Positions 1 through 64,000 of a stretch of DNA of 64,000 bases are shown here, piece by piece. The notes below the pieces were generated by a model. That model made no database searches, was not told the origin of the DNA, and worked only from the letters and a program-made list of their open reading frames with translations. The stretch spans positions 5,264,855 through 5,328,854 of the forward strand of contig OZ020491.1 in assembly GCA_963971405.1 (NCBI GenBank), read 5' to 3'. The number at the start of each line of letters is the position of its first letter. Position 1 is the stretch's first letter. The stretch comes from Psococerastis gibbosa (Eukaryota > Arthropoda > Insecta > Psocodea > Psocidae). The translations under genes and the position numbers were made by a program.

Positions 1-144
1 AAAATTTGCCCCCTAGATTAGGCGAGGTTCATGATTATGAAACCAGCAATTGAGACTGCTTCTTCCGCGAAAGCAGTCGTCTGACGGCCAGCCTTAGATC
101 TTCTAGGGAGATGAAAGTCCCGCAATATGATGGATCAGGGTTGT

Positions 145-294
145 AATACATAGTAGTATTATGTGGTATATATAACACTGACATCAAATTAACTTTGGTT
201 GTGCTTCAGCGGTTAATACGACGCCCCGGTTAGGCGTAGATCGTGGGTTCGAAACCCACCAAGCCCATTTTTTTCCATATCCTCTAATTTCATT
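145..294 (+). mobile_element. tRNA-like SINE/retroposed repeat with 12-bp TSD
   Basis: A tRNA-like segment with a B-box (GGGTTCGAAACCC) and a tail ending TTTCCATATCCTCTAA is flanked by a perfect 12-bp direct repeat, GATCAGGGTTGT, at 133-144 and 295-306. A TSD of this length is typical of LINE-driven retroposition. Related tRNA-like units occur at 3368 and 63511, and its 5' arm reappears inverted near 63610-63710. Confidence 0.65.
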
Positions 295-365
295 GATCAG
301 GGTTGTGGAAAAAATTTCGTAAAATAAAAACGTATTGAATGGTGCGAAAATACTTTTTGTTGCAG

Positions 366-528
366 GTATACCGAATAACCAGGATATTAAAATGGAAATA
401 TCGCCGAAAACTAGCAATATTATGTTATTTAAAGTTGAAGAGTCATTAAATTTGACGTGTAAAATCGAGAGCGATTTAGATGGAGACATTCACTTGGAAT
501 GGCGACTGCCTATGATGCCTTTAAACAG
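366..528 (+). CDS. Host gene exon: first half of Ig domain
   Basis: The acceptor TTGTTGCAG ends at 365 and the donor GTACGA starts at 529. The exon enters at codon position 2 and leaves after position 2 (phase 2), which fits the next exon. It carries the B-strand cysteine (LNLTC) and the core tryptophan (LEWRL). A retroposed tRNA-like repeat sits only about 60 bases upstream. Confidence 0.8.
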
Positions 529-3500
529 GTACGAAATTATTATCCAAAAGTTTCTGGTGGTTACATGCAGTGGGGAAGAGCAGGACTGGTAGAGGACCGA
601 AGGACTGTCTTCGAACATGTGTATTTTTCATGTGTCGCACAAGGCAGTCCGTGTAGCTCTTGTATATTCTTTGTGGGCACATACACATAGCACCCCCAGA
701 AAGTAAGTGTACTGGTACTCTCACATCTGTAGGGAATACTTTTTCGATATGTTGGCAGCACCGTACTACCCGACCTCGATAGGAAGACAAAGTCTTGATA
801 CAATACAATACAATATTTTATTTATTTCTTTCAATACAATACAATACATTTTTTCATGGTAAGGGCTCTAAGGGATAAACCCGCGCTGAACCCTTGATTT
901 ATTGAAACATAAAAATATAAATTATTGAATTAAGAATAAAAACTAACACTACGTGATCTACTAACTACTTCTAACTAAACTAAACTAATACCTTATAGTA
1001 AAATTAATTATAATTAACTAAGTATGCTTATGTTAAACTAATTTATTATAAACGATGATTGATGACAATGTAATAATTAAGAAAAGTATTTTATGAATTT
1101 AAAAGAAAATTTTTAACTTTAAAAGAAAGTTTTACGGTATATTATTAGGTTTTTATTATTGTTAATATTGTGCTATAATTTTCCTTCAGAAATTTAGTAA
1201 TGGCTGACTTGAATTGGTTGAGTGCGGTTATTGATTTTATATGTTCAGGAAGAAAGTTGTAAAGAGCAATAGAAATATAGATATGGCAATGCTTATAATG
1301 TTCTAAGTTGGGTTTGATGGCTTTGAGGTTGCAACCGGTACCAAGTCTGGTATTATCACCATGGTGTACCAATTCTAAACGCCCATCTATAGGTACAAGG
1401 CGTTTTAATCTATACAGAAGGAGTTGTTCAGCGTAGAGAAGCGTTAAGGTGCCCATTCCATTGACCGGCTAGGGCTATTTCCAAAACGGTGACGTGGTAG
1501 CAGACACTCAAGACTTACGTGGCGTTTCCACCGACCTCGCATTGCAGAATTGACGGAAATGTTTATTTTCCTCTATGCCATAGTTAAAATTGATCAATGA
1601 TCATACAATAAAATCACAAGCAAACAAACTAAAATTAAAAAATGGCTTCATGGGATATGTTAATTACAAACATTTTAATAGATTTCTATAAAAAGAAAAA
1701 CAAACATTTCCATCAATGTCACTTGCAATCTGCAATGCGAGGTCGGTGGAAACGCCACCTAAGTCTTGAGTGTCTGCTACCACGTCACCGTTTTGGAAAT
1801 AGCCCTAGCCGGTCAATGGAATGGGCGCCTAAGGGGTAAACATTGAACTCTCTGTTAAGTGACGCAGCATGGTAGCTGTAGGGTTTGCGAAAAGCAACCC
1901 GAATGGCTGTTCTCATTGCTATTTCTAACGGGTACAAGTGGATCTCATATGTAACGCCCCATGCCAGAATACTGTATTGAGCTACTGATTGAACAATGGC
2001 ATAATACATTTGTCTTAGTGTTGATATATCTAGAACGTGTCGAAGACTACGGAATTTATAAAGAGTTTTTCTAACGCGCTTAGATGCAACAACTATGTGT
2101 TCATGCCATCTCAGATGATTGTCAATAATCACTCCTAGATAACAATAGGTATTTGTTTTAGATATTACGTGACAAGTGCAAGTATCCCTAATACAATTAT
2201 CGTTGGAGTGTAATTTCAGTGATAGGTAATCCGGCGGCTGGCCAGTAACTGTTGGGGAGAAGGACATGTACTTGGTCTTTGTAACATTCAGGGTTAATTG
2301 GTTTACTCCAAGCCACGTCTGAACTGTGGACAATAGTTTTTCAGCTTTACAATGCGTTTCTTCCCATGACCTTCCATTACAGTATAGAACAGTATCATCG
2401 GCAAACCCTAAAATTGTGGAATTGTTATCTATTTCAAGCAAATCATTAGTAAATATGAGAAATAGTAATGGCCCAGTTACAGTACCTTGTGGAATTCCGA
2501 TAGTTACTTTCCTACATGAGCTCATATATAATTAATATAATTACATCGTTTATCCATTCTTCATTTGTTTCACACGGGGTAATTTTTTACAGCAAGCATA
2601 GAGTCGACATGATCCCAGGCCCGAGAAATCTCAACTTGGTTGTGCGGCACTTGAAGGAGAACGACTCGGGCGAGTATAAATGCTCGGCGTCCTTCAACAC
2701 AAACCCCGATCTCTCGTGGGAGAAGATTGTGCATATCGTCGTGAAACCCTCCAGTAAGTCCCCTTACACGTTATTTTTCACGTTAAGAGTGTAGAGTCCA
2801 TACATGCCTGCAAGAGGTAATTTGCTACGCTTTACATAGACCTCCAATGAAGAGTGTCTTCCCTAAATATTTGTGTGCACCGACGGGGGACAGTTTTCAA
2901 TTCCAGATAATTTGGCTCTGTATTAGAACAACGCGGGGAAAGAAACAAAGCCCCCTTTAAATGCGTATAAAATGTGACTAATGTTCCTGTCATCTATTGA
3001 TGTACTGTATCAAAGAAGAGGTTTCCGTTGATTCTTGTGAGGTCCATTTGTAACTGCCAAATCTCATGGCGATTTGGTGTGAAAACGTGGGCCAATGAGC
3101 ACTTTGCCCAGCCCAAATATTATGTATATAGTGTTTTGCTTAGCAATAACCATAGAGTAATCCCGGTATTGACTGTCATTAAGTTAGGTCTAGTCTGTAG
3201 TTTCTTAAATATATCACTTCTTCAGTTCTTCTTCAAACCTACAAGTGTGTAGTCATTTTACCTACAGTACCACTGCATTAGTGCATTATAAATTGCTGGA
3301 AATTCAGGATAGCCCGAAGAAGTCGACAAGAGAATCCTGGTCTCCAACAAAGAGGATATGGAACGTAGGGCTTGTGGTTAAGCGGTTAAGACGACGCCCC
3401 GGTTAGGCGTAGATCGTGGGTTCGAATCCCGCCAAGCCCAGTTTTTCTATATCCTCTAAGTTTCGGTTATGGAACGTAGGTATTCCATCATCCAAAAGTC

Positions 3501-6500
3501 AGCCAGTTTCTATTTTTTATTTAATTTACTACGTAAGCTGGGAAGATTTGATCGTAGGCATATATGAACTATTTTTGCTGGGTTATTAACTCAGTCGGTT
3601 AGCTATTCCTAACAAGTTTGTCGGCTAGCATAGTGATCAATAAATACACCTAATGAGTTTTGGCTCAACTACTGAATCATCGCGAGGGTCTAGAATTGTG
3701 CAGTTGCTGACTGACCACGGTAGAGATCTGGAATACAAAATGGAAGTTTGACGTTCGAATCCCATACATAAAAGGCTGCCGGGACAGAACTTCTGCGCCT
3801 GCCATGCTGTTTTCCTATTTCAGAGCAGCCTATCTTCGCTTGAAGAGGCATTCAAAGAAGAAGAAGAAGAAGTAAGTTAGTTTGTACGAGATAAATCTGT
3901 TTACTAATGTTTATTGCAGAGAAGTGTCAAGACTCGTGGTTCCCCTGCTCTGTGCCCAAGTGCCTTCATAAGCGATACACGTGCGATGGGATGGCCGATT
4001 GCAAAGGCGGGGAGGATGAACATCCCTCGATGTGCGGATCCAACCCTTGCGAGCACAAGCTCATGTGCTCGGACGGCCGGTGCATCCCTTACTCATGGTG
4101 CTGTGACCAGACCAAGGATCCCAATTGCACCACCAAGCATGTACCACAGTGCTGCGCACCCTGTGAGTATTTTTGTTATTAATTAATTTATTGCTTTCTT
4201 ATTTATACATAGTGTAAGGAAAGCTTTGTGATGGCCGAAATTTTAGATTCCTATAAAAAATCCGTCTACCGGACGGTCCAGAAGGTTATGAATCCTGGGC
4301 AGAGGTTGGCGTGACGTCTGGCAAGACTTGTTCAAATATTGATATATCCAGGAAAATCCTTTTGCGCCGGTTTTTAAATGTCTTGTCTGTCTGTTCGTCG
4401 ATTTGCGGGCAAACTACTCGGTATTTGGATGAAATTTGGTATTTAGGTTCACAAAAATCATATCTCGGGAGAATTTTACTTTTTACTTTGGGCTAAATCA
4501 ATTTGGTAAGGTTTCGCCATAAAAAATACGGCTCCAACGATTTTCTTTTAATCCTCCTATATTATAGTCAATATTAATGTTAATAAAACGCAATAGTTGA
4601 TAGTTTGGATCTGGGCGTAAAAAAAAGACTAAAAAATAATTTTTCTGTGGAGCCTTTCTATCGATGCTTTCTAACTTCAGGTATGTCTTAGGTGTTGAAT
4701 AGAGCAACTAACATAACTGAACAGGTTGCTTTCACAAAGATTTCGTTTTTTTTAAGAAGTTATGGATAATTCCCAAATTCCCCATTCCCAATGTCCCAAT
4801 ACAGTGTATTCTCTGCAATTATTACTGCGTTGTGTATAGGAGGCTGGCCTCAGCCATTGTTGGTGCAATGTGAATGTTCTTCTATGTTTAGTTTACGAAG
4901 AGGCTTGACGTCCAAACTTAAAATATGGAATAAAATCATGAATTATCCAAGAATCGTTTCAGAAAACATATTTTTTTAGTTAAAATATATTTTATTTTTT
5001 TAGTTATAAATTTCATGTAATTTCAATTAAATGACTTTATTTAGTTTAAAATTAAACCCAATGTATGGTGTTGCAATCATAGAATAAATATTTACTTTAG
5101 AATGCTAGTCGGTATAGGGACATGTTGCAATACTCCATAATACTCCAACATGGCTGATTTGTTTACCAACAAGTAGTTTGCAAATTCGAGTCAATTCGAC
5201 ACAAAAAGCAATATGCCTATCAATTGCTGTGTTTTTGGGATGTTTAGATCTTGTCGATGTTGAAAATACAGTCTACTAAAAGACACTGGGTTGTTCTCGC
5301 GGTTGCTTCGATCATTCTAAGAAGAAATGTGAATTTAAAAAAAAAAACCGTGGTTGAGGAAACTATGGGCTGCCCCTGGGCTCATCACTCCTGCGGGACG
5401 CCGGCTGTCAAAAATCGCTGAAGTATCGGATATAGAACTAACTTATTTTTTTTTTTGATTTGTGTAGTACGCGAATTTCCTGACAATCGTGGGTACAACT
5501 CACACGAGACACAACGGTACAATGACGTGGCGTTCTTTCAAACCACGGTATACACTGTTATAGGTAAGTTCCTGTTCTCCAATGTTTCCATTGTCATTAT
5601 CATCAGTGTATCATTAATTAAGCGACTTCGGTGGCAAGGTGGTAGGGTGCTTGTACTTGAGCGAGTCTCTACACACCTTGCGGTCGGAGACGTGTCGTAA
5701 CTCCACACAAGTACCTATTATAGGTGACTTTGAGAGGCGATTGAAGAGGTTAATCGGATACATCCATTAAATTGTTTGCACGCGATTAAACCTTTATATG
5801 TATATAATAAATAATAAAAAATAGCACCAGTTGCTCGTGTGTGATTTGTGAGGCTGCCTTGCCTGTCCCTGCATACATACAGGTACAGTATAATAAATGT
5901 TTCATAATTATTTGTAATTATGTGCGTCTTGAAGAAGGAGACGAGGACCCAGACTAACAGTTGAAGCGACAGTCCGTCAGGCCATGACCCTAGAATTGTA
6001 GGAGCAACTTGCAGCCGAAGCACAGAACCGCAAGGAATGTAACGAACCTGTTGTATCGCTGACCCCCACCTAAGGACAAAAGCTAGGAAATGGTAGTGTA
6101 TCTTGAAAAAAATTACATAAATACTTAATTTAATTTTCATTCCAACTTGCCCTGCAGGAGCATAGGTGCCTACTTTTCTCACATAGTGTAGGTGCAATCA
6201 ATGGTGAAGCGGATCTGGAAGTGTACGTAGCTCAACCACTGCCCATCTGCCCAGATTCTACTGCTTCATTAAATAAAATGCCAATCACTGTATTCCCTTT
6301 TATTTGTATTTGCAGGGTGTGCAATGGCGTTCATGGTGATTGTGACCATTCTGGTAGTGGCTATCTGCCGTGTACAAATGCGACGGGCACCGACTCGCAG
6401 CCCCAGACCACCCCTCTACGAACTGGACGTCCTCTTGCAACAGAGGGACTTCATTCCGAGGGAGTTCAACCCCCTCCTGGTCACCTATAACATCAACAAT

Positions 6501-9064
6501 GGGGTAAATCTAATGTTATATTATGTAGGAGAGATAGAATAGTTGAGCCTACCAAATTATTTTTTTTGGAATCCTGGGGCCACCTGCTACCTCTTTTCAA
6601 TGACTGGTCATTGAGACGTAAGGGATATTCATAAATATATTTTTGGTGGGAAGGAACTTGGTAGCATAGGCTCTGGCAAGTACTCGGACAATCATTTCGG
6701 AGTATGTTGAAAAAAAATTTCAAAAGCAATGGTTGGAGGAGACTGCAATCCTTCTTACGAAGCGTATTAAACATCCAGACATCAAAAAGGCTAAAAGTCT
6801 GCTGGAATTGGACAGGACACGCGTGTGTCGGTTGGCGATGCTACTCACTGGTCACGGGATTGGAAAATCTGTGCCGATATTGTACGATGGAGACTGAAAG
6901 TATATAGGCACATTCTTGCTAAATGCCAATGATCTGGCGCCAAAGCCTTGAGCTACTGGGGTGCGTTGTTGCTTATGACGGATGGGCCCCGCGGGCCTTA
7001 CTTTTCCGACCCATGTCCATTGGGGAACTGACCCTGACAGAGATTGGCAATATGCAATGTGTCGTTGTCTAAACTGTCCTATGAGTTGGAGTCCGATGCT
7101 ATCGTGCCAATATCTTCGACTTCGATGGCCAGGAGGTTGCGAGCTCGTACTTGGACGAGTCTCTACACGGGTACTAGCCTACCTACTGAATAGTTAAATT
7201 AGATACATTCATTGAATATTTGCGTGCAATTAACATTAAAAATAATAATAATTTCTAACGCGCTTTATGTGCATGAACTATTGAGTATGTTGAGCTGACT
7301 AAAGTTGTGGGCTTACAGGTGCAATTTGTTGGGAGGCCAGTAGCGCCGCCGCCATATTGCGAAGTAGTCGCGGCTCCGCCTCGTGAAGGCCCCCCACCGC
7401 CCTATGACGAGAACTTGACTCCTGCGAAGGCAGCTCCCAAGGATGACTCTCAGGTAAGCATCCAGTAGTTCTCTTTTGATAATAACTGAATGGGGCGCCA
7501 TACACGGCTACAATGGTTTGGCTACGTCCAAAGATCGGGAGGAGAAAGGATCACCTGGAGGCCAGCGGAGGCGAGGTCCCAAGGTCGGAGACCCATCGGC
7601 AGACCGACAACTCTCGATGGATCAAACTGGCCGACAAAAGGGGACTGACCTAGAATTTAAAATTTCTATTGGATTGTGGACATCATGCGCACTTACGACT
7701 TACATGGTTAGTGATGTGTAACTCCACGTGGAGTCGACTCACACAGACTGAATCCGTTTTCTTGTCAGCGAACGTAACTCCACGACGACTTGCCAGGTCG
7801 AGTCCAGACTTAACTTGGGTAGTGAGCCACTGGGCTTGTTTAATACATTCCGGCATCACTCGATACGAATCTCCGGGGGGAGGGGGGAGGGCAGTTTTGA
7901 ACGCTGTTACAAATCTAGTTCAATAACAATGACCGATCGGTGTTAGTGACGGCTACATAAAGTTCATGAAAGCGTAGAGGAATATTTTCTCTAATTTTAG
8001 ACAGCTAGTTTATGACTCTACGTCAGATATTTCAAGAGAACTTTGAGCGCAAAAAGTGGGAATTAGGGAGCTCCATTTGCCCATAATCTACGGCCAATTA
8101 TTTATCTAATCTAGGCAATTACTATCTTAATATATTTATTTCGACTGTCCGTGTGTAGTCACGGGCCTCCTCTCAAACGACTGGACCGATTATGATGATT
8201 TTTTTTTTTGTGTGCTCAAGGAGATTCGAGGATGGTTTAAGTTGACAATTTGGTCCACTGGAGAATGTTTTTATAATTAATTTTAGTAGTTCAAGTAGTT
8301 GTTGATTTTGAATGTTTTGCATTGGATTTGACCGACCGACATTAACCGACATCTAGCGGCAGATTGCGGTACCATCGCTACCATTTTAATTTCCGTTTAT
8401 CCCGACAGTTGGTGCTGCGTGTGTGTTGTGGTCACTGGAGTCACCGTGTTGTATTTCGCCTGTGCTGCAAGACTGAAGCCATGACCACGCCTACTTATAG
8501 GGGCATTTTGGCGCGAAATTAAAATTTAATAGTTTTATTAAAGGTTTTCCTTATTGTTTTCTTTGTTGTTTCATAGATTATTATATTTAATATTTACATT
8601 TATGACATATATTGTTTAAAATTTAAATTAAAAGCAAAAGGCTCAATCTGCTCCTATACTACGGAAATAGCCGAAGTTTGGTGGCTTCAATCTGAATGTT
8701 TACGATGAGTCTAGAGTTTTACTATGTCTATGGTGTGACCACAATTAATGTACATGAGCAGTGACTGCGAGGCTGTAGACCGAGCTGCCGCCTGATTTAG
8801 ATGAGCAGTGGGCGCAAGGCCGAAGGCTGCGCCGGGAACCGCTTCGCTTGTACATATATATATATATTAAAGTTGCAGGAAGGGAGAGAATCAGACTCGT
8901 CGTTACCCGCAGCCAGCATTAGTATCATCAGTACGACGACGGGTCCGGACGACTCAACACATAGGCTGGACGTTGCAAAACATCTGCCGCCCGACGCGAC
9001 TCTTCTGCCGAGTGACGCTGCGCCTCCAGGCCCCTGCTGCTCAGGTTTTACCTCCCCATCTTGA
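366..9064 (+). CDS. Host transmembrane protein: Ig + LDLa-like modules + TM + PPxY tail (seven exons, 5' part outside window)
   Basis: Seven exons (366-528, 2593-2753, 3920-4162, 5468-5563, 6316-6503, 7319-7453, 8879-9064) join with compatible phases and GT-AG borders into at least 389 residues ending at TGA 9062-9064. An Ig domain is visible (Cys31, Trp45, the DSGEYKC motif with Cys84), then two cysteine-rich LDL-receptor class A-like modules (about 111-187), a hydrophobic helix (about 223-238) followed by basic residues, and a proline-rich tail with three PPxY motifs (252-255 PPLY, 293-296 and 309-312 PPPY). PPxY motifs are known ligands of WW-domain HECT ubiquitin ligases of the Nedd4/Itch type. 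LDLa ectodomain plus PPxY tail is the layout of vertebrate LDLRAD3, though the Ig domain is extra. Inference: a type I plasma-membrane receptor or adaptor. It is the only cellular gene seen. The signal peptide and first exons lie upstream of the window. Confidence 0.85.
529..796. other. Intron sequence without recognised feature
   Basis: This is the host intron 5' part. I see no coding potential or repeat structure that I can name. Confidence 0.4.
797..2525 (-). mobile_element. 5'-truncated Jockey-like non-LTR retrotransposon (RT to C-terminus)
   Basis: The minus strand encodes the second half of a reverse transcriptase: the GIPQGTVTGPLLF motif, the catalytic LGFADDTVLY box, the thumb region (CYLGVIIDNHLRWHEH) and, after an interruption, the C-terminal tail at 1145-1456 (NFLPEHIKSITALNQFK). 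The tail ends in a TATTG-type microsatellite at 797-850. The N-terminal RT and endonuclease are missing, so it is a dead 5' truncation. A 382-bp MITE (1448-1829) splits the coding region. It lies in an intron of the host gene in antisense orientation. Confidence 0.85.
1448..1829. mobile_element. Harbinger-type MITE, copy 1
   Basis: Long imperfect terminal inverted repeats begin GGTGCCCATTCC and end GGAATGGGCGCC, flanked by the 3-bp TSD TAA (1445-1447, 1830-1832). A TWA target is the hallmark of PIF/Harbinger. The arms run inward about 100 bp. The middle carries a conserved short reading frame starting MASWDMLITNILIDFYKKK, also present at 43799 and, inverted, at 60.8 kb. It is inserted in the LINE coding sequence. 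Confidence 0.75.
2593..2753 (+). CDS. Host gene exon: second half of Ig domain
   Basis: The acceptor TTTTTTACAG ends at 2592 and the donor GTAAGT starts at 2754. The split serine codon restores the frame from the previous exon. The exon contains the typical Ig F-strand motif DSGEYKC. It leaves in phase 1. Confidence 0.85.
2754..3367. other. Intron sequence without recognised feature
   Basis: This intron segment has no transposon domains. Only a tRNA-like unit follows at 3368. Confidence 0.4.
3368..3440 (+). repeat. tRNA-like repeat flanked by inverted AGAGGATAT motifs
   Basis: The sequence folds as a cloverleaf: acceptor arms GGGCTTG/CAAGCCC pair perfectly (3368-3374, 3433-3439), the T-arm is GTGGG-TTCGAAT-CCCGC, and the anticodon arm is ACGCC-CCGGTTA-GGCGT. 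The loop would present GGT, but position 33 is C instead of the invariant U, and the unit recurs in the window with decay, so a functional tRNA is unlikely. AGAGGATATGGAA lies just upstream and TTTCTATATCCTCT just downstream. Confidence 0.55.
3690..3880 (+). repeat. Possible SINE remnant with B-box-like GTTCGAATCCC and (GAA)n tail
   Basis: A B-box-like GTTCGAATCCC at about 3753 is followed by a roughly 100-bp body and a GAA-GAA-GAA run at 3859-3872, the layout of a tRNA-derived SINE. No TSD was found. It is near the LDLa exon acceptor. Confidence 0.3.
3920..4162 (+). CDS. Host gene exon: two LDLa-like modules
   Basis: The acceptor TTTATTGCAG ends at 3919 and the donor GTGAGT starts at 4163; it is phase 1 at both ends, the symmetric class typical of extracellular modules. 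Module 1 has the Cys spacing of LDLa ending in CDGMADCKGGEDE, the acidic calcium-site signature. Module 2 (CSDGRCIPYSWCCDQTKDPNC) has the same fold signature with a weaker acidic site. Confidence 0.88.
4163..5467. other. Intron with a dispersed-repeat-like block
   Basis: About 4300-4500 resembles a generic arthropod interspersed repeat (the TTGTCTGTCTGTTCGTCGAT region followed by GATGAAATTTGGTA). The rest is AT-rich with no coding evidence. Confidence 0.3.
5468..5563 (+). CDS. Host gene exon: juxtamembrane linker
   Basis: This is a 96-base phase 1-1 exon between acceptor TTTGTGTAG (ends 5467) and donor GTAAGT (starts 5564). It is polar and rich in Asn, Tyr and Thr (EFPDNRGYNSHETQRYND), with no recognised domain. 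It precedes the membrane exon and likely forms the extracellular stalk. Confidence 0.75.
   Translation, partial: YANFLTIVGTTHTRHNGTMTWRSFKPRYTLL
5620..5775 (+). repeat. Dispersed repeat, copy 1 (pair with 7118-7240)
   Basis: The block shares with 7118-7240 the strings CGACTTCG..GGC, CTTGTACTTG..CGAGTCTCTACAC and a tail resembling TACATYCATTRAAT. Both copies lie in consecutive introns of the host gene. The family is unknown. Confidence 0.5.
6316..6503 (+). CDS. Host gene exon: transmembrane helix and first PPxY
   Basis: The acceptor TGTATTTGCAG ends at 6315 and the donor GTAAAT starts at 6504 (phase 0). The exon encodes the helix AMAFMVIVTILVVAI followed by CRVQMRR, a stop-transfer signal that puts the C-terminus in the cytosol. 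It also carries the PPLY motif. Confidence 0.85.
6730..6970 (+). pseudogene. LINE RNase H-domain tail fragment
   Basis: The plus-strand frames read LLELDRTRVCRLAMLLTGHG and then NLCRYCTMETESI..HILAKC. This is the conserved end of Jockey/I-clade RNase H-plus-zinc-finger regions (R..L..LLTGH ... CRYC ... E....HIL.C). At least one frameshift is present. It is one of the few plus-strand element fragments in the window. Confidence 0.6.
7118..7240 (+). repeat. Dispersed repeat, copy 2
   Basis: This is the diverged partner of the 5620-5775 block in the same orientation. It shares CGAGTCTCTACAC and the GATACATTCATTGAAT tail. Confidence 0.5.
7319..7453 (+). CDS. Host gene exon: proline-rich tail with two PPPY motifs
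   Basis: This is a 45-codon, phase 0-0 exon between acceptor GGCTTACAG and donor GTAAGC. It contains APPPYCEV and PPPPYDEN, two WW-domain ligands 16 residues apart, suitable for bivalent binding by a tandem-WW ubiquitin ligase. Confidence 0.85.
7495..7645 (+). pseudogene. LINE RT C-terminal fragment
   Basis: The frame reads RLQWFGYVQRSGGERI followed by GRRPIGRPT. This is the widespread WFGHVQR...GRP..RW motif found at the C-terminus of many RTE/CR1-like reverse transcriptases. It is a short, isolated remnant just after the PPPY exon donor. Confidence 0.6.
7646..8878. other. Last intron, no gene
   Basis: There is a weak interspersed-repeat signature near 8130-8210 (GACTGTCCGTGTGT then CGACTGGACCGATTATGATGA), otherwise nothing recognisable. 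The (TA)n stretch at 8853-8868 precedes the terminal exon. Confidence 0.3.
8879..9064 (+). CDS. Host gene terminal exon
   Basis: The acceptor AGTTGCAG follows an AT-repeat pyrimidine-poor tract and ends at 8878. The exon continues in phase 0 for 61 codons to TGA at 9062-9064. It is rich in Ser, Thr and Pro with no domain. A possible poly(A) signal AATAAA lies near 9370 but no downstream element is evident. Confidence 0.72.
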   Translation, partial: EGRESDSSLPAASISIISTTTGPDDSTHRLDVAKHLPPDATLLPSDAAPPGPCCSGFTSPS

Positions 9065-11159
9065 GCTTGCGCACTTAATGTTACACTTTGAAAATGATTG
9101 AAAAGTTTCAAACTAATATCAAGACTCGTACTCTAAATTTGTTAAGTCACGCTGACTCCAGTGACAATGAGTCAATGGAAAGCTTGTCTCAGCTTGCCCA
9201 TTGTCGCTTGTAGCCGTTGTAGGTTGACATCGAGGACGTGTGCTATTGTTCCAGCGTTATAAATTACTATGGGAACAGTACCAATAATGTCTGGAAAATC
9301 AGTAAGGTCATTGACGCGGCCATGTTCACTAGTCTATAGTGAAACGTTTATAAAAAGCCCTTCAAGGATAAAAATAAACGTTTTTATTATTTTTTTCAGT
9401 AAAATTACTTTAATTTTTTATGCAAGAATTATCACTTTTTTAAGTATGAATGCTCAAGATGGGAATTTTTTACTCTTTATTTTATTTTTCTAGTGAGCTG
9501 TTTTATCGTTCATTGCGATAATCTCTGGGAATTTTGGTTTTATAAAAAATTTCATCTACCTAAATTAATAATTCAAGAAATTCCTATCTCTTTTATATAT
9601 TATTCCGTTAAAGCAGCTGGGTTTGTACCAAACACATGGTCCTGGGTACACCAAACTACTCAAATGGGGTACGTAAACTTTCCTCAGAACCCCAGGAACA
9701 TGGAAAATATGCTCATATTTAAATTCTTCAAAGTTAATTATTGTCCTTGAAACTTATTATTTGTGTACAGTGGTGCTTTAAATTTTTGGTGACTGTTCGC
9801 CTGGGCTCCTGGTTTAAATTAGCGCAGCTCCGAAATGAGTTCAAAACCAGTAACCTTCCCATCATTATAAGATTTTATATTTTGAGAATTTATAGTCGGC
9901 AGCTAGCCACACGGCTTAAGCACAAAATAAACATAGGATACGCTTGTCACTCCGTGTTTACATTGCAAAGTTTCCTCATTTTAAGCCTTGTGAAACTTAC
10001 TTTACCTTCTATGTAAATAATCAATCTGCAAGCTTTTTTATGTTTATTTTACTCCGGACCCGCTCATGCAACTGCCTGCTATAAAGTCAGACGCTTTATA
10101 GAAAGCATGTATGCTTCACAAATTTACAAAAAAAAAAATCTTATCTGTGCGGCTATGAAACGAGGAATTAATTAATTTGTCGAAGAGAAGCCCAAGCCTG
10201 TTATGTTTAATGAATATTTACGCAAATGCCAATGGTAAGGTTATTAGTGAAAATGAGTACACCGGATTAAAACATCTTTCATACAAAATGGTGCAAAAGG
10301 TACAAAAAGCAAAAATTCATCATGAAAAGGCAAAATGAAGAGTGTTGTTGTTTTGATAAGTTCGTATTAATTGTAACTGAACCTTTCAGGCTAGGCTCAT
10401 AACTTATACGCTAAATGAAAGCTGCTCAAAGGAGCTTTCATTTGAAAATTCCGAGAAACCACCTATGCACCCTCTGAAAGCCCCCTTTTCGAAAATAGAT
10501 TAATGCAAAATAACGTTTTTGTTACCGAATTTGTTACCGCATTTCAAAAGTCTTCATAATAACTGAGATAAATGGTGTGTCCTGGTGGTTTGGAACACCC
10601 TGTATATCAGTAAGCTTAGTTAAGTAAGGGTGGTAGTTCTTTGAAGACTGCACGAGAATAATGATTAGGGTCCACAAGAGTTAGTTTTGGGAAAAGAATT
10701 TTAAGATCTGACCCTGCTAATTTTTCTCGTGTATAGGGAAATTTCAAACGCCTATGGGTCATTCCCGCTTATCTCGGCTTTTTAAGCAGTTTTTTTTTAA
10801 TTAACTAATTTATTTTCTCACATTAGTGTCTACAACTAATAAATTACTTTTAGACAATGCATAAACATTTACGTGCAGCGAACTTTTTTCATTTTTTGCT
10901 CATTTTGCGTGCATTTGAAATTATTCACATATGTGACATGTAACATATGTTGCCATTGTTGATTTTGGTCAAAAGCTCAAGCTTATACATCGATTACATT
11001 TTAAGTAAAACAAATTATCGTGGCACCCAGAAGATAAAGAATTGATTTATCATAAGAGTTTCTGTGGCAGTAATTTACGTGACTTCGTACCGACTTTGGT
11101 GCCTATTTGCAGTTAGTGAGAGAGATTAGGATTTTTTACAATATAAACTTATATCATGA
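9065..11159. other. Intergenic stretch, no recognised gene
   Basis: The 3' flank of the host gene is AT-rich. The string TTTGGAACACCCTGTATA near 10590 resembles ends of common arthropod repeats. No domain or structured repeat was identified. Confidence 0.35.
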
Positions 11160-12195
11160 AACAAGTTATATAATGCATGAAAACACGCGGTTGCTTAAGG
11201 GTTGATGCTCAATTTTGAGTTCATTCACATTTTTCATTGGGTACCAGATCATGTCATCTTGCGCAGGCCATGTGAACTTCCCCTCTCCAATTTTCTTCAT
11301 GGATTTGACTAAAATTTCCTACTCTTCCCAGTTGAATAATCCCGGGGTAGATTACGCCATCATAAACGATAAGTACCCACTTGCCCTATTGAAAAAAATC
11401 CTCTGAAATTGAATCATTTGGCGTGTTAACAGTTTTCATGTCAAAGCACTTGCCGGCAACTGGTAATTTTTTGTAGAAGCACGACAATTCTTTTAATTTT
11501 ATGGGCCCAAACTGCGTATGCATCGTGCCGTCTTGAGCCAGAAACTGTACAAATAGTTTCGGTTTCACCATTTTCAAAATAAACTACAACAGTGTGCAAC
11601 GTGGCCTGTTGGTGTGATCCTCCGAAGTGCATAGACTGGCCTGGACTGGATCTCTGTTGCCATTTTACACGAGTAATTTTCTGAAAAGTCCATGTGGACG
11701 ACAGCTTCATCGTAACAACTCATTCTTGCATTTATTAAATTGTTGAAACTGGTGTTTGATGTTGTAGACGTGACGACAAAATATTTTCTTCATTTCAACA
11801 TTGACAATGTCACATAATTCTCCAATGGTAGTCTGCTTCCTTAATTTGGACGTTTTCTTGAAGTAAATTTCTTTGCCTTCTTTTTCTGCCTTTTCATTAA
11901 CAGAAACCCATTCCAAGTATGCTACTTTTTTGGAGCCTGAACTGGCGTCTAAATTTCCAAGCAGAGGTTTGTCTTCACAATCATGGGAATTGTTATACAT
12001 TCACTTTTTGTTTTCCATGTCGTAAACAACCTGAGAGCAAATGGACTTCAATGAATCGGTCTCTAAAATATTTGCTTTCATTAGGGTATGCAGTTTCATA
12101 TCGAAGTTGTTATGTGTTTTACAGCGACAGCTATCCCTGTCAGATAGAGTTGGACGAACCATCCAAAATGAAGAGGGCACAGATCCCTGTAAATA
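11160..12195 (-). pseudogene. Uncharacterised transposase family (HFGGS / DGPTTQYR type), copy B, broken
   Basis: Reading minus from about 12195, the frames give FWMVRPTLSDRDSCRCKTH, a Cys-rich stretch, then VAYLEWVSVNEK..KTSKLRKQTTIGELCDI, SMHFGGSHQQATLHTVVVYF and a C-terminal part containing KWVLIVYDGVIYPGI. The same blocks, in the same order, occur in the copy at 13254-14987, so this is a second member of the family, carrying stops and an internal deletion that removes the DGPTTQYR block. It abuts a pogo-like fragment at about 12190. I recognise the family as a recurrent uncharacterised protein in invertebrate genomes but cannot give a named superfamily. Confidence 0.7.
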
Positions 12196-12437
12196 TTACT
12201 CGAGATCGCGTTTCCTCGGATAGACGTACACAGGTGGAAGAGCAATTCCCGTCGCACTAATTATACCAACAATTGTCAGTGATTCCCCTTTGTCCGCAGA
12301 CACATTAATCGCTACGTTTTTTTGCCAGACACTGAAAGCACTTTAACTGGCTTCATAACAGTTTGTAGGCCTGTTTCATCAAGGTTTAAAATGTCTTCGG
12401 CTTTGAATTCGTACTTTTCCAGCTGAGCCGCGTAGTT
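12190..12437 (-). pseudogene. pogo-like transposase, central DDE segment (continues from 15430-16023)
   Basis: The minus strand reads YAAQLEKYEFKAEDILNLDETG, followed by a region ending in IALPPVYVYPRKRD. This is the first catalytic Asp block (NxDETG) and the PP.YV.PRKR block of pogo/Tigger DDE transposases. It begins exactly where the inserted element 12438-15425 ends. The part after PRKR is lost at the junction with copy B of the unknown family. Confidence 0.78.
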
Positions 12438-13010
12438 GGGCCGTTTTCACCAATGTTGACACTTTCATGCATTATTTTATTTTAAAATTTATTCTCTCCA
12501 ATAAACTAATTTTATGGTTCATTCGCTACATTTATGCCTTACCCCTTTTGTGCATAAAATAGGTGTCTTTATTTTCAGTAAATGTTCAGTTATAATTTTT
12601 TTCCTCAAAAGATATGTTCAAAAATGTTACGGGACACTAAGGTTCTAGAATAGGCACTTCCTATCCCTGTTTTTCAATTCTTTCTAATTAGTTTGGTCCG
12701 TCGGATACTAAAAACTTACTAACAATTAAATAGACACAGGCGGATTGTTACTTAATCTAAAGACAATAGATAGTTGTAATAACCGTTACGCTGTATGAAT
12801 TTAACTACTGGAAAACTTACTGCCAATCAGTGCAGCCCGAGTTTTAATGACCTACTTCTTTCTCAATCGCAGAAGCGTTTATTTTTAGCTACTTTAAGAA
12901 AATGCTGTATAATGAAGCGATACGTTTACTTGTGGTAATTAATTTTTTTTAAAGAAAGTTACGTTCATTTCTTCAGCATGTACCAGTCATTACATTTTAT
13001 TTTTTCCCAC

Positions 13011-13189
13011 GGCCTTGCCGCCGATGACACATGTCCACTATGTCACGGTGGAAGAATGGACGAAGACCACCTGAGGGACTGCACGGCTCTCACCTACCCG
13101 AACGATGACTTGGTGAACCGCTATTGGGAAGCTCGGCGACGAATGGTTGAACTACCACGTTCGGGCGTTGGATAAAGTAAAGTAAAGTA
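13011..13189 (+). mobile_element. 5'-truncated LINE 3' end with perfect 12-bp TSD
   Basis: The plus-strand frame encodes a Cys/His zinc-knuckle tail (CPLCHGGRMDEDHLRDC) and YWEARRRM, then stops, followed by a TAAAG microsatellite tail. ATTTTTTCCCAC is duplicated at 12999-13010 and 13190-13201. This is a clean target-primed insertion into the noncoding part of the surrounding DNA element, thus younger than it. Confidence 0.82.
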
Positions 13190-13253
13190 ATTTTTTCCCA
13201 CTTTTCCCTGCCGCCTATTCCAACGGCAGAGTGCATATAATGAAAATGTTGAA

Positions 13254-14987
13254 CTATTTTTCAACTACGTTTAGAGGCTTGGGCCTCTTAAAGGTAATGC
13301 GCTCCCCTGTCTTAACACTTTGTGGCTCAGGCAAAATAGTTTCTATGTTTTGAACCTTTTCGTAGGAAATGTGTTTCTCACTAAGAGAGAAGCAATGCTC
13401 GCCCTTGGATTGAATCCCTTTTAAAAATGTCACTAACACTTCACCTTCGTCGTCGTCATAGTCCTGGACAATAGCAGCATAGCGGTATGTTGTTTTGTTT
13501 TTTTCCTGTGCTGACAACTTTTAACAACACACAGCTAACACATCGTAAGTTCGCAGGGATGCTGGAACCACACTTTATGTTAATTTCGCTGATTTCAGCA
13601 GTTCCTTCTTTATTCTCATCATTGTTGCATCCGTCCGACTTCCCTTCAATCATTAACGTGGCTTTACTCATCTTCGACAGGCATGAACAAAATTTCTCGG
13701 CGATCCATTTATTACCTTTGGAAAAGCAGGACACAGTAGGATGGTAAATTGTGGCGCTTTGAGCTGATGTAACAATTTGATGAATTTTCATGGTACCATT
13801 TATAGCAGTTACATTGCCTGGAACAATTTTTTGAATATCATCAACATCTTCCTCAGAAATATAGTAGAATTGTATTTTGATTCTTTGCTTTTCAATATTT
13901 GGAACATTGTTCCTGCATCATGGACATCTTGGACATGTGCAACGGCGTCATCTGCAGGACGCTTCACAACGCCTCCTATCCCATCCGCTGGACCTTTGCC
14001 GTGTCCCGCTTCTGAGAAATTCCATGTTGCCGCGAAAAACCCATACTTGATAACAGGAAGAAGTTCATTCTTTACCTGTACTGTGTTGTCGGCCCATCAG
14101 AGAAAAAGTGGAGCACAACCACTGAGGGAAATTTCTCTTTTATATCTTTTAAAACGGGATATAAATGGGCCCATATTGCTGCTGGCCCATGTTGCAGGCA
14201 AGGAGAAAGGGTGCAATAAGATTGTATGTTTTCTCCAATGCACGCAACGCTTGTGTGCTCAAAGTAACATGCTGCCTGACTCCACCAAAGTGATGTGCTT
14301 GCACCTCTGGCCATTTTTCCAGAATAATTTTCTGAGAACATTTTTGGCACTTTTCATTGCATTCTTTTGGACGAAATCATTATAAATATGAATTACGTAC
14401 TTCCGCAGATTGGCTTTAAATGAGTTTACAAGGTCCATGACTGTGCCTTCACGGTCTATTTTGGTAACAAATTTTGCTTCCCTTCCATGTTTATCTGCTG
14501 ATATGGTCTGCCTTGCCCATTCTTTCCACTTCACCACCATAGTAGGGTTCGTGACAGTGAGCTTGCCCTATTGTTTACCGCAGATTTTACAAGTTCCATA
14601 CATGCAACTGTAGGTTGTGTTACTGTTGATAAAAGCGTTGAGATGGCTGAATCCATCAATAACGCGTAAGGTCTTTAATTTAGCAAATGCCAACTCTTGG
14701 TTTTCATGAGTTTTACATCTGTAGGTATCGCGTTGGTCTACCTTAGGCTGTAGTACATAAAACGGCCGGTTTCTTGTGATTGTCGTATACGACACAGGAT
14801 GGTGAGTTGCGTTGTAACATTTATGAAATTGCTTCATGGATTTTAAAAGAAACCGCTTTTGCCTCTTGTCCTTCTTCTTCGTAATGGTTTCGTTTTTTCC
14901 AGCTGTTATGAATCTGACAGAATCGCGTAAGAAAAATGATTTGATGGATTTGGAGTAAAGAAGCCGCTCCTTCTTCCTTTGCTCCAA
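13254..14987 (-). pseudogene. Transposase of the 12438-15425 element (frameshifted)
   Basis: The gene reads minus, in order: a basic N-terminus, RPFYVLQPKVDQRDTYRCKT with a Cys-rich stretch (CMYGTCKICGK, possible zinc site), VVKWKEWARQTIS..VTKIDREGTVMDLV, then WAHLYPVLKDIKEKFP and VLHFFSDGPTTQYR, a TWNFSEAGHGKGPADGIGGV segment with KRPADD, and a C-terminal module ending near 13260. The pieces are in at least four frames, so the gene is dead. The Asp in FFSDGPTTQYR and the acidic E in FSEAGHGKG are candidate catalytic residues, by inference only. Intact length would be roughly 560 residues. Confidence 0.7.
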
Positions 14988-15429
14988 AACTAATCTCTTT
15001 ATTTCTCGTAATCCTAGGTTAAATGAGAGCTGCTTGCGCGTTTTCTGTTACGTTCATTACGCGCTTAGCGGACAGGCCAGAAAAATAGATTAAGTCTGTA
15101 ACCAAAATGTTACTTGTTATAGAAACATAGCTCTTTGATATTAAGTAATGACTAATCTCCCCCAAGGATTCACAACTGCGTACAATGGAAGAGGTTTACT
15201 GTTCCGATTGGCGGAGAGACAGTGTGTTCTGTGCATTCCAAGCTTGAAATAGTGCGATACATCAAAAAAGTAATGGGCACAAAAAATTGATTGTGTATCA
15301 AAACCATCAATTGAACTGTAAGCTTTCATTAAAGACCAACCATGAACTAAAGTAGTAAGGGATAGGCGACTTAACATAATATAACACATGAGGACAATAT
15401 GTGTCAACATTGGTGAAAACGGCCCAGTT

Positions 15430-16023
15430 ATCAAAAAATTTGGAAACTGACGTTCTGTTGAATGCAGCAGCCCTAGCTATGGCAGTGTTCTCTGGCTTCC
15501 TGTGGCTTAGCTTAGGATGCTTAGCCATAAACCCTAAAACCCAATCTTGTCCCGCCTCTTGCTTTTTTATCCATGATTCAGCAACCTGGATTCTAGGAAA
15601 CAGCTTGGCGTACTCATAAGCCATCTTCCTAGCTTCGCTTTAGCTCAAACCGTGGTTTAATAACTCACACTGTGTTACATAATCAAATAATTTACCCTCC
15701 TCTTCTGTAGTAAAAATTTCAGACGTGGAGTATTTGTTCGAGAACTCCGTGGCCTTTTTTGGTACAGCGACAACGTTTTCCCCTTCCCCTTCACTTTCTT
15801 TTCTTGAGTCGTCTCGATAACGATGTCGCAAGGTGTCGAGTGAGTGTTCCCGAAGAAGCACATCGATCCTGGAATTGAGGGTTTGTCTTATGATACCATA
15901 CTGGCGTGCAGTACCCGAGCGGGGAACCCTTCCGCGGATATGTCTTTCCACATAGCAACTAGTCTATTTCCGCCCTTTGGGTCTTCCTTTTATAGTTTCG
16001 AACCATCTATTTTTAACCACCAT
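15430..16023 (-). pseudogene. pogo-like transposase, N-terminal segment
   Basis: The minus strand reads a psq-like HTH remnant (SGTARQYGIIRQTLNSR), TTEEEGKLFDYVTQCELLNHG, then WVLGFMAKHPKLSHRKPENT and SVSKFFDN. This is the CENP-B/Tigger-type second HTH that precedes the DDE domain. A frameshift near 15640 separates two frames. The gene resumes at 12437 after the inserted element. An R1-like LINE poly(A) tail abuts its start at 16024. Confidence 0.75.
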
Positions 16024-17335
16024 TTTTTTTTTTTTTTTTGTTAAGGAGGTCGAGAAAATCCATCATGGATTCCCCCGCCCAGTATCCTAAGATAATGGCG
16101 GAGGATATGTGAGACTCTTACTCACTAAAAACTCATGACCCCCGCTTCTCTCCTCCCCCTTACCCCTGGAACCGCCGTTAGGCATTACTTCAGACGCAAG
16201 AGATCATTGGAGTACAAGACACACAACCGCTGAGTCCTCCAGTGCCGGGGTCATCAAAGCGGCAATACTTGCCACCCCCACATTAGAGGACACAGTAGCA
16301 CACAAGTTACAAACAGAAAACCCAAAATACACAATAGCACAAGACTTACCAACTACACATCCTAAAAAATACAAAATACACTAGTCATCTACTAACGATT
16401 TTTTTATTATTATTATTATTATTTTTTTTATTTTATTTTATTTTTTCTATTTATTTATTATTATTTTTTTTAATCGAAAACATATATAACATTTAAATAT
16501 CACTTAACTTAACACTTATCACTTCACTACGGAGCCGGCTGGACTGGGTCCCGCTGCCTTTGCCTCTCCGCCTCCTCCTTCCGCGAAAGAACAACCTCGC
16601 GGAAAGACACAAAAGCGTTCCAGCACCGAATATCCAACACCATGTACCTGGTGACGTCCTCCGGGGAGAAATTACCTATAGCCGTCACCAACACCGCCCT
16701 CTCTGGAGCCCATGCCGGGCATGCCATCAAGGTGTGTTCCGCGGTGTCGTCACCGGCTCCACAATGATGACACACTGGGGCGTCTGCTCGACGGATGCGG
16801 TGTAGGAACGACTCGAAACACCCGTGGCCCGTCAGCATCTGCGTAAGGCGGTAACTTGACCTCCCCCTAGGCCGCTCCACCCACTCTGCAACGTCGGGAA
16901 TCAAGCGCTTCGTCCAGGCGCCCTGATCCCTGGGCTCTACCGTCTCCCACCGCTGCTGCCAGAGTAAAAGCATGGTACTTTTGGCCATGGCCTTGGCCGT
17001 GGATCTGTCCGAGCCCCGCGCAACCCTTGCACCGACCTCCATAAGTGCCCGCACCGTTAGGTCGATAGGAGGAACCCCTGCTATGACCGCCGCTGCAGCA
17101 CCTGACACCGTCCTGTATCCAGAGATGCACCTTAGGGCACAACGCCTCAGCACCCGCTGCAGCAAGTTCACGTTGCGTTTAACGCCCAGCTTGTGTGCCC
17201 AGACTGGATAGGCGTAAACCATCACTGAGGAAACCACGCCCATGAGGAGCCTCCGACGCTCCTCCTTGGGTCCCCCAAGATTGGGCATCAGACCTTCGGC
17301 ACCCTGCCGATACTGCCCCACAGGCTCTGCCGGAA
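16024..17335 (-). mobile_element. 5'-truncated R1-like LINE with poly(A) tail
   Basis: The minus-strand frame 16527-17321 is a reverse-transcriptase C-terminal region (KEERRRLLMGVVSSVMVYAY, then YRTVSGAAAAVIAGVPPIDL) ending with the Cys-Cys-His-Cys knuckle CHHCGAGDDTAEHTLMACPAW typical of R1-clade elements. A roughly 490-bp 3' UTR and a 17-nt A-run (T at 16024-16040) follow. The catalytic RT core and endonuclease are missing by 5' truncation at about 17335. The GC-rich coding part contrasts with its surroundings, which suggests a relatively recent insertion. Confidence 0.82.
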
Positions 17336-17598
17336 CTGTCCCATATTACATGTATGTCAACAAATTCAGTTGGCGGGGAAAACCATCGAAATAAGGTTAA
17401 AATTGATGTGTGTAATTGATAAGATATGTCTGCCAAACAGATTCAATAATAAAGTTAAAATGTAATGTTTAAGAGGCGCAGGCAGTTAATGAAATAATGC
17501 TGCAGCAAAAATAAGTTTTGGCGGGTAAAAATTTAATTAATTTTTTTTTTTTAAATTGCTCATTATACCTTTGAGGCTTTGTGTAGTTGAATAGCAGC

Positions 17599-18627
17599 TC
17601 AGATGTAACTCTTTGTCGTGGCACTAGTCAAATACCAAAATATTGCAAACGAAAAAAAGCGGGTTGATCTTAGTGACTTTGACAAATCAACAGAAAACAT
17701 GACAGTATTTTGAAATCTCGTAGAGCTTTTACTCTGAATTGGCCCTTGCATTCGTTCTATTACATCTGCCGCGGCGACGTAAGCCTTTTCCTCCGTTGCT
17801 TTAAAACGGTATGTTTTTAGAAGCCTCCTATAAAAAGTCACACCTATCCCAGCCTTTTTTATCTCCGTAATGCAGGCAACATAGGCACGATTTAAACTCT
17901 TGACGTCGTTGTAGACCTTATCCAAAAGGAAGTCTCCAATGTTAGTGGGCTTTTCGTCCTCCATATCAACTTCTTCCTGATCTTCAGAGTACCAATCGTC
18001 GTCGACATCACTATCTTGAACCGACATGGCAGTCGAATCCTCTGAAGATTCAGAAAACAAACGTTTTCTAACGTTTTTACGTTGCGCCTTCTCATTTTTC
18101 TTACGCTTCCTCTCTTCGATTCGAATTTGTTTTTCCTGCTCTTTTGTTTCTTTTTCTACTTGTTCGATTTCCTGTCTTTCTTTGTTTGGCGTTCCTGTAG
18201 TATGGTTAGCTTTTATGCATTTCTTTCGCTTTCTCGTAATTTCCATTTTTGATAGTGGCATCAAGTCCGAAGGGATTTGTATGTGGTCGATGGCCCTGCG
18301 GATGGACTGCGGTGTAGATGGGGCAGCATCCTGCATATGCGACGTTACTACAGCCACTAGATCATCCTGTGCATTCTCGTCTTCAGCGTTAAAGACTTTA
18401 TCAAAAGCTAATTCGTCACTATGCTGCTGAGGTGCGTCATCATTGTCAAAGACCACAAGGGCCGTCTCCTCGCCGCTCAATTCTGTGTATTCATCATGAT
18501 CGGTTGTCTTACAAGGCAAAAAATCAGCTTCGGTGGGAACACTCCTGTTATAAGGATGAATTCCAGTCACCTTGAAAGCCTCCCTCGCGGTTTCAAGTGT
18601 GGCTGCTTTGTCAAATGCAGTGTTCAA
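17599..18627 (-). pseudogene. pogo-like transposase C-terminal fragment
   Basis: The frame starts in TAFDKAATLETAREAFKVTG followed by IHPYNRSVPTEADFLPC, the end of a pogo/Tigger DDE domain (GF..TGI.P.N...F...DFLP). It then has an acidic linker, a Lys/Glu-rich coiled coil (ERQEIEQVEKETKEQEKQ) and a conserved tail (VFYRRLL-like GVTFYRRLLKTYRF). It lacks the HTH and catalytic domain. It joins abruptly, at about 18625, to an envelope-like fragment. It may belong to another copy of the element at 15430-16023, but the order of pieces argues against the same copy. Confidence 0.7.
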
Positions 18628-19266
18628 GAGTCGGGAGGTACAATAAGGACATTCTGATGGTTAGGAACAGGATAAATTTGGAACATTTCGGCATGTAGGG
18701 GTTTCAGGATTGGGATTTTCAAAAGTAAAGTGATTGTCTGCTCAGTGACTGTCGCTGATATTTTGGCGGCTCCTAGTGACTGGAATCGGTTGTTTTTATT
18801 AATTGGCAAAAGTTGTTTAGGATTATAGAGCTTTTCCAAGTAACTCTGGATTTCCAATAATCCTTTAACATTAATTAGGGATATTATGCAAAGAAAAACT
18901 AATTGTTTGTTCAATGGTTCTCAATCGTTCCAATAGATTTTCAGACTAGAAAATTTCGGCTTGTAAGAGCCCCCGTCGCTCCAAATTTTCACTAAACTTA
19001 AGAATATCAGCTTTGGCTCGGTCAAGATTTTTATTTATGATTTCTTCTTCGTCAGCAAGACGCCTGTTAAAGTCGTTGGTAAAGGATGTGAACTGGTTAA
19101 TTTTTTCTATAACTCCTTTCTGGCTAGCATGTAATTTCCCCAAATTATCATTTATAACTAACAGGTCATCATTATCTAAGTTTCCCGAAGTAAACCTTAT
19201 TGCTTTCCCCAATATATTTACAAGGGATGGAGATACTGACGCGTGAATACTCCGCACCGTATACAT
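18624..19266 (-). pseudogene. Envelope-like fragments of an LTR retroelement (errantivirus/Gypsy type)
   Basis: Two minus-strand frames in order, 18946-19266 and 18624-18914, resemble the ectodomain of fusion-type envelope proteins of insect Gypsy-like elements: a glycine/asparagine-rich start, a long heptad-type helix with charged residues, then a block with a YPVPNH signature. There is no fusion-furin site or transmembrane anchor in what remains, and no pol or LTR is adjacent. It is a broken remnant. The left edge fuses to the pogo fragment and the right edge meets the tandem repeat at 19281. Confidence 0.5.
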
Positions 19267-19282
19267 TCTTTTGTAGCGTTGA

Positions 19283-20150
19283 CATCATTACCACCAGTTA
19301 GCTCCACAACGTATGGAACAGTATCTGGGGCCCATGCTGAGAGTACTTTCTCTTCATAACCCACCAAAAGGGGATAGATCGCTTCCGGGTGACCTAGAAA
19401 GTAGGAGATTGCGGAGCGATCCGACAGAAGCTTATTTAAGCGGTGAAAGCTTAGATAAATAGGATCAGCTCTGAGGCGAGTATTCGTAACAACGATGCCT
19501 GCCTCTCTTCTTATGGCGATTTCTCTCGCGGAAGGAGCTGGAAGTACACTTGGTTGGTACGTGACCGAGCGTGTTAGACTCGCTGCCTCGGGCACGTTGA
19601 AGATAATGTCCCACGCCACCGGGATAATCTTCGCAAATGGACTATCTATTGGCATTGTACTAAAGTACGCCTTAGCCAATCTTCTAGATCCACCTGTTGA
19701 AAGACACCCGCGTATTAACTGTTTAAAAGAACTATCCAGTAGATCACTTTCTAATGTTCGGTTGATCAGATCTGCCCGCCGAATGGAAAGCTTATAATCG
19801 TACTGATCCACGAACCCTTGAAGACGTTCGTGCATCGATGCCATTATCTGGAGATTCTCCGAAAATGCAGATTCAACCGACATCTGCCGCAGCAGATTTT
19901 CGGGCGCTATAAAGGCGCTTATCGGTTGCCTAGCCAGAGCCGCCAGACTCGTTGGCGAGATGGTCACCCGAACGGGCAACCCGCCGAAGTCATTAACATC
20001 GCCAATTCTATCGCTTAATAAAGCGTCCATTTTTAAACGAGTAGCCGTTTTCAATCGAAACGCCGTCTCACCATACGTGTAAATGTAATAGTTAAGACGG
20101 GAAAACATTCCGATTATCCCCGTGGTGAAGTATGTGAGGGCTAGAGCCAT
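19283..20150 (-). CDS. Orphan ORF, unit 1 (unknown; possible viral structural relic)
   Basis: A long minus-strand frame starts MALALTYFTTGIIGM and runs about 290 codons to the unit border, where it continues 22 codons into unrelated sequence (stop at 19218). An in-frame upstream Arg/Gly-rich stretch (EGRRSRGKGAERM) precedes the Met back to a TAA. The protein is mixed alpha/beta in feel, Leu/Ala/Arg-rich, with no transmembrane segment, zinc site or transposase motif. I do not recognise it. Balanced codon content and absence of stops suggest past selection. A basic leader followed by a globular body would fit a capsid-like protein, but this is a guess. Confidence 0.5.
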
Positions 20151-20284
20151 ACGCTCTGCCCCTTTGCCCCTCGACCTGCGACCCTCTATAATTTAACTAT
20201 AAAAAAAAATAAAAAAAACTATAATTTCTTCGATTTTTAACAGTGACGCAGAGAGCGTCAGAGAGAAACCTTCAACGTATCCAA

Positions 20285-20520
20285 CTCTCCTGTGTCATAA
20301 TTAAAATGCGTTATAACGATTGACGAATGGCTTCAATTAAGCGAGACTTGCCACAGCCTGCCTTACGTAGAAAGACATAATAACAAGGACCTTTTCCTTT
20401 GAACTGGACCTTTCCTTTAAACTGATGTAGTTGTAAAGGGAGGAAAGGTGATTTGAAGCTAGTGTCAGATGGATCCTACCTTGTTGAAGGCTAGCAGCTT
20501 GTTTTTTGAGTAGGTGTCTA
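20285..20520 (-). pseudogene. PIF1/Helitron helicase Walker A fragment, unit 1
   Basis: The minus strand reads GPCYYVFLRKAGCGKSRLIE, a P-loop of the PIF1-family helicase found in Helitrons. The same roughly 200-bp block, with about 10 percent differences, occurs at 43430-43610, where more of the helicase is kept. Upstream and downstream helicase motifs are absent here. Confidence 0.65.
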
Positions 20521-20571
20521 GGATCTCAATAACTTGAGCTTTTTAATAAAAGTCTTTTATTTGAACGGTTT

Positions 20572-20880
20572 TTACGTTTTCCTTAACAACAATAAAAGTG
20601 TGCGTAAGACACTCAACTGACGCAAACGGTGCAGTAAGGATGACGGCTTCTCATCGCCCAGTGGAGCATCCGCTAACAATTTTTGTATTCTCTCCGTATC
20701 TGACAGACTAAAGGTCTGTAGCACACGATTTTTCAAATATGTGTAGGGAGGCACCTGCGGTGGCGTATTAATAATGTTCCGAGACTTGCTCAATTATACA
20801 ACTCTCTAAATTGGCAATCGTCTGGTTGAACACCGAAAATTCATCTTCAATGCCCACACTTTTGAAGATGGCTTCAATTT
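20572..20880 (-). pseudogene. Gypsy-like gag fragment, unit 1
   Basis: The minus strand reads IEAIFKSVGIEDEF, then INTPPQVPPYTYLKNRVLQT and LADAPLGDEKPSSLLHRLRQL. This is the conserved gag core of insect Ty3/Gypsy-type elements (PP...Y..LK..L ... LGD.KPS..L..LR.L). There is one stop between the blocks and no nucleocapsid zinc knuckle. It is repeated identically at 22353-22661. Confidence 0.7.
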
Positions 20881-20887
20881 GGTAAAA

Positions 20888-21931
20888 TCAAATATGTATA
20901 TTACATCGATAAAATGATGGCAAGTGGAGCACGTGTTGACCTGACAGTTGTCTGGCTTGAGTATTATTTGTCGTATGTTTACTTTTCGGGGTCACCACTG
21001 TGGGGAAGTTAGTTATCTTCCAAGAAGATGTCATTTTAAACTTAGATGAAATTGTATTTTTGACATCATTACCACCAGTTAGCTCCACAACGTATGGAAC
21101 AGTATCTGGGGCCCATGCTGAGAGTACTTTCTCTTCATAACCCACCAAAAGGGGATAGATCGCTTCCGGGTGACCTAGAAAGTAGGAGATTGCGGAGCGA
21201 TCCGACAGAAGCTTATTTAAGCGGTGAAAGCTTAGATAAATAGGATCAGCTCTGAGGCGAGTATTCGTAACAACGATGCCTGCCTCTCTTCTTATGGCGA
21301 TTTCTCTCGCGGAAGGAGCTGGAAGTACACTTGGTTGGTACGTGACCGAGCGTGTTAGACTCGCTGCCTCGGGCACGTTGAAGATAATGTCCCACGCCAC
21401 CGGGATAATCTTCGCAAATGGACTATCTATTGGCATTGTACTAAAGTACGCCTTAGCCAATCTTCTAGATCCACCTGTTGAAAGACACCCGCGTATTAAC
21501 TGTTTAAAAGAACTATCCAGTAGATCACTTTCTAATGTTCGGTTGATCAGATCTGCCCGCCGAATGGAAAGCTTATAATCGTACTGATCCACGAACCCTT
21601 GAAGACGTTCGTGCATCGATGCCATTATCTGGAGATTCTCCGAAAATGCAGATTCAACCGACATCTGCCGCAGCAGATTTTCGGGCGCTATAAAGGCGCT
21701 TATCGGTTGCCTAGCCAGAGCCGCCAGACTCGTTGGCGAGATGGTCACCCGAACGGGCAACCCGCCGAAGTCATTAACATCGCCAATTCTATCGCTTAAT
21801 AAAGCGTCCATTTTTAAACGAGTAGCCGTTTTCAATCGAAACGCCGTCTCACCATACGTGTAAATGTAATAGTTAAGACGGGAAAACATTCCGATTATCC
21901 CCGTGGTGAAGTATGTGAGGGCTAGAGCCAT
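20888..21931 (-). CDS. Orphan ORF, unit 2, with different C-terminal extension
   Basis: The first 289 residues match unit 1 exactly. At the unit junction (21061) the frame runs into the start of unit 1 and continues MTSSWKITNFPTVVTPKSKH to a stop at 20888, giving 347 residues. The extension is thus created by the tandem junction. The same extension sequence occurs on its own at 22669-22854, where it is preceded by unrelated DNA. Confidence 0.5.
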   Translation of the reverse strand: MALALTYFTTGIIGMFSRLNYYIYTYGETAFRLKTATRLKMDALLSDRIGDVNDFGGLPVRVTISPTSLAALARQPISAFIAPENLLRQMSVESAFSENLQIMASMHERLQGFVDQYDYKLSIRRADLINRTLESDLLDSSFKQLIRGCLSTGGSRRLAKAYFSTMPIDSPFAKIIPVAWDIIFNVPEAASLTRSVTYQPSVLPAPSAREIAIRREAGIVVTNTRLRADPIYLSFHRLNKLLSDRSAISYFLGHPEAIYPLLVGYEEKVLSAWAPDTVPYVVELTGGNDVKNTISSKFKMTSSWKITNFPTVVTPKSKHTTNNTQARQLSGQHVLHLPSFYRCNIHI

Positions 21932-22065
21932 ACGCTCTGCCCCTTTGCCCCTCGACCTGCGACCCTCTATAATTTAACTATAAAAAAAAATAAAAAAAAC
22001 TATAATTTCTTCGATTTTTAACAGTGACGCAGAGAGCGTCAGAGAGAAACCTTCAACGTATCCAA

Positions 22066-22301
22066 CTCTCCTGTGTCATAATTAAAATGCGTTATAACGA
22101 TTGACGAATGGCTTCAATTAAGCGAGACTTGCCACAGCCTGCCTTACGTAGAAAGACATAATAACAAGGACCTTTTCCTTTGAACTGGACCTTTCCTTTA
22201 AACTGATGTAGTTGTAAAGGGAGGAAAGGTGATTTGAAGCTAGTGTCAGATGGATCCTACCTTGTTGAAGGCTAGCAGCTTGTTTTTTGAGTAGGTGTCT
22301 A
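22066..22301 (-). pseudogene. PIF1/Helitron helicase Walker A fragment, unit 2
   Basis: This is the identical copy of the 20285-20520 fragment at +1,781 bases, with the same AGCGKSRLIE P-loop. Confidence 0.65.
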
Positions 22302-22352
22302 GGATCTCAATAACTTGAGCTTTTTAATAAAAGTCTTTTATTTGAACGGTTT

Positions 22353-22661
22353 TTACGTTTTCCTTAACAACAATAAAAGTGTGCGTAAGACACTCAACTG
22401 ACGCAAACGGTGCAGTAAGGATGACGGCTTCTCATCGCCCAGTGGAGCATCCGCTAACAATTTTTGTATTCTCTCCGTATCTGACAGACTAAAGGTCTGT
22501 AGCACACGATTTTTCAAATATGTGTAGGGAGGCACCTGCGGTGGCGTATTAATAATGTTCCGAGACTTGCTCAATTATACAACTCTCTAAATTGGCAATC
22601 GTCTGGTTGAACACCGAAAATTCATCTTCAATGCCCACACTTTTGAAGATGGCTTCAATTT
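22353..22661 (-). pseudogene. Gypsy-like gag fragment, unit 2
   Basis: This is the identical copy, displaced by 1,781 bases, of the 20572-20880 fragment with the LGDEKPSSLLHRLRQL motif. Confidence 0.7.
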
Positions 22662-22935
22662 GGTAAAATCAAATATGTATATTACATCGATAAAATGATG
22701 GCAAGTGGAGCACGTGTTGACCTGACAGTTGTCTGGCTTGAGTATTATTTGTCGTATGTTTACTTTTCGGGGTCACCACTGTGGGGAAGTTAGTTATCTT
22801 CCAAGAAGATGTCATTTTAAACTTAGATGAAATTGTATTTTTAATAATTGCCAAATGTCAGCAAAAACAAGGAAAACAAAAGTGGCGAAAGGTGGCAGAA
22901 CTTAGCAACGCCACAATAATAAATAAATGGCGGTT

Positions 22936-23450
22936 CTATCGAGTATAAGACACAAAATACAATGTGTCGACGCATCTACCATTCGGGCGTTCCCAGTCTT
23001 GAAGCACTTTTAAAGGTGAACAACTTTCCACCATGGGGTACAGCATAAAAGCACATTTATCCATCATCATTCTGAGAAACCGTAATGCCATCAAATGTCC
23101 ATTCAAACCGTCGTAGAGCGTTACTAATTCCTGTTTAGAATGAATCATTTGTAAAATTTTGCGTGTGTATACTTCAACTAAAAGTTCTTCTCTCTCAAAT
23201 CGTTGTTTCAACATATCTATTACGTCTTCAAATTGATCGGAATCTTTGCGATAGCATTCTACAATTTTCTTAGCCTTAGAATTAGCGCTTAAACACATCA
23301 TTATATACGGGTATTTATCGTTGTCGATAATTTGCAATCATTATATATTCGTTCATATTGGTTCCAAAATAGCAAATAAGTCTCTGGAGTTAGATCATAC
23401 ATCTGTAACTCCATTTTAGGCAGTCTGTAATTGCTCAGTACGGTTTGATT
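22936..23450 (-). pseudogene. BEL/Pao gag fragment
   Basis: Two frames read KMELQMYDLTPETYLLFWNQ and then FEDVIDMLKQRFEREELLVE followed by LYDGLNGHLMALRFL. This is the DUF1759-type gag domain of BEL/Pao elements (W..FW..F ... A...L..RFG ... L...). A frameshift near 23340 separates them. Protease, RT and LTRs are not present. Confidence 0.72.
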
Positions 23451-23511
23451 TGATAAATTTGGAGCCGACTTATTATTCTTTAACCCATGTCTGAATTTAA
23501 AAAAAAAAATT

Positions 23512-23605
23512 CATTTGTCACTCTAGGGGCTGGTCAAGGTGAAAAATAACTTACCATGTGACAAATTAAATATGTGACTTCCCCAATAAATGTGGTTTAA
23601 TGCCC
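23512..23605. repeat. Short dispersed repeat, copy 1 (pair with 50749-50855)
   Basis: It begins CATTTGTCACTCTAGGG, then GGTCAAGGTGAAAAATAAC, and ends near AATAAATGTGRTTTAATGCC, shared with 50749-50855. It is present beside a LINE RT fragment here and beside a piggyBac end there. The family is unknown. Confidence 0.55.
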
Positions 23606-23840
23606 TTATGTCTTCTGTTATTTTAATGAGGGCAGTTGGCGTACTATGGCCTGTTTTAAAACCAGACTGAAAATTGTCTAAGAGATTATGGTGACACAAA
23701 TAAGTTGCTAGTTGATTTGTCGCAATCTTTTCTTGCAATTTTGAGAGACAAGGTAATATAGAGATTGGCCTAAAGTGAGAACATTCCCTAAGGGTTTTAA
23801 TTTTTGACAGAGGTTTGGCATGTGCTAATTTCCAACATCC
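23560..23840 (-). pseudogene. Jockey-like RT N-terminal (fingers) fragment
   Basis: The minus strand reads CWKLAHAKPLSKIKTLRECS, then FRPISILPCLSKLQEKI and LLDNFQSGFKTGHSTPTALI. These are RT motifs 0-1 of Jockey/CR1-like LINEs (RPIS.LP..SK..E, Q.GF..GHST..AL). It ends before the palm domain. Confidence 0.75.
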
Positions 23841-24269
23841 AAACATCCAATGTTTATTCACCTTAATGTGTAGAGTAATAAAATTAAACAAATTTGCACA
23901 ATTTGTGCGACAAATATGTACGGTTAGTACCATTGAACTTGCAAGGTTGCGACACAATCAAACACACACAAAAAATGGCCGACCTCTCGATGAAAAATTA
24001 GCGAAGATAATTCGAAATACTGCGCAAACTTACAGCTTAGACTTTACGCGTTATTCCCTTCATCCTTCGTTGCCAAACTGTTGTAACTGTTGTAAGTACA
24101 CGTATCTCTGAGTGGTCAAATCATTGAAAACACTTGATACAATATCATTACGTCTATCTGTATTGGAACACATACTTGAACGACAACAGTCTCCAATTTG
24201 TCGACAGAAAGCGATGCGCCTTGGCGACATAATTCAAACAGGATACTACAATCCGCGAACGGGAGAGGA

Positions 24270-24385
24270 GACTGGATGATTTCTTTGAGGTGGCAATCGA
24301 TTTGTTGGAATAGTATAGTGCCTGCCATACTAATTTCATCAATAATGATGCATTTAAGGTCATGCATCTTCGCCCACAGAGTGTT
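24270..24385 (-). pseudogene. PIF1/Helitron helicase Walker B fragment fused to hAT
   Basis: The minus strand reads LKCIIIDEISMAGTILFQQI, helicase motif II of PIF1/Helitron proteins (IIDEISM). It is nearly the same as 43160-43266. Just upstream (from 24380) the sequence switches to hAT transposase without a gap, so this is a chimeric junction. Confidence 0.7.
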
Positions 24386-25414
24386 ACGAGTAGTGGCTCA
24401 TACTGTTCTAGGAGACGCATTACGCAGTCCCTGGTGCTCAACAACCGTGTTTGGGACCTGGATAAAATCTTATGCTCTGCCACATCCAATAACTTTTTGT
24501 GCTCTTTCAATGCTGTCGTTCTGGAAGAACTCTTGTGGAAATGCGAAAGTAAATCAATGCGGAGATCTTCCAGATAGGACGGCTGCTTTTCACAGGCTTG
24601 GGACGCTGCCAAATGTATAAGATGGCAAGAACACCTTATTGCTACAGTATCCTTAAGCAAGGACAGCACTGATTGGTTTCCGCCAAACATAACATTAGTT
24701 GTGTCAGACGAAAAGCCAACCATATTTTCGAAATGAATGTTTTTGCTGGAGAGGCATTCCTCCAGACAGTGGAACAACCCTTCAGCTGTACCACTTTCAG
24801 GCTCCACCATCGCAAAAAATTGGGTTTTGGTGTTTATATATATTTTGGGTCGAAAGAAATGGCGATGAACCATCGTCCATTATGGCAGATAAAATTCCCT
24901 GGCCTCTTGAGGTCGTGAATTTTTTCTTCTGCGAAATGCTCTCCAATTTCTTCTACTATTGAGTGGGCCTTTGTTCTTTTTACAGCATTTTTTTTTTTTA
25001 AATTTTCGAATCTGGAAAAGCTCTGGCCATAAGCGGACTGAGCTTGTCCATCATCGAAAACGACAAGTTACATTTGGCCAGTAAACCGACGAATAAAATT
25101 TCAGCTTGCCTAACACCATTGTTTTTAGAGAGCCTTTGATTGAAATTACTCTCAATGTTTTCATTGGTCTTTACTTGTAGAGAAGCCTGTCTGTGCTTCG
25201 ATGAAGTTTCGTGTATGCTGAGGCTTTTCTTGTGGGCAGCCACGTCGACATTGCATATGATGCACCGTGCCAGGTCGCTTCCGTCCGGCTTTTTATTGGT
25301 CGATTTAACCAGCCACTCCTGGAAGCGGGGGATACTCAGCCACTTATCAGAAAACTTATCTGCATACTTTTTTTGGTTCATTCTCTTCTTTTGTTTCCTA
25401 GAAAAAAAAAACAC
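24380..25414 (-). pseudogene. Broken hAT transposase (N-terminal two thirds)
   Basis: 25004-25414 encodes a BED-like zinc-finger N-terminus (WLSIPRFQEWL, CIICNVDVAAHKKSL..H..SSKH). After a frameshift at about 24990 the DDE region follows: EEIGEHFAEEKIHDLKRPGN, then ENMVGFSSDTTNVMFGGNQS with the second Asp, CSCHLIHLAASQACEKQPSYL with the Cys-x2-His, and KILSRSQTRLLSTRDCVMRL. It lacks the C-terminal dimerisation region, being fused to a helicase fragment at 24380. Confidence 0.75.
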
Positions 25415-26520
25415 AGGAAGTACCCATTATAGCATGAGGAAAGGCAGTACATGTGTCCAAGAATATTTAGTTTGAAGTGTCAAATTCATTGTGTTCTTTA
25501 ACTCAAAGTATCTGTTGAGAAACTTGAAGGCTTATTAAAAAATCTTTTGATTTCTTCTGAGTTTTAGTAATAATTATTCAGCCTCTTGTGAGAAAAAATT
25601 GTTCTAAGGTGCATTAAATCTACATAATGACCAGAAAAGGCTAACTGATTATGTAAGTAATCTTCCCAGCCTAGATAGCAGATGCTTATACGCTTTCCCC
25701 TATGACCTTTATCCTTTTTTTCTATATACAGGCACGTGTCAGGCTCCCAAATTCTACCTATAATTGTCATATAGAACCTTTATATTGGTGTTTTTGATCT
25801 TTCTAACGGGCAGATTCAACCACATTATATATGTTTCGACATTATATTCAATGTTCAGACACAGAGCAGTTTACCAGCTTGGTGGTGGTAGTGTAATTTT
25901 GGTGTTATATTTCGAGCATTTATATTTATTCTCCAAATTCAAGTTTGGTTTTCTTAATTACCTAATTTATAGCCATTAAATCAGCCTTTGGTATTTATGA
26001 TTGGGCAAAATTAAGTTAAGTTATTCTCTGCGTTCACTCCTCATCGCAGATTTTGTGTTACAACCGATGCATGAACGCATTTAGAGCACTAAGGAAATAT
26101 AGAACATTAGTGATTAAATTGTGTCGCAGTTTTGCTATGATGCATGAACGCTTTTTTGTTGATCTAATTTAATTTAATATAATATAAAATTTAAGCAAAT
26201 TTTGTGTTTCACAAAGTATTGAAATACATGAATACTGTTCGCCCAGAAAAGTTTGCAAATGTCCATGAAAATATCCCTTAATGCTTCCATCGTAAAATTG
26301 ATCCGAAATAGTTGAAATAGTAACCTAAACTTTGAAAAAAGTGACCTTTTAGTAACCAGGTTACATCATTGTAAAACCTGGTCAGGGTTTCATACGCTAA
26401 CAAGCAATATAAAATCAACGAACTCAAATTTGTAGGGCAATAAAATTATATATTTAAGGGCAGTGTTTCAATTTTGGGAGACTTTGTAACTTCTCGTACA
26501 ACGCTCCAAAAAATTAAACA
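25415..26520. other. No recognised gene
   Basis: AT-rich sequence between the broken hAT and a SINE. I see no domain or clear inverted repeat. Confidence 0.35.
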
Positions 26521-26524
26521 CTCA

Positions 26525-26720
26525 TCTTATATGTCTGGACAAGGAGAGTAGTAGCAGAACGAACTTTCCCCCGAAAGGTTGTTGGTTCGAGTCCTACACT
26601 AGCTGCATTTTTGGCCATGTTTCGGATGGCATGTAAAGCAGGCGGTACCGGGCTCTCCTAGTTGAGTGTAAGAGAGTTTTATAGCCCTAACTCCGCTAGA
26701 TGGGCTCAGTAATAGAACAA
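26525..26720 (+). mobile_element. tRNA-derived SINE, copy 1
   Basis: It carries a B-box-like GGTTCGAGTCC after CCCGAAAGGTTGTT, then a body shared with 62770-62960 (GGCATGTAAAG.AGGCGGT, CCTAGTTGAGTGTAAGAGAG, TTTATAGCCCTAACTCCGCT) and a poly-A-rich end. A truncated copy lies at 53360-53510. Confidence 0.65.
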
Positions 26721-26812
26721 AAAGTCATTATTTATCTACGAGTATATGTGTAATACAACCAAATCAGTACTAAACACAGAAAATAGCTACAACAGCAAAA
26801 AGGAAAAGGCAC

Positions 26813-29155
26813 TCAAATTTTTTTAAAAAATTTGGTAATGAGGGAAGATTTTTTATTTTCTAACTCTTCTACTTTCCTCTTCAATGATGTTTCTTCTTTT
26901 TTGCTCACATTCAGTCTTTGTAACATGACGTGTGCGACTTTCGCCTCCCCAATGTTCTTCTCCTCCAATGCTTTTTTTAATTTTTCTTGGGCAATATCAA
27001 ACAGCTTTTCATTGGTTTTTCTCCTGTCTTTTTCTTCTGATTTAAGTTCTTTAAGTTGGAGTTCCATTTCCACAATGGATTTTTTTCGTTTCTTCAATTC
27101 TTCATTGGCCTCATTTTCAGCCTTGATCTTCTCCTCTCTTTCTACTTCCTCCTTCTTTTTTCGGTCCACTTCATTTTTTTTCTTTTCTAATAAATGATCT
27201 TTAATATACTGCCTGGCATTTAACATGCTTAGAGACATTGACGCTTTGTCCCAGGTCGATATTCTCCCCGATTGGGAGAAGCCTCTTTCCACATCGGCGT
27301 TTCCGTGAGATATGGATAAACACGCTTTAACCATTTTTGCAACGGTAGGAAACAATGCTAGTCCGTCCACATTTTTTAAGTTAAATATACCTTTCCAAAA
27401 TTCATCAATAGACATTTTTTCTTTTTGCATCAATGGCTCTTGTAATTGGAGGGCTTTCCATTCGTCGAGAAGAACGTCAGTTGATATTCCAAAGGAGGAA
27501 TGTAGGGCTTTCGCAGCTTTTGAAATATAGGAAACACTGCGAGAAGAACTAATTTCTTCTGGTTGCATAAATCGTAGCCACTTAAGAAAATTAGCGGTCG
27601 AAGAAGTACATATGGAAGATTTATTCAAAATGTGCTGACAGCTCCTTATATAATGCTTTTGGGCCCTTTCTAAGAAATGTAGAACGTCTTTTGTCGTTTT
27701 TTCCTTTAAATAAGCTGATACATCGTCACCTACAACAACGTCTTTTACATTTAATAGACTTTCTGACGAAAAAATAACTTCAGAATCCCATACGGTTTTT
27801 GCGTATATATCCTTAACTACAGTTGGTTGGCAGACTCGATTGACAAGCGTTAAGCATATCGCCTTCAGTTCATCATAGAGTTTATGAGCCAAGGGATAAT
27901 CGCTTTGAAATTTTTTAGTGAAACCACTAAATAATTCAGCACTGCTAATCACGAAGGACAGCTCCGGTTTGTACATGGGGTTTTTCAAGAACCCTAATAC
28001 AGTCTTGTACTTTTTGGTTTTCATCAAATCACTATTTTTGTTTGGAATATGGTAGAGGAAATACTTCTCCAGCGCAGTACTCTGTTCCAGCAACCTTTCA
28101 CATGAATCTCTTAAAGTAAGCCACCTAGAAGTTACATGGTGAATGAATTTCTTATTCTGAATTTTGCAACTATCTTGTATTTTGGTGTAATCCTCCCATC
28201 TGCTAGGGAAACCATCAAAAAAATAGAATACGGCAATGGCCGCATCAGAACACTCTTCCCCTAGCTCTGATAGACCTTTCAGGAACGCATTGTGTACAAT
28301 ATGAATATTACAGGAGCCTAGGTTAAGAAGTGCTCCTCCTCTTCTTCGAACAACTTCTGCATTAACTAGCCTGTGAACAGTCTTATTAACGTTTGGCCCG
28401 TCGCTGCCCAAGAAAATCATGTTCGTCAGCAACAACCCCGAGTTTTCTACAGCATTTAGTAAATTAGATGAAATATCCTCTCCAGTGGCGTGACCCAGAA
28501 AAAATGTTTCAAGGTGTTTAGACACAATTTTCTCATGTTTGTTAGACCAAAATCTTATTTTAACTTGAAGTTCTTTTTTATTTTCGGCATTTGTGGTTTC
28601 ATCAAATAGCAAACTGTAGCAGGCCCCTGCAGCATCCTTCAGCATTTCTCCTCGAAAATACGGCCCTAGGGCTTCCGTAATTAAATAGGCAAGTTTAGTA
28701 TGCCCTAATGAAAAGCCATCAGGCACAGCACTCGGAAACATAGCCTTAAATACGTCAGCAATGCCATCACAAGAATCTGCAGAATAGTTGTTTGCCACAG
28801 TTTTTAAGGCCCAAATAAGTTCTGCACGAGATGCACTATCCTTCAGACCGTACAATTGAAGTGATGCTGGCTGGTGACTGGAAGAGGAAGCAGACGCAGT
28901 CATGGGAGCTACTGAAGCAGTTTGCATCAATCTTAGTTGAAGAGGCGTCAGTTTTGTAGAAACTCTCTTCTTGTGCTTCTCAGTTGTATAATGTTGCACA
29001 ATGGACTGGAATCCTTTAGTGACAGATATATATGTTTCGCAAACAATGCAAAATCCGTCGCTATCGTCTCGGCCTTTCTTAAGCCAAGAGCTTAAGGGTA
29101 GTCCCAATCCATCGGTCTTATCAAGCCAGGACGTTTGAAATTTACACTTGCCCAT
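26813..29155 (-). CDS. Intact hAT-family transposase, 780 aa, with C-terminal coiled coil
   Basis: This single open frame starts MGKCKFQTSWLDK with a zinc-binding N-terminus (CIVCETYISVTKGF..IVQHYTTEKH). The DDE fold shows LLFDETTNAENKK (first Asp) and FLGSDGPNVNKTV (second Asp). A conserved region (GSCNIHIVHNAFLKGL) follows, and the hAT dimerisation block carries the acidic residue (SISHGNADVERGFSQSGR) near 655. After it come about 120 residues of Lys/Glu-rich heptads (residues about 655-780), an unusual extension for hAT. There are no stops or frameshifts. I found no convincing terminal repeats, so the element limits are unknown. It could be a domesticated gene or a recently active copy. 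Confidence 0.85.
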   Translation of the reverse strand: MGKCKFQTSWLDKTDGLGLPLSSWLKKGRDDSDGFCIVCETYISVTKGFQSIVQHYTTEKHKKRVSTKLTPLQLRLMQTASVAPMTASASSSSHQPASLQLYGLKDSASRAELIWALKTVANNYSADSCDGIADVFKAMFPSAVPDGFSLGHTKLAYLITEALGPYFRGEMLKDAAGACYSLLFDETTNAENKKELQVKIRFWSNKHEKIVSKHLETFFLGHATGEDISSNLLNAVENSGLLLTNMIFLGSDGPNVNKTVHRLVNAEVVRRRGGALLNLGSCNIHIVHNAFLKGLSELGEECSDAAIAVFYFFDGFPSRWEDYTKIQDSCKIQNKKFIHHVTSRWLTLRDSCERLLEQSTALEKYFLYHIPNKNSDLMKTKKYKTVLGFLKNPMYKPELSFVISSAELFSGFTKKFQSDYPLAHKLYDELKAICLTLVNRVCQPTVVKDIYAKTVWDSEVIFSSESLLNVKDVVVGDDVSAYLKEKTTKDVLHFLERAQKHYIRSCQHILNKSSICTSSTANFLKWLRFMQPEEISSSRSVSYISKAAKALHSSFGISTDVLLDEWKALQLQEPLMQKEKMSIDEFWKGIFNLKNVDGLALFPTVAKMVKACLSISHGNADVERGFSQSGRISTWDKASMSLSMLNARQYIKDHLLEKKKNEVDRKKKEEVEREEKIKAENEANEELKKRKKSIVEMELQLKELKSEEKDRRKTNEKLFDIAQEKLKKALEEKNIGEAKVAHVMLQRLNVSKKEETSLKRKVEELENKKSSLITKFFKKI

Positions 29156-29248
29156 TGCTTAAAAACATACACCTAAAACCAAAAAAATGAAAATGGGTTT
29201 GACCTAACTTAGAAGGTAAAGCAATCAAATTTTTCATATGTTTATGTT

Positions 29249-29540
29249 AAAATATTCCCCGGGGAGACCCCGGTCCCCCTGTTTCCCGTTTTGTTAATAA
29301 ACTTTTTGTCTACAAAATCATATTTTTTTGCCGACAAACTATCGTATTTTTAAGGCTTATCATTTAAAAAACATTCCCCGGGGTAGCCCCCGTGCCCTCC
29401 TAGTTAGCTGTAATATTCTTCACATGTAAAATATAAACATAAGTTATCTGCTTTCAAAGTGCGTAAATCCCACTATTTTGGGCTTATTCTTTTTCAAAAT
29501 AATTCCCCTGGGGGAGACCCCCGGGCCCACCTTTCTTACA
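29249..29540. repeat. Three imperfect CCCCGGGG-containing repeats
   Basis: ATTCCCCGGGG-type blocks followed by GACCCC/GCCCCC occur near 29251, 29371 and 29502, spaced about 120-135 bases. Each is preceded by a T-rich TTATT..TTTCAAAA stretch. They lie just upstream of the 780-aa hAT start and could be subterminal repeats of that element. Confidence 0.5.
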
Positions 29541-30085
29541 GTAGGTCTATACTATTTTTCGGCTGTAAACCCTAGACCTAAATATTAATAGAATACGTTA
29601 CAGGTTACGAGATGCATATACTAATACATCGAAATGTGTAAAACTCCATGATTTGAGGCCTTTTTTTTTCAAAAAACAAAAACACCAACACCACGTGCTA
29701 TGAAAATCGTTGTCGCAAAACCTCCAAAGACGCCTAGTTCTAGTTCTCGTTATTTAACACAATTAAATAAGTTAGCCAACAATTTTAAAAACAAATAAAC
29801 TAAAACTATCATCAATCAACTTACAAATCAACTAAAACTTACCTTTAAATGAAAATAGAAATTGAAACAAAAGAGAAACTCTATCATCAATCAACATTAA
29901 TATTCAAAGCTGATGCTCGCAATTTTGTTTTTGAAGTGGAAGTGGAACTTCTGTATAGATGGGGGGCATTGATTTTTGGCTGTGGCGAAAGGCCGCAAAA
30001 TAGGTCTTAATATAAACTGAACGTTTCCCCTTAAGGTAAACTGAATGGTAAAGCTAAACTCATCATATTTAAAAACTTTAAAAAT
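29541..30085. other. No recognised gene
   Basis: A further T-rich block near 29660 resembles the repeat pattern upstream; otherwise nothing recognisable. Confidence 0.3.
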
Positions 30086-30089
30086 CCTT

Positions 30090-30625
30090 AAATTTCATTT
30101 TAGGTAGCGGCTTTGTTAAAATATCAGCTGGCCTGGCATCATCTTCCTTTCCGACTTATTAAATGGTCGTCTATGCTGCTTTGCCATCGCACAGGCTTCA
30201 CAAAAGAAATCATCTACATTAGAAATGTAATTCACTCAACAAGTCCATTTTTAACCATTTTCTTCAATAATTCTTTGTGTATATGGCCAAGGCGTTCCTG
30301 CCATATTTGCAGTGGTTTCTTAACCTCTGAATTACACGCTTCAATACTTTTATTCACTTTAAATAACATCGTGTATAAATTATTATTTCCTTCTACGCCG
30401 GTCGCAACAATTCTGTTTCCATTCTTAATAACAACAGATTCACCGTATTGTACTATTATACCTTTGCCGGTAACTTCACCTTCGGGGAACAAATTCCTCC
30501 GTGTCTTTGGCACATACAGTACATTATTGTGCCTGTTCAATAGCTTCCGCGATAGTTCTGACTCTATCGAAATCAGCTTTGTCTTCTTCAAAGATTCGAT
30601 CGAGCATTGTGTTGAGTGGTTTTAA
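30090..30625 (-). pseudogene. Copia retrotransposon fragment with internal deletion
   Basis: The minus strand encodes a gag-pre-integrase domain (NNVLYVPKTRRNLFPEGEVT, then IWQERLGHIHKELL and ACAMAKQHRRPF). It then jumps to the very end of the Copia polyprotein (a KPLPKMKF-like block). Integrase core, RT and most of RNase H are missing. This is therefore an internally deleted Copia copy without visible LTRs. Confidence 0.72.
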
Positions 30626-31254
30626 TATCATGATAGGCTATATTTAATTTCTATAGAATATTACACAGTTCAATATTCAATTCCATTATATTATAATAAT
30701 ATTCCAACCATTAGGGTTTAAAGATTTCTCGGATATAAAATAATGAAAGTTGTAAAATATTTCAAGTTGAACTGTTGAACCAAATATTACAAGTTTTTTC
30801 TAAAATGTAAACAAAAACATTCTAAAATCATAGACAATGAGCGACAATATTTTTCTGCTGACACTTGCTGTCTCCCATAGAGTCATCCCGGGGCTGGAGA
30901 CCGTTATCAATATGGCTGCTAGTGTAGCCTGCACAGGAGAAGGAAGTACGCAATTTGGCGGGGAAACCCAGTGATAAGTGTAGCCTGCACAAGCTAAGTA
31001 CAGAGTTTTGCTATGCTGCAATGTTTAAGACTTCGATATTTTTTGCGTTGGTACTTATCTCTGATAGTTGGCTTATGGTTAACGGGTGCCTCGTAAGGCA
31101 TATTATGGCTCCCGCCGATCCAGTTAATGTATTTCTATGCATAGAGTAGACTGCTTTAAGTTGTAAACAAAACATAATTGTTATTAGTATTATTATTTCC
31201 AAGTCAGTAACCCACTCACATAAACATCTCGCAATATCTCGTTCAGAAAAGTTG

Positions 31255-31402
31255 TTAGGGATATACTTTCGAAATACAGGATGCCCCCTCCATGGCACCA
31301 GCGTCTCATCTATGTGACGCCATTAGACGCAGGGGTGTAAATTCGTTGAAAAATCGTAATCGACATAGACAGTAAGGGACTCGATCTTAGAGAGATCACC
31401 AA
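31255..31402 (-). pseudogene. piggyBac transposase fragment
   Basis: The minus strand reads ETLVPWRGHPVFRKYIPNN, the block around the first catalytic Asp. Its upstream part matches 52440-52620 at DNA level, with deletions. It is a third copy of the piggyBac lineage at 52152-53285. Confidence 0.65.
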
Positions 31403-31411
31403 TTTAGCCAA

Positions 31412-31556
31412 GGCCGTGCCCAGGTTTTGATTGGGGGGGGGGGGGATCCAATTTTTTTAACTTAATTTATTAATGAATTAATGGATGAATTATTCAAACA
31501 ATACAGGTTTACATATTATTTCGGGGACCCATTGGACCACCCCCCTGGGCACGGCC
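31412..31556. mobile_element. Short MITE with GGCCGTGCCCAGG inverted ends
   Basis: GGCCGTGCCCAGG at 31412-31424 pairs with CCTGGGCACGGCC at 31544-31556, with a G-run just inside the left end. Similar GGCCGTAGCCA plus G-run ends occur at 62548. It is likely a hAT-type MITE; no convincing 8-bp TSD was seen. Confidence 0.55.
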
Positions 31557-32071
31557 ATTTCTTCAATTTCCTGCAGACTCCTAGCACTTGCATTTCCTGC
31601 CTTGGTCCGTTCTAGGCAGGGCCGGATCTACTTGTGATTGGGCCCCCCTGCAAAGAGTTGATAAAGGCCCCCCTACATTTGGCTTGAGATTACTTTTTGG
31701 GAGTTTAGTCGCCATAATCGCCATTTTAAGCGTTTCGGGGGAGCATCTCAACCAAAAAATTCAACTCACAATCAAGAACTTGGAAATAAATAAAATTATC
31801 ATTTGAGAACTTACAGTAGTCTGTAGTATTCATATAAGAAATTGCGAAAAGAGAAATTGTTGAAAGACTTTCAAGAACGCTTTAGATTTTCAAGGGACTT
31901 TGGGTATATTTATACGTACACAATTTCTGTGCAGCAGGCTGCTATTGCTGAATTTAGGTATACATATTATGCCAATGAAATGAAAGCTATAGTAGTCAAA
32001 AAAACATGTTTTTATTTGAAATTGTACAAAATAGAAAAATTAAAAATGTACACTGTACAACAAGTTGGATA

Positions 32072-35027
32072 TTAAAATTGCTCTCTTCTCTTTTTCATTG
32101 AGGCGAATCTCTTCACCAGACCTTGCATATCTATTTGTGATGCCTCACGTTCGTTGATGGCGATGATGCCAAGATCACTTAGTCTTTCCTGGCCCATCGT
32201 GCTCCTTAAATAGCTTTTCGTCCTTTCCAGGGTGGAAAAGGATCTCTCAGCTGACGCAACTGTAACCGGTAGCGTAACAAATAGTATTAAGGCATGTAAA
32301 ACTTCAGGAAAACTTGACGAAATGAACTCATAGTCAATGACCTGAAGTTTAATTAGTTCAAAGACTGTCTTTGTTTTGCTTAGTTCTTCTGGAAGGCTGT
32401 CTCGCATCGATAGGAGTTCCCTTGGCAAAGAAGGGCCAATGTCTCTCCTGTATTTGTTTTGTAGCTTCTCTGCTCGTGCCACAAGCTCACTTTCCGGCAG
32501 AGTCAGTAACAAGTGAGGGAACAAAACTGAAAACAGCTCAACCACGCTCTTTTGAGATTCAAATCGTCTAGATATTTGCCCGTCAATAATATCAAAAATT
32601 TGATTGAACACATTGATTCGAAACATCTCTTCTGCATCAGAGAACCTGTGGTCCTTTGCAAGCTCGTCACAATGACTTTTGCCCAATTTTTGCCTCTTTT
32701 GCAAGAAGATCGGGTCCACTTTCCAATTTGTAGCGAGAGTAACGGCTTCTTCTTTTATCTTCCCATAGTTTTCTCTCATTTCCACTGCCTTTGCTCTGCT
32801 ATTTTGAAGAATGGTTGTTGCTTTTTCTAGATCTGTTTCTTTTCCTTGAAGACATTTTGAAGCGATATTCAGCTGAGTGAACACTTTCGATAACAGGACT
32901 GTTAACAAGATGAAAGGAAAGTTGTTTATCATTTTAATCAATCTTTTGGCCTCCGATACTTCATCTGACTTTCTGCTTTCCAACGTAATTCGTGTAAGAG
33001 CTTTTATTACATCAGGAAATCTCAGTTTGATGGCTAGTATTGATTCATGTCTTGATGCCCATCTTGTGGGGTTCAGTTTTTTCAAAGTGATTTCTGACGC
33101 ATCTGTTAGTGTTGAAAGGATGTCCCATCTGTTGATACTGTGGCCAAAGTAAACATACAGTGCTTGCAGAGTGGTGAAGCAGTTAGCTATTTCTCTGATT
33201 TTGCCTACAGCATCATTAATTACCAAATTGAGGTTGTGTGCTGCACAGTGTACAAATACAGCAAGTTCTTCGATATTTTGTATTCTGGTTTGCACTCCAG
33301 TGTAAATTCCACTCATTGTAGATGCACCATCATACCCTTGACCTCTACACTTGTTAAGGTTTAGACCTAGTTCTTGCAAAGTATTTACAATAAGGCTTGA
33401 TAACCCTGCTGCAGTTGAGTCCGTCACATGAAAAAATCCCATAAATGATTCTTCGATTTTCAAATCTCTTTTTTGACTTTTGCCTTCACCTAGGACTTCT
33501 TCATTTTCAGTCATCGTCACGTACCGTAAGATGAAACTCAACTGATCCTTTTTGGAAAGGTCCTGTGTGGTATCAACAATTATAGTAAAACACTGGGCTT
33601 TGTTGACCTTTGTTACAATCTCACCGAGTATTGCTGAAGAGATACAGTGAATCACTTGGTTTTGTATATCATGGCTCAAATACTTGGTTTGGCCTTGAGG
33701 AATTGATACCACTCTAGCCAATATAGGATCATATTTTGACATCAACTTAACCAGTGACAAAAAATTTCCTTCATAGTTTCCACCATACTCTTTTGAGCCT
33801 CTAAATGCAAGGGAGTTCTTTGCTAACACCAAAGTCACATCAACAAGTCTCTCTAAAACTTGGGTCCAAAAAGTGTGTTCACGTTTTCGTTCTAATTCAA
33901 GACATTCGTCAACTGTCTTACTATCTTCCCACTGGTGAAAAACTAGGCAAGCTGAAATATGAGCATTACATGTACTATGTAGTTTTATTTTCTTAGATAA
34001 TCCCTGCCAATCTCCGATTCCATCTACCCAATTCCTATTTTTTCTGTCAGGCGAGAACAGCCAACATGGCAAGCAGTAAACACAACCTTGTATCATTGAA
34101 TAGTTTAACCATTTCAAAGGAAGTGAAGGGCTTTGTGTGGCGTTTCCTGGGTTAGTTTCATAATATGCGGAAGAGAAAGATCTTTTCTTCTCATCTTTCG
34201 GAAACGGCCCTTTAGGTTGACAACTACCAGTTTTGACTATGAAAGTCTTAAACTTTTCTGTTAAAGCAATATTTTTGTAATGACCTTTGTCTGTGGGGTT
34301 AACTTTTTGTAGCAAAGAAATTATAAAAGCATCTTCGCTGTCCGGCTTACCCGTACTGTCGATTGAACGATTCTCTGATTCGTCCTGAGTAGTGCCCATG
34401 ATGTTTTCTATTTGGTCCAGTTGAGGATGGTTAATTGTTTCTTCTAGTAAAGTCCCAAACTTTTCATTGTCACCTGAAGAACCGGGCATAGAATAACTAG
34501 AATTTCCTGTTGTCATCGAACTAGGTGTACTACATGTACCAAGCTTATCATTTTCTCCTGAAGAAGAAGAACTAGCCGTCACAGACTTCTCATTTTCTTT
34601 AGAAGAACCAGGTGTGGGGAGAGCGTCTTGATCATTCGAAGGGCTTGATTCCAGATCTGAAACAAATCAATTCAATAGCTTCAATTATGGCAACTGTTAA
34701 AAACCATTATTAACAACCATATTAACAAACAAACGAATATTGAAGTAGTACGTAGAGAAACAGAACCAGTTGAACCACTCACGGTGAAAAGTGAAAACAA
34801 ACTTGTGTTGTTATTTAACATAGTTACATTACATATAGATAATTGACATGTTAACCATCTTTAAAGTAATTTCAATAACATTGCTATGAGACTTATTACT
34901 TATTCTTACTTAATTACTTACCGAAATTAGTAGAAGTGTATTCAAATTCCATAGAAGTCGAGGTTGCCTTCTCTTGTTCTCGTTTCTTCTTCCTTTTGGC
35001 CGCACCACTCGGTGTTTTTTTATTCAT
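32072..35027 (-). CDS. hAT transposase, ZMYM1-like (two exons, about 896 aa)
   Basis: Exon 1 (35027-34922) starts MNKKTPSGAAKRKKK and ends at donor GTAAGT in phase 1. Exon 2 begins at 34656 after TTGTTTCAG and runs without stop to 32072. It has a TTF-type zinc-finger region (KWLNYSMIQGCVYCLPCWLF, WQGLSKKIKLHSTCNAHISA), the DUF4371-like catalytic part with IIVDTTQDLSKKDQ and GQGYDGASTMSGIYTGVQ, CAAHNLNLVINDAV, and the hAT dimerisation end VTVASAERSFSTLERTKSYL. This is the ZMYM1-like transposase type. Frame and splice sites are intact, so the copy may be active. It most likely belongs to the enclosing CAGGGCC-ended element. Confidence 0.88.
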
Positions 35028-35392
35028 TTTACAGTAACATTTAACAACCAACAGTCAGTGATCGAACAGCAGAATGACTAATGAGCACACACAAACAGAA
35101 GACACGACTGTGAAGTGTGACTCCACTACACTACGATCAATCGCAAGTCGCACTGGCACTGCGGCTGCGGCCAGTGTTGCCAAACTGGAATGTTTAGTTT
35201 CCATGAGATCATAGCATGAGATTCGTAAAAAAACATGAGAAATTTCCCAACGCAGTTAGCGTTAAAATAATAATAATTGGTGACCCTTAACTGAAAAACT
35301 AGATTGTTAGGCCTACTTATGCGCTCTCAAAATTACGGATTAAGGTTTTAGTTGCTCAATTCAAATACCTAAGAATTATAACGTTTTGTTAA

Positions 35393-35816
35393 GGCCAGAC
35401 CGTACCCCTATGAATCATCGGGCACACATTGTACACTTCAAAAATTAATATCAGCTAAACTGCTAAAGTATTAATTTCGAAGTGATTATTTTTGTGCTAT
35501 TACATAGTAAAGTAAATGTGTAGGCCTATCTTTATTCAGAGTTTTAAAGTATGGCTGTATTGTGATTCCTTACTGATTTGATGATGAAGACGCGAATTTT
35601 TCACCATAATTCGTTCAATTTTTTACGCCTTCGTCATCAATTCGGATACAAATCACAATACAGCAGTAAATAGAAATGCTGAATAAATACACATAGGCCT
35701 ACATATCTACTTTAGTGTGTAACACAAAAATTATCACTTCCAAATTGATATTTTTGCTGATAGGCTATTAATTTTTAAAGAGTGCGATTTGTCCCTAATA
35801 GGGGTCCGGTCTGGCC
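35393..35816. mobile_element. 424-bp foldback MITE in TTAA
   Basis: Ends GGCCAGACCG (35393) and CGGTCTGGCC (35816) are inverted, and similarity between the two halves continues inward. TTAA flanks both sides (35389-35392, 35817-35820). It is probably a piggyBac-type non-autonomous element. It lies in the 5' region of the hAT transposon. Confidence 0.7.
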
Positions 35817-35961
35817 TTAAAACATTTCAACATTATTTTAACGTTTAAACAAGCTTATGACGTAGGCTATGTAAAAAATGGTGTCCAACCAATTAAAAAC
35901 AACAAATTCATGTTCACAATAGCCTATATAATTACACAAGTAACGTAAAATTGTGAATTAA

Positions 35962-37075
35962 CTAATCGTACATTTTACTATTACATTTATCAAGCATATT
36001 TGGTGCAATGTTTAGTTTGTAACAGGGATTTTCTCCAATGTATGACTTTGCAAGAAGAAGTCCTTTTATAGTTGATAGGTCCAACCTATTTCTGGTTTTC
36101 AATTTTATCAGGTTGACACTGGAAAATACTCTCTCACAAGCCGCGCTTGAGTGTGGCAGACTAAAAATATTTTCCACAAAAGATTCTAGACTTTTAAATG
36201 GATAGCTGCTATCAGCTCTTTGATTCTTCCCAACTTCTTTCCAGAATTCTGTGCAGGTTAATCTGCTACTTCCTCCAATATCAATGTGGCTTGTGATAAG
36301 CTCCCTATACTCCTGGTCAATAATTTCAATTTCCCTATCTTCATAGGGAAACTTTACCGCCAATGGAGCGATGGAAGGGAATTTTCCACTTTTAATGTTT
36401 ATGGGGTCGATCATCTCCAGCAGATCCAGGCGATCATCAGTTGGAAACCTTTTAAACATTTGGTCTGTTAACTCTATGTAAAAGTTAAGGCAGTTGACAA
36501 GAAATTTACCTTTTTCTTCTCTGTCCAAGTTGGGCAGAAATACTGCTAGCTTCGAACCCAAGTACATATTTTCAATAGAGAGAAAATGGCTGGGGTTTTT
36601 GTACTGGGTCGCCAGAATGTCCAGTGGAATATATTTCCGGTCTAAAAAATTATGTAGGACAACTCGCAAACCATCAGTTATAGTTTTTTTTTTAAGTGGT
36701 GGATTTGCCGCCGTTCCGCTTGAAATTGTCTATTCAGCTTATTAACAATTGGAAGAATGTAGTCAAGAAACATTATGTATGCTTTGGTTGTAGAATTCAA
36801 GGAATTAAATATAAATTCGGCTTGCAAGTCTTTTTCACTGTCGAAAACAACATCCGTAAAAAACAATTTAAGGGCATCCCATTGCTCCAGAAGCCTTGAT
36901 ACCACAGCCTCTAATGATAACCAGCGAGTAGCACTTGGGTGCAGTATCTTCTGTGGCTTTACATTTACAAAGTTTTGAAATTCTTTCAATGCAGCCGTTC
37001 TTTTCGGACTGCAACTAAAATAGTTATAAACACATCTGGTAAACTGTTCAACATATGCCTGCGGCGCTACTCACA
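35962..37075 (-). pseudogene. Second hAT transposase, C-terminal part
   Basis: 36678-37075 reads VEQFTRCVYNYFSCSPKRTA, then ILHPSATRWLSLEAVVSRLL. After a frameshift at about 36675 the frame continues to a complete dimerisation end (LPHSSAACERVFSSVNLIKL) at 35962. The N-terminus, zinc finger and first two catalytic Asp residues are missing. It represents a different hAT lineage from the ZMYM1-like gene next to it. Confidence 0.72.
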
Positions 37076-37487
37076 AACCAGACGAAAATAGAATCCGCAG
37101 TCAAGGTCACGCGCGCAGCGCGTTTCGGGTGATCTCGGGAAAACTCGTGAACTAATCAATATCAACTCGGCAGATGCACATTGCACGGAGCGGTCAGTGC
37201 CAACGTTATCATATCTTTCTTCGCTCTTCGCCGCGACACGCAACGCAACTTAATGTCATCACATAGAACAGTTACCGGTAACTGATAGTCCTGATTTCGT
37301 ACCGAATCGTACCATTTTCAGATTTTATAAATTGTACTTGTATTTCAACTAGGGGCCCTGGATCAAAATTACCGGGGCCCAAAACCCCAGAGAATTTGGC
37401 CCAGGGCCCGCTGGGCCCCTTCCCATCACTTTTAGGCCCGGGCCCCCCCGCAATGCGGGGTCTGGCGGGTCGGTAGATCCGGCCCTG

Positions 37488-38358
37488 GTTCTAGGTCGTA
37501 TTTGAATGCTTTCATTCAGCCAACAACTTATTCATTTCTACCATTATTCTACTCAATTAATGTGTAGTTTAATTTATGAAAATTCAAAATTTAACTTTAA
37601 TTAATTTGTTCTGATAAATTAAAATATATAATCGCTTGACTCGAGATACGATTTATTTACTCGTGCGCCATCTTGAACATAAATAAAAAATTGTATATTT
37701 GCATTGTTACAAGCTACTTATTGATATGATAGTTCGCTGAGAAATTAGGGAATAAGTTTCGCCTTGCCTACTTTTTCGTTAAGTGTGCTTCGAAAGGCAC
37801 ATAGGTTGGTTAAGGAAAATTATATATACATTACATTAGAGGAACGTGCCACTTCATTTGCTATGATAGCCCCCAAAAAACATTTAACTATCACTAAGCC
37901 TGAAGCTTAGGGCACACTGAAAATTTAAGGTTACATCTGAAATACCTACTCGTGTGTCTGTGATTATGGATTATGATGCCTAACTTTAATGGTAGCTATT
38001 TTTCAGTGCTCTTACTGCATGCTCAATACTTCAATGACAGATTTTCAATTTTTAACGGCTTAGCAATAACAGCCACGTCGCAGTTCGAAATTGGATGCAT
38101 TTTTGCCTGAAGATGGTACTATTTCTCCATTCTATCTGCCCTAATGGCCCCAGTACAAAAGATGGCCAACTTTAGGGAAGCCAACCAGTTGTCGAAATAA
38201 GCTTTGATTGCGTCTTACTGAACGCCAGCGGTGGAAGGCGAAAGAACCTCCTCAGGGCAGCGTTTCACCCGATCAGTGTTTCTTTCAGGCACTTTTTCCA
38301 GGGGGGCTTCTCAATAACCAGGGGGAGGGGGGTGTAAGCCATCTTTTCCACAGTTTCT
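37488..38358. other. No recognised gene
   Basis: AT-rich flank beyond the hAT target site; no coding or repeat structure recognised. Confidence 0.3.
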
Positions 38359-38778
38359 TCAGTAGGGACGGTACCAAATCTTTTCATCGTGGCTTACCCC
38401 ATCATGAGTTACAGAGCATTTTGGGCAGACATGCTGCCGGGTGCATCGCATCTGCATGTGTCCATATTGGTTGCATTTAAACCAACGTAGTGGAGGAGGA
38501 AAGTATGGTTTAACTGGGGTCTGAAGAAACCCAATTGGGATATAATCTGGAATTTTATTGCCCTGGAAAGTTAACAAGAAAGCGGGAGTGCGATTTGTTA
38601 CTTCTACTTTAGTTAATCTCTGCACATCAGTAACTTTATAACTATCCAGTTCTGCTTTTAGTTCAGCTTCCGTGAGTGCTGAAAATTCCCACCCCCTAAT
38701 TACTCCCCGTTCTAGGTTTAGGAATTTGTGCATTGCAACTTCAACTTTGAGCCCTCCAATGTCAGAAATTTTAAGCAA
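38359..38778 (-). pseudogene. I-clade-like LINE ORF1 (gag-like) fragment
   Basis: The frame reads VIRGWEFSALTEAELKAEL, then VTDVQRLTKVEVTNRTPAF and PDYIPIGFLQTPVKPYFPPP followed by RWFKCNQYGHMQMRC and CPKCSVTHDG. This is the RRM-like plus CCHC zinc-knuckle ORF1 of I/Jockey-type LINEs; the second Cys of the first knuckle is conserved and the proline-rich start typical. No ORF2 follows. Up to 39230 may be its 5' UTR. Confidence 0.72.
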
Positions 38779-39338
38779 GAGTTTTGTCTATTCTTCAGTA
38801 GCTCCAATGAGCTAGGTTCCAACATGTTGCAGTTTAACAGAAATTTGCGTTCCTTTTACAACCGAGCGTAGTACTTAATCTATGAGACAGGGAGAAAAAG
38901 ACGCCATCGTTTTCTTAGGGTCTCCATGCCTCACAACGACGTATACAATCCGAGTAGAATTCATATTCTGAGAGAAGTTAGGAGAGTGTAAGGTCTCAAC
39001 TGGGGTAGCAGATCCTATCCATACTAACTCCCCCTACCCCTAGGTGCGGCCGGTGCGGGAGTTAACCAACAAGGGGTGGACAAATGCAGATGTACAATTT
39101 CAACAATGAACAGTCGATAAAGGGTGGATACAACTCCGCTCTCGAATACTGTCTTCACGACGCGCAACAAGGGCACAAGTGAATGAGCGCTTGAGGTGGG
39201 CCGCGCAGGATTCAACAATAACCAAGATACATAGGCCTACAGATAAAATCAACCAGGAAAAGGTAACTTTAAAGTGATAGACTGTAACGAAAGCTAGAAA
39301 ACAAAACTAGAACGAACTCACCAAACTCTAATGAGTAA
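38779..39338. other. Possible 5' UTR of the LINE fragment; no gene
   Basis: There is no domain. The sequence becomes GC-richer around 39020-39060, which may be the LINE 5' part. Confidence 0.3.
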
Positions 39339-39634
39339 CTAGCCCTTTGCGGTACCAAAATTCAATTTATAGATAATTCAATTTTGAAAACGGTTTCGGA
39401 TGCGTAAAAATATACCGAACACCACTCTGCATTGGAGCAATAACATTAAACTTGTAGTTAATTAATTAAAAAAAAATTAATGAGGTGCACGATCGTGCCG
39501 TCTGTACACTTCCTACTTTTTGTGGTATGCATGAAAGTGTTGCTAGTGCAGATTGGAAAGTAAGGCAAAATACTAAAACACAAGTCCTAGGTGCAAGAAA
39601 GTTTTATTTTGCAAGTGAATTGAACAAGATTAGC

Positions 39635-41540
39635 CTATGAGTGAAAGTCAAAAAAACAGTTTCGGTCCTTTGACAAACATAGCACTGCACCACAATTTCG
39701 GTTGGAGCACTTCCAGTGGCTGCGGTGAGGCTCTTTTTTCGTACTGCAGTGAGTACACAGCTTTATTTCTCGCATATGTGAGGGGAAGTGCTTCCCACTA
39801 AGCCTGACTTCTCGGGGAATTTTCAGCTTCCTGTTGACCTCCACAATCCTTGGCCGAGGGGGCGTGATTTGCTGCGAATTGTCCCGCTGCCCTTGAGACA
39901 TCAGCACTTCCACTAACTCCAAAATAAAGTCTTTCGGTGGCACAGGTTTTTGGTTTTTCGCTTTGTAAATGACAAACGAATTTACTACGGCCGTCTGAAC
40001 AAAATGCCAGAAAATTCGTAGCCACCATCGACGGCTTTTCCTCTCTATCCTGTAGTAGCTGATCATCTGGTCAGCTTTGTCCACGTAGCCCATGTGCGTG
40101 TTGTAAACCTTGACTACTTCGGGCATTTTGATTGCTTCCTTTGTGCCATCCTTTTTTTTCCTTTGCACTTCGACGTACTTTGTTGGATCCACCATGTTCG
40201 AGCACATCAAGACCACCCTTTTGTCCTTCCAGCATGTTGCTGACACTCCATTTGCATTGACTTTGAAATGGAAATCTCCTCGATTGAGAGTTTTCCAATC
40301 GAACTGGGGTAAATACTTCCTATTTGCACGAATGGTTCCGCAGCTACCGATTCCTTTTTTCTTCAATCAATCAATCAATCAAAATCAAATGTATTTAAAT
40401 TCATCTCTGGAGTACAAGAAACAATTTAACAATTCCCAACCCCAAATGTCCCTAAGAATGTGCTTGGGGAGGGAACATACCATACTAGACTAAATTATAT
40501 CAAAGACATGTGTGCCTCAAATGGCTAGCTCATCCTGGAGTTCAACTGAATTGAAAAAATTGTCGAAGTATACATTGTAGTTTTTCCCTTCAAGGGATTT
40601 TGACAGTTCTTTGATGACCCGGGAGCCCAGGCCTTTCTCAGCACTTTCCTCCTGACCTGTGTAAATTTGGAACTGATGGACGTACCCACTTTCATCAGCG
40701 CGAACCCAGACCTTGTAGCCTCTTTTGATCGGCTTCATTGGCATGTATTGTACGAACCTGACACGCCCTTTGAATTTGATCATGGATTCGTCTATGGACT
40801 GATTTTTTGATGGCTTCATTCCATCTTGAAATTTTTTGTTCAAATGATCAATAAGTGGCCGCACTCGATACAGTTTGTCGTAATTCGGTGAACCCCTCGG
40901 AGGAAGTTTGACGTTGTCATTTAGATGTAAATTATTCAACAAAAAACTAAATCGTTTTTGAGTCATTTGACGAGAGATATATGAATCCCTAAGGGAAGGG
41001 TTGCTACTCCAGTAGTCCCGATAAGATGGGCTCTTTTTTACTCCCATCAACAAGTTTATGCCTATAAACCGCAGCAGTTCCTCCGAATTCGTGTCTTGTA
41101 GTGGACCTATGCCTGGATGTTTCTGTTGTATGTACAAATTTGTCTCGTCCACAATCTTCTGTAGGAAGATGTTGTCAAAGAAGAAGCTGAAGGCCTCGAA
41201 GGGAAGTACTCCGTCACTGAACTCAGAAGCCGGCCCAACCTCTTCTACAAAAGGCAAGTCAGGGTACTGTACCTTGTCCACATTATCCTGCCACTTGAAG
41301 TTAGCTAGGGGAATGTCGTCGTCACTATCCCAGCCGTCAGCGTCAGGAATTGCTGGCGGTGATGGTGAAGGGGTGTCAACATCACTGATGTAGATTGGTG
41401 TCCATTCATCAGGGTCGTAGTTGGTGAAATGGCCATCCGATAGCCTGAACGTGAATGACTGATCCGGAATTTCTCCGTCGAGGTCTTCCCCCTCAGATTC
41501 TGATTCCGACGGAATATTATCGAAGACATAGCCCTAAAAA
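39635..41540 (-). pseudogene. piggyBac transposase, frameshifted and interrupted
   Basis: The minus frames 41540-41300 (acidic N-terminus), 41281-40517 and 40366-39635 together cover a whole piggyBac transposase. The DDE motifs are visible: SIDESMIKFKGR, NVYFDNFFNS and HMGYVDKADQM. A C-terminal cysteine-rich zinc domain follows (CTHCSTKKEPHRSHWKC..C). A frameshift near 41290 and a roughly 145-bp insertion (40368-40513) interrupt it. Otherwise coding is well kept, so inactivation is recent. Confidence 0.85.
40368..40513 (-). mobile_element. Short retroposon tail insertion with (ATTG)n end
   Basis: About 145 bp sits between the YFDNFF block and the RANRKYLPQ block of the transposase and ends in a TTGA/ATTG microsatellite (CAATCAATCAATCAA on plus). 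Such tails are usual for LINE or SINE 3' ends. The source family is unknown. Confidence 0.55.
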
Positions 41541-42479
41541 ATAAAAAATAGCAGTAATTATAACAACTGAAGTGGACAGGCAACACTTTTGTGACTACCG
41601 AGAAAAAGTCGAAGTGGACAGGCAACACTTTCGTGACTACCTCCTAAAATTGCCCGTATCACTTTTATTATCAATTTTTTATGCATTATCTCTATCTATT
41701 TATTTACCTATACTACTTATGAACAAAATATCACAAAACTCCAATACTTTTCTTTCTAATAAGAGAGATATCAATTTTTTACCTTGTAAAAACGTGGTGG
41801 CTCCTCCATAATTCACCCCAACTAGCAAAACAAATCACTGGATGTCTCAATGTTGTCCGATTTAGTTGAGATTATTTCCACTCGAAGCGCTGTAACTCAT
41901 GCTACCTGAATAAGACGGTATGCTTGATCGTAGCTGCGTTCCCGCTTAGAAAAAAAATATTTTGTTGGTATGCACGATCATCGCTGCCGTACTTCAAAGG
42001 GCTAGACATGGATTCTAGGAGAGAAAAAAAAAACAGTTTTAAGCTGAAAGAAAAACAAAACACGGGAGCGCAAAACCAATCCACATTCGGTAGCGACCGG
42101 ATTTTTTCTGTCTAAATTGTCTTTTAGTTTACCCTGAGAGATGAAATCGAGGAAATTTAGCAAGGTTGATGCTGTGTACTTCTGAATTGACGGCTCCATC
42201 GCCGCTCGGAGAAACATTGGCGAACGGGAGAGACAACCCGCATTGGTATTATCAGATCTTTATTTATACACCACCTTTTTAGGTGTACATGTCCAACTCG
42301 CATGTGTCGGTAAGATGAGTCTCCGTTAGCCCAATAATTTTAGGTCTTCAATTACTCACAAGTAACGCCTTCCAAATTTCGTTTATGTCTTTCGAAATCA
42401 AGCCTTGTATATTAGTAACCAAAATATCATAACTGCATCTGTTAGTATTCATAACATATTCTCTTTTTGATATTATTTT

Positions 42480-42730
42480 CAACCATTAATCTGCATGGAA
42501 ATTTTTTTATCAGTTGGGGAGTGCTCCGTATTCAATTTACTTATCTCATATTTACTGTTTCTTGTGGTACAGTTCACACAATTTTTCTTTCTGGCGAGAC
42601 AGTTTTTAACAAAATGGCTGCTGCTGCTGCATTTGATGCACAATTTGTTTATTTTACTAGTTTTTGATCTCATGGTCAAGGGGTCCCATGTACAATGAAA
42701 ACAATCGCATCCATCAATTCTGGTGAAGAT
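42480..42730 (-). pseudogene. LINE ORF1 zinc-knuckle fragment
   Basis: The frame reads CDCFHCTWDP, then KLCIKCSSSSHFVKNC and KKNCVNCTTRNSKYE and a TEHSPTDKK block. These are consecutive CCHC-type knuckles typical of ORF1 of Jockey/CR1-like LINEs (C..C...H....C ... C.NC ... HSP.D). It is truncated on both sides. Confidence 0.55.
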
Positions 42731-43014
42731 AATGCATTGGATGGGGCATTATTTGTAATAGGTTAAGCATTAGGGTCTGTTGATAGGGAGAGTGGATTAG
42801 TCGTGTCACTACCATTAAAATACATTTTTGTCTTCTTTGAAGATCGTAAAATATTGTACAACGTTAAACATGAATTAATTCTTCGTCTAGGATCAAATGA
42901 TTTAAATTTTTATCTGAGTGATCGAAAAGATACAAGCATAAACATAAGAATAAATCAAATTTTATGGATGTTTGTGACACCGTGTGACCGAATTAAACAT
43001 TCACTTCAACTTTG

Positions 43015-43610
43015 TTAATTCATAGCATTCCCATAACGGATTTCCATAATTTCTTCGTCGATTCCTGCTAAATTTGGTTGAAAAATATATTGGTCAGCCA
43101 CAGGAGCACGTTGGCCAAAATCTCCAAACAATATCAGTGATAATCCTGCGAACGGGAGAGGAGCCTGGAAGATTTCTTTGAGGTGGCAATCGATTTGTTG
43201 GAATGTTATGGTACCTACCATAGTAAATTCGTCAATAATGATGCATTTAAGGTCGTCTTCGCCCACAGAGTGTTACGAGTAGTGCTGCTCAAAGGCCCTC
43301 TGGTCAACTGTTCATTGATGAAGGGGTAAGACAAAGGCAGATTGAAGTGTTGAATCCTTCATTGCGAATGAGGCCTTCCCTGTTGATGCAGAGAGCGTTC
43401 AGCATATCCTGTGCTAGTATTAAAATAACGATCGACGAATGGCTTCAATTAAGCGAGACTTGCCACAGCCTGCGTTACCTAGAAAGACATAATAACAAGG
43501 ACCTTTCTCTTTAAACTGATGTAGTTGTAAAGGGAGGAACGGTGATTTGAAGCTAGTGTCAGATGGATCCTACCTTTTTGATGGCTAGCAGCTTTGTTTT
43601 GGCCACCGAT
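43015..43610 (-). pseudogene. PIF1/Helitron helicase fragment (Walker A to motif III)
   Basis: From 43520 the minus strand reads a P-loop (AGCGKSRLIEAI), then remnants of motif Ia (LPLSYPFINEQ), then LKCIIIDEFTMVGTITFQQI and LILFGDFGQRAPVADQYIF (motifs II and III, GD.GQ..PV). Frames shift several times. The first 200 bp match the tandem-repeat units at 20.3 and 22.1 kb. No Rep/HUH domain is nearby. Confidence 0.72.
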
Positions 43611-43614
43611 CTGC

Positions 43615-43990
43615 TAGTGCTAAATCCAAATTCGGTGACGTGGTAACAGACATTCAAGACTTAGGCGGGGTTTCCACCGACCTCGCATTGCAGAATGCAA
43701 ATGACATTGACAGAAATGTTTGTTTTACCCTATGCCATAGTTAAAATTGGTCAATTATCACAGAGTAAAACCACAAACAAACAAACTACAATTAAAAAAT
43801 GGCTTCATGGGATATGTTAAGTACAAACATTTTAATAGATTTCTATAAAAAGAAAAATTCAAATTTCCGTCAATGTCATTTGCATTCTGCAATGCGAGGT
43901 CGGTGGAAACCGTGCCTAAGTCTTGAATGTCTGTTACCACGTCACCGTATTTGTATTTAGCACTAGCAGGTCGGTGGAAACCCCGCCTTT
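43615..43990. mobile_element. Harbinger-type MITE, copy 3 (diverged)
   Basis: The arms GGTGACGTGGTAACAGACATTC and the TTTCCACCGACCTCGCATTG block, with an internal frame starting MASWDMLSTNILIDFYKKK, match MITEs at 1448-1829 and 60692-61070. The outermost ends are degraded. It abuts the helicase fragment. Confidence 0.65.
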
Positions 43991-44320
43991 TGAGCAGGGT
44001 ACGGCGGAAATCAGGAATAGTAGGAACTTAACCTCGTCAGACCCGAATTTTTTAAAATCATAAAAAAAAAACTATCTGTACGTTTGTTGCGAATGGATTA
44101 CTTTACAAGATAAATCTTGAATTTTTACCCAAAGAGCCCTAATCAGGCCATTGGCACCATGGTCGGTGGACATGCCATTGGGCTTCAAGTGTTACTGAAT
44201 AAATGCTTAGTTTATATCATCATAGAAAACATGCAATAGGCTGTCAGAACAAATGTATTAAAAAAACAATTGTGAATGATATTTCGTGAAACACATAGTG
44301 GGAGCTATGCAGAGATGCAC

Positions 44321-45620
44321 TTAGCATTTCTGACAAATGTATTTTGTACGCCTTTTGCAGCCAACAAATTTGCATCGAATGTGGTTATTTTCTGAGTCCA
44401 ACGTAGGAAGGTGACCAACATTGTCCTTCTGGATCTCCTCGCTAGGCCGAAATTCTAGTGCTCTTTTTGAGTGTTTAGGAACATTAAGACTAGGAGAAGA
44501 AGAAGGAGAACTTGATGGGCGACCCTTTTTCTTCGCCACCGGTGCCATGGCGTAGGCCACAAGCGATTCTGCAATACGGATTTTAAAATGGGCTAGGTCA
44601 AGCATTACCTTCTTCGAAATTCCGAGTTGCAGGCTGTCCTCTTTATATTGCAACCAAGAACATACTATTGCTACATCGACAGCATGGAAAATTAGTCTCA
44701 ATGTCCACTTTCGAGACTTGATAAAAATCCTGTACAGGCTCACCAGTCTAAGAGGTCGAATCCCCCCCATAGCTTCATTGTAGTTTTTTACTACTGCAGG
44801 ACGCGTAACTTCTACATAGCCTTTCTTCTTCTTGTCCCATCTCTTAACCGAATCTGTTGGTTCAACACTTTATGCACAAATTCGAGGCTAAATGAACACT
44901 CCTATTGTCAATCCATTTTACTGCCACTACTCCGTCTAAGCTGAGGATCTCTTCTGACGAACCTCTGCCGCGCTTGGCCAACTTTGAATCCGAAGAGAAT
45001 AGGAGATTTTTGAACCTGTTGAGGCGAATGGCTCCTGCAGCCTGTATTCGGCAGTTTGCAAGGTGCTGCTAAAATAATTGTCGTAATAGAGCTCATGGCC
45101 CTGTTTCCGGAGTCGATGAGTCAAATGAACAACTACTGCAGCGCTTACGCCGAAATCTTTTGATACTTCTTCAGAAATTTCAGTTGTACTACCTTGGTAC
45201 ACTATAAAATCGTATAGTTGTCCACTCTTGCCGCAGAGAGCAAAAATTTTCACACCCCAGGGAGTGGGCTTTCCTTTTATGAATTGCTTGATATTCAAGC
45301 TGCCAGTGAACGGCACCATTTGTTCATTAATGCAAACCTTTTGTTTAACTGGCAAGGACAGACACTTCTTTCTCACAGCATCATAAATCGGTCTAACTTT
45401 CGCAATTCTGTCTTTTTTAGTATCAATTTTTTCAAGGTCTACTACGTGTAAATTATTGCGAAGCTGAAAAAATCGATTTCGTGTCATGTGATCACAAAAT
45501 AACGGGATTGATGTCTGACGTTCCGAGTACATCCTTATTCTCGGAAACTGCAGCACTCCGTGAGCAATATGAAGGGCGAAAAGGGTCTTGACTTCATTAA
45601 TGCTTGTTGGCTTCCAATTG
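44321..45620 (-). pseudogene. piggyBac element A transposase, C-terminal part
   Basis: The minus strand reads TNWKPTSINEVKTLFALHIA followed by LQFPRIRMYSERQTSIPLF, then INEQMVPFTGSLNIKQFIKG (first catalytic Asp replaced by Asn in INEQM), ELYYDNYFSS (second Asp), NYNEAMGGI and a final Cys-rich tail (CKFVGCKRRTKYICQKC). Frameshifts lie near 44930 and 44780. The third Asp of the usual MGGVD is altered (MGGIRP). This is a PGBD-like lineage different from the 39.3-kb copy. Confidence 0.8.
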
Positions 45621-45627
45621 GTTACAT

Positions 45628-48467
45628 GAGTAGTCCCATAGCAAAACGCGCCTTATCCATTTTTATATTTTTTTTCAGGAGAGCCAAAAAACTGTTTCCC
45701 TCACTTCCTCCATGAAATATTTATTTTTCAATGATGCATTTGCTTTATTTGTAACTAACGAACCACAACATTTATTTATCTTTATAAGATCCCTTATGAC
45801 AATGACTAAAATTTAATTTAATTTTTGGAGAAGGCGAGTGGATAAGTTACGTTCTGCTGTGATGGGGCATGGATGTGAGCACTTTTGCTCCGCTAAGTCA
45901 GTACCAAAAAGCTCATTAAACAATACGACGTACAATGTTAGTAAATTAATTTATTTCAATTAATTTAAGCATCATAAAAGTAACAGATTATTATAGCAGA
46001 ATAGGAACGGAAATGCCTGTAGAATAATTTTATACATTCATTTCTGCTCCTGTAATCGTTGATAAGTCAGCTGACTCTTCACAAAAGTCTTCTACGATTG
46101 CCGCATCTGCACCTACTGCATGAACGTTCTCCATAAAATCCTTGCAAAAAGCACACTGTGGATTGTCTCGCCAATTTTCGCCAAAATGTTTGGTCAATAG
46201 AGTAGCAACGTCAGAAATGTTTAGGGCACTCACTGGGGCACCCTTTTCAATTGGTTTTGGAGGAGGGAAAGTTTTCACATTTTTTTTCAGGACACACTTG
46301 CCCTTCCCAGTGTCAGTCTTGTAAAACATCTCCCCTCTGACCAAAATAGTATTATTATTCCATTTGCTTCTTGCCAAAACAATTCTTTTAGCAGTATTGA
46401 AACCAAAATGCCATGAACCTGGTGGTTTCATGGCATGCTTGCTGACCTCTTTCCAGTCGAAGCATTCTTCCAACTTAAATACTGTGCCGTACTCCCTAAA
46501 AACGCTTACATATTCTTCAGGATCGATTATTGTAGGCAATTTCTTCAGTTTCCTCACTATTCTACCAAAAACGCGGTCTGAAGGTAGGAAACTGTGCCCA
46601 GGTACAGGAAAAACCAACTCTATTCGTTTAATATTTGGAGGAAATTTTTTTTTTTAGCAGAAATATTGCCATGCCAACAACTATGGTGTTCCGATTTTGC
46701 TCACCACAACCGTCAGCACATAATAGAATTTTTGATAGTTTTTCAGATCCGTAGACATGATTCGGTGGTACACGGCAGAAGCAATTTGGTTGGCACCTTT
46801 TGGAGACTCGTGCTCCATCCATGTATATGTAAAAACAGAGGTCTTGTCCAACTTTGTATGGGATGACCCTTGCACAATAGAAAAGTTGTATGTGTACAAT
46901 TGACGGCTGTAATAGGCAAGTTGGTCTTGGACCTTTGGGTTCACCAAGTTTTTTTGGCAGTCGTATGAGAAAAGGAGAGTTTTGGGGTCATCGTTCCTTA
47001 AAATTTCGAAGAATGCATTTGCTCTGACTTTATGAATGCGCCTTTCAATAATCAATTTATCCTTCTCTGAGCCATGAGCGTTTTTCGCTTTTTCCAGCAA
47101 AGATACACACGTTGAGCATTGTTCAGTGACAGGAGAACCAAATCCAACATTGTAATCTTTGCAAAGTATGTTTCTGAAGAACGTCTTTTTTACCTTTAGA
47201 CTGTCCTGCCCATCTTTTTCACATTTCTCATTATAAGCTTTATACAACCGAAGGATGTTGGTGCCACAAGGCAAATATTGTCTGGAGCTCTTTCCTCTAC
47301 AGTAATGAGATTCTGTACATTTCAGATTCTCAATAAAATGTTTCAGATTATTTCTTTGTTCCTTGTAACGTTCTGACATGCGATCACCTCCACGCATCTC
47401 TTTGGGAAGATGGCCACTATCAAAATATTTGCTCGCTATGAGCTGCACTCTCCTCTTCGAAACACGAAGGGTGCCGAGAAACGTTTTTTGACATACCTTG
47501 AGTTCTTTATCGGTATTTTCCTTCGGCTTTATAAAGTATGCCACAGAAAACTTCTTTCTTGATGACCCTTGCTTTGTCTGTCTGTCACATATTCTTGCTT
47601 TCACTTTAATATGTTTGAGGATGAAAAAGTCTTGATTTTGCTCTCATTTTCGTAAAACCGTCGTTGAAATTCCGTAAGGTCGTTCAAACAGAGATGTTGA
47701 CAACGGAACGCTTTGTGAGCGTAATGTGAGCAGTCAGGTAGTAGTGCCGGCATGCGGTCAGAATGCCTAAAATAAAATATAAAAATATCTTTAATAATTA
47801 TTGAAATTGGCATTCGCATTTTGGACTGCCCTAAATAGTGACACCCAGCGTGCCAAATTAAGATCAGCAAATAATAATTTCTGAAATAAGTTAACTTATT
47901 TGATTAAATCATAATGGGTCTAGTTACTTTCACTTTAAGGTCTTTCTTTCTTTGACTTTTAAAGTGTCTGACTTTGCTAATGAGAGGTTGGTTGAATTGG
48001 ACGTAAGTTAACGCAATCTACTATGCGCTTTTACCTGATTTAAAGAATAAATTATTTACTAACCTGAAGGTTTTTTCCAAGTTTCTTTTCCACTTATGTG
48101 GTTGGGATACTTTCTTCCTCCCCTTCCCCTGGGGGGAAGGCTTTAGCGTTTCTTCCATTGCTTATTTGATTACCAATTACCACAACATTAAAAAGAAGCC
48201 ATATTGCTTTTACGTATTGTCACGTGTTAGAATGGGCCTTCCCTATTGGCCGCTTGGAGAAGGCGCGTTCTGCTGTGACAATACCCGTGGAGAAGATACG
48301 TTTTGCTATGATTCTCGTTTTTTAAGTGCCATTTTACACAGGATATGACACGTTTTGTTGCGATTTCATGGCCTTACCGTATAGAACTCTGGCTAAGGAT
48401 TCATTTGCCGCATCTAACTCAATTTCGAAAAAAATTGGATTAGGCGCGTTTTGCTATGGAACTACTC
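45628..48467 (-). mobile_element. DUF7869-like DNA element, 2,840 bp, TIR GAGTAGTYCCATAGC, TSD ACAT
   Basis: Inverted ends of about 31 bp (GAGTAGTCCCATAGCAAAAC... at 45628 and its inverse ending 48467, few mismatches) are flanked by ACAT (45624-45627, 48468-48471). Motifs resembling CGCGTTTTGCTATGA recur subterminally near 45860, 48256, 48300 and 48350. It carries one broken gene (46030-47870, minus). It is inserted exactly at the left border of the hAT segment, within piggyBac element A. Confidence 0.82.
46030..47870 (-). pseudogene. DUF7869-like transposase candidate, frameshifted
   Basis: In minus order: CSHYAHKAFRCQHLCLND, DFFILKHIKVKARICDRQTK, then KKTFFRNILCKDYNVGFGSP followed by TEQCSTCVSLLEKAK, LAYYSRQLYTYNFSIVQGSS, LLCADGCGEQNRNTIVVGMA, and FPVPGHSFLPSDRVFGRIVR with a C-terminal part to 46030. 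Frameshifts occur near 47640, 46740 and 46650. This block order is that of a large uncharacterised invertebrate family that I recall under the label DUF7869 (from memory, unchecked). CADGCGEQN and PGHSFLPSDRVFG may hold catalytic acids; this is inference. Confidence 0.65.
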
Positions 48468-48471
48468 ACAT

Positions 48472-49750
48472 CAGGGGTTCCCAAACTTTTCAGGCGCATG
48501 TACCACTTGAACAGTTACAAAAATCGCCGCGTACCACAATGTTTTATTCGTCTCAAAAGTCAATTATCCTTAATAATAGTCGTATTGGCCCCATGTATTT
48601 CTTTTAGTTTTAAAGTTAATCAGTTGTTTATGGACATATTACAGTTCAGGATTTTTAGTAACTTAAACCTTTCTAAGTGACATTAGCATTTAATAATAAA
48701 TTAAGGAACATTCCAAAAAATAACGTTCTTAAATCTTATTCTTAACTACACTAGTCCCTAGTGAGAAGGATGCTGTTACCTTTTTTGAAGCAGGGAGTCA
48801 ATGTCTGGCTCAAATGAAGTCATTTTCACCCTTAAATCTTCTTCAACTGATAATTTGTTCCGATATTTGTTTTTTGTGTATAGCAGTTCAGAGAATCCGC
48901 TTTCACATAAGTATGTACTTACAAACGGCATAAGGAACTTAACTGCTTGCTCAAACAGAGAAGGGTATTCTTTTTTAGTGGCTAGCCAAAACGCAACAAC
49001 ACCTTGCTTTTCAAACGTATCCTTCATGCTGCTATCGCTTGTCAGGTCTATGAAGACTTCTTTGTCAACAATCACCTCGTTGTCTACATTCTCTCCAAAG
49101 GGGTCTCTTATCCAGTCATATTTTTTCATATCCCTTTTTGGAAAGTAGTTCAGGAAACTTGTTTGCAAAGCCTCCAAATGTTGACTAATGAGAGTAAAAT
49201 CTGAATCAGGAATGTTTAGTTCGTTCTCTTTCACAAATGTGGAAAGTGTAGAAAAGGAAGAAATGTCCTTATTCATTGCTTGTGATTGATGGAGCTGTAA
49301 TTTCCGTTTAAAACCAGTTATTTTATCATTTGCTACAAACACAGTTGTGGAGAGTCCTTGTAGCCCCAAGTTTAAAAAGTTCAATTTTTCAACAATGTCA
49401 GCTAAATAAGCTAACTTGGTAAGCCATGTTTCATCATTGAAAAGATTTCTTTTTTCGTGTTCCATCTCGTTCAGGAAGACATATACTTCTGATCGGAGCT
49501 CAAATATTTTTCCTCGAGATAACCATCTCACTTCTGTGTGTAGGAGGAGAGATTTGTATTTACTCCCCATATCGTCACACAACAACGCGAATAAGCGTGA
49601 GTTTAAAGCCCTAGCTTTTATAAAGTTTATTACTTTCACAACATCAACAAGAACAGATTTAAGTATTTCAGGCATATTCTTACTAGCAGCCAATGCTTCC
49701 CTGTGAATAATGCAATGTGTAATTTGGCATTCTGGCGCTACTTTTCTAAC
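48472..49750 (-). mobile_element. hAT segment with one terminal repeat, flanked by 7-8 bp TSD
   Basis: The left end CAGGGGTTCCCAAACTTTT is a typical hAT terminus. The right end (49750) is inside hAT coding sequence with no inverted repeat. Nevertheless GTTACAT occurs on both sides of the combined insertion (45621-45627 and 49752-49758; GGTTACAT vs CGTTACAT over 8 bp), and the flanking piggyBac frames join there. It carries the C-terminal two thirds of a ZBED/SCAND3-like hAT transposase. Confidence 0.7.
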
Positions 49751-50191
49751 CGTTACATCATTCCGGGCAGCATATAAATTAGTCATGTTTGCAAATTCCT
49801 CCATAAGCTCGGTTGGCAAGTACTCCTGAAAATACAAAATAGGTGGTTTCTCTTCCAGTAGATCCCTTGGTCCTTCTTCAATCCAATTATTGCCGCTTGA
49901 TTTGACGTATTTACATTTTCTTCGCCAAATAACTCGCCTTTTCACCTTTTTCGCCGTTTTTATTTGAGGTACCTTATTGGAAGGAACTTTTGGAGCTGAG
50001 TCACAATCCGACTGAGGAGACTCTTCGTCAACATCGTGAGAACTTTCCAAATCAGAGGGCAAAACCTCATCTTCCATCATTTGGTCCTCATTTTCCGATA
50101 GGTCTGAAAGGTCGGACATTTCCGCCAGGTACTGTGTCAGCTTTTCATAATCTCCGTAACGACGGAACGTAAATACTTTTCTTTTTGACAT
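48776..50191 (-). CDS. In-frame piggyBac-hAT fusion ORF, 471 aa
   Basis: Residues 1 to about 145 are a piggyBac N-terminus (MSKRKVFTF, acidic LSDLSENEDQMMEDE, then PPILYFQEYLPTELMEEF and NMTNLYAARND). From about 146 the frame is hAT: VRKVAPECQITHCIIHREAL, LLLHTEVRWLSRGKIFELRS and the C-terminal dimerisation end TYLCESGFSELLYTKNKYRN. There is no stop across the junction at about 49755. Neither catalytic core is complete: the piggyBac DDE is absent, and the hAT lacks its first Asp and DNA-binding finger. If translated, it would be an acidic piggyBac N-terminal domain on a hAT dimerisation module. Fusion may be accidental. Confidence 0.75.
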   Translation of the reverse strand: MSKRKVFTFRRYGDYEKLTQYLAEMSDLSDLSENEDQMMEDEVLPSDLESSHDVDEESPQSDCDSAPKVPSNKVPQIKTAKKVKRRVIWRRKCKYVKSSGNNWIEEGPRDLLEEKPPILYFQEYLPTELMEEFANMTNLYAARNDVTVRKVAPECQITHCIIHREALAASKNMPEILKSVLVDVVKVINFIKARALNSRLFALLCDDMGSKYKSLLLHTEVRWLSRGKIFELRSEVYVFLNEMEHEKRNLFNDETWLTKLAYLADIVEKLNFLNLGLQGLSTTVFVANDKITGFKRKLQLHQSQAMNKDISSFSTLSTFVKENELNIPDSDFTLISQHLEALQTSFLNYFPKRDMKKYDWIRDPFGENVDNEVIVDKEVFIDLTSDSSMKDTFEKQGVVAFWLATKKEYPSLFEQAVKFLMPFVSTYLCESGFSELLYTKNKYRNKLSVEEDLRVKMTSFEPDIDSLLQKR

Positions 50192-50748
50192 CTTTGAACG
50201 ATCTGAATAACAATGAAAACAAATTCATATCATCAGACAAATAAATGAAAAACAATGCTTCATAACATGCGTGAAGACCCAATGGCATGTCCACTGACCA
50301 AACAAATGATGAAAAAAAAAAACAATATCAACTTGCAATTTACTTAACATCTCATGTTAAAACTTTTTTCTAATGATAAAAAAAAATTGATTAAATTTGC
50401 TAATCCACAATTTTATTGTTAATGAAACTGCGTAAAAGCTAATACAAAAAAATAATAATATGCTTACCTCGACAAGGGTCAGTTTGGTCCGCCACGTTTA
50501 TGACAAATACAAATATCTAATATTTTTTGGCAGGAAACGCGCCAAAATGATACATAACACGCAACAAAAACTACAAACATTCCATTTTCAATATTTATTT
50601 TGAATGTTGGCATCACTGCTAACTCTGGCGGTCTTTTTAAAGTAATGGTAGGTACACCTACCACAGGGTCTGACGAGGTTAACAACGAAATTTTGTAATA
50701 ACAATTTTGAAAATCTGCAACTTCAATCTCCAGTGTACATCTATTTAG

Positions 50749-50855
50749 CATTTGTCACTCTAGGGTCTGGTCAAGGTGAAAAATAACACACCACGTGGCA
50801 AATTAAATTTGAGGCAAGAGGGCTTTGGACCTCCCTAATAAATGTGATTTAATGC
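50749..50855. repeat. Short dispersed repeat, copy 2
   Basis: It shares the start CATTTGTCACTCTAGGG and the later AATAAATGTGATTTAATGCC with 23512-23605. It lies 70 bases outside the TTAA target of piggyBac element A. Confidence 0.55.
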
Positions 50856-50983
50856 CGCAGTATCTGAAAAGGGAAAATATTAAATTTAGCAAAAAGATTA
50901 TGGGCTTCAAGGAGGACAAATTTAGATAGTTTTGGAAGGAATGATTAAATAATTTAAATAACAGATTTAAAATAAATTTTATT

Positions 50984-51199
50984 TTACCTCAGGCATGCAT
51001 CCCAGAAAAATGGAAATAAAACAATAACAAAGCTTGGTCCAATATGTTCCGCAACAAACTGAGTGTTTAAATTACTCAACTCACTCAGCCTGACCGAGGA
51101 GAACGGGTGATACCCGTTACATAATTCATGAAGAAGGAACTTGTGTTGTTTCTCATTTAGAATATTCACAATATTAGAATACTCACCTTGAGTTAGCAT
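50984..51199 (-). pseudogene. PIF1/Helitron helicase N-terminal fragment (tentative)
   Basis: The frame reads YSNIVNILNEKQHKFLLHEL followed by CNGYHPF, resembling the LN..Q......L stretch (Q-motif) that precedes the P-loop in PIF1/Helitron helicases. It diverges before a P-loop. It is short, so tentative. Confidence 0.4.
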
Positions 51200-51298
51200 C
51201 TTGGGAATCGGAAGAATAACTTAATCTTGGCGGGATTTTGCACTTCCCGGTGTAGCCATTTATTTCTGTCTATATTTCTATGCATTGTTTTTGTTTTA

Positions 51299-52148
51299 TT
51301 AAAAACGAATGTGTCTCTCTGGTTCTCTATTACATAAGACTTCGTAATGCCTCTTGTTACAAATCTTGCACACAATATCAGTACGAGAACAGTTTTGTAC
51401 TCTATGCCTCGGTATTAAACAACGAAAGCAACACTCACCGTCTTGTAGAGCTTTGATTTTCTCCTCATAATTCATGCTCTTCTTAGCCTTGTAACAATCT
51501 TTACTTGGGTGTTGTTTGTGGCAGAAAACACAATTTTGAACTGACTTGGTCTGTAGTAGAGCCAAAGCCGATGGAACACTGTCTGCTGCAATGTTCCTAT
51601 GTTCCTTTACTCCCTTAGCGGCAATCGAGACTCTTTGTTCTGATTCTACTTCTCCCCGAACAAAACGTAAGAGATCTTTAAGCTGCTCCTCGTACGTGCA
51701 ATCAGCCTCTTCAGCTCCGTCTCTAGTAACCAAGTACCGTTTTCTTTCAAACGATCTTAAAGTCTTGTTTGGCAAAGCGGACTCTACTAACGGGCACATT
51801 ATGGCCGCGAACTCATCACTCTTTAGTCCTAGTGTTTCAAGGGCTCGTAGTCTTGTCTCAATATTGTCATACAAATTAGCCAAATCTCGACTGTTTTTTG
51901 TTAAGGTTATGTGCTGCTGTTCAAAGGGTCCCTAGACCTATGTCAGCTCAACCCTCTAAGGTTATGTGCATTAGCTCGCGCACATAAATATTAACAAGAA
52001 GTGTTTTCCTCCCAAACCTTTGCTTTAAATGCTCAATAACTTTACGATAATTGGCAGGTGACGGTGGAAAAGAATAAAGAACTGTCTTAGCCACATCCGT
52101 CACACTTTGTCTCAAATATTGAAGCTTTTGGCCGTCACTCAACTCACA
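51299..52148 (-). pseudogene. BEL/Pao gag fragment with three zinc knuckles
   Basis: 51948-52148 reads LSDGQKLQYLRQSVTDVAKT and FPPSPANYRKVIEHLKQRFG. 51299-51883 continues MANLYDNIETRLRALETLG and then CVFCHKQHPSKDCYKAKK, CFRCLIPRHRVQNC and CKICNKRHYEVLC. This is the DUF1759 plus zinc-knuckle gag of BEL/Pao. A frameshift near 51900 separates the parts. Its start is cut at the junction with the piggyBac gene at 52150, and pol is missing. Confidence 0.8.
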
Positions 52149-52151
52149 AAG

Positions 52152-53285
52152 TTATTTCCATTTCCTCATTTCTTTTCTATTTTCTCGTACAGTTCCTACA
52201 AGGTGCGTTTTTTTGTCCAAAAAAACCTTGGCTAAACTATAACTTGTATAGAAATTGTCCACATACAGAGTGCGACCTTCGTCAAGTAATCCATCAAGGA
52301 GCTGCAAACATACCTTTTCAGCTAGGCCAGTGGTGGGTTTACCTGTAGAAGTTTTTCCGGCATAAACAATTACGTTCCATGTGTAACTGGATCGATCGCA
52401 TAGCTTGTACAATTTAATCCCATAACGGTGGGCCTTGTTTGGAATATACTGACGAAATACAAGACGGCCTCTCCAGGGCACGAGCGTTTCATCTATGACA
52501 ATATCAGACCCAGGGGTGTAAATTCTCTGAAAAATTGCAACTATCATGTCCAGTAAGGGCTTGATCTTAGATAGACGATCACCAATTTGACTATTGTTAT
52601 TAAAATGAATTTTGGACAAAAGCAATAAAAAACGGTTTTGTGACATGACCATCTGGGGTACTTTCTGCTTGTATATTAACTTAGTGCTCCAGTAGTCTTG
52701 AACTTTACCCATGGGCACCAAGCCCATCCACATTAAAAGACCAAGAAATTTTTCAATTTCTTCGCTGGTTGTAGGGGTCCAAAACAAATATCGGGCTGAT
52801 TTTTGTTGGGGACGCACCACACTGTATACAGCATAAGCATTTGTCTCCGCAGCAATCAGTTCTAGAACCTCTTGAGGAACTAGTGTCCTCCAAATGTCTT
52901 TAGGTGACGATGGTAGATCATCACTTGTAACTCCTTCTCTGCCCGAGAAAGGAAATGTCTTTTGACGACCAACGAAATCGGACCAAATGTGTTGATCTTC
53001 TTTCTTATCTTTTACTGTGGCACTCTTAGTTGAAAAATCAGAAGGGGAGTCACTGTCCTCTACCTCATCCAGCACTTCATTATTTTCCTCTGCTTGTCCT
53101 TCCTCCAAAATTTCCTGCAGTTCTGCCTCAGACAGAACTTCCTCGTCAGATTCAGCATTGGAAGAATCCGGCTTCCACCCGTCAGAACCATCTGTGTGAT
53201 ATTCATAAAGTTCGTCATCAGAGGGAAGATTCTCCAAAACTTCAGGAATCTTATCTAATGGTATCACTTTCCTCCGCTTGCTCAT
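52152..53285 (-). pseudogene. piggyBac transposase, C-terminally truncated (about 377 aa)
   Basis: It starts MSKRRKVIPLDKIPEVLEN with an acidic N-terminus (the open frame extends to 53366 upstream, but this Met fits the family). It has WRTLVPQEVLELIAAETNAY, VIDETLVPWRGRLVFRQYIP with the first Asp, and LYVDNFYTSYSLAKVFLDKK with the second. It ends after VGTVRENRKEMRKWK, where a stop coincides with the BEL/Pao junction, so the third catalytic Asp and Cys-rich tail are lost. No frameshift is seen before that. Confidence 0.82.
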
Positions 53286-53359
53286 GATTCTGAAATGACC
53301 ATAGTAACATTTTAGAAGAAAGCCAAACTCTGCAACTTCAGTGAATTTATGGAATAATC

Positions 53360-53510
53360 GGGACATGTAGAGTAGTGGTACAGACTCTGACTTTCACCCG
53401 AAAGGTTTTTGGTTCGAGTCCTACACTTCCTGGCCATGCTTCGGAGGGTGGTGGTGGGCCACTCTTATTGACTTCGACTGTCGCGGGCACCTAAATATTT
53501 TTCGGTTCAC
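53360..53510 (+). mobile_element. tRNA-derived SINE, truncated copy 2
   Basis: It has an A-box-like AGTGGTACAGACTCTGA, then CACCCGAAAGGTT and a B-box GGTTCGAGTCC. The body matches 26525-26720 up to the GGCCATGCTTCGGAGGG block and then ends. It lies between two elements. Confidence 0.6.
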
Positions 53511-53978
53511 GCTTTTTAAAATTGATATGTTCGGCCATGCGCCTCCGAAACCGCTGGAGATATTAACACCCTGTTCGTGGTAATAATTGTGATATTGGTC
53601 GTGGTTCCTTCCTCCACCCCCATAACCTCTAAAATCCGCTTGGTTTTCTTGGCAGTTCTAGACAGTTTCTTTTGGAGATGTTTCGCTGCTTGTAGTTTCA
53701 ACCTTTTCCTCCTGCTGTGCCTTCTTCATCTCAGCCTTTTTCTGCTGCTTTGACTTCTTTATCTCAGCTTTTTCCCTGACCTCAGCCTCTTTATTCTTTT
53801 TTCCCTCGATCATGTCTTCTAAGTATTTTTTAACTGGCGTCCCCGAAATGCGATATGGTGGAGGCTGGGATATTTTCCTCTTTCTTATGACAGTCGACAT
53901 CGGTAGAGGTGGCAAACCGGAAATTGGATGACCAGATGTTGCAACTGCTGCCTGTTCCTCATCTGTGATTTCGGGGGA

Positions 53979-54244
53979 TCCCATAACGGTGGGCCTTGTT
54001 TGGAATATACTGACGAAATACAAAACGGCCTCTCCAGGGCAGGAGCGTTTCATCTATGACAATATCAGACCCAGGGGTGTAAATTCTCTGAAAAATTGCA
54101 ACTATCATGTCCAGTAAGGGCTTGATCTTAGATAGACGATCACCAATTTGACTATTGTTATTAAAATGAATTTTGGACAAAAGCAATAAAAAACGGTTTC
54201 GTAACATGACCATCTGGGGTACTTTCTGCTTGTATATTAATTAT
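53979..54244 (-). mobile_element. Internal piggyBac fragment inserted with 11-bp TSD
   Basis: This 266-bp block is about 98 percent identical to 52420-52680, an internal exon-like part of the neighbouring piggyBac gene (the RFLLLLSKIHFNNNSQIGD to VFRQYIPNKAHRYG region). It has no terminal repeats. It is flanked by ATTTCGGGGGA at 53968-53978 and 54245-54255, and removing it restores the pogo sequence across the site. Confidence 0.78.
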
Positions 54245-54255
54245 ATTTCGGGGGA

Positions 54256-54671
54256 AGGTCCTGCTTGGTGCTGCTCTTCTGGCTGAGGCTGGTTTGTCAC
54301 TTCTGCTGGGGCGAAGTCATCATCTGTAAATACGTGAGGATTGTATGGTTCTAAACCGGTTTTTTAAATCCACTTACAGCGTTTTTAATGGTCGCAGCAC
54401 GCAAGTATGCCTGTCCGAAAATCTTTCCCACCTCTTTTTCTGTGATAACTTCTCCCGGATGATTCACCATAAACGCATCACAAGCCTGTGAGTAATGTCT
54501 TTAAAGGTCCATAAAAGCTTACATCGAGCGGTTGGAGTCTGTGACTGCAATGAGGGGGAAACCCGATTAATGTTAGGGAGTTGTCCCTTGCCCACTTCTA
54601 CCGAAATATGGGTGGTATGGCTGTCCATAAAGAGAACTACAGGATTTTCGGAGGACGGTTTGGTAAATTTA
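54256..54671 (-). pseudogene. pogo-like transposase: second catalytic Asp segment
   Basis: This is the part of the split pogo gene between the two insertions. It contains NPVVLFMDSHTTHISVEVGK (catalytic Asp), a region homologous to the LQPLDV stretch (degraded), SQACDAFMVNHPGEVITEKE and AYLRAATIKNAVSGF. At least two frame changes and one stop are present. Confidence 0.7.
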
Positions 54672-54974
54672 GCAAAGTGCCATGCGCGCCGACTTGTGCA
54701 AAATAGTGGTAAGGCACCGTGGCACGGTAAAACCTTTATATTATATAGTATAACTTAAATATAGCCGGGAATTATTAAGAAAAACACAGTCAACGTACAA
54801 TGGCTTAATTACTGTGCATTACAGTACTGTATATTGTCCAAAGTATAAGTAGTTAAGTACATGTCATTTTTCAATTTCTTTAATGACTATGAAATATGAA
54901 TACGGTAACATTTTGTAACTGTAGTTGAAAGGCAATGCGATTACATTTTTTAAATGAATACATAAATACATTAA

Positions 54975-55364
54975 GAGGATATAGTACGTAGACACGTGGT
55001 CACCACAAATTCCAACACATTTTATTTTTTTATTCCTTTTATATGAAAGATATCAAAACCCTGTTGCTACCGTGTATGTATTATTCCTCAAGGCATCGTA
55101 GTGTTATGAAATTTTTAATTTTAGATCTATAGTTTTTTATATAAAGTGAGACTCGTCAGAAATTCGCTGAAGTTCTGACGAGTCTCTCTTTATATAAAAA
55201 ACTATTGTATTGATCGAAAATTAAAAATTTCATTACACTACTATGCCTTGAGCAATAATACATACACGGTAGCAACAGGGTTTTGATATCTTTCATATAA
55301 AAGGAATCAAAAAGTAAAATGTGTTGGAATTTGTGGTGACGACGTGTCTACGTGCTATATCCTC
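54975..55364. mobile_element. 390-bp near-perfect palindrome (foldback MITE) in TTAA
   Basis: Arms of roughly 180 bp start GAGGATATAGTACGTAGACA and end with the inverse at 55364, around a centre near 55170 (GACTCGTCAGAAATTC / GAAGTTCTGACGAGTC). TTAA (54971-54974, 55365-55368) flanks both sides. It would form a long hairpin RNA if transcribed. Confidence 0.78.
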
Positions 55365-55437
55365 TTAACACATTATTTGCAAATTGTGCTGCATTGCAAA
55401 TACAGTAGGCCTATATGTAAATAGACTATAAACGAAT

Positions 55438-57995
55438 TTAAAATAAAGCGAACGTTGCTTTCCTCACTTGATTTTTTTTTATAAAGTCATTTACAATGGG
55501 TCTTAAGTCTAATGCATCTAGTTCCAATTGGTGCGCATTTAAGACAGCTAGATGATTCAGCCTAGCCTGCCCCATAGTGGACCGAAGATACGTTTTCAGA
55601 CGTCGAAGTGAGCTGAACGACCGTTCAGCGGTTGCTGTCGTCACTGGAATGGTCCGGAGGATTTTAATGCTCTTTGTCACTTCCTCAACTAGATCTTTTA
55701 TACTTCCTTCTTCTACGAGAAATTTTCTTACGTCACGCATCGTGGTGAGTGAGATCTTCCGTTGCTTAGAAATATCATGTAGCATTGACAGATGTAGGGA
55801 GAGTCTTCCAATGTCTATGTCATTACAAAAAAACTTTTGTGCATTTTCCAACGAGGAAATGCCTTGGGCCACAAAAGATGCAAGCTCTTCTTCCACAGCA
55901 ACAACAGTATTAAGGGAGGATGTCTCAAAGCGCCTCCTTAAGCACATCAAAACTGTGTCGCATACCTCTATGTACATCTGCTTGAAGTAATTCTCTGCTC
56001 CTGTAAATTCGTGTCCTTGTCCTGCACCACCACAACTTTCCAATTTTTTTGGAATACGCCGTTGCCTAGGGAGTTCGGGATTGCCGACGAACTTCATCCT
56101 TTCTGTCTCCTCCAGGCACTGATCCCAGAATTTCTTATACTCCTCACGCCTTGCCGTCATAATGGCTATGAGAAAATCAATCTTCGCCTTAATTTCTGCC
56201 GCGCCGATATGGGGCGATTGTATTTGTGCGTTAACTTCTTCAAGTGGAGTCATTATTTTGCTGTACAACAAAAGATGAAAAAATGTTTTAAATGACTCCA
56301 TTTGGTGGAGATATCCCGAGCACTTCGCAGCTGCGTCTGACGTATCATTTTCGGAAAACTCTTCGAAAAAAATTGCGATTTTTTCATAATGCTTTAAAAT
56401 TTTGTTGATACTTGAAGCTCTCATCGTCCATCTTGTAGGACATAGGGGACGTAGAGTTTTGATAGGTTTGGCATTACCTGGATCTGGGATATTTTTAAAC
56501 ATTTCCATACGCTTTGGTGATTCTCTGATAGTATTGATTAGGTCTTTGGCTAAATTCATAATGTCTCTCATACAAGGGAGGTGCTTTAAGCTATCTTCTA
56601 CAGCTAAATTAAGATTATGAGCGGCACAATGTACATACATCGCTTGTGGTTGTAAATCAGCAACAAGTTTTTGCAATCCATTGAATTCCCCTCGCATTTG
56701 AGAAGCCCCATCATAGCACTGACCCCTAAGCTTGGAAAATGGCAACCCTAATCGAAGAAAAATGTCTTTGACTATCTCAAAAAGAGTTTGTGCCGTGGTA
56801 TTCGGAGCCGCATACAAGCCTACGAAGTCCTCAAAAATATCCATATTGTCATCCACTGTTCGCAAACAAAACGTTACTTGCTCATGAACTGATATGTCTG
56901 TAGTCTCGTCCACCATAATGCTAAAATAGCCTCTATTCATTGCCCCTTGTACAACATTCTCCAAAACAGAGCGGCTCAACATTTCCACTATCTCGTTTTG
57001 AATATCGTGAGACATCCAGGTGTATTTTTTAGCTTTATGGCCTAACCACTTTTGCATTTCCGGGCAATCATCTTTTCTCAAATTGACCAGTTGCCAGAAA
57101 TTTGAAGAAACGTCTTCATGGCCGCGGATGGCCAACCCTTGCCGACAAAGAAATCTCAAAGAAGAGAAGAGGCATAATAACGCTGAACGGGCACTCCTCA
57201 TCTCGTTGTTCAAATTCTCATTTAGAAGTGTGGATACATTTACGTTTTTCCCCGTTTTAAGAACGCTTTCTCTATGCGAACCACTATTTTCGTGCTTTCG
57301 AAAAGTTGCTGTAGCATTTTTCCAGTAGCTGAATCCTTTTTTTGTGAAAGTCTCCTCCTTCAGTTTACATAAAATTAACAGCCCATTACTTTCAGCTTCC
57401 TTACATATTTTGCAAAACACTAGTCCTCGGGAATACTCCATCCAAGGGTACGTTTGAAGCCATGATTTATTGAATCCCCTTCGCTTAACAGCATTCTTAT
57501 TTCCCGAAGAAGAATTTGGAATCGTAGCTTGCGTTAAGGCAGTTCCTGGGCCTGTTGAATAAAAAAAAATATATATTGCAGATATATTATGTTCTTTTAA
57601 CACATATCTCATCGAGGCTTCTTGACCAAAAAGTGCTTAAAATTGTAACTGGAGAAATAACTGTGCAATAGGGTTAACTGCTACGATTGGCCGTAGTCAT
57701 GACTATATTTCGGAGGAGGTTCAGATTTCAGAGGTATGGGTATGGGTATGGGTATTTAATTAATGGCAAGCATATTATTTCCATGTATACCTTAAACTGG
57801 ACGTTAAAAAATAGTTCATATATGTAGTAATTTCCCCTTTTTTTAACAGTCAATAAATGTTGACACATTTCCATTAATTGATTACCTACCTGACCCCGCA
57901 GATTCCGCCCTTCCGAGAATTGTAGTTGCTGCTGATGTAGAAGGTTCCGTCACCATGGGTGTAGACTTTTCTTTGAAAAATTTTCTGATATCCAT
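55438..57995 (-). CDS. hAT transposase, ZMYM1-like (two exons, about 739 aa)
   Basis: Exon 1 (57995-57890) starts MDIRKFFKEKSTPM and ends in phase 1 at donor GTAGGT. Exon 2 starts at 57551 after TTATTCAACAG and is open to 55438. Features: TTF-type zinc-finger region (WLQTYPWMEYSRGLVFCKIC, GFSYWKNATATFRKHENSGS), IMVDETTDISVHEQ (first Asp), GQCYDGASQMRGEFNG (second Asp), CAAHNLNLAVEDSL, and the dimerisation end TTATAERSFSSLRRLKTYL. A 5' UTR intron probably precedes the ATG (TTGTTCTAG at about 58008). With intact frame, splice sites, ends and TSD this is a candidate autonomous element. Confidence 0.88.
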
Positions 57996-59000
57996 GCTTT
58001 CAGACCCACTAGAACAAAAAACAAGCAAACTTGTGAATTTAAAATGTAAGTTTAAAAGGGGAAAAATAAAATATATTAACCATATAGGTATATTATTTTG
58101 GCATTTTGCCCAGTTTTCACTTCCAAATTTTAATTTCATTAATTTTTAAACCTACTTTTACGATCACGTGTCGGCCTTACTACATAAATTCGAAAGTACC
58201 ATGTACGTGACAGTCATGTAAAAATATCACGAAGTACATTTATTGCAGTTCTACAATATTTTCTAATCATGATAATTCTCTATATATATTTTTTTGCCGT
58301 GACCGACCGTAACTGCAAGGTAGGTAAGTAGGCCTACACGTCTAAAATCTATACATAAGTCGGAACCTGTTTAGTTCTAGGCCAACCAAAGAAAATTCAG
58401 CTACTTACTACTAACTTAAATTCCGAAATTCACTTTGTCAATGTAGTTTATTAGGGATTAAGTAACATACGGCATTAGTAGGTACAGTACAATAGGCTAA
58501 TGTATGAGTAATAAAATTAAAACAAGAAGTTAATGTAAATTGGTGCTTACCTGTTCTTGTGTGAACTAGATTTGAGAACTTTCTATCAGTTTGTGAACGT
58601 TGAAAAGTGAACACAACAATGGAAGAACATAGGGAAGAGAAGTCTTAATATCAATTAAACCAAAAGATTCAGTTTGGAGAGGAAAATAAAATAAAATATT
58701 GAACTTAACAATCATAAGCTACACTTACTGTATGTATAAGCGTAAACACATTACAATTTACAAATTTACAAACATGGCCGCGACCGCCAATTTAAAATTT
58801 CGTGCCCTGATTGGTTGTTACAGCCACTCTCTCGTCGGGGCCGCAAATTTGCGCCAATTTTGAATTTTCATTAACTTTATTCTATTTCTTGTTTTAATAT
58901 TAAATTTTATTTTTATCTGAACTTAATGCTACTTTAAAAAATAAGAAAAAATTGCAACAAAAATTCCTAATATTACTTTGAAAAGTGGTAAGGCACTGCC

Positions 59001-59763
59001 TTACCACTTTCCAAAGTGGTAAGGCACGTGCCTTACCATTCTATATGAAGTCGGCGCGCATGCAAAGTGCTGTAAGTACTGAAGAAATAATTCTGAGGTC
59101 ATCCAGCCACGTTTACAGACAACAATTATTGTTTCTGGTGGACAACCTATGCTGAATTCAGGACGCAATCGTTTTCTTGGAAATATTGGGAAAGGAGGTA
59201 CAAAACTACCAGCTGCACTCATAGCACACACTAAAGAAACAGTTTTTCCACGTTCACCTGAAACAATTTTTGAGACTCTTTTTTGATCCTTTTGGTGAAA
59301 TTACTTTTGGTAGTTTAGTAGGAACTGTTGGCAAACCAGTTTCATCACAATTATAGATATTGCTTGGTGGGAATTTGCCTGCAACTTATAAATCTTTCCA
59401 TGTTTCAAAGAATTTTCCAACGTTAACTTTATTAAAACTCATTAACCGCCCTATAGACGAAAATTTATTCTTTAACATAATCTTTTGCATTCAATCTTTC
59501 CCAGCAAGTTGGGAGTCTCTATTGAACCTGTGAGGGATTCCAACAATTTCGGCACACGTGTAGGCCACTTTTCGCAGCTGCAGAGCTGTCAGGCCAAACG
59601 CTCGTTTGTCAACATCCTCCAGGTAAATCTTCAAGTCAGCATTCTGCTCCGCAGTAAAAGTGTCATTGAAACGGCCGCAGGACTTCGGAAATGATTTCTG
59701 GCCCCTGGACTTAATCACGTACCGTCGGAGCGTGGCTTCCGGCAAATCGAGTGCCTTGGCCAC
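59001..59763 (-). pseudogene. pogo-like transposase: N-terminal HTH to first DDE part
   Basis: This portion of the split gene holds the psq HTH (ATLRRYVIKSRGQKSF), FGLTALQLRKVAYTCAEIVG (second HTH), the NCDETGLP catalytic block near 59350 and GCPPETIIVVCKRGWMTSEL. Frameshifts occur near 59490 and 59290. Bases 59001-59061 belong to the inserted hAT end, after which the frame is unrelated. Confidence 0.72.
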
Positions 59764-59831
59764 TGCTAAAGGTTTTTGGCTGATATGGCCGTATCCATGC
59801 TCTCCTTACTCCATGAACCTCTGTCAGGCAT

Positions 59832-60691
59832 TATTTAAAGCTAAAACAAATAAAATTAATATTAAGAGGGAGATTATGTATCCGGGGTAAGACGACTACC
59901 TGCGGGGTAAGATGACGATCAGTCTCGTGTGACGGGACTTGACCTGGCTGGGCCAATAATGACTGTAGAAGGGAAGTGTTGATTGGAAAATTGCTGGAAA
60001 ATAGCTCTGCAGGTTAGTTGCCATAAGTTGCATATATTATATATATTATATATATTGCATAAGTTGCCACTCCTGAGGAAATTGAAGTAAATATAAAATA
60101 ATATTAATAAATAATAAATAAATGTTGATAATAATTGGACACGTCATGGACAAAAGCTTAACTACTGAGACTCGTTTCGACTTCACTTGAAAAGTCATGA
60201 CACACTTCCTAGGCCTGTACTAAATTAAAAGTCAATCGGACCACGACTATCCTTCCTTAATTTCATGACTCCAGAATCGTCTTAGGTTCCTCGGTTATTC
60301 ACACTAGATGCTAGTAATTGGGTGTAAATATGAATCCGGATTCTAGTTCATTCCGAAATAGGTTCCTATTCTTTTGAATCGCTTACGTTTAGATAGTTCC
60401 AAGTTGGGATAGTCAAAATTTTTATAAGTTCCTCGACAACTTTATTATTTCGGCAAAGTCAGAAAACAAATTTGGACAACCTCAGGACCGGTTTCAGCTC
60501 TGGACGAACCGGCCCCGACAGCAGCCAACCAATCTCGACAGGATCACCTTCTGCCCAATCGGTGCGAGGAACAATATCTCTCTAAATCCAAATTATAAAA
60601 GACTAACGAACTTACCCATGAAAGGGGGGATCACTGAGCGACAATGGATTCCTCGAGGACTCTCAGCTTCGGTGGTTCTGTACTTCCCAAA
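59832..60691. other. No gene; short pogo 5' flank and AT microsatellite
   Basis: GGGGTAAGA motifs at 59885-59911 may be pogo subterminal repeats. A TATATTA microsatellite lies at 60034-60056. Nothing else is recognised. Confidence 0.35.
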
Positions 60692-61070
60692 GGCGCCCAT
60701 TCCATTGACCGGCTAGGGCTATTTCCAAAACGGTGACGTGGTAGCAGACATTCAATACTTAGGTGGCGTTTCCACCGACCTCGCATTGCAGAATGCAAAT
60801 GACATTGACGGAAATTATAATTTTTCTTATTATAGAAATCGATTAAAATGTTTGTACTTAACATATCCCATCACGCCATTTTTTAATTTTTGTTTGTTTG
60901 TGATTTTACTGTATGATCATTGATTAATTTGAACTATGGCATAGAGGAAAATGAACATTTCCGTCAATTCTGCAATGCGAGGTCGGTGGAAACGGCACCT
61001 AAGTCTTGAATGTCTGCTACCACGTCACCGTTTTTGGAAATAGCCCTAGCCGGTCAATGGAATGGGCACC
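60692..61070. mobile_element. Harbinger-type MITE, copy 2 (inverted relative to copy 1)
   Basis: The ends GGCGCCCATTCC and GGAATGGGCACC match copy 1 and are flanked by AAA (60689-60691, 61071-61073), a mutated or variant TWA site. The internal short frame (NILIDFYNKKNYNFRQCHLH) is on minus. It is 379 bp long. Confidence 0.75.
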
Positions 61071-61866
61071 AAAGGGTGACCTTAAAGAAACGACTTTATT
61101 CAGCGACAGACTCACAATATTGCTCTATCCAATCCTTCTTCGATTACATGGAACACTTCCCTCTGTCTGATTATACTATATTTCGCAGGCATAAGTTAGG
61201 GGTGCGACACTTGTCGATTGCGCTTATTCTTCAATTTTACCTTATTTATATTCTTTATGGAGAGATTTTGGTGCACATTGGTCATTACTACACGTCAATA
61301 AATGATATCAAACAAGACACTACGTATTTTATTCCTGTCTGGCGATCAGCTGTCTGGCAAGAAAATGGCGTCAGGTGTTGAACGCTTCTGCATATCATTT
61401 TTATGACCAATTACGGGGTTTAGCTGAATTCTAGTTATTTACTCATTTCCTGAGGACGTTTTCTCGGATTTCATTTCTTGTCGGAACAGGAACATTCCTT
61501 CGCCTCTTATGTGTAATATACGATATCACTGAGCTATATGGAAAATCTAGAATTGTATATCCCAGGTCAAAATTCAATTTAATTGATAGACCACACTTTT
61601 CGGCGTTGAAATTGTATGGGATAAACAAGCTTATAATTTATAATTATGGAGTTATAAGGTTTCTAAGAGGGTATACTCATGTGGTCACTTGATATTTATA
61701 AATTAAAAGATTGTCTTTTAGAATAATTTCTACGATAAAGGTTGTAATAAACCCCACCAGTTTTAGCTGTATGGTAATCTGGGATGTCTCGGCTCGATGG
61801 CTCAAGAAGAAGCTTAGTCTTCTAAAACTACACATTAACTCTCACGGTAAAATGGCGCTTGTTCAC
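61071..61866. other. No recognised gene
   Basis: A 110-codon frame on plus has no recognisable domain and is probably chance; nothing else is visible. Confidence 0.3.
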
Positions 61867-62040
61867 CAGCAGCCTGATCGAGGCGATTATAATACCGGTA
61901 TTTATTTAATCCCTGGTAGTAAAAATGTAAACAAGATAATTTTATAATGGAAAGTGCTGTTCAAAATTTGTTTGTTTACAGTTATAATCCTAGGGTATTT
62001 ATTTAACCCCGGTATTATAATCGCCTCGATCAGGCTGCTG
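61867..62040. mobile_element. 174-bp foldback MITE
   Basis: CAGCAGCCTGATCGAGGCG at 61867 is the inverse of the sequence ending at 62040, and pairing continues through ATTATAATACCGGTATT for about 45 bp, with a roughly 85-bp loop. No TSD was identified. Confidence 0.65.
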
Positions 62041-62547
62041 GACTCTTGTGGGCTGTCTGATCAGAAGTGAATCAAGTGTGTTGCCAACCTCAAAAACAGC
62101 AAATCTACTGTTAAAACAGTAGGGTTGGTAACACTGCCTGTAATGTTCACGGAGGTTTGAAATCATTGATATACATGGATTGCTACCACGGCACCTAGCC
62201 CATGCTGAACTAATGTCTTCACTTTTGGTCACGTGACAAAAAGGGTTATTATGGCAAGAAGTGGTTGACTCCATTGCATTCAATGCGATTTAGACGTATT
62301 TCATTGCCTGTTATTTAATCTATTTACCCATTTATTGAGTTTTTCTTTGGTTTCACATAATGGTCATATCTTGCTCTGCTTATAAATGCTCTAATAGGTT
62401 CAAGATATGTCGAGAAACGGGGAAAATATTACTTTTCACTAGTAAGTGTTCCCATAGTTTGGTCATTAGTTGAGGCAACATTTATGGGTTTATTTCAGTT
62501 TTCTTAATCATTATGTTAACAAATTGCAAACTTTCAATTGTCCTCAA

Positions 62548-62705
62548 GGCCGTAGCCATGGGGGGGGGGGATCCTTGGGGGGCGGGAAGCTGCATCTGAA
62601 TTAATAACAAAATGTCTTTTACGTAATAACATACAGTAACTTACTCCAATACTATGTAATAGGATATCCAATGAAATTTCTCAACCCCCCCCCCCCCCCC
62701 CTCGA
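62548..62705. repeat. G-run/C-run bounded repeat (hAT-MITE-like remnant)
   Basis: AAGGCCGTAGCCAT followed by a G-run and, about 120 bp later, a run of 18 C. The start resembles the 31412 MITE end (GGCCGTGCCCAGG). The right terminus is not clear. Confidence 0.35.
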
Positions 62706-62769
62706 AGAGGTCTTATAATAAAAGTTAACTTAAGAAAGCATTACACATATTACACATATACACATTAAA

Positions 62770-62960
62770 TGTCAGGACATGTAGTATTTTCACCCGAAAC
62801 GTTGTTGGTTCGCGTCCCACACTGGCTACATTTTCTGGACATGCTTCGGAGGGCATGTAAAGTAGGCGGTCCCGGGCCTTCCTAGTTGAGTGTAAGAGAG
62901 GGCTTTATAGCCCTAACTCCGCTAGGTTGGCTTAGTAATAGAAACAATAAAAAGTCCTTA
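62770..62960 (+). mobile_element. tRNA-derived SINE, copy 3
   Basis: It shares the CACCCGAAA..GTTGTTGGTTCG B-box region and the body (CCTAGTTGAGTGTAAGAGAG, TTTATAGCCCTAACTCCGCT, TTAGTAATAGAA) with 26525-26720. The 5' A-box half is degraded. Confidence 0.65.
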
Positions 62961-63009
62961 TTACAAATATAAAATTGTGTCACATATGTTAGGTCTATTC
63001 GTTATTCTC

Positions 63010-63166
63010 TAAGGCGGTTATTCCACTTGTCGATATTCCGTCATTTATGCATCAATAATAAGTCTCTACCATATTATAACCAAAATTAGAGGATATGGAA
63101 AAAACTGGGCTCGGCGGTAGTAAGTAATCGCCAAATCCGCTAGTTATGCTCAAATTCACAACTATC
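63010..63166 (-). repeat. Inverted partner of the 63440-63600 tRNA-like repeat, with a lone MITE end
   Basis: TAAGGCGGTTATTCC at 63010 is a single Harbinger-MITE end. TAGAGGATATGGAAAAAACT and the following GGGCTCGGCGG through CTCAAATTCAC are the inverse of 63485-63590. Confidence 0.55.
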
Positions 63167-63169
63167 TAA

Positions 63170-63402
63170 GACGGCTATTCCACCGACGTCGTTTTTCAAT
63201 GTGCATGTGCATGACGTGGTAGCAGACATCATTAATAAGTCTCTGCCATATTTTAAGGGGACTATAATGTAGATACTTAACTTAGATACTAACTTAACAT
63301 CTATTATAAATTAAGTTATAATATGGTAGAGACTTAATAATGATGTCTGCTACCACGTCATGCACATGCACAATGAAAAACGGCGTCGGTGGAATAGCCG
63401 CC
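63170..63402. mobile_element. 233-bp Harbinger-type MITE
   Basis: GACGGCTATTCC and GGAATAGCCGCC ends carry about 85-bp arms that include CATGACGTGGTAGCAGACAT on both sides. TSD TAA flanks at 63167-63169 and 63403-63405. The ACGTGGTAGCAGACA core is shared with the GGYGCCCATTCC MITEs, so the two families are related. Confidence 0.75.
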
Positions 63403-63510
63403 TAACCGAACAAGTCTGTGAGCTCACCTGTTCGGTTAAATAGTTGTGCTAACCTGTCTAGCAACACGAATCATGTCAATTTGAGCATAAGTAGAGGATT
63501 TGGCGATTAA

Positions 63511-63567
63511 TGGGCTTGTGGTCGGCGGTTAAGACGTAGATCGTGGGTTCGAATCCTGCCGAGCCCA
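63511..63567 (+). repeat. tRNA-like repeat lacking the anticodon arm
   Basis: GGGCTTGTGG, CGGTTAAGACG, then directly TAGATCGTGGGTTCGAATCC and GAGCCCA. Compared with 3368-3440 the ACGCC..GGCGT arm is deleted. It is followed by the same TTTTTTCCATATCCTCTAA tail as at 145-294. Confidence 0.6.
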
Positions 63568-63599
63568 GTTTTTTCCATATCCTCTAATTTCGGTTATAA

Positions 63600-64000
63600 C
63601 GAGGAGGTTACCTCGGCAACCAAAGTTAATTTAATGTCAATGTTATATAAACCATTTATATATACCATATAGGCCTATATACCAAATAATAATACTATGT
63701 ATCTACCATAGGTATAGCTTAATTTACAATACATAGATAGTTTAAGTATCTACATAATAGTCTCCTTAAAACAAAAATATCATCAATGATTGATGGACAA
63801 ATTACAGAATATTGACATAGCCGCCGTCATAAAATGTTTAAACTTGCAATTTTTTGTTTCAATCTTTGGAAAATTACTTAGGAGTTGGGTAGCGATACAC
63901 GCATTACTAATGTATGAAAGTGTCTCCTTCCTAACTTTGTAATATTACGAACTCATTGTAATAAAAGTTAACTTAATAAAATATTGCACAAATATTACAC
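63600..64000. other. Window end: inverted copy of the first SINE's 5' arm, no gene
   Basis: 63615-63710 contains CAACCAAAGTTAATTTAATG and matching AT-rich sequence, the inverse of 150-200. The remainder has no recognised feature. Confidence 0.45.

Follow-up and report, generated by a model that had tools for sequence, protein, structure and literature searches.

A minus-strand-biased, nested transposon array downstream of a host gene in Psococerastis gibbosa: a candidate uni-strand piRNA source locus

The window analysed here, a stretch of 64,000 nucleotides of Psococerastis gibbosa DNA, contains an insect gene on the plus strand and, downstream of it, the nested remains of many transposon families, nearly all of which lie on the minus strand. 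Of roughly 31 insertion-like events between 11.16 and 59.83 kb, 29 are minus and 2 are plus (several labels were given by eye), and this orientation bias is real. The layout resembles that of uni-strand piRNA loci, and we tentatively suggest, from the DNA alone, that the array may work like such a source locus. Chance in a large genome is nearly as likely an explanation.

The gene that precedes the array encodes an LDLRAD3-like single-pass membrane protein with Ig and LDL-receptor class A domains. Its plus-strand placement, given in the preliminary description, is confirmed by 79 homologs, the best from Anabrus simplex (E 1.7e-86, 47% identity), with further support from alignment and tblastn, and the array is oriented opposite to it.

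366..9064, plus strand: host gene, 5' end outside the window
366-528, 2593-2753, 3920-4162, 5468-5563, 6316-6503, 7319-7453 and 8879-9064 (stop), plus strand: exons of the host gene, splice sites and phases read

Because the last exon found ends at 9064, the array is placed downstream of the gene. No intron is seen over it, since that exon carries the stop and the seven aligned homologs show no conservation of the protein tail past the core; the idea that an intron of this gene spans the array is thus unsupported, hidden untranslated exons aside. The elements of the first part of the array are as follows.

11166..12195, minus strand: DUF_B fragment, relative of DUF_A (tblastn of DUF_A against DUF_B pieces, E 4e-5 to 5e-3)
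12196..15963, minus strand: pogo 1, pieces 12196-12437 and 15426-15963 around DUF_A; named by eye; the 12.2 kb piece matches the 59.2 kb piece (tblastn, E 1.4e-7)
12438..15425, minus strand: DUF_A element, 2988 bp; terminal inverted repeats begin GGGCCGTTTTCACCAATGTT, 4-bp target-site duplication AGTT
12939..13172, plus strand: LINE tail within DUF_A, first plus exception; by eye, no Pfam match
16530..17345, minus strand: R1-like LINE C-terminal part; by eye, zf-RVT at E 0.46 only
17602..18626, minus strand: pogo 2 C-terminal part; by eye, no Pfam match
18627..19284, minus strand: Gypsy env fragments; PF07253 E 4.8e-5 for 18946-19284, under the curated cut-off
18624-18920, minus strand: part of those Gypsy env fragments; by eye, no Pfam match
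19221..20192, minus strand: 324-aa ORF, left out of the event count; relative not found
20314-20505, minus strand: Helitron helicase piece; matches the copy at 43.4 kb at 80%, named by eye
20575-20793, minus strand: Gypsy gag piece; DUF7041, presumably tied to gag, E 6.8e-4, under cut-off
19271-21061 and 21052-22842: tandem duplication, 99.8% identical
22939..23510, minus strand: BEL gag fragment; DUF1759, which we take to be tied to BEL, E 7.6e-7 for 22936-23337
23526..23957, minus strand: LINE reverse transcriptase fragment; RVT_1 E 4.4e-6, under cut-off
24206..24400, minus strand: Helitron helicase piece; matches the copy at 43.1 kb at 68% (E 6e-18), named by eye
24401..25426, minus strand: hAT fragment; E 2.4e-8 to the hAT at 36.9 kb, no Pfam match
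26816..29158, minus strand: hAT-like transposase, open 781-aa frame; PF05699 E 1.9e-4; terminal repeats looked for, nothing convincing found
30235..30621, minus strand: gag_pre-integrs fragment, E 4.3e-7, which we assume to be Copia
31014..31432, minus strand: piggyBac fragment; matched in tblastn by the copy at 52 kb (E 2e-11)

The remaining elements extend to the end of the array, 49 kb of which is seen; the window ends 4 kb past it.

31617..37487, minus strand: hAT insertion; terminal inverted repeats CAGGGCCGGATCTA, 8-bp target-site duplication GTTCTAGG
32075-34666 and 35965-37070, within that insertion: hAT frames, the first of 864 aa (inner terminal repeats sought around it, nothing convincing found); a TTAA MITE lies at 35393-35816
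38362..38787, minus strand: LINE ORF1 zinc-knuckle fragment; by eye, no Pfam match
39638..41533, minus strand: piggyBac transposase; PF13843 E 6e-26 and 3e-65
42482..42748, minus strand: BEL-type zinc-knuckle fragment; by eye, no Pfam match
42767..43015, plus strand: double-jelly-roll-like domain fragment, second plus exception; PF21738 E 6.4e-6, 26.0 bits against a cut-off of 27; no relatives among viral contigs
43018..43600, minus strand: Helitron helicase pieces; in-window DNA and tblastn matches, named by eye
44032..50678, minus strand: piggyBac insertion; TTAA target-site duplication, terminal inverted repeats CCTCGTCAGACCCG (13/14); coding at 44324-45627, N-terminal part near 49.8-50.2 kb
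45628..48467, minus strand: DUF_C element within the piggyBac; terminal inverted repeats, 4-bp target-site duplication ACAT; DUF7869 protein at 46042-47643 (a literature search on DUF7869 found nothing)
48779..49790, minus strand: hAT C-terminal part; PF05699 E 4.3e-4, under cut-off
50749..50867, minus strand: LINE reverse transcriptase piece; E 8e-5 to the 23.5 kb fragment, DNA match
51302..52151, minus strand: BEL gag fragment; DUF1759 E 5.3e-5, under cut-off, matches the 23 kb fragment
52155..53393, minus strand: piggyBac transposase N-terminal part; PF13843 E 5.7e-68
54467..59805, minus strand: pogo 3, pieces 54467-54680 and 59063-59805 around a hAT; DDE_1 at E 0.01 only, named by eye
54681..59062, minus strand: hAT insertion; terminal inverted repeats CATGCGCGCCGACT, 8-bp target-site duplication CAAAGTGC; open 732-aa transposase at 55441-57636

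Labels assigned by eye include R1 at 16.5 kb, pogo at 17.6 kb, LINE ORF1 at 38.4 kb, the BEL zinc knuckle at 42.5 kb, the Helitron names and the plus-strand LINE tail. The 324-aa ORF had previously been called gag, a label that finds no support: none of 3722 candidates reached E<=0.01, and neither the PDB nor viral contigs held a relative. On these searches its identity as a captured virus gene was dropped as well; a single-sequence structure model was useless (mean pLDDT 34). A further 8-bp pair, 49562-56217, with 11/14 repeat bases, was taken for chance, and Rfam at gathering thresholds returned only two tRNA matches.

The preliminary description had seen more than 20 independent fragments, nearly all on the minus strand. 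The bias stands and full independence does not, since some pieces are split or duplicated copies: a single pogo, cut by an insert, accounts for those at 12.2 and 15.4-16.0 kb, another, cut by a hAT, for those at 54.5 and 59.1-59.8 kb, and those at 19.3-22.8 kb belong to the tandem duplication. The LINE tail, once taken for the sole exception, is on the plus strand as read by eye; the plus-strand fragment at 42767-43015 had been overlooked. With this window taken alone, the 29:2 split has a two-sided binomial probability of 5e-7. Five merges of split or duplicated pieces reduce it to 24:2 (1e-5, a single-window value where many windows are scanned), and counting just the events backed at E<=1e-3 by Pfam or a homolog leaves 15 minus and 1 plus (5e-4).

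These counts bear directly on the rival that is nearly as likely as a piRNA role, namely an ordinary graveyard whose one-sidedness is a chance extreme drawn from many thousands of windows. With an assumed genome size of 1-3 billion bases there would be some 16,000-47,000 windows of 64 kb, and at a conservative probability of about 1e-5 per window some 0.2-0.5 such windows would be expected, given that all are equally element-rich. The by-eye status of several events and the 5e-4 of the backed events also favor chance, whereas the full count speaks against it, as do the in-window homologies: tblastn with 47 minus-strand pieces gave 42 minus-strand cross-matches (4 of them near-identical copies, many reciprocal) and a single plus-strand one, which overlaps a terminal inverted repeat.

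Open reading frames show the same asymmetry. The Pfam-A scan covered 51 minus-strand entries (an ORF at 16.5 kb appears twice, leaving 50 distinct) and 55 plus-strand stop-to-stop ORFs, chosen by the analyst with the longest minus-strand ORFs first; it took in 37 of 38 minus and all 21 plus ORFs of at least 100 aa, and 47 of 59 minus and 42 of 54 plus ORFs of at least 80 aa. Mobile-element families matched 16 of the 51 minus entries at E<=1e-3 (6 under the curated cut-off) and 1 of the 55 plus ORFs (the double-jelly-roll fragment at 42767-43015, under the curated cut-off). Another plus ORF hit an ABC-transporter domain, which is unrelated, at E 9.1e-4, and matches near 1e-3 are therefore weak alone. 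ORFs of at least 150 aa contain 7128 residues on the minus strand (both copies of the tandem duplication included) and 378 on the plus strand, where about 110 are expected on each; the maxima in 20 random sequences were 357 minus and 682 plus. This residue test is independent of the by-eye reading and agrees with the minus bias.

Five coding elements have terminal inverted repeats and exact target-site duplications, and three of them sit inside other elements. The bounds of the piggyBac at 44032..50678 are less secure, because one of three shuffles likewise gave a TTAA pair. Two nested insertions, both in pogo, are proved by exact target-site duplications and read-through: with DUF_A removed from pogo 1, the empty-site translation reads through the junction, and removal of the hAT at 54681..59062 from pogo 3 also gives read-through, a long frame being restored in both cases. 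The third, DUF_C in piggyBac, is supported. As had been noticed earlier, these nested elements keep the minus orientation, DUF_A, DUF_C and this hAT all being oriented like their hosts.

This nesting weighs on the proposal that the fragments entered either as pieces of cDNA or in a single composite block, in which case their orientations would be shared and not independent. The tandem duplication lends it some color, as do the piece at 53978-54240, which copies 52417-52679 at 98.5%, and ORF 48779-50224, in which the hAT C-terminal part is joined in frame to the piggyBac N-terminal part (fusion point by eye). Against it stand the bounded elements, their nesting and the two restored pogo frames, and we judge it highly unlikely overall; such an origin is ruled out for the bounded coding elements, a verdict whose scope stops short of the truncated retroelement pieces.

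The bias is common to nested insertions and unrelated superfamilies, and most of it is carried by hAT, piggyBac, pogo and DUF7869-type DNA transposons, with Gypsy minor. Directional insertion at this site, for example through replication-fork or transcription direction and without later selection, would have to act on superfamilies with different machinery, and any directionality must therefore be regional. The breadth of the bias fits such a process; to our knowledge, however, no directionality of this kind exists for hAT, piggyBac or pogo elements, and we regard this explanation as very improbable.

An explanation that we consider improbable, to a lesser degree, is that the array lies in a hidden intron or in a long extension of the gene, untranslated or non-coding, which is transcribed on the plus strand and has been purged of sense insertions for their terminators and splice sites, with no piRNA role. 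The plus-strand host gene suits it, while the stop at 9064 and the unconserved tails do not. Nor are plus-strand poly(A) signals depleted (AATAAA 46 against 35 expected, SD 7; ATTAAA 44 against 38), and the antisense bias of introns is partial, and weak for DNA transposons. For human gene introns, the available parts of two studies (PMC3517506, PMC1794541) describe an antisense transposon bias, opposite to host transcription as in our array, and propose a like cause. Our array differs from these in following the last exon found, an intronic position thus not being observed, and in a near-total bias that includes DNA transposons.

Returning to the candidate piRNA source locus, uni-strand clusters are marked by plentiful uniquely mapping RNAs of 24-31 nt that come from a single strand, by 1U bias and phasing, and by a long precursor. 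Their one-orientation feature is found here, both by event (29:2) and by ORF (16 of 51 against 1 of 55). Under this reading the region would give rise, or would formerly have given rise, to a plus-strand transcript, started at a promoter of its own or reading through from the gene, and the RNA would yield piRNAs antisense to the inserted elements. Antisense insertions would be retained for silencing their own families, and sense insertions would be lost because they give no silencing or end the transcript. Depletion of plus-strand poly(A) signals, considered as a sign of a long transcript, is absent, which is weak evidence against a long single-strand precursor.

The bias opposes a real plus-strand gene, and flamenco-type loci and Aedes clusters offer precedents, which supports a piRNA reading. 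In the part of the Drosophila work available to us (PMC10643416), flam-like clusters are rich in antisense Gypsy, only Gypsy being biased among LTR families (a statement that covers LTR families), and flam-syntenic loci outside the melanogaster subgroup measure 227-1,085 kb. Our array shares with these loci, as that part depicts them, a gene neighbourhood, remnants that mostly run against a single inferred direction of transcription, and a Gypsy env fragment. The dominance of DNA transposons is unlike flam-like loci and counts against a piRNA reading; a Gypsy-borne bias with enrichment of env-bearing Gypsy was not found, the array having two weak Gypsy pieces. Similarly, the available part of a study of Aedes aegypti (PMC3259105) reports many piRNA clusters with all or nearly all transposons in one orientation. 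Among three clusters overlapping piRNA-making genes, two are opposite to the gene and one is without a main direction, the authors' premise being that the cluster follows the transcription of the gene. Our array is likewise near-uniform and opposite to its gene, as in those two; the Aedes clusters, as that part presents them, are defined by small RNAs, unlike ours.

More doubtfully, the array may represent a uni-strand piRNA locus, next to a gene and in an insect outside the Diptera, whose antisense bias is borne by many superfamilies of cut-and-paste DNA transposons and not by Gypsy retroviruses, which would make it a general one-way trap rather than an anti-retrovirus locus. If the locus makes no piRNAs, it would usefully caution that orientation bias can become nearly total where there is no piRNA role. 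If it does, selection for antisense insertions could act on all transposon classes, beyond Gypsy, and a criterion based on DNA only would be suggested for finding such loci in insect genomes that lack small-RNA data.

Between 11.16 and 59.83 kb, the window holds an island of transposon remains that forms a nested graveyard, almost one-way and oriented against the neighbouring plus-strand gene. The preliminary description had counted its coding fragments as independent and placed nearly all of them on the minus strand. Several of these fragments join as split pieces or copies, and a second plus-strand exception accompanies the LINE tail at 12939-13172, yet the bias stays strong: after merging, and with the unknown ORF at 19221-20192 omitted, 29 minus events (insertion-like transposon occurrences) stand against 2 plus events (two-sided binomial, 5e-7). 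Further merging of env with gag, of two Helitron pieces, of the two hAT frames of 31617-37487, of a hAT fused to piggyBac, and of DUF_A with DUF_B (minus-strand elements at 12438-15425 and 11166-12195) leaves 24 versus 2 (1e-5), while counting only those events that Pfam or a homolog supports at E<=1e-3 gives 15 versus 1 (5e-4). The labels R1, pogo, LINE ORF1, BEL zinc knuckle, Helitron and LINE tail were assigned by eye.

Plus-strand features in the island and the host gene
42767-43015, plus: double-jelly-roll-like domain fragment (PF21738), the second exception to the bias
6670-6897 and 7490-7648, plus: LINE-like tails in host introns, recognised by eye only

The Pfam scan covered 51 minus-strand entries (50 distinct ORFs) and 55 plus-strand stop-to-stop ORFs of the island, picked non-blind by the analyst and including 37/38 minus and 21/21 plus ORFs of at least 100 aa, or 47/59 and 42/54 of at least 80 aa. 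Mobile-element families were matched at E<=1e-3 by 16 of the 51 minus entries versus one of the 55 plus ORFs, where DUF1759, DUF7041 and DUF4371 are taken to represent BEL, Gypsy and hAT, and the double-jelly-roll domain presumably a mobile element. Six of the 16 minus matches (env, gag, one BEL, RT, piggyBac and hAT) and the single plus match fall under the curated Pfam cut-off. One further plus ORF matched an ABC-transporter domain (E 9.1e-4), which we take for chance and which shows matches of such strength to be weak; those from 1e-3 to 1 were excluded on both strands. Independently of by-eye reading, island ORFs of at least 150 aa add up to 7128 minus-strand residues, with the tandem copy included twice, and 378 plus-strand residues. 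Twenty second-order Markov controls gave about 110 residues per strand, with maxima of 357 (minus) and 682 (plus), so the plus sum lies within chance.

DUF_A, whose 20-bp ends are perfect repeats and whose target-site duplication is AGTT, interrupts a pogo whose single frame crosses the junction once DUF_A is skipped. Similarly, a hAT (54681-59062, 8-bp duplication) lies inside another pogo, the joined flanks being open across all 300 bases tested. The DUF7869 element (45628-48467, ACAT duplication) within piggyBac 44032-50678 (TTAA) is a supported nesting rather than a proved one, since the frame is open only about 15 codons ahead of the junction. A further bounded hAT (31617-37487) contains two hAT frames. 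Each search type had three pair-shuffled controls: none gave a hit in the 8-bp, TA or 4-bp search, and one of the three gave a single hit for TTAA, which makes the piggyBac bounds less secure. All five bounded coding elements are minus, with a two-sided binomial of only 0.06. By eye, 48779-50224 fuses a piggyBac N-terminal part in-frame to a hAT C-terminal part.

When 48 minus pieces (47 from the island) and 4 plus pieces were searched against the window by tblastn, the 47 island pieces gave 42 minus cross-hits, or 41 when counted by hand, four of them near-identical copies, and one plus cross-hit, overlapping the inverted repeat of the DUF7869 element; many matches are reciprocal. One piggyBac piece is present as a second copy. 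The tandem duplication at 19271-22842 (1.79-kb unit, 99.8% identity) is either recent or an assembly error. The open 324-aa frame at 19221-20192, for which no relative was detectable, may be a virus gene that was captured. Three copies of a foldback element, its inverted arms long, lie at 1447-1830, 43613-43990 and 60690-61076. There are also tRNA-derived SINE-like copies at 199-290, 3368-3470 and 63512-63597, and Rfam recognises two of these three as tRNA (57.8 and 32 bits).

The DNA of the window most probably comes from an insect. The LDLRAD3-like host gene on the left has seven exons with agreeing splice phases, encoding Ig, LDL-receptor class A and transmembrane segments and a proline-rich tail. 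Among its 79 homologs, that of a katydid, Anabrus simplex, is closest (47% identity across 85% of the query); insects and springtails predominate among the other named ones, and a tick and two snails rank lower. Exon 7319-7453 contains the end of the gene's conserved core. The stop lies in the last exon found, 8879-9064, where the preliminary description had placed the gene's end, so the array lies downstream. The intronic LINE-like tails had no Pfam match at E<=0.1. In the left flank (1-11159), ORFs of at least 150 aa total 407 minus residues, 248 of them from a reverse transcriptase ORF (1785-2531; RVT_1, E 7e-15), and 0 plus residues.

If the plus strand were transcribed and yielded piRNAs, antisense insertions would be favoured. 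Poly(A) signals might be depleted along a long transcript that is protected, but plus-strand AATAAA shows no depletion (46 observed, 35 expected, SD 7). Across all windows of a large genome, a probability of about 1e-5 for each is no extreme value, which lends weight to chance as the source of the one-strand pattern. Both points count against a piRNA-type locus; we therefore favour that candidate reading only tentatively, with chance almost as likely.

The available parts of PMC10643416 apply the reasoning of favoured antisense insertions to flam-like loci, adding the idea that sense ones bring in poly(A) signals; LTR enrichment and bias served to define these loci, and the bias among LTR families is exclusively Gypsy, which does not match the array's make-up. 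A closer fit to the array comes from the Aedes clusters in the sections seen of PMC3259105, many with transposons all or nearly all one-way; among three clusters that overlap genes producing piRNAs, the transposons run against the gene in two and have no prevailing direction in the third. The uni-strand description recurs in the accessible text of PMC13172572, with mention of somatic clusters in other insects, and the portion available of PMC10588112 says nothing about orientation.

DUF7869 (PF25273) has 62 relatives, from an insect in every row naming a source. No text under this name was found in the literature searched, and the superfamily may be known under a different one. DUF_A also has a 4-bp duplication, its proteins resemble DUF_B by tblastn, and by eye it has motifs in common with DUF7869; the DUF_A pieces scanned had no significant Pfam match. 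Since its carrier element has terminal inverted repeats and a 4-bp duplication and lies inside piggyBac, the DUF7869 protein behaves like one from a DNA transposon, which hints that the family as a whole belongs to DNA transposons.
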